Shown in pieces: positions 1-64,000 of a DNA stretch of 64,000 bases. The notes under the pieces were generated by a model. It was not told where the DNA came from. It saw only the letters and a program-made list of their open reading frames with translations, and did no database searches. Numbering within the stretch: position 1 is the stretch's first letter; each line of letters opens with the position of its first letter. The translations under genes were made by a program, and so were the position numbers. Origin of the DNA: Demequina sp. NBRC 110057 (GTDB taxonomy: Bacteria; Actinomycetota; Actinomycetes; Actinomycetales; Demequinaceae); the NCBI RefSeq assembly GCF_002090175.1, contig NZ_BBRN01000003.1:558001-622000 (forward strand), given 5' to 3'.

Positions 1-802
1 ACAGGGTGTCCTTGATGTGGAGGTATCCCACCAGGCGGTCCTCATCGCGCACGGGCAGGCGCGAGAACCCGGTGCGGGCCACGACGGCCTCGAATCCCTC
101 GACGGAGACGCCGGCGTCCACCGACTGCACCTGCGCGAGCGGCACCATCACCTCGGCAGCGGTGCGGTCCGAGAACTCGATGGCGCCGGCAAGCAGGCCC
201 TCCGCATCCTGGAGAGTGCCCTCCTCGCTCGAGCGCTCGACGATCGAGTGGACCTCGTCCGCCGTGAACGCGCTCGTCACCTCGTCGCGCGGCTCGATCC
301 CGACGAGCCTCAGCACGCCGTTGGCGAGCCAGTTGAGCGCGGCGATGATGGGCCCGAGCACGCGCGCGACGACCACGAGCGGCGGGCCCAGCAGCAGGGC
401 GGCTCGCTCGGGGTTGGACACCGCGGAGTTCTTGGGCACCATCTCGCCCACCACCACGTGCAGGCCCACCACGATCACGAGCGCGATGATGACGGCGACC
501 ACGTGCGAAGCCTCCGACGGGATGCCCATCCAGTGCAGCGGGCCCTCGAGCGCGTGGGCGACGGCCGGCTCGGCGACCACACCGAGCGAGACCGAGCAGA
601 CGGTCACTCCCAGCTGCGCCGCGGCGAGCATGAGGGAGACGTGCTCGAGCGCCCACAGGACGGTGCGCGCGGCGCGCGAGCCCTCCTCCGCGAGCGGCTC
701 GATCGACGAGCGGCGCACCGAGATGACCGCGAACTCGGCGCCCACAAAGAACGCGTTGACCAGCAGCAGGCCGACGACCAGCAGCACCATCTGCACGCTC
801 AT
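1..802 (-). CDS. CNNM/HlyC-CorC family membrane protein, 3' end cut by window edge
   Basis: Only the first 267 residues lie in the window, and the reading frame stays open to position 1. The N-terminus begins MSVQMVLLVVGLLLVNAFF and is followed by the hydrophobic segments of a DUF21/CNNM transmembrane domain with the family motif VVGEMVPKN at about residue 115. CBS-type sequence (RTAAEVMVPLAQVQSV, then RLPVRDEDRLVGYLHIKD) follows. This architecture is known from CorC/CNNM proteins linked to magnesium or cobalt efflux; the substrate here is not visible. The ATG overlaps the stop of the upstream paralogue in an ATGA arrangement, so the two genes are translationally coupled and may form a heteromeric membrane unit. 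Confidence 0.9.
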   Translation of the reverse strand, partial: MSVQMVLLVVGLLLVNAFFVGAEFAVISVRRSSIEPLAEEGSRAARTVLWALEHVSLMLAAAQLGVTVCSVSLGVVAEPAVAHALEGPLHWMGIPSEASHVVAVIIALVIVVGLHVVVGEMVPKNSAVSNPERAALLLGPPLVVVARVLGPIIAALNWLANGVLRLVGIEPRDEVTSAFTADEVHSIVERSSEEGTLQDAEGLLAGAIEFSDRTAAEVMVPLAQVQSVDAGVSVEGFEAVVARTGFSRLPVRDEDRLVGYLHIKDTL

Positions 803-2088
803 CGCCCACCCCCCGTGGGACGCAGGCGCACGCGGTCGATGCGGCGGCCCACCATGCGTTCGACGCGCAGCACTGCCTCGTCGGCGGCGACCTCGTCGCC
901 CACCCGTGCGACGCGGCCGAGGCTCGCCATGATGTAGCCGCCCACTGTCTCGTAGGCGGGAGATTCCGGCAGGCGCACTCCGACGGCCTCGATCACCTCG
1001 TCGGGGCGCAGCACGCCGGGGATCACCCAGTCGCCCGAGGGCATGCGGTGCGCGGCGCTGCGGCGCCTGTCGTGCTCGTCGGCGACGTCACCCACCAGTT
1101 CCTCGACCACGTCCTCGAGGGTGACGAGGCCGGCGGTGCCGCCGTACTCGTCCTCGACGATGGCCGCCTGGTGCCCCAGCCCGCGCAGCTCCAGCAGCAG
1201 GGGCCGCATCCGCATGGTCTCGGGGACCCGGGGGGCGTCGACCATGAGGTCGGTCACCGCTGTGTCGTCGCGCTCGTGGAAGGCCACCCCCACCGCGGCG
1301 CGCAGGTGGACGAGGCCGATGACGTCGTCGAGCCCCTCCCCCAGCACCGGGAAGCGGCTGTGGCCGCTGGCCCGGGCGAGCGACAGGACGTCCGATGCCG
1401 TGGCGTCCCTGGCGAGCGTCGCGAGCCTCGTGCGGTCGGTCATGACGTCGATGGCCGCCAGCTGGTCGAGGTCGATGGTGTTCTTCAGCAGCAGCGCCGT
1501 CGACGGCGCGAGGGTGCCGGCCTCGGCGGACCGCCGCACCAGCGCGGCGAGTTCCTGCGGCGAGCGGCCGCCGGACAGTTCCTCGCGCGGCTCGATGCCC
1601 ATCACCCGCAGGATCGCGTTGGCGCTGCGGTTCAGCAGCGCGATGAGGGGCTTCAGAGCGGTGGTGAAGGCCATCATCCACGGCGACACGAGCCGTGCCG
1701 TCCTGGCCGGGTCCGCGAGCGCGGCATTCTTGGGCACCAGCTCGCCGAACACCATCGAGAAGGCGTTGACGATGATGAGAGACAGGGCGCCCGCGAGGCC
1801 GGCCACGGCGCCGCGCCCCAGCGGGGTCGACTCGAGCGGCAGGCTCAGCAGCTCGACGAGGGCGGGTTGCGCCGTGTATCCCAGGAGGATCGTGGTGAGG
1901 GTGATGCCCACCTGTGCGCCGGAGAGCTGAGTTGACAGGCTCCTGAGCGCGCGCTTGACGCGGCGGTCCTTGCCGGATTCCTGGACGTGGGCGGGATCCA
2001 GCGCAACCAGGGAGAATTCGGCGGCCACGAACACGGCGGTGCCGAGAGTGAGGAGGATGCCGACCCCCACGAGGAGCCATGCGGTCAT
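799..2088 (-). CDS. CNNM/HlyC-CorC family protein with CBS pair and CorC C-terminal domain
   Basis: A 429-residue full-length member of the hemolysin C/CorC (CNNM) family. Residues 1-200 are the DUF21 membrane domain with several hydrophobic helices and the FGELVPKNAAL motif. Residues about 215-335 are a CBS pair ending EDEYGGTAGLVTLEDVVEELVGD, a hallmark of the family. The last 80 residues are a CorC_HlyC domain. The likely role is divalent-cation homeostasis at the cytoplasmic membrane, inferred from the family. It is the first gene of a two-gene leftward operon with a 4-nt ATGA overlap, and it is divergent from the ABC transporter genes. A TATGCT box on the minus strand near 2133-2138 is a candidate -10. 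Confidence 0.93.
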   Translation of the reverse strand: MTAWLLVGVGILLTLGTAVFVAAEFSLVALDPAHVQESGKDRRVKRALRSLSTQLSGAQVGITLTTILLGYTAQPALVELLSLPLESTPLGRGAVAGLAGALSLIIVNAFSMVFGELVPKNAALADPARTARLVSPWMMAFTTALKPLIALLNRSANAILRVMGIEPREELSGGRSPQELAALVRRSAEAGTLAPSTALLLKNTIDLDQLAAIDVMTDRTRLATLARDATASDVLSLARASGHSRFPVLGEGLDDVIGLVHLRAAVGVAFHERDDTAVTDLMVDAPRVPETMRMRPLLLELRGLGHQAAIVEDEYGGTAGLVTLEDVVEELVGDVADEHDRRRSAAHRMPSGDWVIPGVLRPDEVIEAVGVRLPESPAYETVGGYIMASLGRVARVGDEVAADEAVLRVERMVGRRIDRVRLRPTGGGR

Positions 2089-2181
2089 CTCAGGCGACGC
2101 CTCGGTATGTCCATGATCCCGTCAGCATAGCGAGCCCCCGCTAGCATCGGCAGGGTCCGTCGCCCACCAGGAAGGACCGCC

Positions 2182-3096
2182 GTGCACGCCCACCCCATCG
2201 AGGTCCGCGGACTCACCAAGAGCTACGGCGACGTGACCGCTGTCGACGACCTGACCTTTACCGCGCGGCCGGGCCGCGTGACCGGCTTCCTGGGACCCAA
2301 CGGCGCCGGCAAGTCCACGACCCTGCGCATCCTCGTGGGACTCGCGACGGCGACGGCGGGCGAGGCCAGCATCGGCGGCCGCCCGTACGCGGCGATCGCG
2401 CGGCCGGCGGCGACCATCGGGGCGCACTTCGAGGGCGCCTTCCATCCCGGCCGCACGGCGCGGGACCACCTGCGCGTGTACGCGCCGGTGGTCGGGGTCG
2501 ACGACGCGCGCTGCGACGAGGTGCTCGCCATGGTGGGGATGACCGATGCCGCACGCCGCAGGGTGGGCGGCTACTCGCTGGGCATGCGCCAGCGTCTGGG
2601 GCTCGCGACAGCGCTGCTTGGCGACCCGAGCGTGTTGGTGCTGGACGAATCGGCCAACGGCCTCGACCCCGCCGGCATCCGGTGGCTGCGCACCTTCCTC
2701 AGGGACTTCGCCGATGCCGGGGGCACCGTCCTGCTCAGTTCTCACCTCCTGAGCGAGGTGGAGCAGACGGTCGACGACGTGGTCATCATCGCGGGCGGCC
2801 GCCTGCGTCACGAGTCGTCGCTTGACGAGCTGCGGGCCATGACGCGCCCCGGCGTGACGCTACGCTCGCCGGACGCGGAGCGGCTCGCGGCTTTCGTGCG
2901 CGGCCGCTACGACGAGGCGGCCACCGTCGAGACCGCCAACCGCGCCCGCGTCGCGGGGGTCACCGCTGCCGAGGTGGGCGCCGCGGCCTTCGCGGACGGC
3001 CTCGAGGTGCACGGCCTGAGCGAGGAGGGCGAGAGCCTCGAGGACCTGTTCCTCAGACTCACCGCGCCGCTCGAGCCCGCGGGGGTGGCCCGATGA
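2182..3096 (+). CDS. ABC transporter ATP-binding protein
   Basis: A 304-residue ATPase of an ABC-2 type export system. Walker A is GPNGAGKST at residues 38-46, the signature YSLGMRQ begins at 131, Walker B is VLVLDES at 151-157, and the H-loop lies in SSHLLSE near 195. Walker B ends DES where most homologues have DEP, a minor variant. The roughly 90 residues after the nucleotide-binding domain form the extension usual in antibiotic or lipid exporters. GTG is chosen as start because AGGAAGGA lies six bases upstream. The stop overlaps the permease start (ATGA), so the two proteins are co-translated. The substrate is unknown. Confidence 0.93.
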   Translation: MHAHPIEVRGLTKSYGDVTAVDDLTFTARPGRVTGFLGPNGAGKSTTLRILVGLATATAGEASIGGRPYAAIARPAATIGAHFEGAFHPGRTARDHLRVYAPVVGVDDARCDEVLAMVGMTDAARRRVGGYSLGMRQRLGLATALLGDPSVLVLDESANGLDPAGIRWLRTFLRDFADAGGTVLLSSHLLSEVEQTVDDVVIIAGGRLRHESSLDELRAMTRPGVTLRSPDAERLAAFVRGRYDEAATVETANRARVAGVTAAEVGAAAFADGLEVHGLSEEGESLEDLFLRLTAPLEPAGVAR

Positions 3097-3899
3097 CCGC
3101 CGCGCTGCTGTCCGAGGTCCGCAAGATCTCGACCACCCGGCTGTGGTGGGTGCTGCTCGCCTGCATGGTCGTCGGCTCGGGCTTCATGGCCGGCGTGGTG
3201 GCCTTCTCCTTCGCCTTCGCCGACGAGCTCGGGAGCTCGTCCGACGTCTCCGCCGGCATGGACCCGCGCGCCATGGCCACCACCATCTACGGCCTCGCGG
3301 TGTCGTTCGGCTACGTGTTCCCCGCGATCCTCGGCGCGCTCGCCGTGACCGGCGAGATGCGTCACCGCACCATCGACACCACCGTGCTCGCCGACCCGCA
3401 CCGCGGGCGCATCATCGGCGCCAAGCTCGTGGCGGTTCTGCCGTTCGCGGCGCTGTTCGGGCTGGCAGGGATGGCGGCCGCCGTGGCGACGGGCGCGGCG
3501 GGGCTCGCTCTCGCCGACTCCCCCACCTACCTCGACGACCCCGCCATGTGGGGCTCGCTCGGCATGGGAGTGGTCGCGCTCACGGCGTGGGGCGTCGTCG
3601 GCGTCGGGCTCGGCGCCGCGGTGCCGCACCAGGTGGTGGTCATCGTCGCGCTCATCGGCTGGACCCAGCTGGTGGAGCCCATCCTGCGCCTCGTGCTGAG
3701 CCTCATCGAGCCGCTCGCCGGGGTCGCCGCCTACCTGCCCGGCGCGGCCGGCGACGCCATGGTCGGCGCGTCGTTCTATTCGAGCACCGGCAGCGCCGAC
3801 CTCCTCGCGCCGTGGGCAGGGTTCGCGGTGCTCGTGGCGTACGGGGCGATCGCCGCGCTCGTCGGGTGGCTCGTCACGTTCCGCCGCGACCTGTCCTGA
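3093..3899 (+). CDS. ABC-2 type transporter permease
   Basis: A 268-residue integral membrane protein with about six hydrophobic segments, the first beginning LWWVLLACMVVGSGFMAGVV near residue 12. It has the typical ABC-2 permease layout, including the GEMRHRTIDTTVLADPHRGR cytosolic loop after helix two. It overlaps the ATPase gene by four bases and must form the membrane half of the same transporter. No other subunit gene is adjacent, so the complex is probably a dimer of two ATPases and two permeases. The substrate cannot be inferred from the sequence. Confidence 0.9.
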   Translation: MTAALLSEVRKISTTRLWWVLLACMVVGSGFMAGVVAFSFAFADELGSSSDVSAGMDPRAMATTIYGLAVSFGYVFPAILGALAVTGEMRHRTIDTTVLADPHRGRIIGAKLVAVLPFAALFGLAGMAAAVATGAAGLALADSPTYLDDPAMWGSLGMGVVALTAWGVVGVGLGAAVPHQVVVIVALIGWTQLVEPILRLVLSLIEPLAGVAAYLPGAAGDAMVGASFYSSTGSADLLAPWAGFAVLVAYGAIAALVGWLVTFRRDLS

Positions 3900-4003
3900 C
3901 GACGCGCGTCAGGTGTCGACCACCCCCGCGGTGCGACTAGGCTGGGGCACGATCACACTGACGTATCTGACGCTACAGCGCCAAGAAAGCGAGCGGTCCC
4001 GAC

Positions 4004-7000
4004 GTGTCCACCGACACCTCCTCGCCTGACATCGAACGCACCACCGTCTCCCGCCCCGCCGACGCGCCCTCGGTCGCGTCGTTGATCGTGGGCGGCTCGA
4101 GTGAGCCGAGCGTCGCACCCCCCAAGCCTTCGCAGGTCCCCGCCGCCGACGCAGGCGAGCGCGTGACCGCGGGCGACGAACCGCCGGCCCGCGCCGAGGC
4201 CTCCGCCCCGTCGCCCGCGAGCCACGAGTCGGCCCGCACCTTCACCATCGCCCCCGCCTCGACCGACGCGTCGGCAGCGCGCTCCGCGGCGACCCCGGCG
4301 CAGCCGGCCGCCGCGCCGTCGGCTGCGGCCTCGCCGTCCGCACCCGCCCCGCAGGCGGAGCCCGCGACGCCGTCCCCCGCCGCCGCCTCCGGCGCGACCC
4401 CGGCATCGGCCCCGAGCCCCGCAGCGTCGCCTGCCGCTGAGGACGGCGATAACCCGCCGACGCAGCCCATCGCCACGGCCCAGGCGCCCTTCGCCGCCTA
4501 CCTGCAGCGCGACGAGCACCAGCTGCTGAGCGCCAAGGACGTCAAGAGCGGCGTCGAGCGCCTGCGCGGCCCCGCCGCCAAGGTCGTCACCAACATGGAG
4601 GCCTCGCTCCAGGTCCCGACCGCGACGTCCGTGCGCTCGGTGCCGGCGAAGCTGATCATGGACAACCGCATCGTGATCAACAACCACCTGTCGCGTACGC
4701 GCGGCGGCAAGGTGTCGTTCACGCACCTCATCGGCTTCGCGATCGTCGAGGCCCTGGCCGAGCTTCCCGCGATGAACGCCGCGTACGCGGTCGAGGACGG
4801 CAAGCCCGCCGTCGTCACTCCCGAGCACGTGAACTTTGGCCTCGCGATCGACCTCGCCAAGCCCGACGGCTCGCGCCAGCTGCTGGTGCCGAACGTCAAG
4901 GACGCCGACGCGATGGACTTCGCCGAGTTCTGGGCCGCCTACGAGGACGTCGTCAAGCGCGCCAGGGCCGGCTCGCTGCAGGCGGCAGATTTCCAGGGCA
5001 CCACCATCACGCTGACCAACCCCGGCACCATCGGCACCGTCCACTCGGTGCCGCGCCTCATGCAGGGCCAGGGCACCATCATCGGCGTCGGCGCCATGGA
5101 CTACTCCGCCGAGTTCCAGGGCGCCTCCTTCGACACTGTCACTCGCCTTGGCGTGTCCAAGGTCATGACGCTCACCTCGACGTACGACCACCGCGTCATC
5201 CAGGGCGCGCAGTCGGGCGAGTTCCTCGCCGCCGTGCACAAGAAGCTGCTGGGCCTCGACGGCTTCTTCGACCGCGTCTTCACGGCGCTGCGCGTGCCCT
5301 ACGAGCCCGTGCGCTGGGTGCAGGACGCCGCGACCGACGAGACCGCGGAGGCCGCCAAGCCGGCGCGCATCGCGGAGCTCATCCACGCCTACCGCTCGCG
5401 CGGACACCTCATGGCCGACGTCGACCCCCTGTCGACGCGCATCCGCAAGCACCCCGACCTCGACGTGCAGACCCACGGCCTCACCCTGTGGGACCTCGAC
5501 CGCACCTACGCCACCGGCGACTTTGGCGGCAAGGACCGCTGGAAGATGCGCGAGGTCCTGGGGCGTCTTCGCGACGCGTACTGCCGCACCATCGGCGTCG
5601 AGTACATGCACATCGCTGACCGCACGCAGCGCGCGTGGCTGCAGGAGCGCCTCGAGGTGAGCTACACCAAGCCCGCCCCCGAGGAGCACCTGCGCATCCT
5701 GCGCCGCCTGAACGCCGCCGAGGCCTTCGAGGCGTTCCTGCAGACCAAGTACGTGGGCCAGAAGCGCTTCTCGCTCGAGGGCGGAGAGTCGCTCATCCCG
5801 CTGCTGGACGCCGTGATGTCCTCGGCGGCCGAGGCCGGCATCCAGGAGGTCTGCATCGGCATGGCCCACCGCGGCCGCCTCAACGTGCTGGCCAACCTCG
5901 CGGGCAAGTCCTACTCGCAGATCTTCTCCGAGTTCGACGGCACCGCCGTGCCCGGCTCGGTCCAGGGCTCTGGCGACGTGAAGTACCACCTCGGCACCGA
6001 GGGCACCTTCACCGCCGAGTCCGGCGCGACCACCAACGTCTACCTCGCCGCGAACCCGTCGCACCTGGAGGCCGTCAACCCGGTCCTCGAGGGCATCGTG
6101 CGCGCCAAGCTCGACCAGCTGGGCGCCGACCCGACGACCGACGGCTACCCCGTGCTTCCCGTGCTGGTGCACGGCGACGCGGCGTTCGCCGGCCAGGGCG
6201 TCGTCATGGAGACCATCAACCTGTCGGGCCTGCGCGGCTACAAGACCGGCGGCACTGTCCACGTCATCATCAACAACCAGGTGGGCTTCACCACCGGCCC
6301 CGGCGACTCGCGCTCCACGCGCTACTGCACTGACCTCGCCAAGGGCTACCAGATCCCCATCTTCCACGTGAATGGCGACGACCCCGAGTCAGTAGTCCGC
6401 GCCGCGCAGCTCGCGTTCGAGTACCGCGAGGCGTTCGGGCGCGACGTCATCATCGACATGGTTTGCTACCGCCGCCGCGGCCACAACGAGGGAGACGACC
6501 CCTCGATGACGCAGCCGCGCATGTACGACCTTATCGAGGGCAAGCGCTCTGTGCGCCACCTCTACACCGAGGCGCTGATCCGTCGCGGCGATATCACGGA
6601 GGAGGAGGCCGAGGCGGTCTCGCAGGACTACCTCGCCCAGCTTGAGCGCGTGTTCCTGGAGACCCGCGAGGGCTTTACCGGCACCGACACCGAGTCCATC
6701 TCCGGCCTCGAGCTTCCCAGCTCGCAGTCGTCCGATGCCGGCGTCATGGTGGGATGGCAGACCGCCGTCTCGCAGGGCCAGGTTGAGCGCATCGGCCGCG
6801 CCCACACGCGTCCGCCCGAGGGCTTCGCTGTGCACCCCAAGCTCGCGAAGCTGCTCGAGCGCCGCGAGGGCATGAGCCGCGAGGGCGGCATCGACTGGGG
6901 CTACGGCGAGATCCTCGCCTTCGGCTCGCTGCTGCAGGAGGGCGTCCCCGTGCGCCTCGCGGGCCAGGACGCGCGCCGCGGCACCTTCGTGCAGCGTCAC

Positions 7001-7903
7001 GCCGTCTTCCACGACCGCGCCACCGGCGCCGAGTGGACGCCACTGCAGTACCTCGCCTCGGACCAGGCGCGCCTGCACATCTACGACTCGTCGCTGTCCG
7101 AGTACGCCTGCCTCGGCTTCGAGTACGGCTACTCGGTGGAGCGCCCCGACGCGCTGACGCTGTGGGAGGCGCAGTTCGGCGACTTCGTCAACGGCGCTCA
7201 GACCATCATTGACGAGTTCATCTCCTCGGCCGAGCAGAAGTGGGGACAGTCGTCCTCCGTCGTCCTGCTCCTTCCGCACGGCTACGAGGGGCAGGGACCC
7301 GATCACTCGTCGGCGCGCCCCGAGCGCTTCCTCCAGCTGTGCGCCGAGGACAACATGATCGCGGCGATGCCGTCGACCCCCGCGTCGTACTTCCACCTGC
7401 TGCGCCGCCAGGCCTACCAGCGCCCGCGCCGCCCGCTCGTGGTCTTCACCCCGAAGTCGATGCTGCGCCTGCGCGCTGCCCAGTCGGACGTCGAGGACTT
7501 CACGACCGGCACGTTCCGCCCCGTCATCGGCGACACCGTCGACCCCGCGGGCGTGACGCGCGTGCTGCTGTGCGCGGGCAAGGTCTACTACGACCTCGCC
7601 GCCAAGCGCGACAAGGAGGGCGACACCTCGACCGCGATCGTCCGCCTCGAGCAGCTCTACCCGCTCGACCACGACGGCCTCAAGGAGGCGCTCGCCCCCT
7701 ACGGCGACGCCGAGCTGCTGTGGGTGCAGGAGGAGCCGCGCAACCAGGGTGCGTGGACATACCTCGCGCACGCGCTGCCGCAGGTCATCGGCCGAGATGT
7801 CCGAGGTGTCACCCGCCCGGCATCGGCCTCCCCCGCCTCCGGCCTCAGCTCGCGCCACCAGGCCGAGCAGGCCGACCTCGTGGAAAGGGCCCTCACTCGA
7901 TGA
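4004..7903 (+). CDS. kgd: multifunctional 2-oxoglutarate decarboxylase / dehydrogenase E1-E2 (Kgd)
   Basis: A 1299-residue TCA-cycle enzyme combining an E2o-like succinyltransferase catalytic domain (about residues 165-420, catalytic TYDHRVIQG with His396) with a complete ThDP-dependent E1o (430-1299: HRGRLNVL from 622, GDAAFAGQG 724-732). Actinobacterial Kgd decarboxylates 2-oxoglutarate and works with E2p and E3 as a hybrid dehydrogenase complex. The GTG start is the only early candidate because an in-frame TGA lies at 3968-3970. The first 160 residues are Ala/Pro/Ser-rich and lack the N-terminal E1 segment (FGxNEWLVEEMY-like) that opens the mycobacterial enzyme. Its stop overlaps the start of the next gene. 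Confidence 0.96.
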   Translation: MSTDTSSPDIERTTVSRPADAPSVASLIVGGSSEPSVAPPKPSQVPAADAGERVTAGDEPPARAEASAPSPASHESARTFTIAPASTDASAARSAATPAQPAAAPSAAASPSAPAPQAEPATPSPAAASGATPASAPSPAASPAAEDGDNPPTQPIATAQAPFAAYLQRDEHQLLSAKDVKSGVERLRGPAAKVVTNMEASLQVPTATSVRSVPAKLIMDNRIVINNHLSRTRGGKVSFTHLIGFAIVEALAELPAMNAAYAVEDGKPAVVTPEHVNFGLAIDLAKPDGSRQLLVPNVKDADAMDFAEFWAAYEDVVKRARAGSLQAADFQGTTITLTNPGTIGTVHSVPRLMQGQGTIIGVGAMDYSAEFQGASFDTVTRLGVSKVMTLTSTYDHRVIQGAQSGEFLAAVHKKLLGLDGFFDRVFTALRVPYEPVRWVQDAATDETAEAAKPARIAELIHAYRSRGHLMADVDPLSTRIRKHPDLDVQTHGLTLWDLDRTYATGDFGGKDRWKMREVLGRLRDAYCRTIGVEYMHIADRTQRAWLQERLEVSYTKPAPEEHLRILRRLNAAEAFEAFLQTKYVGQKRFSLEGGESLIPLLDAVMSSAAEAGIQEVCIGMAHRGRLNVLANLAGKSYSQIFSEFDGTAVPGSVQGSGDVKYHLGTEGTFTAESGATTNVYLAANPSHLEAVNPVLEGIVRAKLDQLGADPTTDGYPVLPVLVHGDAAFAGQGVVMETINLSGLRGYKTGGTVHVIINNQVGFTTGPGDSRSTRYCTDLAKGYQIPIFHVNGDDPESVVRAAQLAFEYREAFGRDVIIDMVCYRRRGHNEGDDPSMTQPRMYDLIEGKRSVRHLYTEALIRRGDITEEEAEAVSQDYLAQLERVFLETREGFTGTDTESISGLELPSSQSSDAGVMVGWQTAVSQGQVERIGRAHTRPPEGFAVHPKLAKLLERREGMSREGGIDWGYGEILAFGSLLQEGVPVRLAGQDARRGTFVQRHAVFHDRATGAEWTPLQYLASDQARLHIYDSSLSEYACLGFEYGYSVERPDALTLWEAQFGDFVNGAQTIIDEFISSAEQKWGQSSSVVLLLPHGYEGQGPDHSSARPERFLQLCAEDNMIAAMPSTPASYFHLLRRQAYQRPRRPLVVFTPKSMLRLRAAQSDVEDFTTGTFRPVIGDTVDPAGVTRVLLCAGKVYYDLAAKRDKEGDTSTAIVRLEQLYPLDHDGLKEALAPYGDAELLWVQEEPRNQGAWTYLAHALPQVIGRDVRGVTRPASASPASGLSSRHQAEQADLVERALTR

Positions 7904-8508
7904 GAAACGTGTTCTTCGTGGGCGACGAGCTGGTCGCCGGCCAGGGCGACCCCAAGGCGCTGGGCTGGACCGGCCGCGTCGCGGCGCGCACCCAGCCGCT
8001 CGCGGAGGACCTGCGCTTCCACACTCTCGCCGTGCCCGGCGAGACCACGGCAGAGCTGTCGAGCCGCTGGGACGAGGAGGCGCTCAGGCGCGTGGGCCCC
8101 GACGGCGTCGGCGGCTCGCAGAACTTCGTCCTGTTCGCCCTCGGCCGCCACGACGTGGAGCGGGGAGTGTCCCCCACCATGACGCGGCTGCACCTCGCGA
8201 ACACGCTCGACCGCGCCTCCGGGCTGGGCTTCCGTGCGATGATCGCCGGCCCGCCGCCCATCGCGGCGGCCGACAAGCGCTCCATCGCGGAGTACGCCGC
8301 CCTCACCGAGGAGGCTGCCGCGCGCCGCGACGTGCCGTTCATCGACATGTACGGGCCGCTCGCACGCCACGAGCAGTGGGCCATGGACATGGACGCCTCG
8401 GGTGGCACCGTTCCGCAGCAGGCCGGCTACGGCCTCATGGCGTGGCTGGTGCTGCACTCCACGTGGCACTCGTGGCTGGGCGTCGAGCCCGCCCGCACCG
8501 AGGCCTAG
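7900..8508 (+). CDS. SGNH/GDSL-hydrolase-fold protein with degenerate catalytic motifs
   Basis: A 202-residue protein translationally coupled to kgd (ATGA overlap). The fold is recognisable as SGNH: block I is VGDEL, then LAVPGETTAEL, then LFALGRHD, and the C-terminus ends QAGYGLMAWLVLHSTWHSWL. The catalytic serine of GDSL is Glu, the block III GxND is GRHD, and the C-terminal DxxH is replaced by DASGGTVPQ, so a classical Ser-His-Asp triad is absent. It may be a non-catalytic or altered-chemistry member. It converges on pilT, and the two stop codons overlap in the palindrome CCTAGG at 8504-8509. The link to Kgd is positional only. Confidence 0.75.
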   Translation: MRNVFFVGDELVAGQGDPKALGWTGRVAARTQPLAEDLRFHTLAVPGETTAELSSRWDEEALRRVGPDGVGGSQNFVLFALGRHDVERGVSPTMTRLHLANTLDRASGLGFRAMIAGPPPIAAADKRSIAEYAALTEEAAARRDVPFIDMYGPLARHEQWAMDMDASGGTVPQQAGYGLMAWLVLHSTWHSWLGVEPARTEA

Positions 8509-9596
8509 GCGATCACTCCCGCGTTGCGCAGCTCGACCGTGAGGTCGTGCGGGCGAGACGCGATGGACAGCGCGTCGTCGAGCGTCACGGTTCCGTCCTC
8601 CACGAGGCGGAACAGGTGCTGGTCGAACGTCTGCATCTTGTAGTACTCGCCCTCGGCGATGAGGTCCATGATGGGCGGCTGGCTCGCGGGGTCGATGATG
8701 GCCTCGGCGATGCGCCCGTGGTTGACCATCACCTCGACAGCGGGGGCGCGGCCGGAGCCGTCTGCCTTGCGGATGAGGCGCTGGGAAACGATGCCGCGCA
8801 GGGTCTCCGCCACCGCGGTGCGCACCTGCCCCTGCTCGTGCGGGGTGAAGAAGTCGACGATGCGGTTGATGGTGTCCTGAGCGTCGACGGTGTGGAGCGT
8901 CGCGAGCACCAGGTGTCCGGTCTCGGCGGCAGACAGGGCGGCGCGCACGGTCTCGATGTCACGCATCTCGCCGATGAGGATGACGTCGGGGTCCTGACGC
9001 ATGGCGCCGCGCAGCGCCGACGTGAAGTCGAGGGTGTCCGAGCGCACCTCGCGCTGCGAGATGATCGCCTTCTTGTCCTTGTGCAGCACCTCGATCGGGT
9101 CCTCGATGGTGATGATGTTGACCTCGCGCAGCGTGTTGACGAGGTCGATCATGGACGCGAGGGTGGTGGTCTTTCCCGAGCCCGTGGGGCCGGTCACAAG
9201 GACAAGTCCGCGCGGCTCGAGCGCGAGGTCGGCGATGACCTGCGGCAGCCCCAGCTCCTCCCACGGCGTCGCGCCCACCGCGACGCGACGGAACACCAGG
9301 CAGTCGGTGCCGCGCGCCACATACGTGTTGACACGGAAGCGGCCCACGCCCGACAGCGAGAAGGCGAAGTCGGCCTCGTGGGTGTCGCGGAACTGCGCGA
9401 CGAGGTCCTCGGGAAGCACCTGCGCGACCATGTTGCGGGTGTCCGCGGGCGTGAGCGGCGGGACCTGGAGCTTGCGCAGGCGCCCGTCGACGCGGATGCG
9501 GGGCGCGGAGCCCACCTTGCAGTGGAGGTCCGATCCGCCGGTCGAGGCAAGGGCGTGCAGGAACGGGATCACGGATACGGGCTGCTGGTCGCTCAC
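8505..9596 (-). CDS. pilT: type IV pilus twitching-motility ATPase PilT-like
   Basis: A 363-residue GspE/PilT secretion ATPase. Walker A is GPTGSGKT at 136-143, the Asp box is IITIEDPIE at 161-169, Walker B is DVILIGEMRD at 204-213, and the His box is HLVLATLHT at 228-236. Length and the early SDLHCKVGSAPRIRVDG segment are typical of PilT rather than PilB. PilT depolymerises type IV pili and powers retraction and DNA uptake in known systems. GTG at 9596 is chosen over a much longer upstream frame because GGAGAA lies six bases before it. No pilin, PilB, PilC or PilM-Q gene is nearby. Confidence 0.9.
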   Translation of the reverse strand: MSDQQPVSVIPFLHALASTGGSDLHCKVGSAPRIRVDGRLRKLQVPPLTPADTRNMVAQVLPEDLVAQFRDTHEADFAFSLSGVGRFRVNTYVARGTDCLVFRRVAVGATPWEELGLPQVIADLALEPRGLVLVTGPTGSGKTTTLASMIDLVNTLREVNIITIEDPIEVLHKDKKAIISQREVRSDTLDFTSALRGAMRQDPDVILIGEMRDIETVRAALSAAETGHLVLATLHTVDAQDTINRIVDFFTPHEQGQVRTAVAETLRGIVSQRLIRKADGSGRAPAVEVMVNHGRIAEAIIDPASQPPIMDLIAEGEYYKMQTFDQHLFRLVEDGTVTLDDALSIASRPHDLTVELRNAGVIA

Positions 9597-9634
9597 GGCT
9601 TCTCCATCGGCATCACACGGCACTTTCTTGAGCG

Positions 9635-9662
9635 AGCGTAAACCCGCCGGTGCCCACGTGAA
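9635..9662 (-). promoter_or_regulatory. candidate promoter of pilT
   Basis: On the minus strand TTCACG (9662-9657) and TACGCT (9640-9635) are separated by 16 bases, giving a start near 9628 and a leader of about 30 nt before the GTG. The match to the housekeeping consensus is moderate. Confidence 0.45.
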
Positions 9663-9721
9663 CACGAGTGTGGGATGATGGGGGGTCGAATCGTCAGCCC
9701 GTGTGAGAAAGGGGGAACCCG

Positions 9722-9796
9722 ATGAGCAAGCGAGGCCGCAAGCGCAAGGCGCGCGCCAAGGGCGGAGCCAACCACGGCAAGCGTCCCAACGCCTAA
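9722..9796 (+). CDS. mini ribosomal protein bL37 (AURKAIP1/COX24 domain)
   Basis: A 24-codon gene encoding an extremely basic peptide that begins MSKRGRKRKARAKGG and ends HGKRPNA. It matches the actinobacterial 50S protein bL37 (annotated as AURKAIP1/COX24 domain-containing), which is almost invariant across the phylum. A purine-rich GAAAGGGGG lies just upstream of the ATG as ribosome-binding site. It is followed after about 23 bases by a strong terminator, so it is a monocistronic unit. Confidence 0.93.
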   Translation: MSKRGRKRKARAKGGANHGKRPNA

Positions 9797-9819
9797 GTCC
9801 TGGTAGCGCGCACGCACGA

Positions 9820-9845
9820 GCCCGCATCGGTCATCCGATGCGGGC
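9820..9845 (+). terminator. intrinsic terminator after bL37
   Basis: A perfect 11-bp stem (GCCCGCATCGG / CCGATGCGGGC) with a TCAT loop, followed by TTCGT. Each arm contains the heptamer GCATCGG/CCGATGC that recurs across the window. Confidence 0.8.
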
Positions 9846-9875
9846 TTCGTCGTGTTGAGGCGGCGATGTGGCCGC

Positions 9876-9893
9876 CCGATGCGGCCGCATCGG
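9876..9893. terminator. palindromic hairpin downstream of rsrA
   Basis: An 18-bp perfect palindrome, CCGATGCGGCCGCATCGG, eight bases beyond the rsrA stop codon. It can fold as a 7-bp stem with a GGCC loop and probably helps end the leftward sigR-rsrA transcript. It is the second hairpin within 75 bp built from the CCGATGC heptamer. Confidence 0.5.
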
Positions 9894-9901
9894 CCCTGAT
9901 G

Positions 9902-10138
9902 TTAGGCGCTGGCTGAGCGAATGGACTCGAGGATGCGCGCGCGCATCTCCTCGGGTGCCTTCTGACCGCCCGCGCGGGACGTCAGATTCTTGATGCGCTC
10001 CTTGATTTGGTGCTCCGCCTCGCACGGCGGGCACGTCTTCAAGTGCGCGCCGATGCGCTGCAGCTCGTCCTGGGGAAGCTCGTCGTCGATGTACTCGAAG
10101 AGACGATCCAGCGCCTCTTCACACTCCCTACCCGGCAT
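9902..10138 (-). CDS. rsrA: RsrA-type zinc anti-sigma factor (ZAS)
   Basis: A 78-residue protein with the zinc anti-sigma signature: Cys in GRECEEALDRL near the N-terminus, then HLKTCPPC (HxxxCxxC) in the middle. In actinobacteria such proteins bind the thiol-stress sigma factor SigR/SigH and release it when the cysteines are oxidised to a disulfide. ATG at 10138 is preferred over GTG at 10141 because GGGAGGT lies five bases upstream; it overlaps the sigR stop by one base (TGATG). Partner assignment rests on the motif and on coupling to sigR. Confidence 0.93.
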   Translation of the reverse strand: MPGRECEEALDRLFEYIDDELPQDELQRIGAHLKTCPPCEAEHQIKERIKNLTSRAGGQKAPEEMRARILESIRSASA

Positions 10139-10740
10139 CACGCACCTCCCTTGCTGTCCTTCTGGGCGGCCGGTCGCTTGTCGGTGAACCCGCGCTCGGC
10201 CGCATATTCCTTGAGATTCTCGCGCAGCAGCTTCCTGCCGCGGTGAAGTCGCGACATCACGGTACCCACCGGGGTGTCCATGATCTCCGCGATCTCCTTG
10301 TAGGCGAAGCCCTCGACGTCCGAGAGATAGACCGCCATGCGGAAGTCCTCGCTCAGCGCATCGAGCGCCTGCTTGATGTCGTCATCGCCGATGATGTCGA
10401 GGGCCTGCTGCTCGGCGGACACGAGCCCGCTGCTGGTGTGCTCGGCAGCTGCCGCGAGCTGCCAGTCCTCGATGTTCTCCGCGTCGGAGCGCTTGGGCTC
10501 ACGCTGCTTCTTGCGATACGTGTTGATGAAGGCGTTGGTCTGGATGCGGTACAGCCACGCCTTGAGGTTGGTCCCCGGGGTGAACTTGTCCTGCGCCGCA
10601 AACGCCTTGGCGTATGTCTCCTGGACCAGGTCCTCGGCATCGGCACCGTTGCGCGTCATGCGCAGGGCCGCCGCGTAGAGCTGGTCCATGTACGACAGCG
10701 CCTCGGTCTCGAAATCGAAGTCCTGCACGGTGTCGCTCAT
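10138..10740 (-). CDS. sigR: ECF sigma factor of the SigR/SigH thiol-oxidative stress type
   Basis: A 200-residue ECF sigma factor. Region 2 reads [22 protein letters not shown] and [21 protein letters not shown]; region 4 reads [20 protein letters not shown] and [20 protein letters not shown]. This matches SigR of Streptomyces and SigH of mycobacteria, and the neighbouring RsrA supports it. The start given here is the short form (MSDTVQD), for which no strong ribosome-binding site is visible. An in-frame ATG at 10812 would add 24 residues and coincides with the predicted start of a sigma-R-type promoter. A TAGCGT box at 10759-10754 could serve the short form. Confidence 0.94.
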
Positions 10741-10818
10741 GATGCGCGAGCCTACGCTAGACGCAGGTCCGCCGTGGGCGGCGCTCCGCTCCGGTGTCAT
10801 CGTCGCTGTCATGGCGAT

Positions 10819-10848
10819 GCCAACGCGGCCTCGGGGGGAACCATTCCC
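10819..10848 (-). promoter_or_regulatory. sigma-R-type autoregulatory promoter of sigR
   Basis: On the minus strand GGGAAT (10848-10843) is followed after exactly 18 bases by GTT (10824-10822), the known consensus for SigR/SigH promoters. Counting from the -10 places the start at 10812, the A of an in-frame ATG, predicting a leaderless transcript for an N-terminally extended SigR. Confidence 0.75.
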
Positions 10849-10905
10849 GCGATCGGTGACGACGCCCGATGCGCCCGCCCCCTCCCGTACGTCGGGGCAG
10901 GTTGG

Positions 10906-10911
10906 TAGCGT
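10906..10911 (+). promoter_or_regulatory. leaderless -10 box of the DoxX-like gene
   Basis: TAGCGT followed by six bases and then the ATG at 10918, the spacing expected when transcription starts at the start codon. No ribosome-binding site is present. Confidence 0.5.
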
Positions 10912-10917
10912 AGGGGC

Positions 10918-11421
10918 ATGTTGCGTCATCTCGCCCGACCGCTGCTGGCCACCTGGTTCGTGTACGGAGGAGTGCAGTCCGTCCTCGAGCCCGAGAAGCG
11001 TGCCGAGCGCGCCGCCCCCGTGGTGGAGCCGCTGCTCGAGCAGGCGGGGGTGGAGGACGTCAAGACCACCGACCTCGTCAAGGTGCACGGCGCCGCCACG
11101 ATCGCCGCCGCCTCGGTGCTCGCGCTGTCGCGGACGCCGCGCACCGCGGGTCTCGTGCTTGCGGGCCTCACCGCGGCGACCGTCGCCGTGGGCCGCCCCT
11201 TCTGGCTCGAGACGGACGAGGTCAAGAAGGAGCAGCAGATGGAGCTGTTCCTGAAGAACGTCTCCCTCCTGGGCGGCACGCTGCTCGCCGCCACCGCCGG
11301 GCACAATCCCAAGCGCAAGGAGAAGGCCAAGGCCAAGAAGGCCAAGGCGAAGGCGAAGAAGGCCCAGGTCGAGGCCAAGAAGACCCGCAAGGGCGCCGAG
11401 TTGACCGCCAAGACGAAGTGA
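10918..11421 (+). CDS. DoxX-family membrane protein with Lys/Ala-rich tail
   Basis: A 167-residue protein. Residues 1-125 look like a DoxX-type four-helix membrane domain ([21 protein letters not shown] start, [21 protein letters not shown] in the middle). Residues 130-167 are a highly basic tail of repeated [10 protein letters not shown] units with no hydrophobicity, probably cytosolic. DoxX proteins are linked to thiol-redox stress at the membrane in mycobacteria, which would fit the neighbouring sigR, but that link is inferred. Its stop overlaps the GTG of aroA (GTGA), so aroA depends at least partly on translation of this gene. Confidence 0.75.
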
Positions 11422-12746
11422 CGGCCGCGGACCTGCCCCGCGGCACCGGCCCGGGCCAGGTCTGGCCCGCCCCTGCCGCGCGCGGACCCCTGAATGCCAC
11501 CGTCGAGGTGCCGGGGTCCAAGTCGCTTACCAACCGTTTCCTGGTGCTCGCCGCGATGGCCGATGCCCCGGTCACCATCCGGGGCGGCCTGGTGTCGCGC
11601 GACTCGGAGCTGATGATCGCCGCGCTGACCGCGCTGGGTCAGGACGTCGACGCGTCGGGCGACGCGTGGACCGTCACCCCCGGACCCGTGCGCGGCAACG
11701 CCTCCGTGTTCTGCGGCCTCGCCGGCACCGTCATGCGCTTCGTGCCACCGATGGTGCTGCTCGCCGACGGCCCCGTCGCGTTCGACGGCGACCCCGAGGC
11801 GCGCGTGCGCCCGATGGGTCCGCTGCTCGACGCGCTGCGGGCGCTCGGCGCCACCGTGGAGGACGAGGGGCGCGGCACGCTGCCGTTCACCGTCACTCCC
11901 CCGGCGGCGATTCCCGCCGAGGTGGACGTCGACTCGTCCGCCTCCTCGCAGTTCGTCACCGGACTGCTGCTGGTCGCGGCGCGGCTGCCGCAGGGGCTCA
12001 CCGTGCGTCACACCGGCGCCACGCTGCCGAGCCTTCCGCACATCGACATGACCTGCGAGACGCTGCGCGCCGCCGGCGTGCGCGTGGACCAGCCCGACGA
12101 GCGCACCTGGATCGTCCACCCCGGCGCCCTGGAGCTTGGCGCCGTGCGGGTCGAGCCGGACCTGTCCAACGCGGGGCCCTTCATCGCCGCACCCCTCGTG
12201 GCCGGCGGGACGGTGCGCATCCCCGGATGGCCCTCGCAGACCACCCAGCCGGGAGCGCTGTTCCCGCAGATCCTGGAGCGCATGGGCGCCACCTGCACCC
12301 TCGACGGCGACGTGCTGTCCGTCAGCGCGCCAGGCCTCGGCGCCGGGGGCGCGGCGGGGATCGCTGGCATCGACGCCGACCTGTCCCCCGCCGGCGAGAT
12401 CACGCCGACCATCGCTGCGCTGTGCGCGCTGGCCTCCTCGCGGTCGGTCCTGAGCGGCATCGGCCACCTGCGGGGCCACGAGACGGACCGCCTCGCCGCC
12501 ATCGCTGCCGAGGTCGAGCGCATCGGCGGGCGCTGCGTCGCGGACGATGACTCGCTGACGTTCGACGGGCTGCCGGCCTCGGGCCTCGCCCCCGCCGCCA
12601 TGGAGAGCTACCACGACCACCGCATGGCGACGTTTGCCGCGATCATCGGGCTCGCCGTCGCGGGCACCGAGGTGGTCCACGTGGGCACCACCGCCAAGAC
12701 GATGCCCGACTTCCCGGCGATGTGGACGGAGATGCTCGGCGCGTGA
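11418..12746 (+). CDS. aroA: 3-phosphoshikimate 1-carboxyvinyltransferase (EPSP synthase)
   Basis: A 442-residue enzyme of the shikimate pathway that transfers enolpyruvate from PEP to shikimate 3-phosphate. Visible landmarks are GSKSLTNRF (residues 33-41, substrate-binding Lys/Ser), [11 protein letters not shown], the [14 protein letters not shown] segment, and [20 protein letters not shown] near 355, the position of the usual RxKESDR motif. The C-terminus, [17 protein letters not shown], is canonical. The GTG start overlaps the DoxX-like stop, and its own stop overlaps rsgA in the same way, making a tightly coupled three-gene unit. The aroA-rsgA pair next to sigR is a conserved actinobacterial arrangement. 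Confidence 0.96.
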
Positions 12747-13765
12747 GCGACTGGAGCCGCTACGACGAATCCGACGCCAAGGTCAGGCCGGGCAAGGGCT
12801 CGCGGCCGCGTTCCAAGAAGCGGCCCGCACACGCCGACGCCGTCCCCGGCACGGTGGTGGGGGTCGACCGCGGACGCTTCTCGGTCGAGTTGGATGACGA
12901 CACGGCGCTGACCTGCGTCAAGGCACGCGAGCTCGGCAGGCGCGGGCTCGTCGTCGGCGACCGCGTGGGCGTCGTCGGCGATATCTCGGGGGCCGCGGGG
13001 ACCCTGGGCCGCATCGTCAAGCGCGAGCCGCGCGCGACCGAGCTGCGCCGCACGGCGGACGACACCGACCCCACCGAGCGCGTGATCGTCGCGAACGCGC
13101 ACCAGCTGGGCATCGTCACCGCGCTGGCGGACCCGGACCCCAACCCGCGCATGATCGACCGCTGCCTTGTCGCCGCGCTGGACGCCGGCATGGACGCACT
13201 GCTGGTGCTCACCAAGGGCGACCTCGCCTCGGGCGACGCGCTGCGCGCGGCGTACGAGCCGCTGGGGGTCACGGTGCTGGTCACGACCGTCACGCGCGAG
13301 GGCGACGACGAACGCCGGATCGCTGGCATCGAGGAGCTGCGCGAGCGGCTCACGGACCGCTCCACGGTGCTCGTGGGTTACTCGGGAGTGGGCAAGTCGA
13401 CGCTCGTCAACGCGCTCGTGCCCGATGCGGGACGCGCCACCGGGCACGTCAACGACGTCACCGGGCGCGGCAGGCACACGTCGACCTCGGCGGTGGCGCT
13501 CGACCTCCCCGACGGCGGGCGCATCATCGACACCCCCGGCGTGCGTACCTTCGGGCTCGCCCACGTGGAGCCCCAGCACTTCGTGGAGGCGTTCCCCGAC
13601 GTGGCCGAGGCTGCCGCGGAGCGGTGCCCGCGCGGCTGCCAGCACGAGTCGGCCGAGGCCGGCTGCGCGCTCGACGAATGGGCCGCCGGCGACGCCGACC
13701 GCGAGGCGAGGGTGGACTCGATCCGCCGCCTCCTCACGGCCCGCGCGGAGGCCGACGCCTACTAA
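12743..13765 (+). CDS. rsgA: ribosome small-subunit-dependent GTPase RsgA
   Basis: A 340-residue circularly permuted GTPase that checks late 30S maturation. After an N-terminal OB-like domain come the permuted G motifs: LTKGD (G4, 156-160), then GYSGVGKST (G1, 212-220), then DTPGVRTFG (G3, from 263), and a C-terminal zinc knuckle (ERCPRGCQHESAEAGC). The first 35 residues are a basic tail (RPGKGSRPRSKKRP) usual in actinobacterial copies. GTG at 12743 is used because it overlaps the aroA stop as GTGA; a longer in-frame start inside aroA has no support. A hairpin repeat begins six bases after the stop. Confidence 0.95.
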   Translation: MSDWSRYDESDAKVRPGKGSRPRSKKRPAHADAVPGTVVGVDRGRFSVELDDDTALTCVKARELGRRGLVVGDRVGVVGDISGAAGTLGRIVKREPRATELRRTADDTDPTERVIVANAHQLGIVTALADPDPNPRMIDRCLVAALDAGMDALLVLTKGDLASGDALRAAYEPLGVTVLVTTVTREGDDERRIAGIEELRERLTDRSTVLVGYSGVGKSTLVNALVPDAGRATGHVNDVTGRGRHTSTSAVALDLPDGGRIIDTPGVRTFGLAHVEPQHFVEAFPDVAEAAAERCPRGCQHESAEAGCALDEWAAGDADREARVDSIRRLLTARAEADAY

Positions 13766-13771
13766 CCCTTT

Positions 13772-13835
13772 CCGTCAAATGGATCCATTTGTCTCGTCTA
13801 AGGCGATAAAAGAACCAAGTGGATCCAACTGACGG
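13772..13835. repeat. 64-bp GGATCC hairpin repeat, copy A
   Basis: A 64-bp element with arms CCGTCAAATGGATCCATTTG (13772-13791) and CCAAGTGGATCCAACTGACGG (13815-13835, shown without its last base pairing) that are imperfect inverted repeats. The left arm contains the perfect 16-bp palindrome CAAATGGATCCATTTG (13776-13791). It fills the convergent gap between rsgA and the pectate lyase gene. Copy B at 17662-17725 has the same length and aligns without gaps, 47 of 64 positions identical in the same orientation. Confidence 0.8.
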
Positions 13836-13837
13836 GT

Positions 13838-16800
13838 TTACGCGCAGGCGGCCACCGCCGACCACGGGCCCCACGGGCTCGCGCCGGGCTCCTGGCCCCG
13901 CGTCCACCACTGGGCGTCGTACGTCACTCCGTCGATGCTGACGGCGTCCCCCGGGAGATACACGGTGTCCGCATCCCACGCGGCGGCGCACTCGCCCACC
14001 GCGGGAGCGGCATCGGCCGTCCCGACGGCGACCCACGGGCCCCACGGGCTCGCGCCCGGCTCCTGCGCCCTGGTCCACCAGCGCGCCTCGTACACCGTGC
14101 CCTCGTGCTGCACCGTATCGCCGGCGACGTAGATCGTCGACGGGTACCAGGCATCGGGACCGGGCTCCGCGCCGGCGACCTCGGGAAGGAGCTCGATGAC
14201 GGTGGGTGAGGGATTCGCGGTCAGGCGTGCGCCGGCATCGGCAGCCGCCTCGTCGGTGAGCTCGTACAGCCCGTGCATCTCAATCGACCCGTCGGCGGCG
14301 ATCTCGGGCGTCAGCGCGTCGGCGTCGTTGGACACGAACCAGTCCTCGGTCACCCCCGCGCCGTCGAAGTGGTTGCTGGGGTCGGTCAGCAGCGACGTGT
14401 CGTCCTGGATGAGGCCCAGCACGTCCGCCTGCGGGTTGGCCCAGGAGATGACGCCGCTCGCGCGGTAGTCCGTGACCTTGGCGTTGGTCTCGAGGCGGAT
14501 GCCGCGGTCGTTGGCGGCGGAGGTGACGTCCTCGAGCCGCACGTCGGGACCGGAGTTGGAGGTCACGCCGGTGCCGAGATTGCCGTAGCTGATGGCGTTG
14601 CGCAGCAGGTGGTCTCCGGGCATCGACTCGCCGCCGAGCTTGAAGCCGTTGCCCTCGCCGGTGCGGCTCGGGTCCTCGGTGAGCCAGCCGTTGTTGTAGG
14701 CGACCGACTCCTCGACCACCACGGTGCCGATGGGCCCGGTGGTGGACTTGGCGTAGAGGTCCCAGCCGTCGTCGATGTTGTGGTGAGCGATGTTGTAGCG
14801 GAACACGTTCCCCTCGCCCACGGTGAGCTTGGCGGCGAAGCCGTCAGCGTCGTTGCCGCCGGCGTCGGCGTTGTGGTGGGCGATCGAGGACACCACCAGG
14901 TTGTCCGAGGGCCACATCGACGGCGGCTCTGCCGACAACCCGGAGATCTGGATGCCGGTGTCGTGGTTGTGGTGGGACTCCACGCGCTCGACGATGTTGT
15001 GGTGGCCCTGCACGAGCATCGGCTTCGCCTTGTCCAGCGAGCCCGTGATCTCGAGGTTGTACACGTGCCACCAGTCGGCGCGCAGGTTGATGCCGCCGTC
15101 CGACGAGCCCGAAAGGTCGAGCACGGCGCGCTCACCGGGCTCGGACATCAGCACGATGGGGGCGGCCTCGGTGCCGTCGTGGCCACGGTCGGCGACGATC
15201 GCGCTCGTGGGCGTGTAGGTGCCGCCCTCCAGCACGATCTGCTGCCCGGCCTGTGCGAAGGCCACGGCCGTGTGGAGGTCGAGGGGCCGGGTGCGGGTGC
15301 CGTCGCCGTCGGCGGCGCCGTCGGGGGCGACCCACAGGGACTCGCCGGGCTCGCCGTAGGAGCGCACGGTCACCGTGACCTCCTCGTCGACGGGGTCCAT
15401 CGACGCGAGGTCCTCGAACTCGCCCAGTTGCGGCTGGTCGACGTCGGGGATGGCGCGGGCCGTGAAGCGGTTCTCGCCCGGCTCGAGTGCGACGGTGCCG
15501 AGCGCCCGCTCCCCGGGGACGAGGGCGAGTCCGTCGACCACCACGTCGCCGTCGGCATCGAGGATCTGGCCGGTGCCGTAGAAGTCGGCCACGAGCGGGA
15601 TGTCCAGCTCGCGCTCGGGGGTGGTCGACGTGACGTCGACCGTGAGCGACGTGGGCACCTGCTCGATGGGTCGCGGCTGGGCGGGCTCGTCATCGGAGGG
15701 GTCGATGGTGGTGAACTCCCAGTCGGTGACGGTGACGGCGATCTTGCGGGCCACGGCCATGCCGACGTAGAACGTGTCGCCGTCCTGCACCAGCAGCGCG
15801 TTGGGGTCGTACTCGATGACCTCGTGCACCTCGCCCCCGTCCGCGCTGCGGTCCCACACGGCGTGGAAGCCGGTGTTGGAGCGGCGCAGGGAGAGCGTGT
15901 AGGTGTCGCCCGTGGCGAACTTGGGGCCCGATGCCTCGGCCCGGTAGGCAGGGTCGAAGACCTCGGAGCCGCTCGCGTCGCGCGTGCCGGCGGTGTTGTC
16001 GTCGGTCGCGCCGGTGTAGCCGTTGACGAAGCGGGCGCCGGGCATGCCGTCGACGACGCTCGCGGTGCCCTCGCCGTAGCGGGTCACGAGGGCTCCGGCA
16101 GAGTTGAAGTAGCGGTCGGGCGAGGATCCGGCGACGAGGTCGTCGACGGCGATCACGCCGAACCCTGACTGGTTGTCCTTGGCCGCGGCGTCGTCGACGT
16201 GGAAGGTCGCGGTCAGGGTGAAGTTCTCGGTGGTCGGGTCGACGGCGGTGTAGAAGTACTGGAAGCCGTCCTCGGAGGAGGCGAGCTTGGTGGAGCTGGC
16301 GCGCGCATCGAACGTGATGGTGCCGTCGCCGTTGTCGGTGATCGAGCCGCCGGTGCCGGCGTTGGAGCCGATGTCCGCGCTGAGCCAGCGCTCGACCGCG
16401 GCGGCCACGTCGACCTGAGCCGCCGGCCCCGTCGCCGAGTCCTCGCCGCGGTGGGCGACGACGCGCGCCTGATAGGACGCGCCGGGGGTCAGGCCGGTGA
16501 GGTCGGCACTGGTGCCCGCCACGCCGGCGATGGCCTCGACGAAGCCGTCTCCCCCGTCGACCTCGACGGAGTAGGTTTCGGCCTCCTTCACGGCAGCCCA
16601 GTCGAGCGTCACGGTGGCGGCGCCGGCGGCGACCGCCGTGGTGAGGGAGCCGGTGACCTCGGGGCCCGCCAGGGGCAGGGAAAACGCGGGCGCGGCCACC
16701 GCATCGGACACGAGTGCGTCCGGCTCCCCCGCGCGGGTGAGAGCCACCTGCACCGTGTAAGAGCCCGAGGCCGGGGGCGTGAGGGCGAGGCTTGACGATG

Positions 16801-17536
16801 CCCCGTCGGTCGCGCTGAGGGCACGGTCGACGACGGTGCCCGCCGCGTCCGTCAGGGTGGCGCGGGCGAGGTCGGCTCCGTCGGTGCCGACAAGGCCCGT
16901 GGCGGTGACGAGCAGGCGGGAGGGGTCGTCGGGGTCGAGCACGACGGAGTCGACGACCGGTGCGGCGACGTCGGCCCACGCGGCACGGTCGACCGGCGCA
17001 TCGGCGCCGAGCTGCAGGTAGTACACGTTGACGCCTGACGAGGGCGAGGCGATCCAGTACTCGCCCGCGGCGGGAACGTCGAGGGTCTCGGTCACGATCG
17101 GGGCGCCGTCGTCGTCGGCGAGCGCGGGGACGCGGTCCACCTCCGTGCCCGCCGCGTCGAACAACGCGAGGGCGCGGTCAGCGGTGCCGCTCGAGCTGCG
17201 CGCGTGAACGATGACCTCGGTGGAGCCGTCGGCGCTGAAGGCGACGGAGCGCTGGACGGAGTCGCCCGAGCCGTTGAGCTTGACGCGCTGGCTGTACACG
17301 TCGCCGCGGTCCGAGAGCCTGTCACTCGCGTCGACGGTCACGCCCTTGGCCGCGGTGGCGCGGAGCGTGAAGTCCCCCACCACGGTGTCGGAGGCGTACG
17401 CGCCCGGGGCGAGGTCGGAGGCGTCGAGCGCCCCGTCCGGCCCGGCCGCCGCGGCGGAGGTCATGCCCAGGAGGCTCAGTGCCGCGGCCGTGAGGACGGC
17501 GATCGGCGTGCGGAATCGTGCGACGGTCGGTGTCAT
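13838..17536 (-). CDS. secreted multidomain pectate lyase (PL9-like) with two C-terminal CBM5/12-type modules
   Basis: A 1232-residue exported protein. Residues 1-33 are a signal peptide ending SAAAA. Next come a pre-peptidase-like beta domain (about 35-200), Ig/FnIII-like domains (about 215-400) and a beta-sandwich region to about 620. Residues about 730-1110 are a right-handed parallel beta-helix with PL9-like features: WVAPDGAADGDGTRTRPL, HHNADAGGNDADGFAAK and AHHNIDDGWDLYAK. The tail holds two 45-residue modules, each with WWTRxQEPGASPWGPW, resembling CBM5/12. The predicted role is extracellular pectin cleavage. ATG at 17536 follows GGGGAG. It sits between rsgA and hisN, flanked by 64-bp repeats. 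Confidence 0.85.
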   Translation of the reverse strand: MTPTVARFRTPIAVLTAAALSLLGMTSAAAAGPDGALDASDLAPGAYASDTVVGDFTLRATAAKGVTVDASDRLSDRGDVYSQRVKLNGSGDSVQRSVAFSADGSTEVIVHARSSSGTADRALALFDAAGTEVDRVPALADDDGAPIVTETLDVPAAGEYWIASPSSGVNVYYLQLGADAPVDRAAWADVAAPVVDSVVLDPDDPSRLLVTATGLVGTDGADLARATLTDAAGTVVDRALSATDGASSSLALTPPASGSYTVQVALTRAGEPDALVSDAVAAPAFSLPLAGPEVTGSLTTAVAAGAATVTLDWAAVKEAETYSVEVDGGDGFVEAIAGVAGTSADLTGLTPGASYQARVVAHRGEDSATGPAAQVDVAAAVERWLSADIGSNAGTGGSITDNGDGTITFDARASSTKLASSEDGFQYFYTAVDPTTENFTLTATFHVDDAAAKDNQSGFGVIAVDDLVAGSSPDRYFNSAGALVTRYGEGTASVVDGMPGARFVNGYTGATDDNTAGTRDASGSEVFDPAYRAEASGPKFATGDTYTLSLRRSNTGFHAVWDRSADGGEVHEVIEYDPNALLVQDGDTFYVGMAVARKIAVTVTDWEFTTIDPSDDEPAQPRPIEQVPTSLTVDVTSTTPERELDIPLVADFYGTGQILDADGDVVVDGLALVPGERALGTVALEPGENRFTARAIPDVDQPQLGEFEDLASMDPVDEEVTVTVRSYGEPGESLWVAPDGAADGDGTRTRPLDLHTAVAFAQAGQQIVLEGGTYTPTSAIVADRGHDGTEAAPIVLMSEPGERAVLDLSGSSDGGINLRADWWHVYNLEITGSLDKAKPMLVQGHHNIVERVESHHNHDTGIQISGLSAEPPSMWPSDNLVVSSIAHHNADAGGNDADGFAAKLTVGEGNVFRYNIAHHNIDDGWDLYAKSTTGPIGTVVVEESVAYNNGWLTEDPSRTGEGNGFKLGGESMPGDHLLRNAISYGNLGTGVTSNSGPDVRLEDVTSAANDRGIRLETNAKVTDYRASGVISWANPQADVLGLIQDDTSLLTDPSNHFDGAGVTEDWFVSNDADALTPEIAADGSIEMHGLYELTDEAAADAGARLTANPSPTVIELLPEVAGAEPGPDAWYPSTIYVAGDTVQHEGTVYEARWWTRAQEPGASPWGPWVAVGTADAAPAVGECAAAWDADTVYLPGDAVSIDGVTYDAQWWTRGQEPGASPWGPWSAVAACA

Positions 17537-17591
17537 GAATCTCCCCATTGAGAATCTCGAACGGCCGCGCCCTCGTCGTTGAGGACGGTCG

Positions 17592-17603
17592 GAAACCGGT
17601 TTC
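17592..17603. promoter_or_regulatory. LacI-family operator over the pectate lyase start site
   Basis: A perfect 12-bp palindrome GAAACCGGTTTC with the central CG typical of LacI/GalR-family operators. It begins four bases downstream of the -10 box, so it covers the predicted start of the leftward lyase transcript. No LacI-type regulator is encoded in the window. Confidence 0.7.
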
Positions 17604-17607
17604 TCAT

Positions 17608-17637
17608 ACGGTAAGCGCATTCCGACGTAGGCGTCAA
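17608..17637 (-). promoter_or_regulatory. promoter of the pectate lyase gene
   Basis: TTGACG (17637-17632) and TACCGT (17613-17608) on the minus strand with an 18-base spacer. The predicted start near 17601 lies inside the GAAACCGGTTTC operator. Confidence 0.6.
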
Positions 17638-17661
17638 GTGTCGTTTTTGCCCCTCCCTCAC

Positions 17662-17725
17662 GAGTCAGATGGATCCACTTGGTTCGCCTAGCGGCTTAGA
17701 CGCACCAAGTGGATCCATTTGACGG
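17662..17725. repeat. 64-bp GGATCC hairpin repeat, copy B
   Basis: The second copy of the element at 13772-13835, in the same orientation. The arms GTCAGATGGATCCACTTGG (17664-17682) and CCAAGTGGATCCATTTGAC (17705-17723) are inverted repeats of each other. It lies between the lyase promoter and hisN. Only these two copies were seen in the window. Confidence 0.8.
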
Positions 17726-17760
17726 AGGGCGGGGGCGGCGGGCGGCACACGCGGCACCGG

Positions 17761-17766
17761 TAGCCT
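17761..17766 (+). promoter_or_regulatory. leaderless -10 box of hisN
   Basis: TAGCCT, then six bases (GACGCC), then the ATG at 17773. No ribosome-binding site precedes the ATG. Confidence 0.55.
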
Positions 17767-17772
17767 GACGCC

Positions 17773-18564
17773 ATGCAGCCCTCCGGAGTCCACGCCGACG
17801 ACCTCCTGCTCGCCCTCGCCATCGCCGACGAGGTGGACGACCTCACCATGGCTAACGCCGACCCCGGCTCGCTCGCGGTCGAACTCAAGGCCGACGAGAC
17901 CCCGGTGACCGCCATCGATCGCGCCGCCGAGGGAATCGTCCGCGACCGCCTCGCCGCCGCCCGGCCGGACGACGCGATCCTGGGCGAGGAGTTCGGCGCG
18001 AGCGGCGACAGCCCGCGCCAGTGGGTGGTGGACCCCATCGACGGCACCAAGAACTTCATCCGCGGCGTGCCCGCCTGGGCGACGCTGATCGCCCTGCTCG
18101 TCGACGGCGAGCCCGTCGTGGGAGTGGTGAGCGCCCCGGCGCTCGGGCGCCGCTGGTTCGCGGCCGTCGGCGACGGCGCGTGGCGCGGCCTGGGTCCGGC
18201 CGATGCGACGGCGCTGCGGGTCTCGACCACCTCCACCCTGGCGGAGGCGAGCGTCTCGTACTCCTCGCTCACCGGATGGGAGGAGCGGGGCCGCCTCGAC
18301 GCCTTCCTCGAGCTCTCACGCACCGTGTGGCGCACGCGCGCGTTCGGGGACTTCTGGTCCTACATGCTTGTCGCCGAGGGCGCGGTCGACGCCGCGTTCG
18401 AGCCAGAACTCGCGCTGCACGACATGGCGGCGCTCGTCCCGATCGTCACGGAGGCCGGCGGCGTGTTCACCTCACTGGCCGGCGTCCCCGGGCCGCACGG
18501 CGGCGACGCTGTCGCGTCGAACGGCGTGCTTCACGAGGCGTTGGTGGACTCGCTGCGCCCCTAG
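17773..18564 (+). CDS. hisN: histidinol-phosphatase / inositol monophosphatase family protein (HisN-like)
   Basis: A 263-residue lithium-sensitive-type phosphatase. Metal-binding residues are visible in GEEFG (71-75) and in DPIDGTKNF (87-95, Asp87 and Asp90); a second motif, LHDMAALVPIVTEAGG, lies near 218. In actinobacteria this subgroup, typically near aroA and rsgA, supplies the histidinol-phosphate phosphatase step of histidine synthesis. A general inositol monophosphatase activity cannot be excluded. The gene is apparently leaderless and is divergent from the pectate lyase, whose insertion separates it from rsgA. Confidence 0.88.
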   Translation: MQPSGVHADDLLLALAIADEVDDLTMANADPGSLAVELKADETPVTAIDRAAEGIVRDRLAAARPDDAILGEEFGASGDSPRQWVVDPIDGTKNFIRGVPAWATLIALLVDGEPVVGVVSAPALGRRWFAAVGDGAWRGLGPADATALRVSTTSTLAEASVSYSSLTGWEERGRLDAFLELSRTVWRTRAFGDFWSYMLVAEGAVDAAFEPELALHDMAALVPIVTEAGGVFTSLAGVPGPHGGDAVASNGVLHEALVDSLRP

Positions 18565-18567
18565 GGC

Positions 18568-19017
18568 TCAGTCGGCGGCGGGTCCGGGAACCGCGGCGAG
18601 CTCGCCGGGGCCCCACCACAGCAGGTCGTGGTCGTCGAGGGAGTCCCGCGCGTCCTCGTCACCGGTCACCGCGGCGGCGACCGCGGCGGCCGCACCCGGC
18701 TCGTCGATGAACGCGCAGGCGATCTCCTCGAGCCCCACGCGCCCCGTGATCGCCACGGCGGCGGGGTGGTCTCCCGGCAGTTCCTCGACGTCGGCGCGGG
18801 GGTGGTCGGCCACGATGACGACCCGCAGCGGCGAGCCGAGGTCCGCGACCGACGCCCACGCTGCGGCGTCCCGCACCTGCTCCGCGATCTCCTCCTCGTC
18901 GTCGAGCGAGGAGATCTCCAGCATCCGATGGGTGAGGGCGTAGCCCCGCTCCGGGGTGAACAGGCCCCGGGAGATCTGCTCGAGGTCCGCGAAGGTCGCC
19001 GGCAGGTACACGCGCAT
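18568..19017 (-). CDS. conserved actinobacterial hypothetical protein (DUF6912-like)
   Basis: A 149-residue soluble acidic protein starting MRVYLPATFADLEQISRG and containing ALTHRMLEI and RVVIVADHP. The pattern resembles a small family of uncharacterised actinobacterial proteins (possibly DUF6912); I recognise no catalytic motif. It is the last gene of a leftward group with the CpaE-like and CpaB-like genes, four bases from the downstream end of the CpaE-like gene, and its stop lies three bases from the convergent hisN stop. Confidence 0.7.
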   Translation of the reverse strand: MRVYLPATFADLEQISRGLFTPERGYALTHRMLEISSLDDEEEIAEQVRDAAAWASVADLGSPLRVVIVADHPRADVEELPGDHPAAVAITGRVGLEEIACAFIDEPGAAAAVAAAVTGDEDARDSLDDHDLLWWGPGELAAVPGPAAD

Positions 19018-19021
19018 GACG

Positions 19022-20263
19022 TCAGTGTGACAGCGCTGGCGAGGCCTGCGCGGGCGTCCGCGCCGGGGACACCGTGGTTTCGTCCTCCACGAGCGATCCG
19101 GCGAGGCCGGCGATGGCGCGCCTCAGCCGCGAGCGCGGCGCGCGTTCCACGAGCGTGCGGCCGGCAAGCGTCGCCGCATCGGCCGCCCTCGGGTCCCACG
19201 GGAGCGCCCACACGTGACCGATGCCCGCGTACCGCGCGAGGGCATCGGCCACCGCCTCCTCCGGCCGCGTGCCGGCGACCTCGGCACGCACTCGGTTGAC
19301 GGCGACCACGGGGGCCGCCACCCCCGCCTCGGCGAGGTCGCCCAAACCCTGGATGAGGCGCTGAATCCCGAGCGGCTCAGCGGACCCCACCGCGACCACG
19401 GCATCGGCCGCCACGAGCGCCGACAGCGTCGCTCCGTGCCGCTGGGGAGCGCGCGTGTCATACGAGAGTTCCTCGTCGCGCTCGAGGCCGAAGCCGCAGT
19501 CGATGACGGTGACCGCCGCGGATTCGCGCATGGCCGCCCACACCTCGTCGAGCGCCGCGCCGGGAAGCTCCACCCACCGAGCCGGGCGCGAAATCCCCGT
19601 GACCACCCGCAGCCCGGGGCCGATGCGGGAGGCGTGGACGTCGACGTCGGCGGCGGACACCGCGCCGTGCTGCGCGATCCTGGCCAGCGCCGCGATGCCG
19701 GGCGCCTCGTCGAGCAGTCCGCACGCCTGGGCGATCGCACCGCCGTGGGTGTCGACATCGGCGACCAGCACCTCGTACCCGCGCGACGCGAGCTCGGCCC
19801 CCACCGTGAGGGCGACAGTGGTGCGGCCGGGCGCGCCGGTGGGCCCCCACACCGCGACGATCCGGCCGGCGGCCGGCGGGGCGGGCGGGGCAGCCGCCAC
19901 CGGCGGAGGCGGCTCATCGCACAGGGCCGATGCGACGGCATCGGCCACCGTGGAGGCGTCGGCGTCGTGGGTGGCCACGGCAGTGACACCCAGCCGCCGC
20001 AGCTGCTCCCCCGCCTCGGGGGTACTGGGCAGGCCGACGACCCTGACCGCCTGGCCGCGAAGATCGGCGACCACCTCACGCGTCAGGCGCGGGTGGTCGG
20101 AGACGACCACGAGCGCGCCGACCCCCGCACGCGCGGCGCCGATCGCCTCGGCGAGGTCGGCACACCGGCGCACCACCGCGAGGTCGCGTCGCGAGGCAAG
20201 CGCCTGCGCCACCTCGGCCTCGCGCGCGCCGGAAATGGCGAGGATCACGCCTGGGACGCTCAC
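19022..20263 (-). CDS. CpaE/MinD-like P-loop ATPase
   Basis: A 413-residue protein. Residues 1-112 form a receiver-like alpha/beta domain, 115-133 a Pro/Ala linker, and 134-380 a MinD/ParA-type ATPase. The P-loop (GPTGAPGRTT, 140-149) lacks the signature lysines, having Gly-Arg-Thr where Gly-Lys-Thr is usual; the Walker A' region VLVADVDTHGGAIAQ follows at 165-179. CpaE/TadZ proteins place Tad pilus machinery at the cell pole. No TadA ATPase, TadB/C or Flp pilin is nearby, so pilus assembly is not established. The GTG start overlaps the CpaB-like stop (GTGA). Confidence 0.78.
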   Translation of the reverse strand: MSVPGVILAISGAREAEVAQALASRRDLAVVRRCADLAEAIGAARAGVGALVVVSDHPRLTREVVADLRGQAVRVVGLPSTPEAGEQLRRLGVTAVATHDADASTVADAVASALCDEPPPPVAAAPPAPPAAGRIVAVWGPTGAPGRTTVALTVGAELASRGYEVLVADVDTHGGAIAQACGLLDEAPGIAALARIAQHGAVSAADVDVHASRIGPGLRVVTGISRPARWVELPGAALDEVWAAMRESAAVTVIDCGFGLERDEELSYDTRAPQRHGATLSALVAADAVVAVGSAEPLGIQRLIQGLGDLAEAGVAAPVVAVNRVRAEVAGTRPEEAVADALARYAGIGHVWALPWDPRAADAATLAGRTLVERAPRSRLRRAIAGLAGSLVEDETTVSPARTPAQASPALSH

Positions 20264-20886
20264 GACGCGCCGCCCGATCCGAGCACGGTGACGTCCCCTC
20301 CCGAGGCGATCGCCTGCAGGAACGCCGCCACGTCATCGCGGGGGACGGCGACGTGGACCACCTGGTCGCCGGCGACCGCGAAGGCGCCCTCGGCCTCCTC
20401 CACCGCGGTCACCACGAGTTGCTCGCCGAGCGCCACGGTGGTGGCCTGGCCCGCGTCGTCGAGGGTCGTGAGCCACACGTCGACCACGGATCCGGTGCCG
20501 ATGCCGCCGTCGAGCGGGAGGGCGGTCGTCACCGCCACGGCGCGCACCTCTGCATCGCCCTCCGCGGTCAGGGCGGAGGCAGGCACCAGCTCACCCTCGC
20601 CCACGGTGCGGGTGACGACCGCGCCGACGGGCGGCTCGCCGTCCGCCGCCACGTAGTCCTCGGCCGAGACGCGCACATGCGCCACCACCAGGTCGTCGGC
20701 GCTCACCACGGTGCCGGGAGGGAGGGTGTCGCGTGCCGCGTAGAAGGGAGCCGTAGCATCGGACGACCGCACGATGAGGGACACCGCCACCACCGACAAC
20801 GCGATCAGGGCGACGCCGATGAGCAGCCGAGGATCGCGCCAGGTGGGGCGGCGCAGGCGCCCCACGATCGGCCCGGCATCGTTCAT
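20260..20886 (-). CDS. CpaB/RcpC-like SAF-domain membrane protein
   Basis: A 208-residue protein with one N-terminal transmembrane helix (LLIGVALIALSVVAVSLIV, about residues 21-39) followed by an extracytoplasmic SAF domain (ARDTLPPGTVVSADDLVVAHV) and a RcpC-like beta domain. Such proteins accompany Tad/Flp pilus systems. ATG at 20886 is preferred over a long upstream frame because a GGGGGG tract precedes it at a suitable distance and the hydrophobic helix follows a short basic segment. It is translationally coupled to the CpaE-like ATPase. Confidence 0.78.
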   Translation of the reverse strand: MNDAGPIVGRLRRPTWRDPRLLIGVALIALSVVAVSLIVRSSDATAPFYAARDTLPPGTVVSADDLVVAHVRVSAEDYVAADGEPPVGAVVTRTVGEGELVPASALTAEGDAEVRAVAVTTALPLDGGIGTGSVVDVWLTTLDDAGQATTVALGEQLVVTAVEEAEGAFAVAGDQVVHVAVPRDDVAAFLQAIASGGDVTVLGSGGAS

Positions 20887-21003
20887 GACTGACCCCCCGG
20901 TGGATTCCGCCCGATGCCTCGTAAGAATGCCCCGTCGGGCGGCGCCAGGCAACCGCTGTGGACAAGTCGCGGGGGCGCCGGGGCGCCGTGACACAATGAC
21001 GGC

Positions 21004-21210
21004 ATGTCACCGCGCTTCCTGAAGATCGAGGATGTGCAGGAGGTCCTCAACATCTCCTCGCAGCAGGCGTACTCGCTGGTGCGCAGCGGAGAACTCGCGG
21101 CCATCCAGGTGGGCGGCCGCGGCGTGTGGCGGGTCGAGGAGACCGAGCTCGAGGCCTACATCGAGCGGCAGTACGCCGCCTCGCGCGCCCGCATCGCCAA
21201 GGACGCCTGA
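21004..21210 (+). CDS. small HTH DNA-binding protein, excisionase/BldC-like
   Basis: A 68-residue protein with a MerR/excisionase-type winged helix-turn-helix: LKIEDVQEVLNISSQQAYSLVRSGELAAIQVGGRGVWRV, then EELEAY-like sequence. It resembles the BldC-type regulators conserved in actinobacteria rather than a phage excisionase, as no integrase or att site is nearby. It is transcribed away from the CpaB-like gene across a 117-bp intergenic region and ends one base from the convergent stop of the next gene. Confidence 0.8.
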   Translation: MSPRFLKIEDVQEVLNISSQQAYSLVRSGELAAIQVGGRGVWRVEETELEAYIERQYAASRARIAKDA

Positions 21211-21211
21211 C

Positions 21212-21730
21212 TCAGCGCGCGTCCTGGGAGCTGACGCGCACGATCGCGACCAACGGCACCGTCACGGTCGCCGCCCTGTCCGCGACGTCCGCGTGGTCGG
21301 CCCCGACGGCGACGACGAGCCCCGCCGCCTGACCAGTCCTGGTCACAACCGACACTCGCGCCCGATCGCGGGCGAGGGCGCGCAGCGCATGCGCGAGGGT
21401 GAGACGCCGCTCGACCGCGCCCCGGTGCGCGGCGGCGGCACCCAGACCCTCGACGGCGTCGACGGCCCTCAGCGGGATGACGTGCTCGCGCCCGAGATCG
21501 TCCCCCATCAACACCCACTCGTCCGCCACATCCCTTAGGTCGCCCTGGCACCAGGCGCCGTCGACAGTGCGCAGCCGGACCGTCGCGCCGAGCGCCGCGG
21601 CGCAACGGTCGGCGAGCGTGACACTCGCACGCTCGGAGCGTTCGCGCGCCGACACCTCGGCACGCCACTGCGCCGCCTCGTCGGCGTCGAGCCGTCCCGC
21701 CATGTCGGCGAAGAGCGCATCCCATCGCAT
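21212..21730 (-). CDS. conserved hypothetical protein
   Basis: A 172-residue soluble protein starting MRWDALFADMAGRLDADEAAQWRAEV. The N-terminal third is a helical, charged segment; the rest has alternating beta-rich stretches (ATVRLRTVDGAWCQGDLRDVADEWVLMG and RVSVVTRTGQAAGLVVAVGADHADV) suggestive of two small SH3-like or Sm-like barrels. I recognise no named family. Transcription appears leaderless, and an inverted repeat lies at its -35 region. Confidence 0.7.
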   Translation of the reverse strand: MRWDALFADMAGRLDADEAAQWRAEVSARERSERASVTLADRCAAALGATVRLRTVDGAWCQGDLRDVADEWVLMGDDLGREHVIPLRAVDAVEGLGAAAAHRGAVERRLTLAHALRALARDRARVSVVTRTGQAAGLVVAVGADHADVADRAATVTVPLVAIVRVSSQDAR

Positions 21731-21736
21731 GGCCCC

Positions 21737-21742
21737 ACGCTA
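21737..21742 (-). promoter_or_regulatory. leaderless -10 box of the 172-residue hypothetical gene
   Basis: On the minus strand TAGCGT is followed by six bases (GGGGCC) and the ATG at 21730. Confidence 0.5.
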
Positions 21743-21749
21743 GCGACCG

Positions 21750-21780
21750 CTGTCCACCGTTGACGGGTTCCGGTGGACAG
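21750..21780. promoter_or_regulatory. inverted repeat in a divergent promoter region
   Basis: CTGTCCACCG and CGGTGGACAG form a perfect 10-bp inverted repeat separated by 11 bases. It is centred about 35 bp upstream of the predicted leaderless start of the leftward gene and lies ahead of the rightward LysM gene, so it is placed like an operator. It is not followed by a T-run and lies between divergent genes, which argues against a terminator. Confidence 0.5.
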
Positions 21781-21845
21781 GCCCGGCCGACCAAGGTAGA
21801 CCTAAGAACATTAAAAGGCATCAAACGGCATCAAAAGGAGCCATC

Positions 21846-22694
21846 ATGAGCCACGTACGACTCGCCTCAGCCTCCGCCAAGAACCCGGCACAGTCACCTT
21901 CACCGGCACCGAGCCTCGGGACGCGGCTCGGTGCCGTGGCGGCCCTCGTCGGGCTTCCCACCCTCGCCGCAGTGCTCGTCTGGGTGGCATGGGCCGATGG
22001 CGCGGCTCCCCTTGAGATCGACGCGCTCGTCGTGCGCGCCGTCGCCGCGATCGGCGCCCTCGCGTGCGCCTGGCTCGCGCTGTCGGCCGCGGCCCTCGCC
22101 CTCGCACCGGCGCCCGTGCGTCGCCGTCTCGAGCGGCACTCGCCCGCCATCCTGCGACGCCTCGTCGCCATCGCGATCGGGGCGTCGGCGGCCGCCGGGG
22201 TGGCCCTGCCCGCCGCCGCGACGGCCGGATCCGGGGCGGGCTGGGTCGACCCTCCGCCCGCCACGAGCGATGTCGCCTCCACGCAGGGACCGGCGGTTGC
22301 CTCGGCCGGGTGGGTGCCGCGGACCACGGCGGCATCGGGCACCTTCGCGGACTCCCGCCGTGCCCAGGTGCTCGCGGGGGCAGTCGTCGGCACGCGCGAT
22401 GCCGGCACGTCGGCCACCCCGAGCGAATCGGGCGGCGCACCGCGCGCGGCCTCACCCCAGGCCGTCGCCCCGCACGCCACCCCACCGACGACGGCCGCGC
22501 CGCAGACCGTGACCGTGCGCTCGGGCGACAATCTGTGGGAGCTCACCGCGACAGCGCTCGGCACCCAAGACGCCGCCGTGATCGCCGCCTCGTGGCCGCT
22601 TCTGTACGAGGACAACAGGGAGGCGATCGGCGACGATCCCTCGCTCATCCGGCCGGGCACCACGCTCACGCTGCCGCCGGAGTGGTCGCGGTGA
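21846..22694 (+). CDS. LysM-domain membrane protein
   Basis: A 282-residue protein. Two hydrophobic segments occur near residues 29-50 and 62-88, with a third at about 105-125 ending in an AAATAG-type region that could be cleaved or simply span the membrane. A Pro/Ala/Thr-rich stretch leads to a C-terminal LysM domain (TVTVRSGDNLWELTATALG to IRPGTTLTLPPEW, about 218-281), which would bind peptidoglycan. AAGGAG lies upstream of the ATG. Its stop overlaps the start of the Rv3235-family gene. The arrangement LysM, Rv3235 family, secA is conserved in actinobacteria. Confidence 0.85.
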   Translation: MSHVRLASASAKNPAQSPSPAPSLGTRLGAVAALVGLPTLAAVLVWVAWADGAAPLEIDALVVRAVAAIGALACAWLALSAAALALAPAPVRRRLERHSPAILRRLVAIAIGASAAAGVALPAAATAGSGAGWVDPPPATSDVASTQGPAVASAGWVPRTTAASGTFADSRRAQVLAGAVVGTRDAGTSATPSESGGAPRAASPQAVAPHATPPTTAAPQTVTVRSGDNLWELTATALGTQDAAVIAASWPLLYEDNREAIGDDPSLIRPGTTLTLPPEWSR

Positions 22695-23155
22695 CCGCGA
22701 CGGCGGGGGCGGTGGGCGCCCCGAACGCGCCGGGCCTGGCCTCGGGGCCGCACTCCCCACGAGCGAGCGTCTACGCGCGCCACCACCGACCGTTGGGCGA
22801 CCCCGCTCCCCTCGCGTGCACCCTCGCCAAGGCGGTGGTCGAGGCCGTCACGGGCGGGGCCGACCTCACCACGCTAGCCAGGTGGATCGACCCCGTGGTA
22901 CGCGCGTGCCTGGCGCGCCAGCGCACGCTCGCCAGGCGGCGGGCCGTGCTCGCGGCGGCGGGGCCCGCGTCGCAGGGTCCCGATGACACCGCCAGTGCGC
23001 CGGCCACGGTGCTGCGCGCACGCGTGTGCCGCACCGCCGCGGGCGCCGCCGAGGTCTCGGCGGTCGTCCACGACGGTCAGCGCACGCGCGCTGTCGCGAT
23101 GAGGTTCGAGGACCAGCACGGCCGCTGGCTCGCGACCGTCATCGAGGTCCTGTAA
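22691..23155 (+). CDS. Rv3235-family protein
   Basis: A 154-residue protein whose C-terminal 115 residues carry the family pattern: LACTLAKAVVEAVTGGADLTTLARWIDP, then VRACLARQRTLARRRA, then VLRARVCRTAAGAAEVSAVVHDGQRTRAVAMRFE. The function of the family is unknown. GTG at 22691 is chosen because it overlaps the LysM-gene stop (GTGA) and follows GGAG by eight bases. It ends three bases before the convergent secA stop, with no terminator visible between them. Confidence 0.8.
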   Translation: MTATAGAVGAPNAPGLASGPHSPRASVYARHHRPLGDPAPLACTLAKAVVEAVTGGADLTTLARWIDPVVRACLARQRTLARRRAVLAAAGPASQGPDDTASAPATVLRARVCRTAAGAAEVSAVVHDGQRTRAVAMRFEDQHGRWLATVIEVL

Positions 23156-23158
23156 CGC

Positions 23159-26005
<2,847 letters not shown>

Positions 26006-26010
26006 AGTCA

Positions 26011-26943
26011 CTACTCCTGACGACTCGGGGATCCTGAACCATCGTAGGGCGTCGCCAGGTCGCTCCCCGCCCTGTCTCGCTGTGGGCGCAACAGCACCAC
26101 GGCCCCGGCAAGCGCCGCGCCTCCGACCGCTCCCCAGGGGCCGATGCGTTCGCCAAGGACGAGCGCGCCGAGCACGGCTGCGACGAGCGGCTCCAGCAGG
26201 GAGACGATGGTCGCGACGAAGGCGGGCACTGTCGCCAACCCGGCGAGGTAGGCCACGTACGCGCACGCCGTCGACACCACGCCGAGGGCGAGGGCGTACC
26301 CCCAGCCCTCCGTCCCGCTCGGCACGCCCCAGCCGCCGAGGCCGGCGACGGGAAGCAGCATCACCCCGCCCGCGGTGAACGACAGCGCCGTGAGGCGCAC
26401 CGCGGTGAGCCCGGCCACGGGCCTGCGGTTCACAAACGTGAGCGACGCAAAGGCCGCGCCGGCCGCGAGCGCGACGGCGACGCCGGTGAGGGCGTCCTGC
26501 CCCGCATCGATCGACGTGCCCAGCAGTGCGGCGAGCCCGGCGAGCGCGAGCGCCAGGGCGGCCACGGTGCGGGGAGCGGGGCGCACCCGGCCCACGGCGG
26601 CATCGGCCACCGCCACCCACAGCGGCGCGGAGCCGATGGTGACGAGCGTCGCGAGGGAGACCCCCGCGAGCGCGACCGCGCCGAAGTAGGCCACCTCGAA
26701 CAGCGCGGTGAGCGCGCCGGTGATGAGGATCCGCCGGCGCATCGCCGGCGTGAGGGAGCCGAGACCGAGCGTGCGCGACACCGCGAGCACAGCGATGAGG
26801 GCGAGGCCGGCGATGAGCATGCGCCACATCGCGATCGAGGGGGCGGGCACGTCCGAATGCTCGGCCAGCAGCGCCCCGAGGACGCCGCCCGTGCCCCACA
26901 ACACCGCCGCGAGAACGACGAGGCCGAAATGGGAGGAGCGCAC
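26011..26943 (-). CDS. EamA/DMT-family transporter
   Basis: A 310-residue membrane protein with about ten hydrophobic helices in two EamA repeats (first from [19 protein letters not shown], second from [20 protein letters not shown]). The substrate is unknown; relatives export metabolites or amino acids. The GTG start is embedded in the right arm of a 15-bp hairpin that lies just downstream of hpf. TACTGT in the hairpin loop is six bases before the GTG, suggesting an independent leaderless transcript. Confidence 0.87.
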
Positions 26944-26970
26944 GCCGGCACAGTACCGGCGTGCGCTCCT
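26934..26970 (-). terminator. hairpin terminator of hpf overlapping the eamA start
   Basis: A perfect 15-bp stem, AGGAGCGCACGCCGG / CCGGCGTGCGCTCCT, with a 7-nt loop, 12 bases beyond the hpf stop. In the leftward transcript it would end hpf mRNA, yet the 3' arm contains the GTG start codon of eamA. Confidence 0.65.
26950..26955 (-). promoter_or_regulatory. leaderless -10 box of eamA
   Basis: TACTGT on the minus strand, then GCCGGC, then GTG at 26943. The box lies in the loop of the hpf terminator hairpin. Confidence 0.45.
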
Positions 26971-26982
26971 TCAGGGAATGGG

Positions 26983-27660
26983 TTAGGCCGTCTCGAGCGC
27001 CTCCTCGTGCGCGGGCGCGGCCTCAAGGTGGAGCACGCCGTACGTCCAGCCGCGGCGGCGGTACACGGCCGACGGCAGGTCGGCGTCGGCGTCGTGGAAC
27101 AGGAAGAAGTCGTGTCCCACGAGCTCCATCTGGTCGATCGCCTCGGCGACCGTCATGGGCGCGGCGGCGTGGGTCTTGGAACGGATGACGATAGGGGTGC
27201 CGTCGATGGCGACCTCGCGGGTCGCGTCCTGAGGCGCGCCCTCCCACGACTGCACGGACTCCACGGGGTCGGCGGTGCCCTCACCGGCGGTCACGGCGGG
27301 GTCGTCCTTGGCCTGGAGGTCGTGGACCACCTCGTGCAGCGACGGCTTGCCGACGTGCCGCTTGGCGCGGCGCTCGTGGAGGCGGCGCAGTTGCTCGGTG
27401 ATGCGCATCGACGCCTTATCGAGGGCGACGAGGCGGTCGTCGGCCGATGCCTCGGCACGCATCACTCCCCCCTTGCCGTGGAGGGTGATCTCGACGCGCT
27501 CTCGGTCGCCGGAGAGCTTGGGGTTGCGTTCGTGGACGACGGTGACCTCGGCCCGGGTCGCGCGGGTGGCGAGAGATTCGATCTTGTCCATCTTTTCGAA
27601 GATCTTCTCGCGCACGTCCTCGGAGACCTTGGTGTGACGTCCGACAATCGCGATGTCCAT
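26983..27660 (-). CDS. hpf: long-form ribosome hibernation-promoting factor
   Basis: A 225-residue protein. Residues 1-100 form the S30AE/YfiA domain ([24 protein letters not shown]), and the last 60 residues form the dimerisation domain of long HPF ([32 protein letters not shown]), joined by a roughly 65-residue linker. Long HPF dimerises 70S ribosomes into 100S particles in stationary phase or stress. GGAGCTGC precedes the ATG. A perfect hairpin ends the gene. Position between comF and secA is conserved in actinobacteria. Confidence 0.94.
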
Positions 27661-27788
27661 GGGAGCAGCTCCTTCGCAGTTCTGAATGCGGCCAGGCGGC
27701 CTGGGGCTTGGGTGACAGCGGCGCCTCTCGCGCCTGCGGCATCACCTCCCCTGTGTCGAAGGTGCCGGCCCACGAGGCCGGTGGAATC

Positions 27789-28520
27789 TCACCCTAGCCC
27801 CGATGAGGCACTCGCGCGACCAGCATCGGCGACGGCGAGCACGATCGCCCCGACGACAGGTGTCCCCGCCCCCTCGAGCGCCCGCACGCTCGCCGCGAGG
27901 GTCGCCCCGGTGGTCATCACGTCGTCGGTGAGCACGGCGGCGACGCCGGCCCGCAGGGGCTCCGCGGTGATCGCGCCGGCCATCCCCGCCCAGCGCCGGC
28001 GGGCGGACCCGCCGCGCTGCTCGCCGTGCCCGAGTCGCAGCACTCCCCTCGCGCGCGTGACCTCCAGCCCGGCCTCCGCGAGCCCCGCGGTGGCCGACCT
28101 GGCGAGCAGCGCGGACAGGTCCCTTCCCCTGCGTCGCGCGGCCCCGGGGCGCGAGGGCACGGCCACCACGGCGAGGGACGCCGGCACGTCGGCGAGGGCG
28201 ACCTCGACGCCCCGAGCGGCGCGACGCATCGCGTCTGCGAGCAGGGCGTCGAGGTCGCGTCGTCCCGCGTCCTTCCAGGCCGTGAGGAAGCCGTGCGCGG
28301 GCCCACCGAGCGTCGCGGGCGCCCACACCGGCATCGGCTCTCGCCCCTCGATGTCGAGGCGCGGCGCGAGCGACTCACACCTGAGCGGCTCCTCCCACCA
28401 CACGCACGCGCACTCCTCGCACCAGCGCACGTCCGTGGTCCCGCATCCGGGACACTCCACGGGGATCGCGACCCGTGCGAGGTCGGTCGCGGCGCGCACA
28501 AAAACCGCGAGGGGATCCAT
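27789..28520 (-). CDS. comF: ComF-family phosphoribosyltransferase-like protein
   Basis: A 243-residue protein. An N-terminal zinc-ribbon-like Cys cluster (VECPGCGTTDVRWCEECAC) precedes a phosphoribosyltransferase domain with the PRPP loop VAAVLTDDVMTTGATLAASVRALEGAG. In competent bacteria ComF helps import transforming DNA; in actinobacteria its role is not established. ATG at 28520 is taken because the Cys cluster follows at the usual distance and the upstream extension has no family similarity. It lies 92 bases from lpqB. A small 6-bp hairpin at 27765-27781 follows its stop. Confidence 0.88.
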   Translation of the reverse strand: MDPLAVFVRAATDLARVAIPVECPGCGTTDVRWCEECACVWWEEPLRCESLAPRLDIEGREPMPVWAPATLGGPAHGFLTAWKDAGRRDLDALLADAMRRAARGVEVALADVPASLAVVAVPSRPGAARRRGRDLSALLARSATAGLAEAGLEVTRARGVLRLGHGEQRGGSARRRWAGMAGAITAEPLRAGVAAVLTDDVMTTGATLAASVRALEGAGTPVVGAIVLAVADAGRASASSGLG

Positions 28521-28612
28521 GCCGCGAGCGTGGCCGGGCCCGGCGGGCCGCGTCGACCTCGACGGGCCGATGCCGGTCCGCCTCCCGACCGACGAGGGCC
28601 TGGGGACGACGG

Positions 28613-30334
28613 TCAGCCCGCGTAGGCGACGTCCTCCGTGTCCTTGAGCACGGTGGCCCACGAGGTTCCGGCACGCTCCTCCACGGTGCCGTCCTCGCCG
28701 ACCACGACGAGGGAGGATTCCCCCGACCTGGCGGTCACCGCGCTCGCGTCGCGCAAGGTCACCAGGGCGGTCGTGAAGCCGCCCACGGACGCGAGCCACA
28801 GGGGCGACGCGGTGCCGTCGAGGGGTTCGCCCAGCACCGCGACCGACAGGTTGTCCACCCATGCGATGTCGACGCCCGCCCCCACGCCGGCCCCCACGCC
28901 GAGGGGTTCGCCGATGCCCGTGGGGTTGCCGTCAGCGTCGCGCACGATGGCGGCGATCTCGAGGGAGGCCTGCCCGCCGGCCTTGGACAGGACGGCGATC
29001 CTGCTCCCGTCCCGCGATACCGCGAGGGCCACGACGGTGCGGCCAGTGAGCCACCCGTCTCCGAGGCTGAGCGGCTCGTCGCCCGTCGCGGCCACCAGCA
29101 GGGGCCCGCCCGCCCGCTCCACGGTCCACAACGCGCCATACCTGTCGTAACTGGGCGCGACCAGCCCCGATCCGCCGATGACGGTGGTCGCCTCCGCGAG
29201 CGCGGCGTCCTCGCTCGCCTCCTCGATCGGGGTCATCGATGCGAAGCCGGCGCTCAGCACGGTGGTGGACTGCACTCCCACGCCGTCGATCACGTATGCC
29301 GCCTCGCCGCCGTCATACGACAGCGCCAGGCCACGCGCCGCCTGCGGGACGGCGCCCGCTCCATCGGGAACGGCGAGAGTATTGCCGTCCCACAATCCCA
29401 AACGATCGCCTGCGAGGACCGCGGCGGTCGAGTCCGGCACGGGGGGCTGGCTCAGCGTGATGTCCGCACCGTCGGCGATGGGCAGGCCGCCGATGCGCAC
29501 GTCGACGTCGGTCACGTCCGGCAGCGATCCCAGGGTCATGGTGAGCTGTTCCTCGGCGAGCGCCCGCTCCTGCGGTGTCCCGGCCGACTGCGCCGTGAGG
29601 TCGACCGTGGCGACGCCACCCTCGACCACCACGGACTCGACCGCGAGCGCCGCCGTTGCGGGGAAGCCGGTCACGACCGCATCGGCCAACCATGGGGAGG
29701 GGCCCTCAATCAGTTCGCGCGCCGCCGAGGTCGCGGGGTTGACGCGAGGAAGCCACCGCAGCTCGGGCGTCGCGGTCGTGAGGTCTGGCGTCGCATAGAC
29801 GAGCTGGACGGCACGGAAGAAACTAGTGAAGTTGGCCTCGGAGATGACCACGCCGTCGGACAGCGAGGCGATGCGCCACTGGCCGTCCTCGTCCTGCTCC
29901 ATGCCGAACTCGACGCGCTCAACGGTCTCGTCGGCGGCATCGGTGAGGCGCCCCGACTCGTCAACCGACGCGGCGAGCGGCACCTCGTAGGTCACGGTGG
30001 TGTCCGCCTCATCCCACTCGGGAGCGACGGCGCCGGAGTCATACACGAGGGTGCGGGCGGACGGGTCCCAGGTCGCCGCCGCCTCGGGGGTAAGGAACTC
30101 GCGGGCGACGGTGAAGTCGGAGGCGACACCGCCGGCGGCGGCGGTGAGGAAGCCCGTGACGATCGCCGCCGGCCCGTCCGTGGCACCGGGGCCCTGCACG
30201 ATCGGCTCGAATGGCTCGACCGGGTCCACGTCGGCGTCGCCGGACTCGACCGGGCCCTCGGTGGGGATGGACGAGCACGCGGTCAGCGCGAGCGCGGCGG
30301 CGCCGGCGAGCGCGGCAAGGCGGGACGCACGCAT
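28613..30334 (-). CDS. lpqB: lipoprotein LpqB, partner of MtrAB
   Basis: A 573-residue lipoprotein with a lipobox LTAC near residue 20. A GerMN-type domain lies at about 190-300 (LTMTLGSLPDVTDVDVRIGG), followed by a beta-propeller-like C-terminal half. In mycobacteria LpqB interacts with the sensor kinase MtrB and influences MtrA phosphorylation and envelope growth. The ATG overlaps the mtrB stop (ATGA), giving the conserved operon mtrA-mtrB-lpqB. The C-terminus is shorter on recognisable motifs than the N-terminal half, but the length is normal for the family. Confidence 0.94.
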   Translation of the reverse strand: MRASRLAALAGAAALALTACSSIPTEGPVESGDADVDPVEPFEPIVQGPGATDGPAAIVTGFLTAAAGGVASDFTVAREFLTPEAAATWDPSARTLVYDSGAVAPEWDEADTTVTYEVPLAASVDESGRLTDAADETVERVEFGMEQDEDGQWRIASLSDGVVISEANFTSFFRAVQLVYATPDLTTATPELRWLPRVNPATSAARELIEGPSPWLADAVVTGFPATAALAVESVVVEGGVATVDLTAQSAGTPQERALAEEQLTMTLGSLPDVTDVDVRIGGLPIADGADITLSQPPVPDSTAAVLAGDRLGLWDGNTLAVPDGAGAVPQAARGLALSYDGGEAAYVIDGVGVQSTTVLSAGFASMTPIEEASEDAALAEATTVIGGSGLVAPSYDRYGALWTVERAGGPLLVAATGDEPLSLGDGWLTGRTVVALAVSRDGSRIAVLSKAGGQASLEIAAIVRDADGNPTGIGEPLGVGAGVGAGVDIAWVDNLSVAVLGEPLDGTASPLWLASVGGFTTALVTLRDASAVTARSGESSLVVVGEDGTVEERAGTSWATVLKDTEDVAYAG

Positions 30335-32019
30335 CAGGGGGTCTCCTCGGAGTCGACGGCGGGCCGGTAGGCAGCATCGGCCGCGTCGGCGTCGCCCGTG
30401 AGGACGGGCGAGAACACGACCATGTCCCCCACATTCTCAAACCCACCCTGGCGCAGCACGAGCGGCAGCGGGGCGTTCTGCCCGAGCCCCTCGGCGGTGC
30501 GCGGCAGCAGCAGGCGGAAGCTCGCGCCCTGGCCGGGCGCTCCCCACACCTCGAGGGTCCCGTCGTGAAGGACGGCGTCCTCGCGAGCGATGGAGAGCCC
30601 GAGGCCGGTGCCGCCCATCGTGCGGGCGCGCGCCGCATCGGCCCGCCAGAAGCGATCGAAGACGCGGTCGACCTGCTGGGTGGTGAGCCCCACACCGTAG
30701 TCGCGCACCAGAACGGCCACGCCGCGCCGGTTGGAGGCCACGGCCACCTCGACGCCCGCCTGCGAGGCGTGCTCGACGGCGTTGGACAGGAGGTTGCGGA
30801 CGATGCGGCCCACGCGGGGCCTGTCGATCGACGCCGTGTGGGGGCCGGGGCCCATGCGCATCGTGATGCCGATGCCGAGTCCGCCGGCGACGGGGATCAT
30901 CGCCTCGACCTCGTCGCGGACCACGTCGGCCACGTCCATCGACTCGAACTCCAGCTGGGCGGCGCCCGCGTCGATCCTGGAGATCTCGAGGAGGTCGGCG
31001 AGGAGCGCCTCGAAGCGGTCGAGCTGAGTGCTGAGGAGCTCGGCCGAACGTGCTGCCGCAGGGTCGAACTCGTCGCGTGCGTCGTGCAGCACGTCCGAGG
31101 CCATGCGGATGGTGGTCAGAGGCGTGCGCAGCTCGTGCGACACGTCGGACACGAAGCGGCGCTGCAGGCGGGAGAGGTGCTCCATGCGAGTGATCTGTCG
31201 CTGCAGCGACTCGGCCATGTCGTTGAAGGTCTGGGCGAGAGTCGCCATCTCGTCGTGGCCGCGCACCGTCATCCGCTCGGACAGCCGCCCCTCGGCAAGG
31301 CGCGACGCGACGCGCGCCGCCTGACGCACGGGTCGCACCGCCTGGTTGGTCACGAACCACGTCATCACCACGACGAGGCCCACGAGCACGACGGCGCCGA
31401 TCGCGAGCACCTGCTGAATGAGCGCGAGCGTGTCCTGTTCGTCCGCGAGCGAGTACACGAAGTACAGCTCGTAGGGTCCTGCCACCCCCAGGTCGAGAGG
31501 CGAGCCGACCACGACCCCCGGCACTCCCGTCTCGGGAAGCGACACGAACTGCCACGGCAGCGCCTCCCCCTCGGCGACGGCGAGGCGCATCTCGGTGGAC
31601 ACGGCCGGGCCGATGCCGGTGGGCAGCTCGCCCACCGTCAGCGGGATCTGGGAGGTGTTCTCCGGCGAGCGCAGCACCACGATGCCGCGCTGCTCGCCGC
31701 CGAGCGAGCGCAGCTCGATGAACAGGTCGTAGACGAACTGCTGCATGTCGGCGGGGTTGGCCGCGGTGGTCGACGCGGCGCGTTCCTGCGCCGTCGCCGC
31801 GTCGCGGGCCGACTCGGCGAGCACGCGGTCCACGCGGTCGTCCACGAGCCCGTCACGGATCTGCGTCGTCGCGTAGGCCCCCAGCAGCATCACTGTGCCG
31901 ATGCCGATGACGAGGGTCGTCGAGACGATGCGCACCGACATCGAGCGCGACCACCGCCTGGTCGCCGTGCGCACCGGAGCGATGAGCGCGGCGCCCACGG
32001 CGCGCGCCGACACCCTCAC
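30334..32019 (-). CDS. mtrB: sensor histidine kinase MtrB
   Basis: A 561-residue membrane kinase. Transmembrane helices lie near residues 32-50 and 203-223, enclosing an extracellular sensor region. A HAMP domain follows (to about 275), then HisKA with phospho-acceptor His295 in SDVSHELRTPLTTIRM, and HATPase_c with NLLSNAVEHA, DYGVGL and GGTGLGLSIARE. MtrB senses division and wall-growth signals in mycobacteria. GTG at 32019 overlaps the mtrA stop (GTGA). The C-terminal tail of about 40 residues beyond the ATPase domain is also found in related kinases. Confidence 0.95.
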   Translation of the reverse strand: MRVSARAVGAALIAPVRTATRRWSRSMSVRIVSTTLVIGIGTVMLLGAYATTQIRDGLVDDRVDRVLAESARDAATAQERAASTTAANPADMQQFVYDLFIELRSLGGEQRGIVVLRSPENTSQIPLTVGELPTGIGPAVSTEMRLAVAEGEALPWQFVSLPETGVPGVVVGSPLDLGVAGPYELYFVYSLADEQDTLALIQQVLAIGAVVLVGLVVVMTWFVTNQAVRPVRQAARVASRLAEGRLSERMTVRGHDEMATLAQTFNDMAESLQRQITRMEHLSRLQRRFVSDVSHELRTPLTTIRMASDVLHDARDEFDPAAARSAELLSTQLDRFEALLADLLEISRIDAGAAQLEFESMDVADVVRDEVEAMIPVAGGLGIGITMRMGPGPHTASIDRPRVGRIVRNLLSNAVEHASQAGVEVAVASNRRGVAVLVRDYGVGLTTQQVDRVFDRFWRADAARARTMGGTGLGLSIAREDAVLHDGTLEVWGAPGQGASFRLLLPRTAEGLGQNAPLPLVLRQGGFENVGDMVVFSPVLTGDADAADAAYRPAVDSEETP

Positions 32020-32699
32020 GGCGTGTGACTGCCGGCCTTGTACCCGACGCCGCGCACGGTCTGGATGATCTCCGGGCTCTCCGGGTCGCGCTCGATCTTC
32101 GCGCGCAGGCGCTGGATGTGGACGTTCACGAGCCGCGTATCGGCGGCGTGACGGTACCCCCACACGTCCTCGAGCAGCACCTCGCGCGTGAACACCTGGC
32201 CGGGGGCGCGGGCGAGAGTGGTGAGGACGTCAAACTCGAGCGGGGTCAGCGGGATGAGGTCCCCGGCGCGCGTGACACGGTGACCCGTGACGTCGATCTC
32301 GAGGTCGCCGATGCGCAGCACCGGAGCGACGGCGGCGTCGTTGCGGCGCAGGCGGGCGCGCACGCGGGCGATGAGCTCGCGGGGCTTGAAGGGCTTGGGG
32401 ATGTAGTCGTCGGCGCCCGATTCGAGCCCCAGCACCACGTCCACGGTGTCCGACTTGGCGGTCAGCATGATGATGGGGACGCCCGACTCCCCACGGATCT
32501 CGCGGCAGATGTCGATGCCGGAGCGGCCGGGAAGCATGAGGTCCAGCAGGATCACGTCCGGCTGCTCCGCGCGGAAGATGTCCACCGCGCGGTCGCCGTG
32601 GTCACAGAAGATGGGGTCGAAGCCGTCGCCGCGCAGGACGATGCCGATCATCTCCGCGACAGCCGGATCGTCGTCGACCACCAGGATGCGTGCCGTCAT
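32016..32699 (-). CDS. mtrA: response regulator MtrA
   Basis: A 227-residue OmpR-type regulator. Receiver: VVDDDPAVAEMI, phospho-acceptor Asp53 in LLDLMLPG, and Lys102 in YIPKPFKPRE. DNA-binding winged helix: LTPLEFDVLTTLARAPGQVFTREVLLEDVWGYRHAADTRLVNVHIQRLRAKIE, nearly identical to mycobacterial MtrA. MTARILVVDDD at 32699 is taken as start by family length; an ATG nine bases upstream (MAAMTARIL) is possible. It is the first gene of mtrA-mtrB-lpqB. Confidence 0.96.
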   Translation of the reverse strand: MTARILVVDDDPAVAEMIGIVLRGDGFDPIFCDHGDRAVDIFRAEQPDVILLDLMLPGRSGIDICREIRGESGVPIIMLTAKSDTVDVVLGLESGADDYIPKPFKPRELIARVRARLRRNDAAVAPVLRIGDLEIDVTGHRVTRAGDLIPLTPLEFDVLTTLARAPGQVFTREVLLEDVWGYRHAADTRLVNVHIQRLRAKIERDPESPEIIQTVRGVGYKAGSHTP

Positions 32700-32794
32700 A
32701 GCAGCCATCTTGCCATGCGACACGGCGCCTTCCCCAGGAGCCCTCGCCGCGTGGGAGTCGCATGGCAGGATAGGCCCGGTCAGGGAGGATGCAC

Positions 32795-33940
32795 GTGCCG
32801 AACAGCGAACCGCAGGACCCCACCGCGCCCCCGCAGTGGCCCGGCGCCTCACCCGAGGCCGCCCCGCCAGCATGGGTAACGCCAGCATCGGGCACACCTG
32901 CTCAGGAGGGCGCCTCACCTGCGGCCGCGCCGCCCTCGGCAGCGGCGGCGCCGTCCGGCCACGCTGTTCCCGCGCAGGGCGCCCCCACGTATCGCTCGTG
33001 GCAGCCGGGGATCCTCCCGCTGAAGCCGTTGTCTTTCGGGGATTTCCTCGCCGTCCCCTTCCGCGCGATCCGGTTCAACCGCGCCGTCATGCTGGGTGCC
33101 CCGCTGCTCTTCACCCTGGTCTCGGCGGTGCTCACCGTCGTCACGATGTGGGTCGCGTTCAACGACGCGGGCCTGTTCGGATGGTCGGCGACACCCACGG
33201 TGTCCACCCTCGGCGGCGAGTCAATCGCCCTCATCGTCATCGCGGTCGCGAGCCTGCTGCTCGCCGACCTGTTCTCGAGCTCGATCATCGCCCCCGGCGT
33301 GGCGCGCGCCGTGCTGGGCGAGCGCATCGGCATCGCGGTCGCGTGGCGCCAGGTGCGGCGCCGCCTGGGCTCGCTCGTCCTCCTCTACCTGCTCACCTTC
33401 GCCGTCGTGTGCGTGGTGGGGGCCGTGGCGCTGTCGCCGCTGCTTCTCCTCATCGGGGCCGATGGCGGCGTGGTGGCGCTCGCGGTGCTGCTCACCATCG
33501 TCGCGTGCCTGGCAAGCGTTCCCGTCTTCGTCGCGATCGTCGCCCTGCAGGGCATCGCCCGCGCGCTCATCGTGCTCGAGGACGTGGGGATCGGCGCCGG
33601 CCTGCGGCGTGCGTTCGGGCTCGTCAAGGGCCGCCTGTGGTGGACGATCCTCATCGTCTTCGTCGCGGGCGTCCTCATCAACATCGTGGCCGCCGTGGTG
33701 CAGCAGGTGGGACAGATTGGCGCCCTCGCCGCGAGCTTCCTCGCACCCCAGGCGGAGGTGGTCGTCGGCATCGCCTACTTCCTCGCGATCGGCCTGTCGT
33801 ACGCGGTCTCGGCGCTCGTGACCTACTCGTACCTCGGTTCCGTCTACGCGCTGCTCTACATCGACCTGCGTATGCGCCACGAGGGCTTCGACATCGACCT
33901 CGCCAGGGCCGCAGAGGCGCGGGCCGCGGGACGGGCCTGA
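32795..33940 (+). CDS. membrane protein with glycerophosphodiester-phosphodiesterase membrane-type domain
   Basis: A 381-residue protein. Residues 1-70 are a Pro/Ala-rich cytosolic stretch; the segment PGILPLKPLSFGDFLAVPFRAIRFN follows, a hallmark of this actinobacterial group, and then about six to eight transmembrane helices. No soluble catalytic domain is present, so the enzyme name of the family describes only the membrane part. GTG at 32795 is preferred to ATG at 32789 because GGGAGG is six bases from the GTG but directly abuts the ATG. It starts the MoxR cluster. Confidence 0.82.
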   Translation: MPNSEPQDPTAPPQWPGASPEAAPPAWVTPASGTPAQEGASPAAAPPSAAAAPSGHAVPAQGAPTYRSWQPGILPLKPLSFGDFLAVPFRAIRFNRAVMLGAPLLFTLVSAVLTVVTMWVAFNDAGLFGWSATPTVSTLGGESIALIVIAVASLLLADLFSSSIIAPGVARAVLGERIGIAVAWRQVRRRLGSLVLLYLLTFAVVCVVGAVALSPLLLLIGADGGVVALAVLLTIVACLASVPVFVAIVALQGIARALIVLEDVGIGAGLRRAFGLVKGRLWWTILIVFVAGVLINIVAAVVQQVGQIGALAASFLAPQAEVVVGIAYFLAIGLSYAVSALVTYSYLGSVYALLYIDLRMRHEGFDIDLARAAEARAAGRA

Positions 33941-33943
33941 CGC

Positions 33944-34591
33944 GTGCGGCTCACCATCCCCGTCGATCCCGGCGCCGATGAGGCCCGCAAGTGGGCCGAG
34001 GAGGAACTGGCGAAGTCCGAGTATCAGTCCGAGCCGGTCACCTGGCTCGACAGCTTCGGCCGGTGGCTTGCCGACATCTTCAGCGGATTCGGCGACTTCG
34101 GATCGGGGCTGAGCCTGCCGGGCATCCTGGTCCTGATCGTCGTCGTGATCGCACTGGTGGGACTCGTGGTGTGGCTCGTCGTGGGGCCGATGCGCCGCTC
34201 CAGGGTCGCGCGCTCCTCCGCGCCCGTCCTCGAGGACGATGCGCGCAGCGCCGAGGAGATGGAGGCGGCAGCACGCGCCGCCGCCGGCCGCAGCGACTGG
34301 GACCTGGCCGTCACGGAGATCTACCGCGCCCTGGTGCGCAGGCTCGACGGTCGCGGCGTCGTGGACGTGTCCGACGGGATGACGGCCGACGAGGCGGCAC
34401 GCGCGATCGGCGCCGCCGTCCCCGTGGTCGGGGGCGCGATCGCGGCGGTGGCACACGACTTCGACGTGGCACGGTACGGCGCGGGCGGGCTCGCCTCGCC
34501 TGCCTGGGAACGAGCCGTCGTCGTCTACGATCGCGCCGCGACCGCGCGGCGCACGGCGGTCGCCAGCGACCGGGCGGAGGCCACCGCATGA
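33944..34591 (+). CDS. DUF4129 membrane protein
   Basis: A 215-residue protein with one transmembrane segment (LPGILVLIVVVIALVGLVVWLVV, about residues 57-79) and a cytoplasmic DUF4129 domain (AAGRSDWDLAVTEIYRALVRRLDGRGVV). DUF4129 proteins occur beside MoxR ATPases and DUF58 proteins and sometimes with transglutaminase modules. It starts with GTG three bases after the preceding stop, and its own stop overlaps the next start (ATGA). Confidence 0.85.
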   Translation: MRLTIPVDPGADEARKWAEEELAKSEYQSEPVTWLDSFGRWLADIFSGFGDFGSGLSLPGILVLIVVVIALVGLVVWLVVGPMRRSRVARSSAPVLEDDARSAEEMEAAARAAAGRSDWDLAVTEIYRALVRRLDGRGVVDVSDGMTADEAARAIGAAVPVVGGAIAAVAHDFDVARYGAGGLASPAWERAVVVYDRAATARRTAVASDRAEATA

Positions 34592-35787
34592 GCGTGACGT
34601 ACGCCCGAGCCGAGGAGCGGCCCTCGGTCGCCCAGCAGGCACGCAGGCGGCCGGTCGCGATCGTGGCAGCGATCCTCTTCGTCGGCCTCGTGGCGATCCT
34701 GGTGTGGTCGGCACGGCCGGAGGACTCCACCGCCCTGTCCCCCGACAACCCCGGCACGGACGGGGCACGCGCCGCGGCGCAGATCCTCCGCGACCAGGGC
34801 GTGGAGGTGCGCTACTCGACGACGCTGGGCTCGATCCGCGTCGACGACCCCGCGAGCACCACGCTCGTAGTGGCCGCGCCCGACTCCCTGCGGGACCACC
34901 AGATCGACGCCCTGCTTGCCTACCCGGGCGACCTGGTCTTCCTCGGCACCGATGACCGGGTGCTCACCGCCGCCCAGACCGGCATGGCAACCGCCGGAGT
35001 GTGGGGCTCGACCACCACCGTGCCGGCCGCCTGCGAGGACCCCGACGCCCTGGCGGCGGGGCAGATCGAGGTGGGCCCCGAGGCGGTCGCCGGGTCACCC
35101 TCGGCCGGCACCACCGTATGCTTCCTCACCGGCGACGGGACGGCGGGCTACCTCGACGTGGAGCGCGACGCGGGGCGGATGACCATGCTCGCCTCGGCCC
35201 AGATCGTGACGAACGACAGGCTGGACGTCGCCGGCAACGCATCGCTCACGCTGCACACCCTCGGCCGGCACCAGACCGTGGAGTGGTACGTCGCCTCCCT
35301 CGCCGACGCGTCCGTCCCGACCTGGGAGGGTGGCCAGCCCGTCGAGGTTCCCGACGACGTCACCCTCGCGCCCGACTACCTTCCCCCCGGCACCCTGCAG
35401 GCCGCCTTCGCGCTCGCGCTCGCGGTGCTCGTGGCCGCTCTGTGGCGAGCGCGCCGCTTCGGCCCGCTCGTACGCGAGCCGCTGCCCGTGGTGGTTCGCG
35501 CCTCCGAGGCGACGCGAGGCAGGGCCCGCCTGTACCGCCGTGCGGGGGCCGCGGGACGCGCGGGAGCGGCGTTGCGCGCGCACGCCGCGACACGCATCGG
35601 CGCCCGTCTTGGAGTGCCGAGGAGCGCCAGTCCCGACGCGCTCGTTGACGCCGTAGCGCGTGCCACGGGCCGCCGACGCGACGACGTCGCACGCGTGCTG
35701 TACGGCCCACCGCCCGCCGGCGACGCCGCCCTGATGTCCCTGATCGCTCAGCTCGACGCCCTGGAAAGCGAGGTTCACCGACCGTGA
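34588..35787 (+). CDS. DUF4350 membrane protein
   Basis: A 399-residue protein with an N-terminal transmembrane helix (VAIVAAILFVGLVAILVWSA), an extracytoplasmic domain with the DUF4350 pattern (SPDNPGTDGARAAAQILRDQGVEVRYSTTLGSI), a second helix near 270-288 (LQAAFALALAVLVAALW), and a cytosolic C-terminal region. Function is unknown. It overlaps both neighbours by four bases, so the cluster is translated as a unit. Confidence 0.85.
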   Translation: MSVTYARAEERPSVAQQARRRPVAIVAAILFVGLVAILVWSARPEDSTALSPDNPGTDGARAAAQILRDQGVEVRYSTTLGSIRVDDPASTTLVVAAPDSLRDHQIDALLAYPGDLVFLGTDDRVLTAAQTGMATAGVWGSTTTVPAACEDPDALAAGQIEVGPEAVAGSPSAGTTVCFLTGDGTAGYLDVERDAGRMTMLASAQIVTNDRLDVAGNASLTLHTLGRHQTVEWYVASLADASVPTWEGGQPVEVPDDVTLAPDYLPPGTLQAAFALALAVLVAALWRARRFGPLVREPLPVVVRASEATRGRARLYRRAGAAGRAGAALRAHAATRIGARLGVPRSASPDALVDAVARATGRRRDDVARVLYGPPPAGDAALMSLIAQLDALESEVHRP

Positions 35788-36899
35788 CCGACACCCCCCA
35801 GCAGCCCACCCCCTCCGCGGACGACGCGGTCGCCGGCGACGCCGTCGCCACCGAGCCAGTTCCCGCGCCGGCGCCCTCGGCCGCCGCGCCCGCCCCCGCC
35901 GAGCAGGCGACCCCAGCGGCGCCGGCCGCCGCGTCGGGGCCGGGCGCGACGTCGGAGGCGCGCGCGGCGCTCGGTAGGATCCGCACCGAGGTGGGCAAGG
36001 CCGTCGTGGGCCAGGACCAGGTCGTCACCGGTCTCGTCATCGCGCTGCTGTGCCGGGGGCACGTGCTCCTCGAGGGGGTGCCGGGTACCGCCAAGACGCT
36101 GCTCGTGCGCGCCCTGTCTCGCACGCTCGGCGTGGAGTCGTCGCGTGTGCAGTTCACCCCCGACCTCATGCCGGGCGACGTGACCGGCTCGCTGGTCTAC
36201 GACGCCCGCACCGCCGCTTTCTCGTTCCGCGAGGGCCCCGTGTTCACCAACCTCCTGCTCGCTGACGAGATCAACCGCACTCCCCCCAAGACCCAGGCCT
36301 CGCTGCTGGAGGCGATGGAGGAGCGCCAGGTCACCGTCGACGGCGAGTCGCGCCCCCTGCCCGACCCGTTCCTGGTGATCGCCACCCAAAACCCCGTGGA
36401 GTACGAGGGCACCTACCCCCTGCCCGAGGCCCAGCTTGACCGCTTCCTGCTCAAGCTCACGGTCCCGCTTCCCGCCCGCGAGGCCGAGGTCGAGGTGGTG
36501 CGCAGGCACGCGGCCGGCTTCGACCCGCGCGACCTCGACGCGGCCGGCGTCCAGACCGTCGCGTCCATCGCCGACCTCGAGGCGGCGCGCGCCGAGGCCG
36601 CCACGGTGACGCTCAGCGACGAGGTTGCCGGCTACATCGTCGACGTCTGCCGGGCGACCCGCGAGGCCGCCTCGGTGGGGCTTGGTGTCTCGCCGCGAGG
36701 CGCCGCCGCCCTCATGAAGACGGCGCGGGCGTGGGCGTGGATGCGCGGTTCGACGTTCGTGACGCCCGACGACGTGAAGACGCTCGTCGAGTGGACGCTG
36801 TCCCACCGCATCCAGCTGCGCGCCGAGGCCGAGCTCGAGGCCGTGACCACCCGCGCCGTCCTCGCGTCGGTGCTCGCGTCCGTCCCCGTGCCCCGCTAA
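35784..36899 (+). CDS. MoxR-family AAA+ ATPase
   Basis: A 371-residue AAA+ protein. Residues 1-55 are a Pro/Ala-rich extension. The Walker A is GVPGTAKT (98-105), Walker B is LLLADEINRTPPKTQ, sensor 1 is FLVIATQNPVEYEGTYPLPEAQLDRF, and the lid domain follows. MoxR ATPases act as chaperones for cofactor or complex assembly together with von Willebrand-type DUF58 partners. The adjacent DUF58 gene, four bases downstream, is the likely partner. Confidence 0.92.
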   Translation: MTDTPQQPTPSADDAVAGDAVATEPVPAPAPSAAAPAPAEQATPAAPAAASGPGATSEARAALGRIRTEVGKAVVGQDQVVTGLVIALLCRGHVLLEGVPGTAKTLLVRALSRTLGVESSRVQFTPDLMPGDVTGSLVYDARTAAFSFREGPVFTNLLLADEINRTPPKTQASLLEAMEERQVTVDGESRPLPDPFLVIATQNPVEYEGTYPLPEAQLDRFLLKLTVPLPAREAEVEVVRRHAAGFDPRDLDAAGVQTVASIADLEAARAEAATVTLSDEVAGYIVDVCRATREAASVGLGVSPRGAAALMKTARAWAWMRGSTFVTPDDVKTLVEWTLSHRIQLRAEAELEAVTTRAVLASVLASVPVPR

Positions 36900-36903
36900 G
36901 CGC

Positions 36904-38196
36904 ATGTACATCACCGGCTGGACGGCGCTGCTCGCGGCGCTCGGGGCCGTGCCGGCCTTCTGGTCGTCCGGCCGCACCTTCGCGTGGCTGTGGATCATCG
37001 GAGTGCTGATTCTCGCCGCCGTCGACGCGTGGCTCGCGCCGCGCGCGACGGCGGTCGGGATCCGGCGTACCCCGGTGGGGGCCGTCCGCCTCACCGAGTC
37101 CACGAGCGCGACCGTCGAGGTGGCCAACCTGGGCACGAGGCGCATGCGGCTGACCGTGCGCGACGCGTGGCAGCCCTCGGCGGGCGCGAGCCAGTCGCGC
37201 CACCGCATACGCCTCGCCGCCGGCGAGTCGGCGCGCCTCACCACGGAGCTCACGCCGACCAGGCGCGGTGACCGCCGCGCGGACAAGGTCACCGTGCGCC
37301 TGCAGGGACCGCTGCGGCTCGCCGGACGTCAGCGCTCGATCGACGCTGTCGGCCACCTGCGCGTGCTCCCCGAGTTCGCCTCGCGCCGCCACCTTCCCTC
37401 CCGCCTCGCACGCCTGCGCGAGATCGACGGCCAGACCGCGGTGCAGCTGAAGGGCGCGGGAAGCGAGTTCGACTCGCTGCGCGAGTACGTCATCGGCGAC
37501 GACGTGCGCACCATCGACTGGCGCGCCTCCGCTCGCCGGGCCGACGTGCAGGTGCGCACCTATCGCCCCGAGCGCGACCGTCGCGTGCTGACGGTGGTCG
37601 ACACATCGCGCACCTCAGCGGCGCGCGTGGGCGACGCGCCGCGGCTCGACGCGTCCATCGAGGCGACGCTGCTGCTGTCCGCCCTCGCCTCCCGTGCGGG
37701 CGACCGCGTGCAGGTGACGGCCTTCGACCGGGTCGAGCGCGCTCGCGCCGCGGGCGCCACGGGCCCCGCGATGATGCCCGCTCTCGCCGACGCGCTCGCC
37801 ACCGTCGAGCCTGCCCTCGTCGAGCCCGACTGGCCCGCGCTCGCGCGCCTCATCCAGGGGCGGCTCAGCCAGCGCGCGCTCGTCGTCATCCTGACCGCCA
37901 TCGATGTCGCCGCCGTCGACTCGGGTTTGCTCGACACGGTGCGTGCGTTGTCGCGCTCGCACGTGGTCATGGTCGCTGCCGTCGAGGACCCCGACGAGGC
38001 GGCGATGCTCGCCGGCCGCGAGGACGTGCACGAGGTGTACGGCGCGGCCGCCGCGGCGCGCGCCTCCCTCGAGCGCTCGGGGATCGCGATGCGGCTGCGC
38101 CAGATGGGCGCGGAAGTGGTCCAGGCCTCACCCGATGGCTTGGCGCCCGCCGTGGCGGATCGCTACCTCGCGCTCAAGGCCACCGGGCGGCTGTAG
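36904..38196 (+). CDS. DUF58 domain protein, likely MoxR partner
   Basis: A 430-residue protein with two N-terminal hydrophobic segments (residues 4-45), a beta-rich region, and the DUF58 signature GAGSEFDSLREYVIGDDVRTIDWRASARRADVQVRTYRPERDRRVLTVV around residues 178-230 (shown here in part), then a vWA-like fold. It is encoded immediately after MoxR, as in most actinobacteria. The cluster probably builds or regulates an envelope complex, which is inferred from membrane topology only. It converges on the SpoIIM-like gene without an obvious terminator. Confidence 0.88.
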   Translation: MYITGWTALLAALGAVPAFWSSGRTFAWLWIIGVLILAAVDAWLAPRATAVGIRRTPVGAVRLTESTSATVEVANLGTRRMRLTVRDAWQPSAGASQSRHRIRLAAGESARLTTELTPTRRGDRRADKVTVRLQGPLRLAGRQRSIDAVGHLRVLPEFASRRHLPSRLARLREIDGQTAVQLKGAGSEFDSLREYVIGDDVRTIDWRASARRADVQVRTYRPERDRRVLTVVDTSRTSAARVGDAPRLDASIEATLLLSALASRAGDRVQVTAFDRVERARAAGATGPAMMPALADALATVEPALVEPDWPALARLIQGRLSQRALVVILTAIDVAAVDSGLLDTVRALSRSHVVMVAAVEDPDEAAMLAGREDVHEVYGAAAAARASLERSGIAMRLRQMGAEVVQASPDGLAPAVADRYLALKATGRL

Positions 38197-38214
38197 GCCC
38201 CCAGGCGCCGTCGG

Positions 38215-39210
38215 TCACGCGCTGACGGCGACGGTGTCGACGCGGAAGTCACCCTCGACGTCACCGCTCACCTGGGCACGTGCCGCAACCCTGCCGAAGC
38301 CGAAGACGTACACCCAGAAAGCGGCGCAGGCGGCGACCCCGATGAGGTCCTTGATCGCCCACGGGATGGCGGAGCCGGTGATGAAGCCCTCGATGAGGCC
38401 CGAGACGAGCAGGACTCCCGCCAGGCCGAGCGCGACACCGAACGCCGTCCTGCCCTCCTGGGCGAGCGCCTCGCCGCGCGTGCGGGGGCCGGGAACGAGC
38501 ATCGTCCAGCACAGCCTCAGCCCCGCCGCCGCGGCGACGAACACGGCGGACAGCTCGAGCAGCCCGTGCGGGGCGAGCAGCTGGAAGTACACGTCCAGCA
38601 GCCCCGCCTCGGACATGATGGCGCCGGCGACACCCAGCTGCAGGACGGTGTTGTACAGCAGGAACAGCGGGTAGATCCCGGTGATCCCGAGCGCGATGCA
38701 TTGCGCGGCGATGAACCAGTTGTTGGACCACACCGACGCGGCGAACGAGCCCGAGTCGTACTCGACGTAGTAGTTGGCGAACTCCTGGTGGGCGAAGGCC
38801 GCTCGCGTCTCGGGGTCGCCCACGAGGGCGAGCGACTCGGGATGCGTGACGGTCCACCACGCGGACAGCGCCGCAAGCGCGACGACGGCGAGGGACACCG
38901 TGACCGCCCACCAGCGGACGCGGTACAGCGCCGCAGCAAGGCCGTAGACGAGGAAGCGCCGCACGGGATGCGTCGAGGTCTCGTGGGCGCCAGTGAGCCA
39001 CACGCGCGCGCCGGCGACGAGGATCGACAGGCGAGTGACGAGTGCTGGCTCGGGGGCCGCCGACCTCACGGCCGACAGGTCTCCCGCGGTGGCCTGATAG
39101 AGCCGCGTCATCTCGTCGGCCTCAGCGCCGGTCAGCCGGCGCCGGCGGGTGAGCTCGCGCAGGCGCGCCCAGCGGGGCTCACGTGCGCGAGTGAGGGCGT
39201 CGACATCCAC
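38215..39210 (-). CDS. stage II sporulation protein M-like membrane protein
   Basis: A 331-residue membrane protein of the SpoIIM/DUF95 family. The N-terminal 60 residues are cytosolic (REPRWARLRELTRRRRLTGAEADEMTRLYQ), followed by about six hydrophobic helices and the family segment WSNNWFIAAQCIALGITGIYPLFLLYNTVLQLG. In actinobacteria it occurs with MoxR/DUF58 and RDD genes irrespective of sporulation. GTG at 39210 (VDVDALTR) is preferred to the longer frame because the extension has no family similarity. It is divergent from the RDD gene. Confidence 0.87.
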   Translation of the reverse strand: MDVDALTRAREPRWARLRELTRRRRLTGAEADEMTRLYQATAGDLSAVRSAAPEPALVTRLSILVAGARVWLTGAHETSTHPVRRFLVYGLAAALYRVRWWAVTVSLAVVALAALSAWWTVTHPESLALVGDPETRAAFAHQEFANYYVEYDSGSFAASVWSNNWFIAAQCIALGITGIYPLFLLYNTVLQLGVAGAIMSEAGLLDVYFQLLAPHGLLELSAVFVAAAAGLRLCWTMLVPGPRTRGEALAQEGRTAFGVALGLAGVLLVSGLIEGFITGSAIPWAIKDLIGVAACAAFWVYVFGFGRVAARAQVSGDVEGDFRVDTVAVSA

Positions 39211-39253
39211 GCCGCTACGATGCCACACAACACCGACAACGCGCGGAGGAACC

Positions 39254-40078
39254 ATGCAGGACGACGAGATCCTCATCGGCGAGGGCGTGGCGCTGTCCAC
39301 CGGCGCGGCGCCCGTCACCCTACGGATGCTGTCGGGGCTCATCGACCTCATCGTCTACGGGGCGACGGCGCTATTCTCCTTCCTCGCGATCGCGAACACC
39401 CTGGGACCGCTGCTGAACGGCGCGGCCTGGCGTGCCGTCGCCATCCTCACGGTCGTCGCGACGCTTGTGCTGCTGCCCGCCACCGTCGAGACGCTCACCC
39501 GCGGGCTGTCGATGGGCCGGCTCGCCGTGGGGCTGAGGGTGGTGCGCGACGACGGCGGGCCCATCTCCTTCCGCCACTCGTTCATCCGCGCCTTCGTGGG
39601 GCTCGCGGAGATCTACATGACGTGGGGAATGATCGCCGTGACGTCCTCGATGGTCTCGGCGCGCGGCAAGCGCCTGGGAGACATCCTCGCGGGCACGTAC
39701 GCGATGCGCGTGCGAGGCGGGGCCAAGGCGCTGCCGCCGCTCACCATGCCCCCGCACCTGGCGCAGTGGGCTGCGCAGGCCGACATGCGCCGCCTGCCCG
39801 ACGGCCTCGCGCTCACCAGCAGGATGTTCCTCGCGCGGGCCGCGGCGCTGCGCCCCGACTCTCGCGCCCGCCTGGGCACGGAGCTCGCGAACCGCGTCCT
39901 CGAGCACGTGTCTCCCCCGCCCCCGGATGGCACCCACCCCGAGTACGCGATCGCGGCCGTCCTCGCCGAGCGCGCCGGGCGCGAGTACCGCCTCGAGCTG
40001 CGCCGCCAGGAGCGCGCGGCAGCGGACGAGGCCCGCGTGGGGGCCCTCCCCTACGGCATCACCGACGCCGAGAACTGA
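39254..40078 (+). CDS. RDD-family membrane protein
   Basis: A 274-residue protein. Residues 20-160 hold the RDD domain, with Arg in VTLRMLSGLIDLIVYG, Asp in the first helix, RGLSMGRLAVGLRVVRDDG, and SARGKRLGDILAGTYAMRVR. The C-terminal 110 residues are soluble. GGAGGAACC lies just before the ATG. It closes the MoxR cluster and is followed by a strong bidirectional hairpin. Confidence 0.88.
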   Translation: MQDDEILIGEGVALSTGAAPVTLRMLSGLIDLIVYGATALFSFLAIANTLGPLLNGAAWRAVAILTVVATLVLLPATVETLTRGLSMGRLAVGLRVVRDDGGPISFRHSFIRAFVGLAEIYMTWGMIAVTSSMVSARGKRLGDILAGTYAMRVRGGAKALPPLTMPPHLAQWAAQADMRRLPDGLALTSRMFLARAAALRPDSRARLGTELANRVLEHVSPPPPDGTHPEYAIAAVLAERAGREYRLELRRQERAAADEARVGALPYGITDAEN

Positions 40079-40080
40079 AA

Positions 40081-40119
40081 CGCCGCATCGGCCCTCCCGT
40101 GAGGGCGGCCGATGCGGCG
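40081..40119. terminator. bidirectional terminator between the RDD gene and ahcY
   Basis: CGCCGCATCGGCC and GGCCGATGCGGCG form a perfect 13-bp stem; an inner CCCTC/GAGGG pairing extends it. It lies between two convergent genes. Each arm again carries the GCATCGG/CCGATGC heptamer. Confidence 0.8.
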
Positions 40120-40138
40120 GTCACCGCACGCTGACGCG

Positions 40139-41581
40139 TCAGTAGCGGTAGTGGTCGGGCTTGAACGGGCCGTGCTGCGGCACGCCGAGGTAGTCGGCCT
40201 GGTCGGCGCTCAGCTCCGTCAGGCGCACGCCGAGGGCGTCGAGGTGGTCGCGCGCGACCTTCTCGTCGAGGACCTTCGGTAGGCGGTGGACGCCGAGGGG
40301 ATACGCCTCGAGGTTGACCCACAGCTCGAGCTGCGCGAGCACCTGGTTGGCGAACGACGTCGACATCACAAAGCTGGGGTGACCGGTCGCGTTGCCGAGG
40401 TTCAGCAGGCGGCCGGCGGACAGGATGATGACCGAGTGCCCGTCCGCAAAGGTCCACTCGTCGACCTGCGGCTTGATGGGCTGGTGCTTGGCGCCCGAGC
40501 GGGCAAGGCCGGCCATGTCGATCTCGTTGTCGAAGTGGCCGACGTTGCCGACGATGGCCTTGTCCTTCATCGCGGCCATGTGCTCGACGCGAATGATGTC
40601 CTTGTTGCCGGTGGTGGTGATGAAGAAGTCGGCGCGGTCGACGACGTCCTCGATACGGGCCACCTCGTAGCCGTCCATCGCCGCCTGCAGCGCGCAGATG
40701 GGGTCCACCTCGGCGACGACCACGCGCGCTCCCTGGCCGCGCAGCGCCTCTGCCGCTCCCTTGCCCACGTCGCCATAGCCGGCGACGAAGACCAGCTTGC
40801 CGCCGATGAGGACGTCGGTGGCGCGCATGAGGCCATCGGGAAGCGAGTGGCGGATGCCGTAGCGGTTGTCGAACTTGGACTTGGTGACCGAGTCGTTGAC
40901 GTTGATCGCGGGGAACAGCAGCTCGCCGCGCGCGTGCATCTGGTCGAGGCGGTGCACGCCGGTCGTGGTCTCCTCCGAGGTGCCGCGCAGCACCTTCGCC
41001 ATACGCGTGAAGCGGGTGGGGTCGGCGGCGAGCGAGCGGCGCAGCACCTTGCGCATCGACTCGATCTCCTCGTTGTAGGCCGGGTCCTCCTCCTCGAGCG
41101 GCTCGGGGACGGCCCCGGCGGCCTCGAAGCGGACGCCCTCGTGCACCAGCAGGGTGGCGTCGCCACCGTCGTCAAGGATCATCGTGGGGCCATCGACGCC
41201 GTCCCAGGTGAGGATACGGTCGGTGTACTCCCAGTACTCGTCGAGGGTCTCGCCCTTAACGGCGAACACTGGCGGGCCGGCGGGCGCGGAGAAGGTGCCC
41301 GGCCCCACCACGACGGCCGCGGCGGCGTCGTCCTGGGTCGAGTAGATGTTGCACGAGGCCCACCTGACCTCGGCGCCGAGCGCCGTGAGGGTCTCGATGA
41401 GCACAGCGGTCTGGGTGGTCATGTGCAGCGAGCCGGCGATGCGGGCGCCGGCGAGGGGGCGCGAGTCGCCGTACTGCTCGCGCAGGCTGGTGAGGCCCGG
41501 CATCTCCTGCTCGGCAAGGCGGATCTGGTGGCGACCGGCCTCGGCGAGGGCCAGGTCGGCGACGACGTGCTCGTGGGTCAC
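40139..41581 (-). CDS. ahcY: S-adenosylhomocysteine hydrolase
   Basis: A 480-residue enzyme that splits S-adenosylhomocysteine to adenosine and homocysteine and so sustains methylation. Landmarks are [20 protein letters not shown], the [15 protein letters not shown] substrate segment, FDNRYG, the NAD-binding [19 protein letters not shown], and the C-terminal DHYRY. It has the roughly 40-residue insertion typical of the longer bacterial and plant type. GTG at 41581 follows AAGGAG by five bases. It is the last gene of manB, cation efflux, ahcY. Confidence 0.97.
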
Positions 41582-41583
41582 TG

Positions 41584-42522
41584 CTACTCCTTGTCGGGCG
41601 CGGGCTCGGCGAGCACGTGCCGCAGGTCGGGTTCGATGAAGATCAGGCGGGCGACGGGGACCGCCTCGCGGATGCGCCGCTCGGCGTCGTCGGTGTCACG
41701 CGCGAGCACCTCGATGGTGGTGCCTGGCCGCACCCCGACCTTCGCGGCGATCATGAGGTCGTCGGGGCCCAGGTGCATGGTGCGCAGGTGGATGATATCC
41801 GTCATCGGCGAGGCGGCGAAGGCGCCGCGGATGAGGGCGAGGTCCTCTGCCGTCGCGGACTCGCCCATGAGCAGGGACTTCGTCTCGCGGGCGAGGATGA
41901 TGGCGTTCGTCACGAGCAGCACGCCGATCAGGGCGGTGCCGACGGCGTCCCAGATGCCGTCTCCCGTGATGAGCGTCATGGATACGCCGAAGAACGCGAA
42001 CACGAGGCCCACGAGAGCGGCCGAGTCCTCGAGCAAGATGACCGGGATCTCGGGCGAGCGCGAGCGGCGGATGTAGGCGAACCAGCCGAGGTTGCCGCGA
42101 TGCTGATTCGCCTCGTGCACCGCGGTGCGCAGCGACAGTCCCTCCATCACCATGGCGATCAGCAGGACCACGAGGGGTACCCACGCCCAGGACTCGATGG
42201 GCTCAGGTTCCTGCCACTTCTCCCACGCCTCGTACAGAGAGAACAGGCCTCCCAGGGAGAACAGCATGATGGCGACGAGGAACGCGTAGTAGTACCGGTT
42301 CCTCGCGTACCCGAAGGGGTGGGTGTCGTCGGCGGCCTGGCGCGCCTTGCGCTTGCCGACAAGGAGGAGGATCTGGTTGCCGGAGTCCACCACCGAGTGG
42401 ATGGCCTCGGCCAGCATGGACGAGGCTCCGGTGAGCGCCCACGCGCCGAACTTCGTGACGCCGATGCCGAGGTTGGCGCTCAGCGCAGCGACGATCGCCT
42501 TGGTGCCCTCCCCCTCGGACAT
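41584..42522 (-). CDS. cation diffusion facilitator family transporter
   Basis: A 312-residue membrane protein with about five to six helices. Motifs: [22 protein letters not shown] (helix II metal-site region, His and Asp), [25 protein letters not shown], and [16 protein letters not shown] (helix V, Glu/Asp). CDF proteins export zinc, manganese or cobalt; the ligands HxxxD and E/DxxxD are compatible but do not fix the metal. Its ATG directly follows the manB stop with no gap. Confidence 0.9.
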
Positions 42523-43941
42523 CTAGGCCTCCCTGATGAGGGCGAGGGCGCGGTCGCGGATGTCCTCCATGACCGCGTGGTCGGCCGCCTCGACGTTGAG
42601 GCGCAGCAGCGGCTCGGTGTTGGAGGCGCGGACGTTGAGCCACCAGCGCGGCTCGGCGTTCCAGTGCGACAGCGTCATGCCGTCGAGGCCGTCCTCCTCG
42701 GCGCCCTCGGCGGAGAAGGCAGCGCGCACCCGCTCGCGGGCCGCGTCGGCATCGGCCACCGTCGAGTTGATCTCCCCCGACGCGACGTACGGGTCGCGCG
42801 GCGCGATCATCTCGCTGAGGGGGCCGTCCTGCTCGCCGAGCGCCGCCATCACGTGCATGGCGGCCAACATGCCGGTGTCCGCGTAGAAGAAGTCGCGGAA
42901 GTAGAAGTGCGCCGAGTGCTCCCCGCCGAAGACCGCGTTGAGGTCGGCCATCATCGCCTTGATGTTGGAGTGGCCTACCTTGGAGCGCACGGGAGTGGCG
43001 CCGGACGCGGCGAGCTGCTCGGGCACGGCGCGCGAGGAGATGAGGTTGTGGATCACGGTGGGCTGGGCGCCGGTCGCGGCCTCCCTGGCGGCCTCGCGCA
43101 GCCCCACGAGGGCAGTGATGGCCGATGCTGGCACCACCTTGCCGCGCTCGTCCACGACGAAGCAGCGGTCGGCGTCGCCGTCGAAGGCGAGGCCGAGGTC
43201 GGCGCCGTGCTCGAGGACGGCGGCCTGCAGGTCCACAAGGTTGGCGGGGTCGAGGGGGTTCGCCTCGTGGTTCGGGAAGGTGCCGTCGAGCTCGAAGTAC
43301 AGCGGGACGATGTCGAGGGGCAGCTCGGCGAGGCCGGCGGCGGTGCCGAGCACCGCAGGCACGGTGTGGCCGGCCATCGCGTTCGCGGCGTCCACCACCA
43401 CCTTGAGCGGGCGGATTCCGCGGAGGTCCACGAGCGAGCGCAGGAACGCCCCGTACTCGGCGAGCATGTCCTGCCCGCCCGCGTCACCCCGCCGCTGCGC
43501 GACCGGGATGCCGTCCGCGAGGTAGCGCCCCGTGAGGTCACGCACCGCGCCAAGCCCGGTGGTCTCGCCCACGGCGCGGGCGAGGGGGCGGCACATCTTC
43601 ATGCCGTTGTACGCGGCGGGGTTGTGCGACGCGGTGACCATGATGCCGGGCAGCTCAAGGACGCCGGAGGCGTGATAGAGGCCGTCGGTCGAGCACAGGC
43701 CGATCTCGGTGACGTCGACACCGCGGTCGCGCAGGCCGCCGCCGACGGCGGCGACAAGGGCGGGACCCGAGTCGCGCATGTCGTGGCCGATGACCACGCG
43801 GGAGCCTCCCTCGGGAAGCACCACAGCATCGGCGAAGGCGGCGCCGATGGCGCGCGCGACCTCCTCGGTGAGGTCCTCCCCCACGATGCCGCGGACGTCG
43901 TAGGACTTGATCAGGCCGGAGAGGTCAAGAACGTCTGTCAC
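42523..43941 (-). CDS. manB: phosphomannomutase/phosphoglucomutase
   Basis: A 472-residue alpha-D-phosphohexomutase. The catalytic serine is Ser105 in VTASHNP, the metal loop is FDGDADRC near 250, the sugar loop is GEHSAHFYFRDF, and the phosphate-binding loop is RASNTEPLLRL near the C-terminus. It makes mannose 1-phosphate for GDP-mannose and cell-envelope glycans. The location beside DUF3499 and whiB2 is the same as in mycobacteria (manB region). The transcript appears leaderless from a box just downstream of DUF3499. Confidence 0.95.
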   Translation of the reverse strand: MTDVLDLSGLIKSYDVRGIVGEDLTEEVARAIGAAFADAVVLPEGGSRVVIGHDMRDSGPALVAAVGGGLRDRGVDVTEIGLCSTDGLYHASGVLELPGIMVTASHNPAAYNGMKMCRPLARAVGETTGLGAVRDLTGRYLADGIPVAQRRGDAGGQDMLAEYGAFLRSLVDLRGIRPLKVVVDAANAMAGHTVPAVLGTAAGLAELPLDIVPLYFELDGTFPNHEANPLDPANLVDLQAAVLEHGADLGLAFDGDADRCFVVDERGKVVPASAITALVGLREAAREAATGAQPTVIHNLISSRAVPEQLAASGATPVRSKVGHSNIKAMMADLNAVFGGEHSAHFYFRDFFYADTGMLAAMHVMAALGEQDGPLSEMIAPRDPYVASGEINSTVADADAARERVRAAFSAEGAEEDGLDGMTLSHWNAEPRWWLNVRASNTEPLLRLNVEAADHAVMEDIRDRALALIREA

Positions 43942-43948
43942 GCCCCAC

Positions 43949-43954
43949 AGGCTA
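43949..43954 (-). promoter_or_regulatory. leaderless -10 box of manB
   Basis: TAGCCT on the minus strand, then seven bases, then GTG at 43941. Confidence 0.5.
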
Positions 43955-43959
43955 GTGCC

Positions 43960-44319
43960 TCAGGCGTCGGAGGACACGACCCTGAGGTGACCCCGGCGAG
44001 GCTCCGATGCCACGGGCGCCGCGACGGGCGCGAGCGGCGCGGGCGCTGGGCGGCCCGCCTCGCGCACGGCCCGGGCGAGCGCGTCGAGGTCGTCGGGGGT
44101 CGGGCCGGCATCCACCAGGTCCTGGTGAATGTGCACGACGTCCCACCCGCGCGGGGCGGTGAAGCGCTCGGCGTGGTGAGCGCACAAGTCGTAGCTGTGG
44201 GGCTCCGCCTGCGCCGCGAGCTGCCCGACGACCACGGTCGAGTCCATGTACACGTAGGTGAGCGTCGCCGCGGCGGCGCGGTCACAGGAGGTGCGGGTGC
44301 ACTGACGGGTCGACTTCAC
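43960..44319 (-). CDS. DUF3499 family protein
   Basis: A 119-residue actinobacterial protein. The N-terminus KSTRQCTRTSCDRAAAATLTYVYMDSTVVVGQL and the HSYDLCAHHAERFTAPRGW block define the family; the paired Cys residues and His suggest a zinc ribbon. The rest is an Ala/Pro-rich tail ending RRGHLRVVSSDA. Function is unknown. The gene is apparently leaderless and divergent from the zincin-like gene across 71 bases. Confidence 0.9.
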   Translation of the reverse strand: MKSTRQCTRTSCDRAAAATLTYVYMDSTVVVGQLAAQAEPHSYDLCAHHAERFTAPRGWDVVHIHQDLVDAGPTPDDLDALARAVREAGRPAPAPLAPVAAPVASEPRRGHLRVVSSDA

Positions 44320-44326
44320 AGATGCG

Positions 44327-44332
44327 ACGGTA
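44327..44332 (-). promoter_or_regulatory. leaderless -10 box of the DUF3499 gene
   Basis: TACCGT on the minus strand, then seven bases, then GTG at 44319. Confidence 0.5.
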
Positions 44333-44377
44333 CCCGCGCGACGACGCCGTCCGCCACTGCCACGCCGCCGGGCCGAG

Positions 44378-44383
44378 TAGCCT
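44378..44383 (+). promoter_or_regulatory. leaderless -10 box of the zincin-like gene
   Basis: TAGCCT, then seven bases, then ATG at 44391. Confidence 0.5.
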
Positions 44384-44390
44384 CGGCACC

Positions 44391-44795
44391 ATGGGCAGGC
44401 GCGATCGACACGACCGGGGCCTGAGGGCGCCGCTACTCCCCTACGACGTGCCCGCGTGGGCCTCCCGCGCGGAGCAGTTCGATGACCTGGTGCGTGACGC
44501 CGTCGAGCGCCTCGAGGAGCGGTGGGCCAAGGACTGGGGGCGCGTCGAATTCGGCACGGAGGACGTGCCGCCGTCCGACCCGACGCCGTGGGAGGAGGGG
44601 GTGCCGCTCGGGCGGCTCTTCCCCGCCGACCTCGGCCAGCCGGCGCGCGTGGTGCTGTACCGGCGCCCGGTCGAGCTAAGGGCGGACGGGCAGGAACGCG
44701 CCGCGCTGGTGCGTGACCTCGTCGCCGAGCACGTCGCCCACCTGGTCAACCGCGACCCGGAGGACGTCGACCCGGATTACGGGCTGCCGACGTAG
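44391..44795 (+). CDS. metallopeptidase-family (DUF1025 zincin-like) protein with degenerate HExxH
   Basis: A 134-residue protein of the small zincin family found next to DUF3499 and manB in actinobacteria. The family's HExxH would fall in VRDLVAEHVAHLVNRDPEDV near residue 110, where the sequence reads EHVAH, so the first His-Glu pair is out of register and a standard zinc site is unlikely. The first 25 residues are basic. Its last 19 bases overlap the 3' end of the convergent DUF5719 gene. ATG at 44391 is supported by the leaderless-type box. Confidence 0.8.
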   Translation: MGRRDRHDRGLRAPLLPYDVPAWASRAEQFDDLVRDAVERLEERWAKDWGRVEFGTEDVPPSDPTPWEEGVPLGRLFPADLGQPARVVLYRRPVELRADGQERAALVRDLVAEHVAHLVNRDPEDVDPDYGLPT

Positions 44796-46102
44796 GGCCC
44801 GGGGACGAGGCTCACGACCCTGTCGGGCACCGTGGTCGGCTCGGGCGACAGGGTCGTCACAAAGCCCGCATCGGCGTCGGTAACCCGCAGGGTCCACGCG
44901 ACGTCGTCCGTGCTGGTGAGCACGGTTCCGGCTGGGGCCTCGACCGGAAGCGTGACCGTGTGGCCCGCGGGGATGTCGGCGTCTACCACTGCCTCGCCCG
45001 ACTCGTCGGTCAGGGTCAGGTGCGTCGCCGTCGCGCTCGCGGCCACGACGCTCAGCGCGCCGTCGGGGACCACCACGCCTTGCTCAGCATCGGTGCCCGA
45101 CTGGCCCTCCGTCCAGGCGAGGTCGAGCGCGTGCTCGGCCCCTGCATCGGCCGGCGCCTCGCGGGCGACAGTGACCATGGCGGCCGCCGCGACGGGGGTG
45201 GAGGACTCGACCCGCACCGCTGCAACGTCACCCGCCGGCAGCGCAATATCCGTCACCGCTCCCTCGTCGACGCTGACGGCGGTGCCGCCGAGCCAGGACT
45301 CGGTGCCGTCGGCGCCGAGGAGCGTCAGGGTGAGGTCCGCGCCCTCGGGGGCGGACACGCGCAAGGTGCCGGGGGCGTCCTCCGTCACGGCCGACGGGAC
45401 AAGCACCACCTGATCGGTCGAGGTGGCGGTGGGTGAGGCCCAGTCGGTTCCGGCGGCGACGAAGCCGTCGAGGCGGGAATCCTGGAGGCCGGCGCTCACT
45501 CCCACGCCGCCCGAGACGACGTGCACGGCGAGGGCGGGCACCTCGGCCTCAACTCCCTCGAGCAGGACCGACTGCTGCGAGCCGGGGCCCAGGGTGATCG
45601 ACGTGGGGTCGGCCAGTTGTCCCACGGGTCCGTGCAGGGAGACCTGCACCCGCACCGACGCCTCGGAGGGGTTCGACAGCACGAGGCGCGCGCTCGACCC
45701 GAGCGAGGTGGAGCCCGCCACGAGCCACTGGTCCTGGCTGGGCGAGGTGCAGCTGAGGCCGGCGAGGCCGCCGATGTCGCCGCCGCCGACGCGCTCCACC
45801 TGGCTCGCGACGGCCTCGGAGACGGCCGTTCCGTCACCCATGGGTGTGCCCTCGGGGCTCACGGTGAACATGATGTCGTCCGAGCCCGCGTCCAGGTCGG
45901 AGTCGCCCGCGTCGATGGATCCGACGGGCACCTCGAGCGGGCCGGGGCACGCGAGAGGGAGCGCCTGCGGCGTGACGGAGACCTCCTGGGTCTCGGGCGT
46001 CACGCCGGCGGCGGGGCCGGGCAGGTCGATGAGGGAGGCGCCCGCGACGAGCGCCGCGGCGACGGCGACGGGGGTCAGCCGGATCAGCGCACGCGTGTTC
46101 AC
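44777..46102 (-). CDS. DUF5719 secreted/anchored protein
   Basis: A 441-residue protein with an N-terminal hydrophobic export segment (LTPVAVAAALVAGASLIDLPGPAAG) and a long beta-rich, Val/Thr/Asp-rich ectodomain with Ig-like repeats. It belongs to the DUF5719 group encoded after the large GT2 protein near whiB2 in actinobacteria. The GTG overlaps the GT2 stop (GTGA), so the two are made together. A scaffold or modulator role for the glycosyltransferase is inferred from coupling only. Confidence 0.8.
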   Translation of the reverse strand: MNTRALIRLTPVAVAAALVAGASLIDLPGPAAGVTPETQEVSVTPQALPLACPGPLEVPVGSIDAGDSDLDAGSDDIMFTVSPEGTPMGDGTAVSEAVASQVERVGGGDIGGLAGLSCTSPSQDQWLVAGSTSLGSSARLVLSNPSEASVRVQVSLHGPVGQLADPTSITLGPGSQQSVLLEGVEAEVPALAVHVVSGGVGVSAGLQDSRLDGFVAAGTDWASPTATSTDQVVLVPSAVTEDAPGTLRVSAPEGADLTLTLLGADGTESWLGGTAVSVDEGAVTDIALPAGDVAAVRVESSTPVAAAAMVTVAREAPADAGAEHALDLAWTEGQSGTDAEQGVVVPDGALSVVAASATATHLTLTDESGEAVVDADIPAGHTVTLPVEAPAGTVLTSTDDVAWTLRVTDADAGFVTTLSPEPTTVPDRVVSLVPGPYVGSP

Positions 46103-49100
46103 GAGCGCACCTCCTTGAAGGTCCTCGTGCGCAGGGGAATCGCCCCGAGCGCGGCCCAGACGAGGGCCGCGGCCGCGAGCCACCACCACACGCGGTGGGA
46201 GGTGTCGTCGAAGGCGACCTCCAGGTGGCCGTCGCCGGGCACCTCGAACGCGACACGGCCGAGGTCGTCCTCGACGCGGGTGAGGGCGGTGCCGTCGAGC
46301 GAGGCCGCCCACGCCTCGTCGTCGGTCGCGGCGACGATGAGGGTGCCGTCCTCGTTGCCGGTGAGGTCGACGACTCCCGCGGAGCGACCCATGTCGAGCG
46401 CCGTGACGGTGCCGTCCCCGGACTCGACCCATGCCCGTGCGACGGGCGACGACGACACCCGCCACGAGGTCCCGCGGTCGGACGACCCCAGGAGCGTGAG
46501 GTCGGGAGACTGGGCAAGGGAGTCGGCGAGGGCGTCGGCCCCGGGCTCGGCGACCACGACGGCGACGCCCCACGCGGCGAGCGCGTCGCCGGCACCGGCG
46601 GCGCCGCCGAGGAGCTGAGCCGTCGCGTCCCCGAGGACGGCGATGCCGGGCACCGTGGCACCCGAGGTCCGCGCTGCCGAGCGCCCGTCGGGAACGAGTT
46701 CGCCCGCCGTCGACAGCACCTCGGTACCGTCACCGGCGACCAGGGTCGCGGTCACGACGCCGTCCTCGCTATCGAGCAGCAGGACGCGGCCGCGGGTCGA
46801 CTGATCCTGTTCAAGCGCCGCGACGAGGGGGATCACGTCGCGCGAGGAGGCCTCGACCCTGGACGTGTCCTCGCGCGGGGGCCACGCGACCGCGGCGGCA
46901 TGGCCGACCACGGCCATCGCCACCGCGGCGGTGCCCACGGCCGCGAGGGCGCGCAAGACTCCGCGAACCGTGCCGCGGCCGAGTGCACACACGCCGTCGA
47001 GCCCCGCGGCGGCGGCCATGAGAGCACCCACGGCCACGACGGAAAGTCCGGGGCCCGCCCAGCCGTTCGCCGCGGCGGTGCCGGCGCCGGCATCGGGCGA
47101 CACCACTGTGCTAGAGGACACCACTGCGATCCCTACGCCGACCGCGAGAATGGCGAGCCCGGTGGTGACGATGCGCCAGCGCCTGCCGCCGATCGCGGCG
47201 GCCGCGACGGCGACGAGGACGACGGGCACGACCACGCTCGACGCTGCGGCCAGCACACCGGGCACGCCGCTCGCCCCACTCATGGGGTCGAGGAGGAGGT
47301 CGAAGACGGAAGCATCGGACGCCGCCGACGGGCCGGGCTCTCGCGCCAGGATCCCGAGCGCGGCATCGGTCACGAGCCCCTGCTGGACCACGGCGAGCAG
47401 TCCCGGCAGCCCCACCACGACGGCCGGGAGGGCGATCGACAGCAGGCGCCAGCGGGAGCCGGGCGTCGCCGCCGCGAGCGCGGCGAGGACGACGACCGCG
47501 GGAAGCAGGAGGACGGGCGCGGCGATGACGCACGCGCCGAGCGCGAGCGCGGCCACCATGGCGGCCGACGACGACGGCACGCTGCGCGAGGGGAACTCCT
47601 CGCCGCCGCCCAGCCGCTCGCCGCGCTGCCAACCGCCCGCGCGCACCACCCCGACCACCACGACGGGAAGCAGGAGGTGGGCGATGACGGCGGCCACGCG
47701 ACCGTCGTCGATCGACACGAGGAAGGCTGGCATGAGGCCGTAGGCCGCGGCCGCGAGCGCCCGGATCCACAGCGACCGCGAGAACGCGCCGGCCGCTCCC
47801 CAGGCCGCGAGCGCGGCACCCACCGGCGCGAGCGCCAGGAGAAGCCCGACGCCGACAGCGAGTCCGCCCGGCACGAGGGCGAGCGGCAGCAGCAGCGGCG
47901 CGAGCCCGCCATCGATGGTGGGGGCGCCCAGCGCCTGCTCGGACCATCCGCCGAGGCCGCGGTCCCAGAGGTCGCCGATGGAGGTGTCGGTGACGCCCAG
48001 CGCGTCGCCCACAAGCATGTCGCCGCGGGCCACCGCGAGCAGCCACGACCCGTGGAGGAGGGCGGAGACCGCGACCATGGCGCCGGTGACGCCGGCAAGG
48101 ACCTGGCGGCGCCTGCGGCGCGCGTGGTCGAGCTCGGCCCGCGCGACGTCGGACGGGGCGGAGGCTGCCCGCCAGGTCTCGTAGTCGCCCCACTCGCGCA
48201 CGCGGATGTCGTGGCGCACCTGGCGCCCGCTCGCGAGCAGCGAGCGCTCGGCCTCGCGTGCGGCCCTGCCCCGTCCCGCCGTGGACGCGACGAGGCGCCG
48301 CGACTCCCACAGTCGAGGGAGCCTTGCGGCGACGCGGAACGGCACGGCGAGGTCGGCGCCCAACAGCCTGACGTCGTTCTGGACCACGCGGATCACGCCA
48401 CGCCACGCTGCGGAGGCGACGGGCGCGATCAGCAGGGGAAGGAGTGCCCACCAGGGGGCGTAGGCGAGGGCGTGGTACCACTCGGCGGCACGGCGTACAC
48501 CGTAGGTGTCACGCCGCGACCCAGCCTGACCCTCGCCGCCGCGGCGGGCGTAGAGGCTTTCCTGGGCATGGCGCACGCGCGCCTGCGGGACGGCGACCAC
48601 GTCGCCGCCCGAGCGCCACACGCGGCGGCAGAAGTCGAGGCTGTCGCCCCATCCGTCGTAGGCGGCGTCAAGGCCGCGCAGCCGCTCCCAGGTCTCGCGT
48701 CGCACGAGGGCGCCGGCGAGGGAGACCGCGAGGACGTCGTCTCTCGCGTCGTACTGACCCTGGTTGACGTCGTCCTCGTCGACGAGCGTGACGCGGCGTG
48801 CCCCCGCACGCGTAGTCGTGGTGCCGAGGCTGACCAGCCTCGTCGGGTCATCCCAGCGCACCTGGGCGGCGCCGATGACCTCGGCCCGGCTGCGCTTGCG
48901 CGCCGTCGCCGTGAGCGCCGCGAGCGCTCCAGGCATGGGCGCCGAGTCGTCGTGGAGGATCCAGAGGAGCTCGCCGGGTTGCGCCGGGTGGGCGGCAAGC
49001 GCGGCGTCGATCGCCGCGGAAAGGTGGGGGGCGTCGCTGCGGATGAGCGTCGCATCGGGGTGGTCGGGGGGCTCGGGCGGCTCGGCGCCGCCCACGAGCA

Positions 49101-49221
49101 CGAGGTCGAGGCTGTCGGGGACCGGGTCCTGGCCCACGACCGCGTCAAGAACGGCGGCCAGCCGCGGCGACCCACCGTCGCTGACCACCACCGCACGCAC
49201 CGTGAGGCGCGCCGGACTCAT
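46099..49221 (-). CDS. giant GT2-family glycosyltransferase with multi-helix membrane domain and C-terminal ectodomain
   Basis: A 1040-residue protein. Residues 1-230 form a GT-A fold (RAVVVSDGGSPRLAAVLDAVV, LLWILHDDSAPMPGAL as the DXD-like region, AYDGWGDSLDFCRRVWRSGG), with a membrane segment near 265-285. Residues about 375-760 have about a dozen hydrophobic helices. Residues 765-1010 form a soluble, probably extracellular region, followed by a final helix (VWWWLAAAALVWAALGAIPL). The fused layout suggests transfer of a sugar to a lipid-linked acceptor coupled to export. GGGAAGG precedes the ATG. It lies directly after whiB2. Confidence 0.85.
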   Translation of the reverse strand: MSPARLTVRAVVVSDGGSPRLAAVLDAVVGQDPVPDSLDLVLVGGAEPPEPPDHPDATLIRSDAPHLSAAIDAALAAHPAQPGELLWILHDDSAPMPGALAALTATARKRSRAEVIGAAQVRWDDPTRLVSLGTTTTRAGARRVTLVDEDDVNQGQYDARDDVLAVSLAGALVRRETWERLRGLDAAYDGWGDSLDFCRRVWRSGGDVVAVPQARVRHAQESLYARRGGEGQAGSRRDTYGVRRAAEWYHALAYAPWWALLPLLIAPVASAAWRGVIRVVQNDVRLLGADLAVPFRVAARLPRLWESRRLVASTAGRGRAAREAERSLLASGRQVRHDIRVREWGDYETWRAASAPSDVARAELDHARRRRRQVLAGVTGAMVAVSALLHGSWLLAVARGDMLVGDALGVTDTSIGDLWDRGLGGWSEQALGAPTIDGGLAPLLLPLALVPGGLAVGVGLLLALAPVGAALAAWGAAGAFSRSLWIRALAAAAYGLMPAFLVSIDDGRVAAVIAHLLLPVVVVGVVRAGGWQRGERLGGGEEFPSRSVPSSSAAMVAALALGACVIAAPVLLLPAVVVLAALAAATPGSRWRLLSIALPAVVVGLPGLLAVVQQGLVTDAALGILAREPGPSAASDASVFDLLLDPMSGASGVPGVLAAASSVVVPVVLVAVAAAAIGGRRWRIVTTGLAILAVGVGIAVVSSSTVVSPDAGAGTAAANGWAGPGLSVVAVGALMAAAAGLDGVCALGRGTVRGVLRALAAVGTAAVAMAVVGHAAAVAWPPREDTSRVEASSRDVIPLVAALEQDQSTRGRVLLLDSEDGVVTATLVAGDGTEVLSTAGELVPDGRSAARTSGATVPGIAVLGDATAQLLGGAAGAGDALAAWGVAVVVAEPGADALADSLAQSPDLTLLGSSDRGTSWRVSSSPVARAWVESGDGTVTALDMGRSAGVVDLTGNEDGTLIVAATDDEAWAASLDGTALTRVEDDLGRVAFEVPGDGHLEVAFDDTSHRVWWWLAAAALVWAALGAIPLRTRTFKEVRS

Positions 49222-49247
49222 ACCCTTCCCACGCGGACCGGACCGGC

Positions 49248-49568
49248 TTAGACGGCGCGACGCTTCAGCTTGCGCCGCTCACGCTCCGACAGTCCGCCCC
49301 AGATACCGAAACGCTCATCGTGCGCGAGCGCGTACTCGAGGCACTCGGACCGGACATCGCAGGAGGCGCACACCTTCTTCGCCTCGCGCGTGGATCCGCC
49401 CTTCTCAGGGAAAAACGCCTCGGGGTCGGTCTGGGCGCACAGCGCGCGCTCCTGCCATGCCAGGGGACCGTCATCCTCGACGCCGTCGAAGATGTCCACC
49501 ACCGACGCCAATGTGGGTGATGGCCTGCCCGCGTCCGAGGGCACTGCGCCTTCGTAGATATTCCACAT
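49248..49568 (-). CDS. whiB2: WhiB-family iron-sulfur transcriptional regulator, WhiB2/WhmD type
   Basis: A 106-residue Wbl protein. Four cysteines (ALCAQTD, KVCASC, SEC) fit the 4Fe-4S pattern; GIWGGLSERER is the family's G(I/V)WGG turn, followed by the basic KLKRRAV tail. Between mannose-metabolism genes and GT2 genes this is the WhiB2/WhmD orthologue, essential for septation in mycobacteria. GGAGGGAAGG precedes the ATG. It heads a leftward operon whiB2, GT2, DUF5719 and has a strong promoter overlapped by a palindrome. Confidence 0.93.
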   Translation of the reverse strand: MWNIYEGAVPSDAGRPSPTLASVVDIFDGVEDDGPLAWQERALCAQTDPEAFFPEKGGSTREAKKVCASCDVRSECLEYALAHDERFGIWGGLSERERRKLKRRAV

Positions 49569-49615
49569 AGGCCTTCCCTCCGATTCACCGCAGGACGAGA
49601 ACCTGCGATGTAGGA

Positions 49616-49644
49616 ATTACACCCGTGTAATCCGCGTGCGTCAA
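49616..49644 (-). promoter_or_regulatory. whiB2 promoter with overlapping palindrome
   Basis: On the minus strand TTGACG (49644-49639), a 17-base spacer and TGTAAT (49621-49616) make a near-consensus promoter. The 16-bp inverted repeat ATTACACGGGTGTAAT (49631-49616) overlaps the spacer and the whole -10, as a repressor site would. The start is expected near 49609. Confidence 0.7.
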
Positions 49645-49651
49645 GTCGAGA

Positions 49652-50647
49652 TCAGCGGACGCCCCGCAAGAATCCCGCTCCCCAGGCCAAATGCATGGTA
49701 GCCAGCACGAGGGGCATCCTGAGGGCCGCCTCTCCCCCCGCGCGTTCTGCCAGCAGCGCCGATGCGCCGAGCACCCCGAGAAGGTAGGCCACGGGCAGCG
49801 CCAGTAGCGACGCGAGCCACGCGGCGCCGACGGCCAGCCCGAGCACACCGAGCACGAGCCCGACGGCCACCGCGATCGTCGCGATAGGCGCGGCAAGGTA
49901 GCGCGCTGATCGCGTGCCCGGGTGATACCCGATCACCTCGCGCCGCCACTGCCCCGTGCTGAAAAACTGTCGCGACAGCTCCTTCCACGTCGCGCGCGGA
50001 AAATACGGCACCTGCATCTGCGGGACGAACCACACCGTGTATCCGGCATCGCGAAGCCGCTTGTTGAGTTCCCAATCCTGCGCTCGCACAAAATGAGGGT
50101 CGTACATGCCGACGTCTTCAAGCGCCTCGCGGCGGAACGCACCGAGGTACACCGACTCCGTTCTGCCCGCAACACCACCCTGGCGGTGACCGGCGCCGCC
50201 GAGTCCCCATACCGACGACATCGCCACGGCGACAGCGCGCTGGAATGGCGACGACCCCTCGGGCACCATGCGCCCGCCCACATTCGCCGCGCCGGTCGTG
50301 CGCAGCGCGTCGACAGCCAGATCGAGGTATCCACGCGGCATGAGGGCGTGCCCATCCATCCGGACAATGACGTCATGGCGCGCAGTGGAGATCGCGGCAT
50401 TGAGCGCCTCCGCGGTGAGTCCCGACGGATTCGCCACGAGGGTGACCCGGGGGTCATCGGCAAGGGCAGCGGCCACGCGCTCCGTGCCGTCGGTCGACGG
50501 TGCCACGGCCATGACCACTTCCACTTCCCCGCGATACCCCGCCATGAGTACCGACCGCACACTCGCGTGCAGGTGGGCCGCCTCAGCTCGTACCGGCAGC
50601 ACCACGCTCACCGCGGGCAGTGCGGGCAACGGAGGCAGAGAGATCAC
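49652..50647 (-). CDS. GT2-family glycosyltransferase (exopolysaccharide type)
   Basis: A 331-residue enzyme. GT-A domain: VSVVLPVRAEAAHLHASVRSVL, then VRMDGHALMPRGYLD (DxD-like MDGH), RTESVYLGAFRREALEDVG and RAQDWELNKRLRDAG (ED-like), followed by two to three C-terminal transmembrane helices. It resembles succinoglycan-type ExoA transferases. Start GTG at 50647 is chosen over a long upstream frame because TACTCT lies seven bases upstream and the GT domain begins at once. Base composition looks somewhat lower in GC than its neighbours. Confidence 0.85.
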   Translation of the reverse strand: MISLPPLPALPAVSVVLPVRAEAAHLHASVRSVLMAGYRGEVEVVMAVAPSTDGTERVAAALADDPRVTLVANPSGLTAEALNAAISTARHDVIVRMDGHALMPRGYLDLAVDALRTTGAANVGGRMVPEGSSPFQRAVAVAMSSVWGLGGAGHRQGGVAGRTESVYLGAFRREALEDVGMYDPHFVRAQDWELNKRLRDAGYTVWFVPQMQVPYFPRATWKELSRQFFSTGQWRREVIGYHPGTRSARYLAAPIATIAVAVGLVLGVLGLAVGAAWLASLLALPVAYLLGVLGASALLAERAGGEAALRMPLVLATMHLAWGAGFLRGVR

Positions 50648-50654
50648 GGGTGCC

Positions 50655-50660
50655 AGAGTA
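50655..50660 (-). promoter_or_regulatory. leaderless -10 box of the second GT2 gene
   Basis: TACTCT on the minus strand, then seven bases (GGCACCC), then GTG at 50647. Confidence 0.5.
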
Positions 50661-50748
50661 ACTGTGTCCGGATCTACCCTCGCGTGGCGCACCGCGGGAT
50701 ACAGTGCGACATGACCGCGGCAGGGTCGCCGCGAGACAAGGAGCATTC

Positions 50749-51999
50749 GTGGAATCCCGCTCGGCATCCGTTCCTCAGCACAGCACGCACGGCCAGCGCC
50801 GCGGCGCTCTCACGTGGTCGCTGACCGCGGCGTCCGCGCTCATCGCGCTCGTCCTGATCGGCCCGCTCTCGTACGCGGCGCTCGCGTTGAGCAACACCGA
50901 CACCGCGGATGTACGCGACATCTCCGCCGCCGATGGCGATGGAACGGGAGGGGACGACGCGGACACTCCCACCAATTTCGCCGGTGGGGAACCGCTGAAT
51001 ATCGCTCTCATCGGCATCGACTCCCGCGAGGGCGACAACGCGGAGATCGCCGCCGACGACGTCGAGGGCATGCGCGGCGACACCACCATGGTCATGCACA
51101 TCAGCGCCGACCGTTCCCGCATCGATGTCGTGTCGATCCCCCGCGACTCCCGGGTCCAGATCGCGGAATGCGAGTACTTCGACGGCACCACGAAGCCGGG
51201 GTGGACAGGGAAGTTCAACGAGGCCCTGTGGAGTGGCGGCCGCTACGGAGACCGCGGCGAGGGCGCCGCGTGCGTCATGAAGACGATCACCGAGCTCACC
51301 GGGGTCGACTTCGACGGGCACTTTGCTCTCGTCGACTTCGCGGGCTTTGAGGACATGGTCGACGCGATCGACGGCATCCCCATGTGCATCACCGAGGACA
51401 TGTACTCGAAGGACGCAAACCTTGACATTGAGGCCGGGGCGCAGGTCCTCGATGGCGAGACCGCGCTCGCGTTCGCACGTGCCCGAAAGGGCACCGGCTT
51501 GGGCGGCGACGGTACCGATCTGGCGCGCATCGAGCGCCAGCAGGAACTGCTGACCAACATGGCCAGGAAGGTCCTCGGCATGAACCTCCTCACCGACACG
51601 GCGCAGCTCAACGCGTTCCTGCGCGCAGCACTTGACTCGCTCACGCTCGACACCGAGCTCGCCGATCCCCGCAATGTCATCGGCCTCGCCTACTCACTGC
51701 GGAGCTTTGACACCGACAACCTGACCTTCTACACGGTCCCCTGGCACTACCCGGGGGACGACAGCACTGACGTGCTGTGGACCGAGCCAGACGCGAGCCT
51801 CATGTGGAAAGCGATAGTCGATGACGTTCCCGTCGGCTCGATCGAGGATGGCTCCACCAGCGCCCCCTCCGCGACCGCCACAGCGACGCCGGAGGCCGCG
51901 CCAACGATCTCTCCGTCGTCGGAGGCGACCCCGTCGACGACGCCCTCACCCGAGCGCGAGACCCAACAGGACATTCTTGACACGTGTGAGGTCCCCTAG
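50749..51999 (+). CDS. LytR-CpsA-Psr family glycopolymer ligase, copy 1
   Basis: A 416-residue membrane-anchored LCP protein. A transmembrane helix (SLTAASALIALVLIGPLSYAALAL, about 24-47) leads to the LCP domain with NIALIGIDSREGDNAEI, MRGDTTMVMHISADRSRIDVVSIPRDSRV (arginine/aspartate active-site region) and FEDMVDAIDGIPMCI. A Ser/Thr/Pro/Ala linker (about 370-400) precedes a short tail ETQQDILDTCEVP. LCP enzymes attach wall glycopolymers from lipid carriers to peptidoglycan. AAGGAG is five bases before the GTG. The adjacent paralogue shares most of the domain. Confidence 0.92.
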   Translation: MESRSASVPQHSTHGQRRGALTWSLTAASALIALVLIGPLSYAALALSNTDTADVRDISAADGDGTGGDDADTPTNFAGGEPLNIALIGIDSREGDNAEIAADDVEGMRGDTTMVMHISADRSRIDVVSIPRDSRVQIAECEYFDGTTKPGWTGKFNEALWSGGRYGDRGEGAACVMKTITELTGVDFDGHFALVDFAGFEDMVDAIDGIPMCITEDMYSKDANLDIEAGAQVLDGETALAFARARKGTGLGGDGTDLARIERQQELLTNMARKVLGMNLLTDTAQLNAFLRAALDSLTLDTELADPRNVIGLAYSLRSFDTDNLTFYTVPWHYPGDDSTDVLWTEPDASLMWKAIVDDVPVGSIEDGSTSAPSATATATPEAAPTISPSSEATPSTTPSPERETQQDILDTCEVP

Positions 52000-52165
52000 G
52001 CGTACATCCGGCGGTGGTCAAGCGCCGCGGCGAATGTGCCGATAATGGGGACGGACGCGCATCGTGAGCGCACGGCGGCCGCGGTCCCCAGGGGAACACG
52101 GCCCATACGCCGCACGTTAGGCTCGCGAGCGCCACCGCGCCCACCCACCGGAGGAGGACCCACCC

Positions 52166-53452
52166 GTGAGCCCAGCCCCCACGCGGCCCCGCGCCCGTCA
52201 CGGAGCGCGCGCCGCGCACCGGCGCATCCTGGTGAGCATCGCCAGCGGCGTCGCGGCCCTCGCGGGATTCGCCGTGGTCTACGGCGCCACCAACGCGCTA
52301 CTCCTCCAGAACAGCTTCGAGACTCACGACGTCTCAAGCCTGCTGGCCAGCGGTGACTCGGACTCGTCGGTGGCGACCACCGACAACTCACCTACGGACT
52401 TCGCCGCCGGCGAAGACCTCAACATCGTGCTCATCGGCACCGACGAGCGCAACGGCGAGAATGCCGAGATCGGCGGCGATGTCGCCTCCGGAATGCGCGG
52501 CGACACCACGATGGTGATGCACATCAGCGCGGACCGCTCCCGCATCGACGTGGTGTCGATTCCCCGTGACTCTCGCGTGCGCGTGTCCGACTGCAAGATG
52601 TACGACGGCTCGATCGTCAAGGGATGGACCGCCAAGTTCAATGTCGCCCTCGCGAACGGCGGCAAGAATGGCGACCGCGGCGAGGGAGCGGCGTGCGTCA
52701 TGCAGACGATCCAGGACCTCACCGGTGTCGATCTGGGCGGGCACTTCGTGATGGTCGACTTCTCTGGCTTTGAAGACATGGTCGACGCGATCGATGGTGT
52801 GCCCATGTGTATCGCTCAGGACATGCGTTCCAAGAAGGCGAACCTCGACCTCGAGGCGGGCGCGCAGGTGCTCGACGGCGAGACGGCGTTGGCGTTCGCC
52901 CGCGCCCGTACGGGAACGGGCCTGGGCGGCGACGGCACCGACCTTGCGCGCATCGAGCGCCAGCAGGAACTGCTCACGAACACCGCACGCAAGGTGCTGG
53001 GACTCAACTACCTCACGGATGTGCCAGAACTCACCCACTTTGTGCGAGCCGGTGCCGAGTCGCTCACGATGGACTCCGACCTCGGCTCCCTCAACAACAT
53101 CGTCGGTCTCGCCTACAGCCTGCGGAACTTCGACACAGACAACCTGAACTTCTACACCGTGCCGTGGGCCTACGCCGGCGACGGCAGCGGCGACGTAGTG
53201 TGGACCGAACCCGACGCCACGGCGATGTGGCAGGCAATCATCGACGACGTGCCGATCGAATCGGCCACGGAGAACGTCGCCGACCCGACCCCCGAGGCCT
53301 CACCCTCCGCCGAGCCGTCCACGAGCGTCACCGCCGAGCCGAGCGAGGAGCCGTCCGCGGCGACGAGCACCGAGCCCACGCCTTCCGCGAGCCCCTCGCC
53401 ACTGCGAGAGACGCAGGACGAGATCCTCGCTGGCTGCGTGGTCGCCGAATAG
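52166..53452 (+). CDS. LytR-CpsA-Psr family glycopolymer ligase, copy 2
   Basis: A 428-residue paralogue of the preceding gene with the same order of parts: N-terminal helix (ILVSIASGVAALAGFAVVYG), LCP domain (NIVLIGTDERNGENAEI, MRGDTTMVMHISADRSRIDV, SIPRDSRVRVSDC, FEDMVDAIDGVPMCI), a longer Ser/Thr/Glu/Pro linker, and the tail ETQDEILAGCVVAE. The similarity across the catalytic domain shows a tandem duplication. The GTG follows a GGAGGAGG tract. A strong terminator closes the pair. Confidence 0.92.
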   Translation: MSPAPTRPRARHGARAAHRRILVSIASGVAALAGFAVVYGATNALLLQNSFETHDVSSLLASGDSDSSVATTDNSPTDFAAGEDLNIVLIGTDERNGENAEIGGDVASGMRGDTTMVMHISADRSRIDVVSIPRDSRVRVSDCKMYDGSIVKGWTAKFNVALANGGKNGDRGEGAACVMQTIQDLTGVDLGGHFVMVDFSGFEDMVDAIDGVPMCIAQDMRSKKANLDLEAGAQVLDGETALAFARARTGTGLGGDGTDLARIERQQELLTNTARKVLGLNYLTDVPELTHFVRAGAESLTMDSDLGSLNNIVGLAYSLRNFDTDNLNFYTVPWAYAGDGSGDVVWTEPDATAMWQAIIDDVPIESATENVADPTPEASPSAEPSTSVTAEPSEEPSAATSTEPTPSASPSPLRETQDEILAGCVVAE

Positions 53453-53458
53453 TCGTTG

Positions 53459-53502
53459 ACGCACAAGGGCCGGTCCCCCTCGGGGGACCGGCCCTTGTGC
53501 GT
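53459..53502 (+). terminator. strong hairpin terminator after the LCP pair
   Basis: A perfect 20-bp stem (ACGCACAAGGGCCGGTCCCC and its complement) with a CTCG tetraloop. It lies seven bases after the LCP stop and could also end the leftward purK-purE transcript. Confidence 0.85.
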
Positions 53503-53528
53503 GGTGTCGAGAAGTGCGATTGGCACTG

Positions 53529-54032
53529 TCAGAGCCGGCGCAACGCCTCACCCTTGGCGTAGGCGACGTCGCGTAGGCGAGCCTGGAAGTGCCGCATGCG
53601 CTCACGCACGGCGGCACCGCTCGGACCCTCGGATGCGCCGAGGATGCGCGCCGCGAGCAGGCCGGCGTTACGCGCCCCGCCGATTGACACCGTCGCGACC
53701 GGCACCCCGGCAGGCATCTGGACGATGCTCAGGAGCGAATCCATTCCGTCGAGGTGCTTCAGCGGCACCGGGACCCCGATCACGGGAAGGGTGGTCACGG
53801 ATGCGAGCATCCCGGGCAGGTGGGCGGCGCCGCCGGCGCCGGCGATGATGACGCGGATTCCGCGTGCCTCTGCCTCGCGACCGTACGCGATCATCTCGTC
53901 GGGCATGCGGTGCGCCGACACGACGTCCTTCTCGTAGGGGATGCCGAACTCGTCGAGCGCCTCGGCGGCGGCGGCCATCGTGGGCCAGTCAGAGTCGGAT
54001 CCCATGACGATCCCGACGACGGCGTCGCTCAT
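53529..54032 (-). CDS. purE: N5-carboxyaminoimidazole ribonucleotide mutase
   Basis: A 167-residue class I PurE. Motifs: [14 protein letters not shown] (substrate phosphate loop), [11 protein letters not shown] and [17 protein letters not shown]. It converts N5-CAIR, the product of the coupled PurK, to CAIR in purine synthesis. ATG at 54032 overlaps the purK stop (ATGA). A much longer frame continues upstream inside purK but has no support. Confidence 0.96.
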
Positions 54033-55174
54033 GCGGGTGCTCCATCCCTCACGACGGCGGCCGCGGCCACCGCACGTGCGTAGGTCTCGGCGCGGTCCGC
54101 GCCCGAGAGGTTGACGTGGCCGACCTTGCGCCCGGGGCGCACGTCCTTGCCGTAGAGGTGAATCTTGGCCGAGGCGTCGGTGACGTCGCCGAGCGCCGAC
54201 TCGAGGTCCGTCCGGGCACCGCCGAGGACGTTCGCCATGACAGTCCACGGCGCGGTCGGCGCCGTGTCTCCCAAAGGGAGGTCGAGCACGGCGCGCAGGT
54301 GCTGCTCGAACTGGCCCGTCACCGCGCCGTCCATGCTCCAGTGGCCCGAGTTGTGGGGGCGCATCGCGAGCTCGTTGATGAGGATGCCGTCCTCGGTCTC
54401 GAACAGCTCGACGGCGAGAGCGCCCGTGACGTCGAGCTCCTCGGCGATGGTGCGTGCGATGCTCTCGGCCTGCGCGGCGAGGTTCTCCGACAGTCCGGGC
54501 GCGGGCGCCGTCACCTCCGAGCAGACTCCGTCGCGCTGGACCGACTCCACCACGGGCCAGGTGCGCGCCTCGCCCGACGGGCGTCGGGCGATCTGCACGG
54601 CGAGCTCGCGCACGAACGGCACCTTGCGCTCGAGCAGGAGGCGCGGGCCGCCCGCCTGGGCGGCCTCCAGCCACCCGCGGGCATCGGCGGCGTCGCGGAT
54701 CACCATCACGCCCTTGCCGTCGTACCCGCCGCGGGCGGTCTTGAGGATCGCCTCGCCGCCGTGGGCGTCGAGGAAGTCGCTGACGTCCTGCTCCGTGCGA
54801 GCCTCGGCCCAGGCGGGGTTGGGAAGCCCGAGCGCGTCCATGCGCGCCCGCATCTCGATCTTGTCCTGCGCGAAGGTGAGCGCGGCGAGACCCGGGCGGA
54901 CCGGGACACCGGCCTCCGCGCATGCCGCGAAGACCTCGGCGGGGATGTGCTCGTGCTCAAAGGTCACGGCGGCGGGGCGCGGCGCGGCGAGGAGACGCTG
55001 GATGGCCTCGGGGTCCGTCGGCAGTCCCACGACCGCCTCGTGGGCGGGAGCGGCCGCGGCGGCGGTGTCGGACTCGACGAGGATCCTCAGGGTCACACCG
55101 AGCGCTGTCGCGGCTGGCGCCATCATGCGGGCAAGTTGGCCTCCGCCGATCACGGCGACGATGGGGGAAGTCAT
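54029..55174 (-). CDS. purK: 5-(carboxyamino)imidazole ribonucleotide synthase
   Basis: A 381-residue ATP-grasp enzyme. Start region [25 protein letters not shown]-binding [17 protein letters not shown], and the catalytic loop [30 protein letters not shown]. It carboxylates AIR with ATP and bicarbonate. It is transcribed leftward from an apparently leaderless promoter that abuts the divergent gtrA-like gene. Confidence 0.96.
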
Positions 55175-55180
55175 GGCTGA

Positions 55181-55186
55181 ACCCTA
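55181..55186 (-). promoter_or_regulatory. leaderless -10 box of purK
   Basis: TAGGGT on the minus strand, then six bases (TCAGCC), then ATG at 55174. Confidence 0.5.
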
Positions 55187-55208
55187 CCCGCGACTACGCT
55201 CGTCACTC

Positions 55209-55733
55209 GTGACGATCATGGACCGGCTACGCGCCAGGGCGGCGGAGTTGCTGCGCTTCGGCGCGGTAGGTCTCGCCGGGATCGTCGTGAACCTCGGCGT
55301 GTTCAATCTCCTGCGGTTGGGGCCGCTCGCGCCACACGCGGAGGTGGCCGGCGACGACGACCGGGTGGTCACTGCGAAGATCATCGCGACCCTCACGTCA
55401 ATCCTGTTCGCGTGGGTCGCCCACCGCGGGTGGACCTTTCGTGGCCCGAGCCGTCACCGCCCGATCGCGGAGCTCGCGCTGTTCGGGCTCATCAATGCTG
55501 TCGCGCTCGCCATCGAAGCGGCGGTGGTAGCCGTGAGCCACCACGGGCTCGGGTACACGTCCCTCATGGCCGACAACGTCGCGTCGGTGCTCGGCATCGG
55601 CCTCGGCACCATTGCGCGCTACGTGGGCTTCTCGCTATTCGTGTTCTCGTCGGAGGCCGATGCCCCTCACGTGAGCGCCGCCGAGGTCGCCTCCGATCCC
55701 GCCGCGCCCCTCGACCGCCTCGACGACGACTAG
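55209..55733 (+). CDS. GtrA-family membrane protein
   Basis: A 174-residue protein with four transmembrane helices in the GtrA pattern (LLRFGAVGLAGIVVNLGVFNLL first, then ATLTSILFAWVAHRGWTFRG with the conserved NF/RxWTF-type motif, and IARYVGFSLFVF last). GtrA proteins flip polyprenyl-phosphate-linked sugars. With the GT2 and LCP genes nearby it could move a lipid-linked sugar, which is inferred. The GTG start is eight bases after TACGCT (55195-55200); ATG at 55218 is an alternative. Confidence 0.85.
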   Translation: MTIMDRLRARAAELLRFGAVGLAGIVVNLGVFNLLRLGPLAPHAEVAGDDDRVVTAKIIATLTSILFAWVAHRGWTFRGPSRHRPIAELALFGLINAVALAIEAAVVAVSHHGLGYTSLMADNVASVLGIGLGTIARYVGFSLFVFSSEADAPHVSAAEVASDPAAPLDRLDDD

Positions 55734-55806
55734 GGGGCAGCGCGGCGCGCGCTCCCTGGCAGGCGGTGGGGCAGGCCGCGGGTCCAGCGGTGGGTCCGGA
55801 GGTGGG

Positions 55807-57345
55807 TCAGGCGTGGAGCAGTTGGTTCAGGGCTGCGTCTTGTTCGGGTGTGGGATAGGGGTCGTCGAAGCGGTGGGGGTTGCTCGCGTTCCAGGCGGCG
55901 ATGAGTGCCTCGTCGCCTCTCCAGTCGTCGTCTGGTGTGGGTGGAGGGTCGAGGTCAATCTCGAAGGCCGCTCTACCACCGACGAACCGTTGGTGTTCGT
56001 CGCTGCCCGGGGGTGTGAAGTACACCTGCCCGGCGATCACATCGATGCCCCACCCGTAGCGGTGCACGTCATGGTGGCAGCGGGTGCACAGCATCACGCC
56101 GTTATCGATCGTGGTGGCTCCACCGTGTTCCCACCAGCGAATGTGGTGCGCCTCGCAGTGGGAGGCAGGAGCACCACACCTGGCACAACCCCCATCCCGG
56201 TCCAGCAGCGCGATCCTTTGGGTGCGGCTAAACCCGCGATGTTCGGGGCTTTGGTGAAGCACGTTGCCATGAGCATCGACGAACTGGTGGATGGAGGCAG
56301 CATCCCCACAGCACATCCCGAGAGACTCGAGGGAGACCGGCGTCTCGATCCCGTCGATCGTGCCCACACCGGTGCGACGCTCGATATCGCGCTGGGTCAC
56401 CCGCACCACCATCGTGGTGCGAATCCCCGAGCGATGCATCTTGCCGCACCCCAACGCGTGACGAGCCAACTCGTGAAGCGCATCCGCCCGCATCTGACCC
56501 ACCGAACGCGTATCAGTCACACCGTCACCGCTCGCGCTGGGGTCATTGGGTCGTGACTGGTTGCGGATGTCCCTCGTGGCCAGCTGTTCGAGGACCTCGA
56601 TCACCGGGGCGGCGGTCACGGCGTCCATCTGCCCGTGGAAGACCACCACACCACCGAGCTTTTCTTTCCACCACACATACCGCTCGTCGTGATGGCGTCG
56701 TTCGCGCTCCACCAGCCGCTCATGGTCGAGCTTCGAGATCACATTGGCCACCACGCGCTGCATCCGGTGCACGCTCAGACCGTGAGCCTTGTCCACCAGC
56801 TTGCGCTCCACGTCGTGCAGGTAGGAGTCATCGACGCGACCGGCCACCAGGTTGAGCCCCTCGACGATGATGCCCGCCACATCGACCGACAAGTCACCAT
56901 CGGCCTGCGCCCGCGCCACACACGGATACTTCGGCCGCATCACCGGCGGGCGATCGGAGCCCGGTGGGACCGCCCCGGAAGGCAGCGGGCCGGGCTCACC
57001 ACCGGGCTGCGACGTCACGTCGACCGGCACCGGTGTGAACGCGTCACCTGCCTCCATCGACCGCTTCGCACGCTGCACACTGCCACCGGTCAACGACGAG
57101 ATCAGATTGCCCGCATTGCCATGCCCCTCACGCCGGGCGAAACCACCACCAGGCTCCTCCGGAGCACTACGCCGCTTCACCTCGGCCGCATACCGCGCAG
57201 CAAGCGTCCCCGCGATCTTCTCCAACCGCGCGGCAGCCTCCAACTGATCCCATAACTCATCCCGACCCAGCGCGGCAACATCCACGGACATCAACTCCCC
57301 CATCAGGGAGCCAATCCGCTCAAACATCGCCGTCGTCCTCACCAT
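55807..57345 (-). CDS. DUF222 / HNH endonuclease signature protein
   Basis: A 512-residue protein of the actinobacterial 13E12-like family: an N-terminal DUF222 region (DELWDQLEAAARLEKIAGTLAARYAAEVKRR) and a C-terminal HNH domain with CARCGAPASHCEAHHIRWWEHGG and LCTRCHHDVHRYGW. Such genes occur in many copies in Micrococcales and may be mobile, but their biology is unknown. Codon use contains more A/T-ending codons than neighbouring genes and the window-wide GCATCGG heptamer is absent from it. It converges with gtrA across a 73-bp GT-rich gap that holds no clear hairpin. Confidence 0.9.
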   Translation of the reverse strand: MVRTTAMFERIGSLMGELMSVDVAALGRDELWDQLEAAARLEKIAGTLAARYAAEVKRRSAPEEPGGGFARREGHGNAGNLISSLTGGSVQRAKRSMEAGDAFTPVPVDVTSQPGGEPGPLPSGAVPPGSDRPPVMRPKYPCVARAQADGDLSVDVAGIIVEGLNLVAGRVDDSYLHDVERKLVDKAHGLSVHRMQRVVANVISKLDHERLVERERRHHDERYVWWKEKLGGVVVFHGQMDAVTAAPVIEVLEQLATRDIRNQSRPNDPSASGDGVTDTRSVGQMRADALHELARHALGCGKMHRSGIRTTMVVRVTQRDIERRTGVGTIDGIETPVSLESLGMCCGDAASIHQFVDAHGNVLHQSPEHRGFSRTQRIALLDRDGGCARCGAPASHCEAHHIRWWEHGGATTIDNGVMLCTRCHHDVHRYGWGIDVIAGQVYFTPPGSDEHQRFVGGRAAFEIDLDPPPTPDDDWRGDEALIAAWNASNPHRFDDPYPTPEQDAALNQLLHA

Positions 57346-57400
57346 GCCTCCATCAGATCACCGACCACTGACATCGCGGCCGCGGGATCGATAAGAGAAG

Positions 57401-58705
57401 TCAGCGCCGGCGCTTGCCCCCGGAACGTCCGTGGGGGACGAGGGTGTCGAGGTCCACCATGCGCGGCACACCCTGGAGGAACACGGCGAACGCCGCGGGA
57501 ATGCGCTGGGCAAGCTCGAGGCGGCCACCGTCGGCCGTCACGAGGTCGCGGGCCAGGGCGAGCCCCAGGCCGGTCCCCCGCCCGGAGGTCACCTCGCGCT
57601 CGAAGATCCGCGGAGCGAGGTCTTCGGGCACGCCTGGACCCTCGTCGCGCACCTCGATCACGATGGCGTGGTTGGTGCCCGACTCACGCGCCAACACCGT
57701 CGTAGTGCCGCCGCCGTGGTGCAGCGAGTTTTCGATCAGCGTGGCGAGCACCTGCGCGAGCCCGCCGGGGGTGGCAAAGACAGTGGCGTCGGTGTCGTGA
57801 ATCTCGAGGCGCCTGCCGGCGGCGGCGAAGGCCTGCGTCCACTCCTCGGCCTGCTGCTCGAACACCTCCGCCAACATGACGAGCTCGGTGCCGGACCCGA
57901 GCGCGCGCCGCGAGCGCCCCAGCAGCTCGTCGACCACGCCCACGAGCCGCTCCACCTGCTCGAGCGACTTCTCGGCCTCCTCGCGCACGTCGTCCTGCGT
58001 GGACAGCGCCGCGATCTCCTCGAGGCGCATCGTGAGGGCGGTGAGGGGCGTACGGAGCTGGTGTGAGGCATCGGCCGCGAACTGTCGTTCCGTCGCGAGC
58101 CTGGCGGCCATGCGGTCCGCCGACCGTGCCAGCTCGTCCGCGACGAGGTCGATCTCCTCGATCCCCGTCTTCTCGAGCCGGGGGCGCACCTGCCCGGTGC
58201 CCAGTTGCTCGGCCGATGCCGCGAGGTAGACCAGGGGCGCGGTGAGCCTGTTGGCCTGCCAGCGCGCCATCGCGAGCCCCGCGGAGACGGCGATGATGCC
58301 GAGTCCCAACACGAGCGCCACGAACTGCGCGCCCACCCAGAAGATGTCCCACCAGTCGACGTACATGACGACCACCAGGCCGTCGTCCGTCACGTGGCTG
58401 TCGGAGAAGGCGGGCCGAGGCTCGACGCCCTCCGTCAGCTCGGTGCCGTCGGGCAGCTGGACGTAGATGTACGACGGCGCGCTTTGCGCATCGGACACGT
58501 ATGAGCCGAGCACGTCGCCCGTGATGGTCTCGCCCGCGCGGTAGCGCACCTCGAGGGCACGCGCCGCCGTGGTGGTCCTGAGGTCGAGGTCGCGCAGGGC
58601 GTCCTGCTTGACGAACTGGAAGGCCAGCACGGCCAGCGGGATCCCCAGCAGGATCACCGCGACGGCAAGGGCGGAAATGGTCGCGCGCAGCACCCGGCGG
58701 CGCAT
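57401..58705 (-). CDS. sensor histidine kinase
   Basis: A 434-residue membrane kinase. Transmembrane helices lie near 11-31 and 122-145 with a roughly 90-residue extracytoplasmic sensor between them. HAMP follows, then HisKA with His215 in DASHQLRTPLTAL, and HATPase_c with IENSLHHGGG, DEGPGVPEDL and GRGTGLGLALARD. The stimulus is unknown. It lies six bases after the response regulator and is the second gene of the pair. Confidence 0.92.
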   Translation of the reverse strand: MRRRVLRATISALAVAVILLGIPLAVLAFQFVKQDALRDLDLRTTTAARALEVRYRAGETITGDVLGSYVSDAQSAPSYIYVQLPDGTELTEGVEPRPAFSDSHVTDDGLVVVMYVDWWDIFWVGAQFVALVLGLGIIAVSAGLAMARWQANRLTAPLVYLAASAEQLGTGQVRPRLEKTGIEEIDLVADELARSADRMAARLATERQFAADASHQLRTPLTALTMRLEEIAALSTQDDVREEAEKSLEQVERLVGVVDELLGRSRRALGSGTELVMLAEVFEQQAEEWTQAFAAAGRRLEIHDTDATVFATPGGLAQVLATLIENSLHHGGGTTTVLARESGTNHAIVIEVRDEGPGVPEDLAPRIFEREVTSGRGTGLGLALARDLVTADGGRLELAQRIPAAFAVFLQGVPRMVDLDTLVPHGRSGGKRRR

Positions 58706-58711
58706 CGGCCG

Positions 58712-59389
<678 letters not shown>

Positions 59390-59395
59390 GGGGCA

Positions 59396-59401
59396 ACGAT
59401 A
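59396..59401 (-). promoter_or_regulatory. leaderless -10 box of the response regulator gene
   Basis: TATCGT on the minus strand, then six bases, then ATG at 59389. Confidence 0.5.
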
Positions 59402-59495
59402 CCCGTGGGCCGGGTCTTTGCAACGACGCACGGCGCGGGGGCGGCCGATGCGCCTGCCAGGGCTCACGCGGCACACGCGGATACGCTGGGCGACC

Positions 59496-61616
59496 GTGAG
59501 TAAGACCGTCGCCTCCCGTCGCCTGGACGGCCGCCTCGGCGCCGCCGCGGCGGCTGCCCCCGAGCGCATCGTCCTCGTCGTGATCGCCGTGGCGCTCGCC
59601 GGCGGCGCCATGGCGTCCGTGGGCCTCCACTACTGGTGGACGGTGCTGCCTCTCGCCGCGCTGCTGGTAGCCCTTGCCTGGCGCCCGCTCGCGTCCGATG
59701 CCCCCACGCCGGGGCAGGCGCGGGCCGGCGCGATCGCGGGCATCGTCGCGGTGGCGGGCACCGCCGTCTGGACCGTGGTCAACGTCGCGATGGCGGCCGA
59801 GTACCTGCTGGTGGTGCGCGACCCCGGCTTCCTCACGCTGTCCGGCCTGTGGCTCGTGGACCACCCGTCGACCGACATCCCCGCCGACGGCGCCGTCGAG
59901 GCTGCCGCGAGCGGCGCCAGCATGCTTGCCGACGCCTCGGAGGCGTGGAACCTCGCGGGCGACGTGATTCAGCCGCAGGGCGCGAAGATGCTTCCCGCCA
60001 CGATCGCCGTCGGCGGCTGGTTCGCCGGGGACACAGGTGTACTCGCCGCCAACGTCGTCATCGGCGCAGCCGGCATCCTCGCGACCTTCGCCCTCGCGCG
60101 CCGGTTCCTGTCCCCCTTGGCCGCCCTCGCGCCCGCGGGCGCGCTCGCGCTGACGGTGTCGCACATCGGCCTGTCCCGACCCGCCTACACGGAGCCGCTC
60201 GCCCTGCTGCTCGCCGTCGGCGGGATCCTCTACGTGTGGCGCGGCATCGAGCGCCGCTCGACAACGTTGATCGTCGCGGGCGCCATCGCGACGGGCGCGA
60301 CGACGTTCGTCCGCATCGACGGGGCGTCCGGGGCCATCGGCAGCCTGGTGGGCGTCGCCGTCGCGCTCGCCGTCGTCGAGGCCCCACGCGCGTGGCGGCG
60401 CGCGGCGCTGGCAAAGTTCGCGCTCGTCGAGGCAGTCGTCCTCGTGGCCGGCTACGTGGCGCTGCACCGCTGGAGCGCGGAGTACTTCGAGCGCCTGGAG
60501 TCGGAGGCCTACCTCCTGCTCGCCGCCTACGGCGTGCTGGTCGCCGTCATCCTCGGGTGGGCGGCCACGTGGACCGACACGCTGCGCGGCGACGCCTGGC
60601 TTCCCGGGCTGTCGGCACGGCTCGGCACGCGCGGCGCGTGGTGGATCGGCGGCGCCGTCATGGTCGTCATGGTGGGGCTAGCGTCGCGACCCCTGTGGAC
60701 CACGGGCCACCGCGGCACGGAGACGTCGCGCGAGGAGTTCACCAACGGCGTGGTCGAGGGCTTCCAGAGCGCGCAGGGCCTCCCCGTCGACGGCACCCGC
60801 AACTACGCCGAGTCGACGGTGTCGTGGCTGTCGTACTACCTCACCTGGCCGATGGTCATTCTCGCGATCATCGGGCTGGGGTGGGCCACCATGCGGATGG
60901 TGAGGCGCGACGCGCCGTGGGCGGTGCTGCTCGGCTCGATGCTCGCCCCGACGCTGCTCTACCTGGTCAAGCCCGCGATCGTGCCCGACCAGATCTGGGC
61001 CATCAGGAGGTTCGAGCCCATCACCCTTCCCGGCATGCTACTGATGGCCGCCGTCGCGGCGTGGTGGCTCGCCTCGCGCCTTCCGCGGGCGTCGGCCCGA
61101 CACGTTGCCCGCAGGGTGGCGGGAGTGGGGATGGTGGCCCTCCCGCTGACCACCTGGGTGTCGATAGACGCCGGCGCCGAGTACCCGATCGCGAGCGCGG
61201 TCAACGTCACGACGCGCGAGATGAACGGCGCGCGCGACATGATCGACGGCCTGTGCGCGCTCGACGACGGGCGCCCCATCGTCCTGGTCGGCACCTCCGA
61301 GATGTACGGCGGCCTACGGGTGATGTGCGACGAGCCGGTGGTGCTCGCCCTGTCCGCCCCCACCGAGGAGCAGCTCGTGGAGATGGCCGATGCGTGGGGC
61401 GAGCAACCCTTCGTCGTCACCCGGCAGGTGGACGACGTGCCGTGGACGGACACGCCCGAGCCGGTACTGGCGGCGCAGGTCAAGCACTCGTCGTACACGC
61501 TGGGGCGGCTTCCTCGCACCCTCATCAACAGGGATTACACCTGGTACGCGGGCGTGGTGAACGAGGACGGGAGCGTGGCGCCGCTGTCCGCGGTTCCCAC
61601 AGCCACCGCCCCGTAG
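59496..61616 (+). CDS. polytopic membrane protein, GT-C glycosyltransferase-like
   Basis: A 706-residue protein with about twelve hydrophobic helices through residue 560 and a C-terminal soluble domain of about 140 residues. The first extracytoplasmic loop (about 110-165, LLVVRDPGFLTLSGLWLVDHPSTDI) and the overall layout resemble GT-C mannosyl- or arabinosyltransferases, but I cannot point to a certain catalytic motif. The substrate is unknown. GTG at 59496 is eight bases after TACGCT (59482-59487). It is divergent from the two-component genes. Confidence 0.75.
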   Translation: MSKTVASRRLDGRLGAAAAAAPERIVLVVIAVALAGGAMASVGLHYWWTVLPLAALLVALAWRPLASDAPTPGQARAGAIAGIVAVAGTAVWTVVNVAMAAEYLLVVRDPGFLTLSGLWLVDHPSTDIPADGAVEAAASGASMLADASEAWNLAGDVIQPQGAKMLPATIAVGGWFAGDTGVLAANVVIGAAGILATFALARRFLSPLAALAPAGALALTVSHIGLSRPAYTEPLALLLAVGGILYVWRGIERRSTTLIVAGAIATGATTFVRIDGASGAIGSLVGVAVALAVVEAPRAWRRAALAKFALVEAVVLVAGYVALHRWSAEYFERLESEAYLLLAAYGVLVAVILGWAATWTDTLRGDAWLPGLSARLGTRGAWWIGGAVMVVMVGLASRPLWTTGHRGTETSREEFTNGVVEGFQSAQGLPVDGTRNYAESTVSWLSYYLTWPMVILAIIGLGWATMRMVRRDAPWAVLLGSMLAPTLLYLVKPAIVPDQIWAIRRFEPITLPGMLLMAAVAAWWLASRLPRASARHVARRVAGVGMVALPLTTWVSIDAGAEYPIASAVNVTTREMNGARDMIDGLCALDDGRPIVLVGTSEMYGGLRVMCDEPVVLALSAPTEEQLVEMADAWGEQPFVVTRQVDDVPWTDTPEPVLAAQVKHSSYTLGRLPRTLINRDYTWYAGVVNEDGSVAPLSAVPTATAP

Positions 61617-61681
61617 GCGCCTGTCCACAGGGCATCGCCGGCTCCGAGCGCACCCGGTGCGCCGCGTGCCACGGTGGCGGC

Positions 61682-64000
61682 GTGATCGTCACCGACCCCT
61701 CCGGCACCGACCTCGAGATCAGGCCGGGCACGCCCGCAGCCGTGATCGCCGAGGCGCTGGGGGTGCCGGTGCTGTGGTGTGGGCAGGTCCTCCTCGACGG
61801 CGCCCATCCCGCGGGGGTGGCGCCGCTCGTGCACGGCGCGAGGCTCGGTACGGGTCCCGGCGTGGGGTGCACTCCCCTGAGCGGGCCCTCCCTCGAGGTA
61901 GTCCGGGGGCCCGATGCTGGCGCCACCACTCCCTTCGGCGCCGCCGGGGTGGTGGTCGGGCGGGCGGGCGACTGCGACCTCGCCATCGACGACCCCGCGC
62001 TGTCCGCGCGCCACGCGCGCCTCCTTCCACGCCGGCGGCGAGGGGTGAGGGACCTCGGCTCGACCAACGGGCCCGGACCGTTCCGGCGCGGCTGGAGGGC
62101 CGACCATACTGTCGGCCTTGGGCGCACGGAAATCGCCTGGCACGACGCGACGCGGGGCGACGAGGACGAGCCCGCCGGCGGGCGCGCGCGGCCGCGGCTC
62201 GCGATGATCGCGGGGTCCGCGGTCAGCGCCGTCGCCCTCGCCGCGGTCACAGGCCGGTGGTGGATCGCCGCGGTGATCATCGGCGTCGCCGGCGCCGTGG
62301 CGCTCGCCCCGTGGGCCCGCTCACGGCTCGCGGTGCGGGCGCCGGGAAACCCCGCGCCGCGCACACCGGCGGGGCCCCTCGCGATTCGGGGCGACGGCAC
62401 CTGGGCGCGCGGCTACGCGCGGGCGGTCGCGCTCGACCGTGGCCGCCGGCTCGAGGGAGCACCCCGCGAGCCGTGGATGAGATGGCTCCAGGGACCCGGC
62501 CCCGAGGACACGGTGGTGCTGCTGGGGCGAGACGCCGCGGTGCCCTCGTGGTGCTCCACCACCGTCGACGCCTCGGCGACCGGCGTCACCGTCACCGCCG
62601 CCGCGAGCCGGAGCTCACCACCCCTGCGGATTACCGCGGCTACCGCCGAGACCGTAGCGCGGCGCCTGGCCGGCACCAGGCACACACCTGGCCTGCCACG
62701 CGCCGTCGCGTGGGCGGATCTCGCGCCCGTGCCCGGTGCGGCCCCCGCTGCCCCTCCGGCCGGAACTGGAGGCCGGGGACGCCGGGTGCTGCGCGCCTGC
62801 ATCGGCCAGGGGCAGGAGGGCGCCGTCACCCTCGACCTCGACGAGGACGGCCCACACGTCCTGGTCGCCGGCACCACCGGCGCGGGAAAGTCGGTCGCTC
62901 TGGAGACGCTCGTGGTCGCGCTCGCCGACGGGGCCGGCCCCCAGGATCTCGCGGTGGCCCTCATCGACTTCAAAGGCGGCGCAGGCCTCGCCGGCTGCCG
63001 CGACCTTCCCCACGTATGCGGCATCCTCACCGACCTCGACGGCGCCCTCGCCACGCGGGCCCTCGAGGGGGTCGCGGCGGAGCTGCTCACACGCAAGGAG
63101 GAGCTCGCGGCGCGCGGCCTGACCTCGATGCACGAGTGGGAGGCCTCAGGCGACGCTCCCCCACGCCTGCTCGTCGTGATCGACGAGTACCAGGAGATCA
63201 CCGCGCTGCTTCCCGACTTCGTGCCGCAGATGTCGCGGCTTGCCGCCCAGGGCCGGTCGCTCGGCATGCACCTGGTGATGGCCACCCAGCGTCCGGCCGG
63301 TGCCGTCACTCCCGCCGTGCGCGCGAACGTGGGGGCGACGATCGCGCTGCGAGTGGCCTCGGAGGGCGAGTCCCGGGACCTGCTCGGGGTGCCCGATGCC
63401 GCCGCCCTCCCCCGCGACTGCCCGGGCAGAGCGATTCTGGTGGCGGGAGAGCGCCGCGTGACGTTCCAGACCGCGACGCCCATGGCGACGCCCAGCCCCG
63501 CGGTGTCACCGGTCGGGGCCGCGCCCGCGAGGCCGCGGCTGCTCTCACACCGAGTGCGGCAGCGCTGGGCCGACGCCCCTCGTCCCTCTCCCCTGTGGCT
63601 TCCACCGCTCCCGACTGCCCTCCCGCTCGCCGCGGTCGTGGGCGGGGATGCGGACCGGACGCAGGACGCCGCGTGGGTGGTCGCGCTCGCCGACCTCCCG
63701 AGCCAGCGCAGGCAGGATCCCATCAGGTGGAACGCCCAGGACGGTCCCCTCGTGGTCGTCGGGCCACGCCGCGCCGACCGCGCGGCGGCCCTCGCCGCGG
63801 TCGTGTCCCAGGCAAGAAGCGCGGGCCGGCGGGCCGTCGTCCTGCCCGCCGACCCGCGGGAGGCGGCCCGGACCCTGGCGCTTGCCGCGCGCGGCGACGC
63901 CCTCCTCGTCATGGACGATGCCGACGCGACTCTCACCGCCCTCGCGGGCGTCGACGACGGCGGCGCGCTCGACGCCTGGAACGACCGCCTCGGCAGGGGC
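61682..64000 (+). CDS. FHA-domain FtsK/SpoIIIE (EssC/EccC-like) ATPase, 3' end cut by window edge
   Basis: An open frame of 773 codons from GTG at 61682 to the window end without a stop. An N-terminal FHA domain (VVVGRAGDCDLAIDDPALSARHARL from about residue 88) is followed by two transmembrane helices (about 175-215) and an FtsK/SpoIIIE ATPase with Walker A GTTGAGKS (397-404), LIDFKGGAGLAGC, Walker B LLVVIDEYQE near 500, and ATQRPAGAVTPAVRANV. This matches type VII secretion ATPases of the EssC/EccC group, in which several ATPase domains follow in tandem. No WXG100 gene is in the window, so the assignment to T7SS rests on architecture. Confidence 0.85.
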   Translation, partial: MIVTDPSGTDLEIRPGTPAAVIAEALGVPVLWCGQVLLDGAHPAGVAPLVHGARLGTGPGVGCTPLSGPSLEVVRGPDAGATTPFGAAGVVVGRAGDCDLAIDDPALSARHARLLPRRRRGVRDLGSTNGPGPFRRGWRADHTVGLGRTEIAWHDATRGDEDEPAGGRARPRLAMIAGSAVSAVALAAVTGRWWIAAVIIGVAGAVALAPWARSRLAVRAPGNPAPRTPAGPLAIRGDGTWARGYARAVALDRGRRLEGAPREPWMRWLQGPGPEDTVVLLGRDAAVPSWCSTTVDASATGVTVTAAASRSSPPLRITAATAETVARRLAGTRHTPGLPRAVAWADLAPVPGAAPAAPPAGTGGRGRRVLRACIGQGQEGAVTLDLDEDGPHVLVAGTTGAGKSVALETLVVALADGAGPQDLAVALIDFKGGAGLAGCRDLPHVCGILTDLDGALATRALEGVAAELLTRKEELAARGLTSMHEWEASGDAPPRLLVVIDEYQEITALLPDFVPQMSRLAAQGRSLGMHLVMATQRPAGAVTPAVRANVGATIALRVASEGESRDLLGVPDAAALPRDCPGRAILVAGERRVTFQTATPMATPSPAVSPVGAAPARPRLLSHRVRQRWADAPRPSPLWLPPLPTALPLAAVVGGDADRTQDAAWVVALADLPSQRRQDPIRWNAQDGPLVVVGPRRADRAAALAAVVSQARSAGRRAVVLPADPREAARTLALAARGDALLVMDDADATLTALAGVDDGGALDAWNDRLGRG

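Follow-up and report, generated by a model that had tools for sequence, protein, structure and literature searches.

A nine-base word repeated through Demequina genomes as a probable DNA-uptake sequence with lineage dialects

The window and its repeated word

The window is the whole stretch of DNA that was analysed, 64,000 nucleotides of Demequina sp. NBRC 110057. As the sequence-only reading of this DNA had proposed, it carries pilT, recognised as a T2SSE-type ATPase; the comF of that reading is presumably an ORF with a phosphoribosyltransferase domain, which was found, with a Pfam score under the cut-off (Table 1). The recount on the + strand matched exactly the 49 copies of GCATCGG and 40 of CCGATGC given earlier, and most of the copy positions were right, a few having been shifted by one or two bases (20911, 28567, 40085 and 59445 are correct). 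The reading had also placed 11 copies in 2.5 kb of intergenic DNA. Noncoding copies do exist, and by our gene model, which is crude, with uncertain starts and small genes missed, they number 14 wholly and one partly in about 4.65 kb.

Table 1. Features of the window (positions from its first letter)
Feature	Positions	Strand	Remarks
Heptamer copies, all 89	1392..63399	49 on +, 40 on -	37 extend to the 9-mer GCATCGGCC
GCATCGG	2144..2150	+	noncoding by crude gene model
PilT-type retraction ATPase	8505..9596	-	T2SSE, E 1.5e-52
Inverted pair GCATCGG-tcat-CCGATGC	9824..9841		terminator-like hairpin, downstream of 24-aa basic ORF (9722-9796, +)
Inverted pair CCGATGC-ggcc-GCATCGG	9876..9893		hairpin adjoining 3' end of gene 9902-10141 (-)
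GCATCGG	10866..10872	-	noncoding by crude gene model
GCATCGG	20911..20917	-	noncoding by crude gene model; within longer possible ORF
Phosphoribosyltransferase-domain ORF	27789..28862	-	presumably comF; weak Pfam match, E 1.6e-5, 24.7 bits, cut-off 26.3
GCATCGG	28567..28573	-	noncoding by crude gene model; within longer of two possible starts of phosphoribosyltransferase ORF
GCATCGG	32885..32891	+	noncoding by crude gene model; within longer possible ORF
Inverted pair GCATCGG ... CCGATGC	40085..40115		spacer of 17 bases; between convergent genes
Two noncoding copies	55594..55663		GCATCGG at 55594, CCGATGC at 55657
GCATCGG	59445..59451	-	noncoding by crude gene model; within longer possible start of response-regulator ORF

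The 89 heptamers of the window compare with a mean of 25.1 (sd 5.77, largest 38) in 100 dinucleotide shuffles and with 30.5 expected under a third-order Markov model, the heptamer being the most over-represented 7-mer there. The true repeat unit is the 9-mer GCATCGGCC, of which GCATCGG is the core. It ranks first among the 9-mers of the window, with 37 copies against 4.1 expected and 0-15 for each of its one-letter neighbours. Over the whole genome, word counts gave 3697 heptamers (1869 forward and 1828 reverse) against 728 of the reversed word (332 and 396), and 2018 copies of the 9-mer against 110 of its reversed word. Finer statistics were obtained from 724-732 kb of sampled stretches, about 27% of the genome. 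In 732 kb the 9-mer occurs 554 times against a Markov expectation of 47.1, and its core is near-invariant, forms changed at position 2 numbering 1-5 and at position 5 0-14; neighbour counts in the window and the sample describe a word with an exact inner core and tolerant edges. The over-representation on both strands claimed by the sequence-only reading was confirmed by shuffles, Markov model, codon shuffling and genome-wide count, the excess standing in the 27% sample in agreement with the whole-genome counts.

Spacing of the copies is Poisson-like, with a variance close to the mean per 20 kb. Mobile DNA is not enriched in the 9-mer: two prophage stretches (28 kb, ends unmapped), from two of the nine genomes with a portal gene and phage-like in 10 of 10 scanned proteins, hold no copy of the host's 9-mer against 11.2 expected from each genome's own mean density. 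The heptamer is still present there in six copies.

Dialects in Demequina and words in related families

Comparison with relatives, which the earlier reading had suggested, uncovered dialects within Demequina that are lineage-specific and follow the pilT tree. Across 37 genomes the word GCATCGTCC is found 929-1700 times in 13 and 49-275 times in the remaining 24, and the counts of GCATCGGCC peak outside the 13. A third word, AGCGTCGG, stands against its reversed control at 1656/146 in G009, 810/197 in G003, 645/268 in G012 and 473/156 in G032. By cut-offs of our own, the T dialect comprises genomes with at least 929 copies of GCATCGTCC (13/37), the G dialect those with at least 472 of GCATCGGCC that are not T (15/37), and the A dialect those in which AGCGTCGG outnumbers its reversed control by a factor of 2.4 or more (4/37). 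A dialect is thus assigned in 32 of the 37, and G001, G005, G013, G017 and G027 have no clear one. Two of these five show intermediate numbers of GCATCGGCC (G017, narrowly below the cut-off, 409 against 46 reversed; G013, 282 against 55), G007 (472) and G020 (584) are weak members of G, and three T members fall in the weak-G range (G021 664, G011 487, G002 465). T-dialect genomes retain 134-664 copies of GCATCGGCC, and the replacement is therefore incomplete. The dialects have a common core, GC[AG]TCG[GT]. Their words are still in excess after codon shuffling in G025, G009, G003 and G034, and spacer density is higher in G025, G009 and G034; G003 shows no noncoding enrichment (0.33 vs 0.31/kb).

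The pilT tree has 30 rows, of which 24 are labelled G, T or A (L019, L046, L048 and L049 as G from heptamer counts alone) and six have no counted label (L013, L024, L032 and three outgroups). The labels need two changes, the minimum possible, against a shuffled mean of 9.1. The tree is midpoint-rooted with the three outgroup rows on the T side, and is thus silent on which dialect is older. An alignment of the pilT region, with 14 G sequences (L008 placed without a genome count) and 13 T sequences (L022, L023, L026 and L056 likewise), asks whether dialects change in place. It yielded 33 site-versus-clade rows at 31 columns; in 25 of them the other clade is without either word, often with a gap, and in eight it has one. 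Only at column 3258 do several species of one clade have a G word where 10 of the 13 sequences of the other have a T word.

In a k-mer scan of ten genomes of the order (40 kb each), clear words were found in two genomes of other families, CGGCATAC in G052 and CGAGGCATCCG in G056; the remaining eight gave no similarly strong word in their 40 kb, the nearest being ACGACGCCG (G038) and GGTGAGCA (G042). Both clear words contain GGCAT, as does the G word of Demequina in its most frequent form; both genomes are without PilM and carry T2SSF pairs resembling those of Tad pili. G037 and G040, two of ten genomes of the order with PilM outside Demequina, gave no word of this kind in the 40 kb scanned of each.

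Distribution of the copies and competing explanations

A word that serves genome maintenance, recognised within the cell by a sequence-specific enzyme (Chi-like, a methylation mark or HIP1-type) and drifting between lineages, would also be abundant, exact and evenly spread, and the comparable words of G052 and G056, which lack a PilM-type pilus, speak for such a reading. Chi has an orientation bias along the direction of replication, KOPS a strand skew along the replichores, and HIP1 GCGATCGC of cyanobacteria is a highly iterated palindrome. The sampled stretches carry 526 copies on one strand and 483 on the other, the most lopsided having 13 against 5 (p 0.1) and none being significantly skewed, so that these counts, not placed relative to oriC, reveal neither a Chi-type bias nor a KOPS-type skew; the near-equal strand use reported earlier held in the sample and genome-wide. 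GCATCGGCC is short and highly iterated like HIP1, but it is not self-complementary, it is oriented and it has dialects. Furthermore, three spellings in one genus together with denser spacers would be unexpected for a recombination site. We regard an intracellular word as unlikely.

Copies of the 9-mer are about three times denser in noncoding than in coding DNA (2.05 vs 0.65/kb in 724 kb; control word 0.26 vs 0.25), and the sequence-only reading had described the heptamer as paired inside terminators. The six paired copies that it listed in the window are real and form hairpin-capable inverted pairs (9824/9835, 9876/9887 and 40085/40109), the first of them downstream of a small ORF that we take to resemble ribosomal protein bL37. 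In the sampled stretches noncoding pairs are significantly biased, 17 being inverted and 2 direct, against 17 and 15 in coding DNA. Among the named Demequina loci, nine of the 12 labelled G have an inverted pair upstream of pilT, and eight of the nine labelled T keep such a pair of the G word. Pairing of this sort would suit an element of the terminator or hairpin kind that had spread through the spacers. However, it involves just 34 of the 170 copies in noncoding DNA and no more than 34 of the 839 in coding DNA, and density at convergent spacers (3.09/kb) is no higher than at divergent ones (3.18; codirectional 2.87); the description as paired inside terminators holds in part. An element of this kind is thus very improbable as the origin of the word.

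That the word is a codon or amino-acid by-product of a GC-rich genome (Ala-Asp-Ala, Gly-Ile-Gly) is scarcely credible. The frame xGC ATC GGx does lie close to the expectation from synonymous shuffling, with a modest excess (209 vs 148), but in the same 724 kb the GAT-containing frame reaches 377 vs 49.8, all frames of the 7-mer 805 vs 247 ± 11 and the coding 9-mers 414 vs 52.5 ± 4.3, and noncoding density is higher still. In the window, 74 coding heptamers stand against 24.2 ± 3.5 (largest 37) in 300 within-gene synonymous-codon shuffles; codon choice and dipeptides therefore fail to explain the excess, and the by-product is refuted both there and in the 724 kb. A KOPS chromosome-segregation polarity motif or other replication-strand word, which the even spread through the genome would suit, is contradicted by the strand counts (1869 forward vs 1828 reverse, no sampled stretch significantly lopsided, not placed relative to oriC) and is excluded.

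Pilus genes, candidate receptor and the proposed uptake sequence

The PilT-type ATPase of the window belongs to the pilus machinery to which we attribute the motif. One operon (C4:489.6-502.5 kb) carries type IV pilus genes: those for PilB, a further T2SSE ATPase, PilC, PilD and PilM, and three of N-methyl pilin type. The genome also has ComEA-like and ComEC genes and a Tad-kind T2SSF pair at C5:115 kb. PilM is present in 36 of the 37 Demequina genomes, as is ComEC, which is split in G026 and in G009, the genome with the strongest AGCGTCGG signal. Four of the five genomes without a clear dialect have both PilM and ComEC, and G005 (85% complete) has neither. Beside metE lies a fast-diverging orphan pilin, with eight relatives in a search of 5.8 billion protein sequences. 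Its profile (22 sequences) aligns with type IV pilins of known structure, chiefly along the N-terminal helix that these proteins have in common, and a fold search with a weak model (mean pLDDT 68) gave no match at E <= 0.001. Position and synteny, divergence and pilin type make it the most likely candidate receptor.

We propose that GCATCGGCC, with its core GCATCGG, is probably the DNA-uptake sequence of this Demequina species, in a genus with lineage dialects. The excess, the lack of strand skew, the dialects, the absence of the 9-mer from two prophage stretches and the pilus with ComEA and ComEC support the pattern recognised in the sequence-only reading; from them we infer the function, namely uptake preference, competence, receptor identity and mode of tag spread. 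The type IV pilus, formed from the operon and the PilT of the window, would extend outside the cell, where a minor pilin, most likely the orphan beside metE, would bind the double-stranded 9-mer in either orientation. Retraction by PilT would draw the DNA in, ComEA would pass it to ComEC, and a single strand would enter and be recombined into the chromosome. Tags would build up by biased exchange where this is cheapest, in spacers and in synonymous codon choices, because tagged fragments would enter more often. Joint drift of receptor and tag in a lineage may then give a new dialect (GCATCGTCC, AGCGTCGG), leaving lineages isolated for transformation.

The DUS of the Neisseriaceae are read by the minor pilin ComP and have eight dialects (PMC3630211, PMC3868556). 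The Demequina words resemble them in length (about 9-12 bp), in being non-palindromic, in a genomic copy number of one to three thousand, and in dialects that agree with phylogeny and have a common inner core (PMC3630211, PMC3868556); a type IV pilus and ComEC are likewise encoded, and some spacer copies are inverted repeats (PMC2346458). In sequence, GCATCGGCC is unrelated to the ATGCCGTCTGAA of the DUS, and its host is a Gram-positive actinobacterium; by analogy, the candidate receptor may play in uptake the part of ComP. For the USS of the Pasteurellaceae, the passages of PMC12616744 give a 9-mer core, strong enrichment and two dialects with a common inner core, as in Demequina, and a minor pilin, PpdA/ComN, as predicted receptor; the USS words AAGTGCGGT and ACAAGCGGT are unrelated to ours, their hosts are Gram-negative and their uptake bias was measured. 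Micrococcus luteus, of the same order (NCBI taxonomy), also has ComEA and ComEC, and is naturally transformed through these and Tad/Flp pili, whereas a PilM-type pilus is proposed for Demequina; the passages of that paper mention no uptake word (PMC6370729). Tentatively, the tagging of self-DNA may be a trait of the order Micrococcales, either ancient or recurrent, served in Demequina by the orphan type IV pilin and in G052 (CGGCATAC) and G056 (CGAGGCATCCG) by another surface filament such as a Tad pilus.

The literature searched (no preprints, few subscription papers) yielded no uptake or transformation experiment on Demequina, no report of competence there, and no uptake word outside the Neisseriaceae and Pasteurellaceae. 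Uptake tags being described from these two proteobacterial families only, the Demequina word would be the first such tag from Gram-positive bacteria. If true, the proposal points to natural competence in Demequina and to a third independent case of self-DNA tagging, in a Gram-positive phylum and with at least three dialects in one genus. It would allow tag evolution, the joint change of receptor and tag, and transformation barriers that split species to be tested in strains which, by their NBRC names, are available from culture collections.

Abundance and exact unit of the word

The heptamer GCATCGG occurs 49 times in the forward and 40 times in the reverse orientation in the window (G000:C3:558001-622000), exactly the counts that the sequence-only reading had estimated by eye, against 25.1 ± 5.8 in 100 dinucleotide shuffles (largest 38), and it is the top over-represented 7-mer of the window under a third-order Markov model. 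The whole genome (2.73 Mb, seven contigs) holds 1869 + 1828 copies, compared to 332 + 396 of the reversed word taken as control. In 732 kb sampled across the four large contigs, 1009 heptamers are followed by C in 80% of the cases, with C at the following place in 68%. The unit is longer than the heptamer: the 9-mer GCATCGGCC has 554 copies in this sample where 47.1 are expected, and across the whole genome its 2018 copies compare with 110 of the reversed 9-mer. Variants that differ from it by a single letter are far less common in the same sample, with 0-15 copies when the change is at position 2, 5 or 6, 19-87 at position 1, 3, 4, 7 or 8, and 51-141 at the last position.

Orientation of the sampled heptamers is balanced (526 vs 483, by strand of the stretches), and 33 stretches of 20 kb contain 18-37 heptamers each, the strongest strand imbalance being 13 vs 5 (p 0.1). 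Spacing is near random; the longest word-free stretch of the sample, 5.4 kb, lies over pilin genes, and a 5.5-kb contig of 56% GC (L096) has zero heptamers.

Codon usage as the origin of the word is ruled out by the excess over synonymous shuffling within 673 genes of a simple gene model (724 kb), since the complete genes carry 414 whole 9-mers versus 52.5 ± 4.3 and 805 heptamers versus 247 ± 11; the enrichment put forward by the sequence-only reading thus stands against a codon-shuffled model. The heptamer exceeds expectation in all six orientation-frame combinations, from 1.4-fold (frame xGC ATC GGx, 209 vs 148) to nearly 10-fold, one combination being tiny (3 copies vs 1.5). With the same gene model, GCATCGGCC reaches 2.05/kb in noncoding versus 0.65/kb in coding DNA, the control word remaining at 0.26 and 0.25/kb. 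Pairs within 30 bases are mostly inverted in noncoding DNA (17 vs 2 direct, p 0.0007), and number 17 inverted and 15 direct in coding DNA. The earlier claim of pairing inside terminators is therefore retained only in part, as regards inverted pairing in noncoding DNA; density is similar across divergent, codirectional and convergent spacers, the last being no denser, which argues that termination is not the general role of the word.

Dialects among Demequina and foreign DNA

The PilT protein sequence places the host of the window in Demequina (Demequinaceae, Micrococcales, Actinomycetota): a scan of named genomes gives species of this genus as best matches, among which D. litorisediminis shares 95% protein identity and is also nearest in the pilT DNA tree. 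Comparison with relatives, to which the sequence-only reading had pointed, reveals that the heptamer excess varies, from control level up to 6.5 times control in 36 other Demequina genomes, and that other species have their own words. De novo counting in four low-heptamer genomes ranked at the top CGCATCGTCC in G025 (66 vs 1.3), GCATCGTCC in D. phytophila (32 vs 1.7), AGCGTCGGGC in G009 (45 vs 1.1) and AGCGTCGGC in G003 (37 vs 5.6). Genome-wide, GCATCGTCC (the T word) has 929-1700 copies in 13 of 37 Demequina, 49-275 in the remaining 24 and 36-203 in the 22 non-Demequina genomes counted from the order, and AGCGTCGG, the word used to count the A dialect, exceeds its reverse in G009 (1656 vs 146), G003 (810 vs 197), G012 (645 vs 268) and G032 (473 vs 156). 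By our own cut-offs, 15 of the 37 genomes use the G dialect (that of GCATCGGCC), 13 T and four A; five have no clear dialect, two of them with intermediate G counts (G017, 409; G013, 282). Among cultured strains, D. litorisediminis NBRC 112299 belongs to the G dialect and D. phytophila NBRC 109391 to the T dialect. The excess over synonymous shuffling is found for GCATCGTCC in G025 (53 vs 8.7 ± 3.3), AGCGTCGGG in G009 (27 vs 3.9 ± 1.8), AGCGTCGGC in G003 (32 vs 5.3 ± 2.0) and GCATCGGCC in G034 (14 vs 3.0 ± 1.3).

On the pilT tree, which has no fixed root and places the outgroup rows with the T side, the three dialect labels need two changes, the minimum possible. The dialect words have GC[AG]TCG[GT] in common. 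Most loci carry inverted G heptamers as a pair upstream of pilT (9 of the 12 labelled G, 8 of the 9 labelled T), and the whole T word lies within 560 bases in 6/9 and 0/12 of the same T- and G-labelled loci, respectively. One aligned column carries the G word in G species and the T word in 10 of 13 T rows, most other columns holding words particular to a single clade.

A phage portal gene was found in nine of 44 Demequina genomes searched, and not in that of the window. In prophage stretches read from two of the nine, all ten proteins scanned match phage families, with terminase, portal, major head and head-tail adaptor matches in both. These stretches, of 16 and 12 kb, contain none of the host's 9-mer, where chromosomal density predicts 6.75 and 4.46; GCATCGG heptamers are present, 5 in the first and 1 in the second.

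Pilus genes, candidate receptor and proposed uptake

A single operon carries the genes for PilB, a second T2SSE ATPase, PilC, PilD, PilM, three proteins with N-methyl pilin leaders and a 518-aa protein without Pfam match; PilM is followed by two unmatched genes at the pilN/pilO place and then aroC. PilT is encoded apart, in the window, and a ComEA-like gene (SLBB and HHH domains) adjoins that of ComEC.

A further pilin, of 153 aa, is encoded singly, flanked by an acetyltransferase gene and metE. Of 30 loci returned, 23, our own among them, have metE beside the pilin; in the others of these, metE identity is 80-93%, save one short match at 73%, and orphan pilin identity to our own 34-45%, the closest relative reaching 69%. 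Two metE-linked pilins (L218, L224) are closer to PilA. The other seven loci comprise four beside pilC, one PilA-like and two unplaced (L217, L226). In the alignment of the 23 metE-linked and the two unplaced sequences, a Cys pair is kept in all 25, with His-Pro-x-Gly between in 19. We propose the metE-linked orphan pilin as a candidate receptor of the word, by analogy with ComP.

From sequence patterns and gene presence, we infer a mechanism in which the pilus would bind the word and then retract, ComEA/ComEC would transport the DNA prior to recombination, and the word would spread by biased uptake. No report of competence in Demequina was found in the literature searched. The five Demequina without clear dialect, and ComEC of G009 in two pieces, speak against uptake.

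Uptake through a PilM-type pilus is further opposed by two genomes of other families, G056 and G052, which have words of comparable strength and in which PilM was not found: CGAGGCATCCG in G056 (86 vs 1.3, 240 kb) and CGGCATAC in G052 (138 vs 6.6, 240 kb of one contig), both strand-balanced. Synonymous shuffling gives 84 vs 2.8 ± 1.8 for GAGGCATCCG in G056 and 110 vs 9.0 ± 2.7 for CGGCATAC in G052. Both genomes have paired T2SSF genes of the Tad-pilus kind, as do five of six other genomes of the order examined (G038, G041, G042, G044, G046), in which no word of similar strength was found in 40 kb each. Either another filament serves in G052 and G056, as the Tad pilus does in Micrococcus luteus (PMC6370729), or the role of their words is unrelated to pili.

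Location of features and side observations
Feature	Location	Strand	Observation
Pilin part of pilus operon	own genome C4:493632-503927 (L102:13632-20000, L145:1-3927)		one heptamer in ~10 kb; GC reduced to 0.65-0.67, suggestive of recent exchange or ongoing diversification
T2SSF gene pair, Tad kind	own genome C5:114883-116285		may provide another surface filament in addition to the PilM-type pilus
ComEC match split in two	G009:C1:2039413-2040200; G026:C1:423579-424363		mutation or sequencing error; words abundant in both
Word-bearing stretches, G056	L203-L204, L235-L244
Word-bearing stretches, G052	L199-L200, L245-L254
10-mer AAATGGATCC	window 13777, 13781, 17711; also L084, L090, L098, L107, L110, L112, L115	either	23 copies vs 0.1 expected (732 kb); frequently paired, 4 or about 40 bases apart; could be paired operator of a regulator
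Two pilT matches, D. sediminis	complete chromosome NZ_AP027736.1 (L029, L030)		equal identity; the ~66 kb between them runs across the ends of the record; may be a duplication at assembly ends
DUF222-HNH endonuclease protein	window 55807-57345	-
Very basic 24-aa ORF	window 9722-9796	+	directly before first hairpin; missed by gene model; resembles actinobacterial ribosomal protein bL37

Relation to known uptake sequences

In numbers, exact core and dialects the Demequina word is similar to the neisserial DUS (PMC3630211, PMC3868556) and the pasteurellacean USS (PMC12616744), and we regard it as a variant of this kind of sequence rather than a proven member. The neisserial and pasteurellacean families are called the sole known ones with uptake words in PMC12616744. 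If uptake is confirmed, Demequina would add a third case, independent of these two, and no Gram-positive group would precede it.
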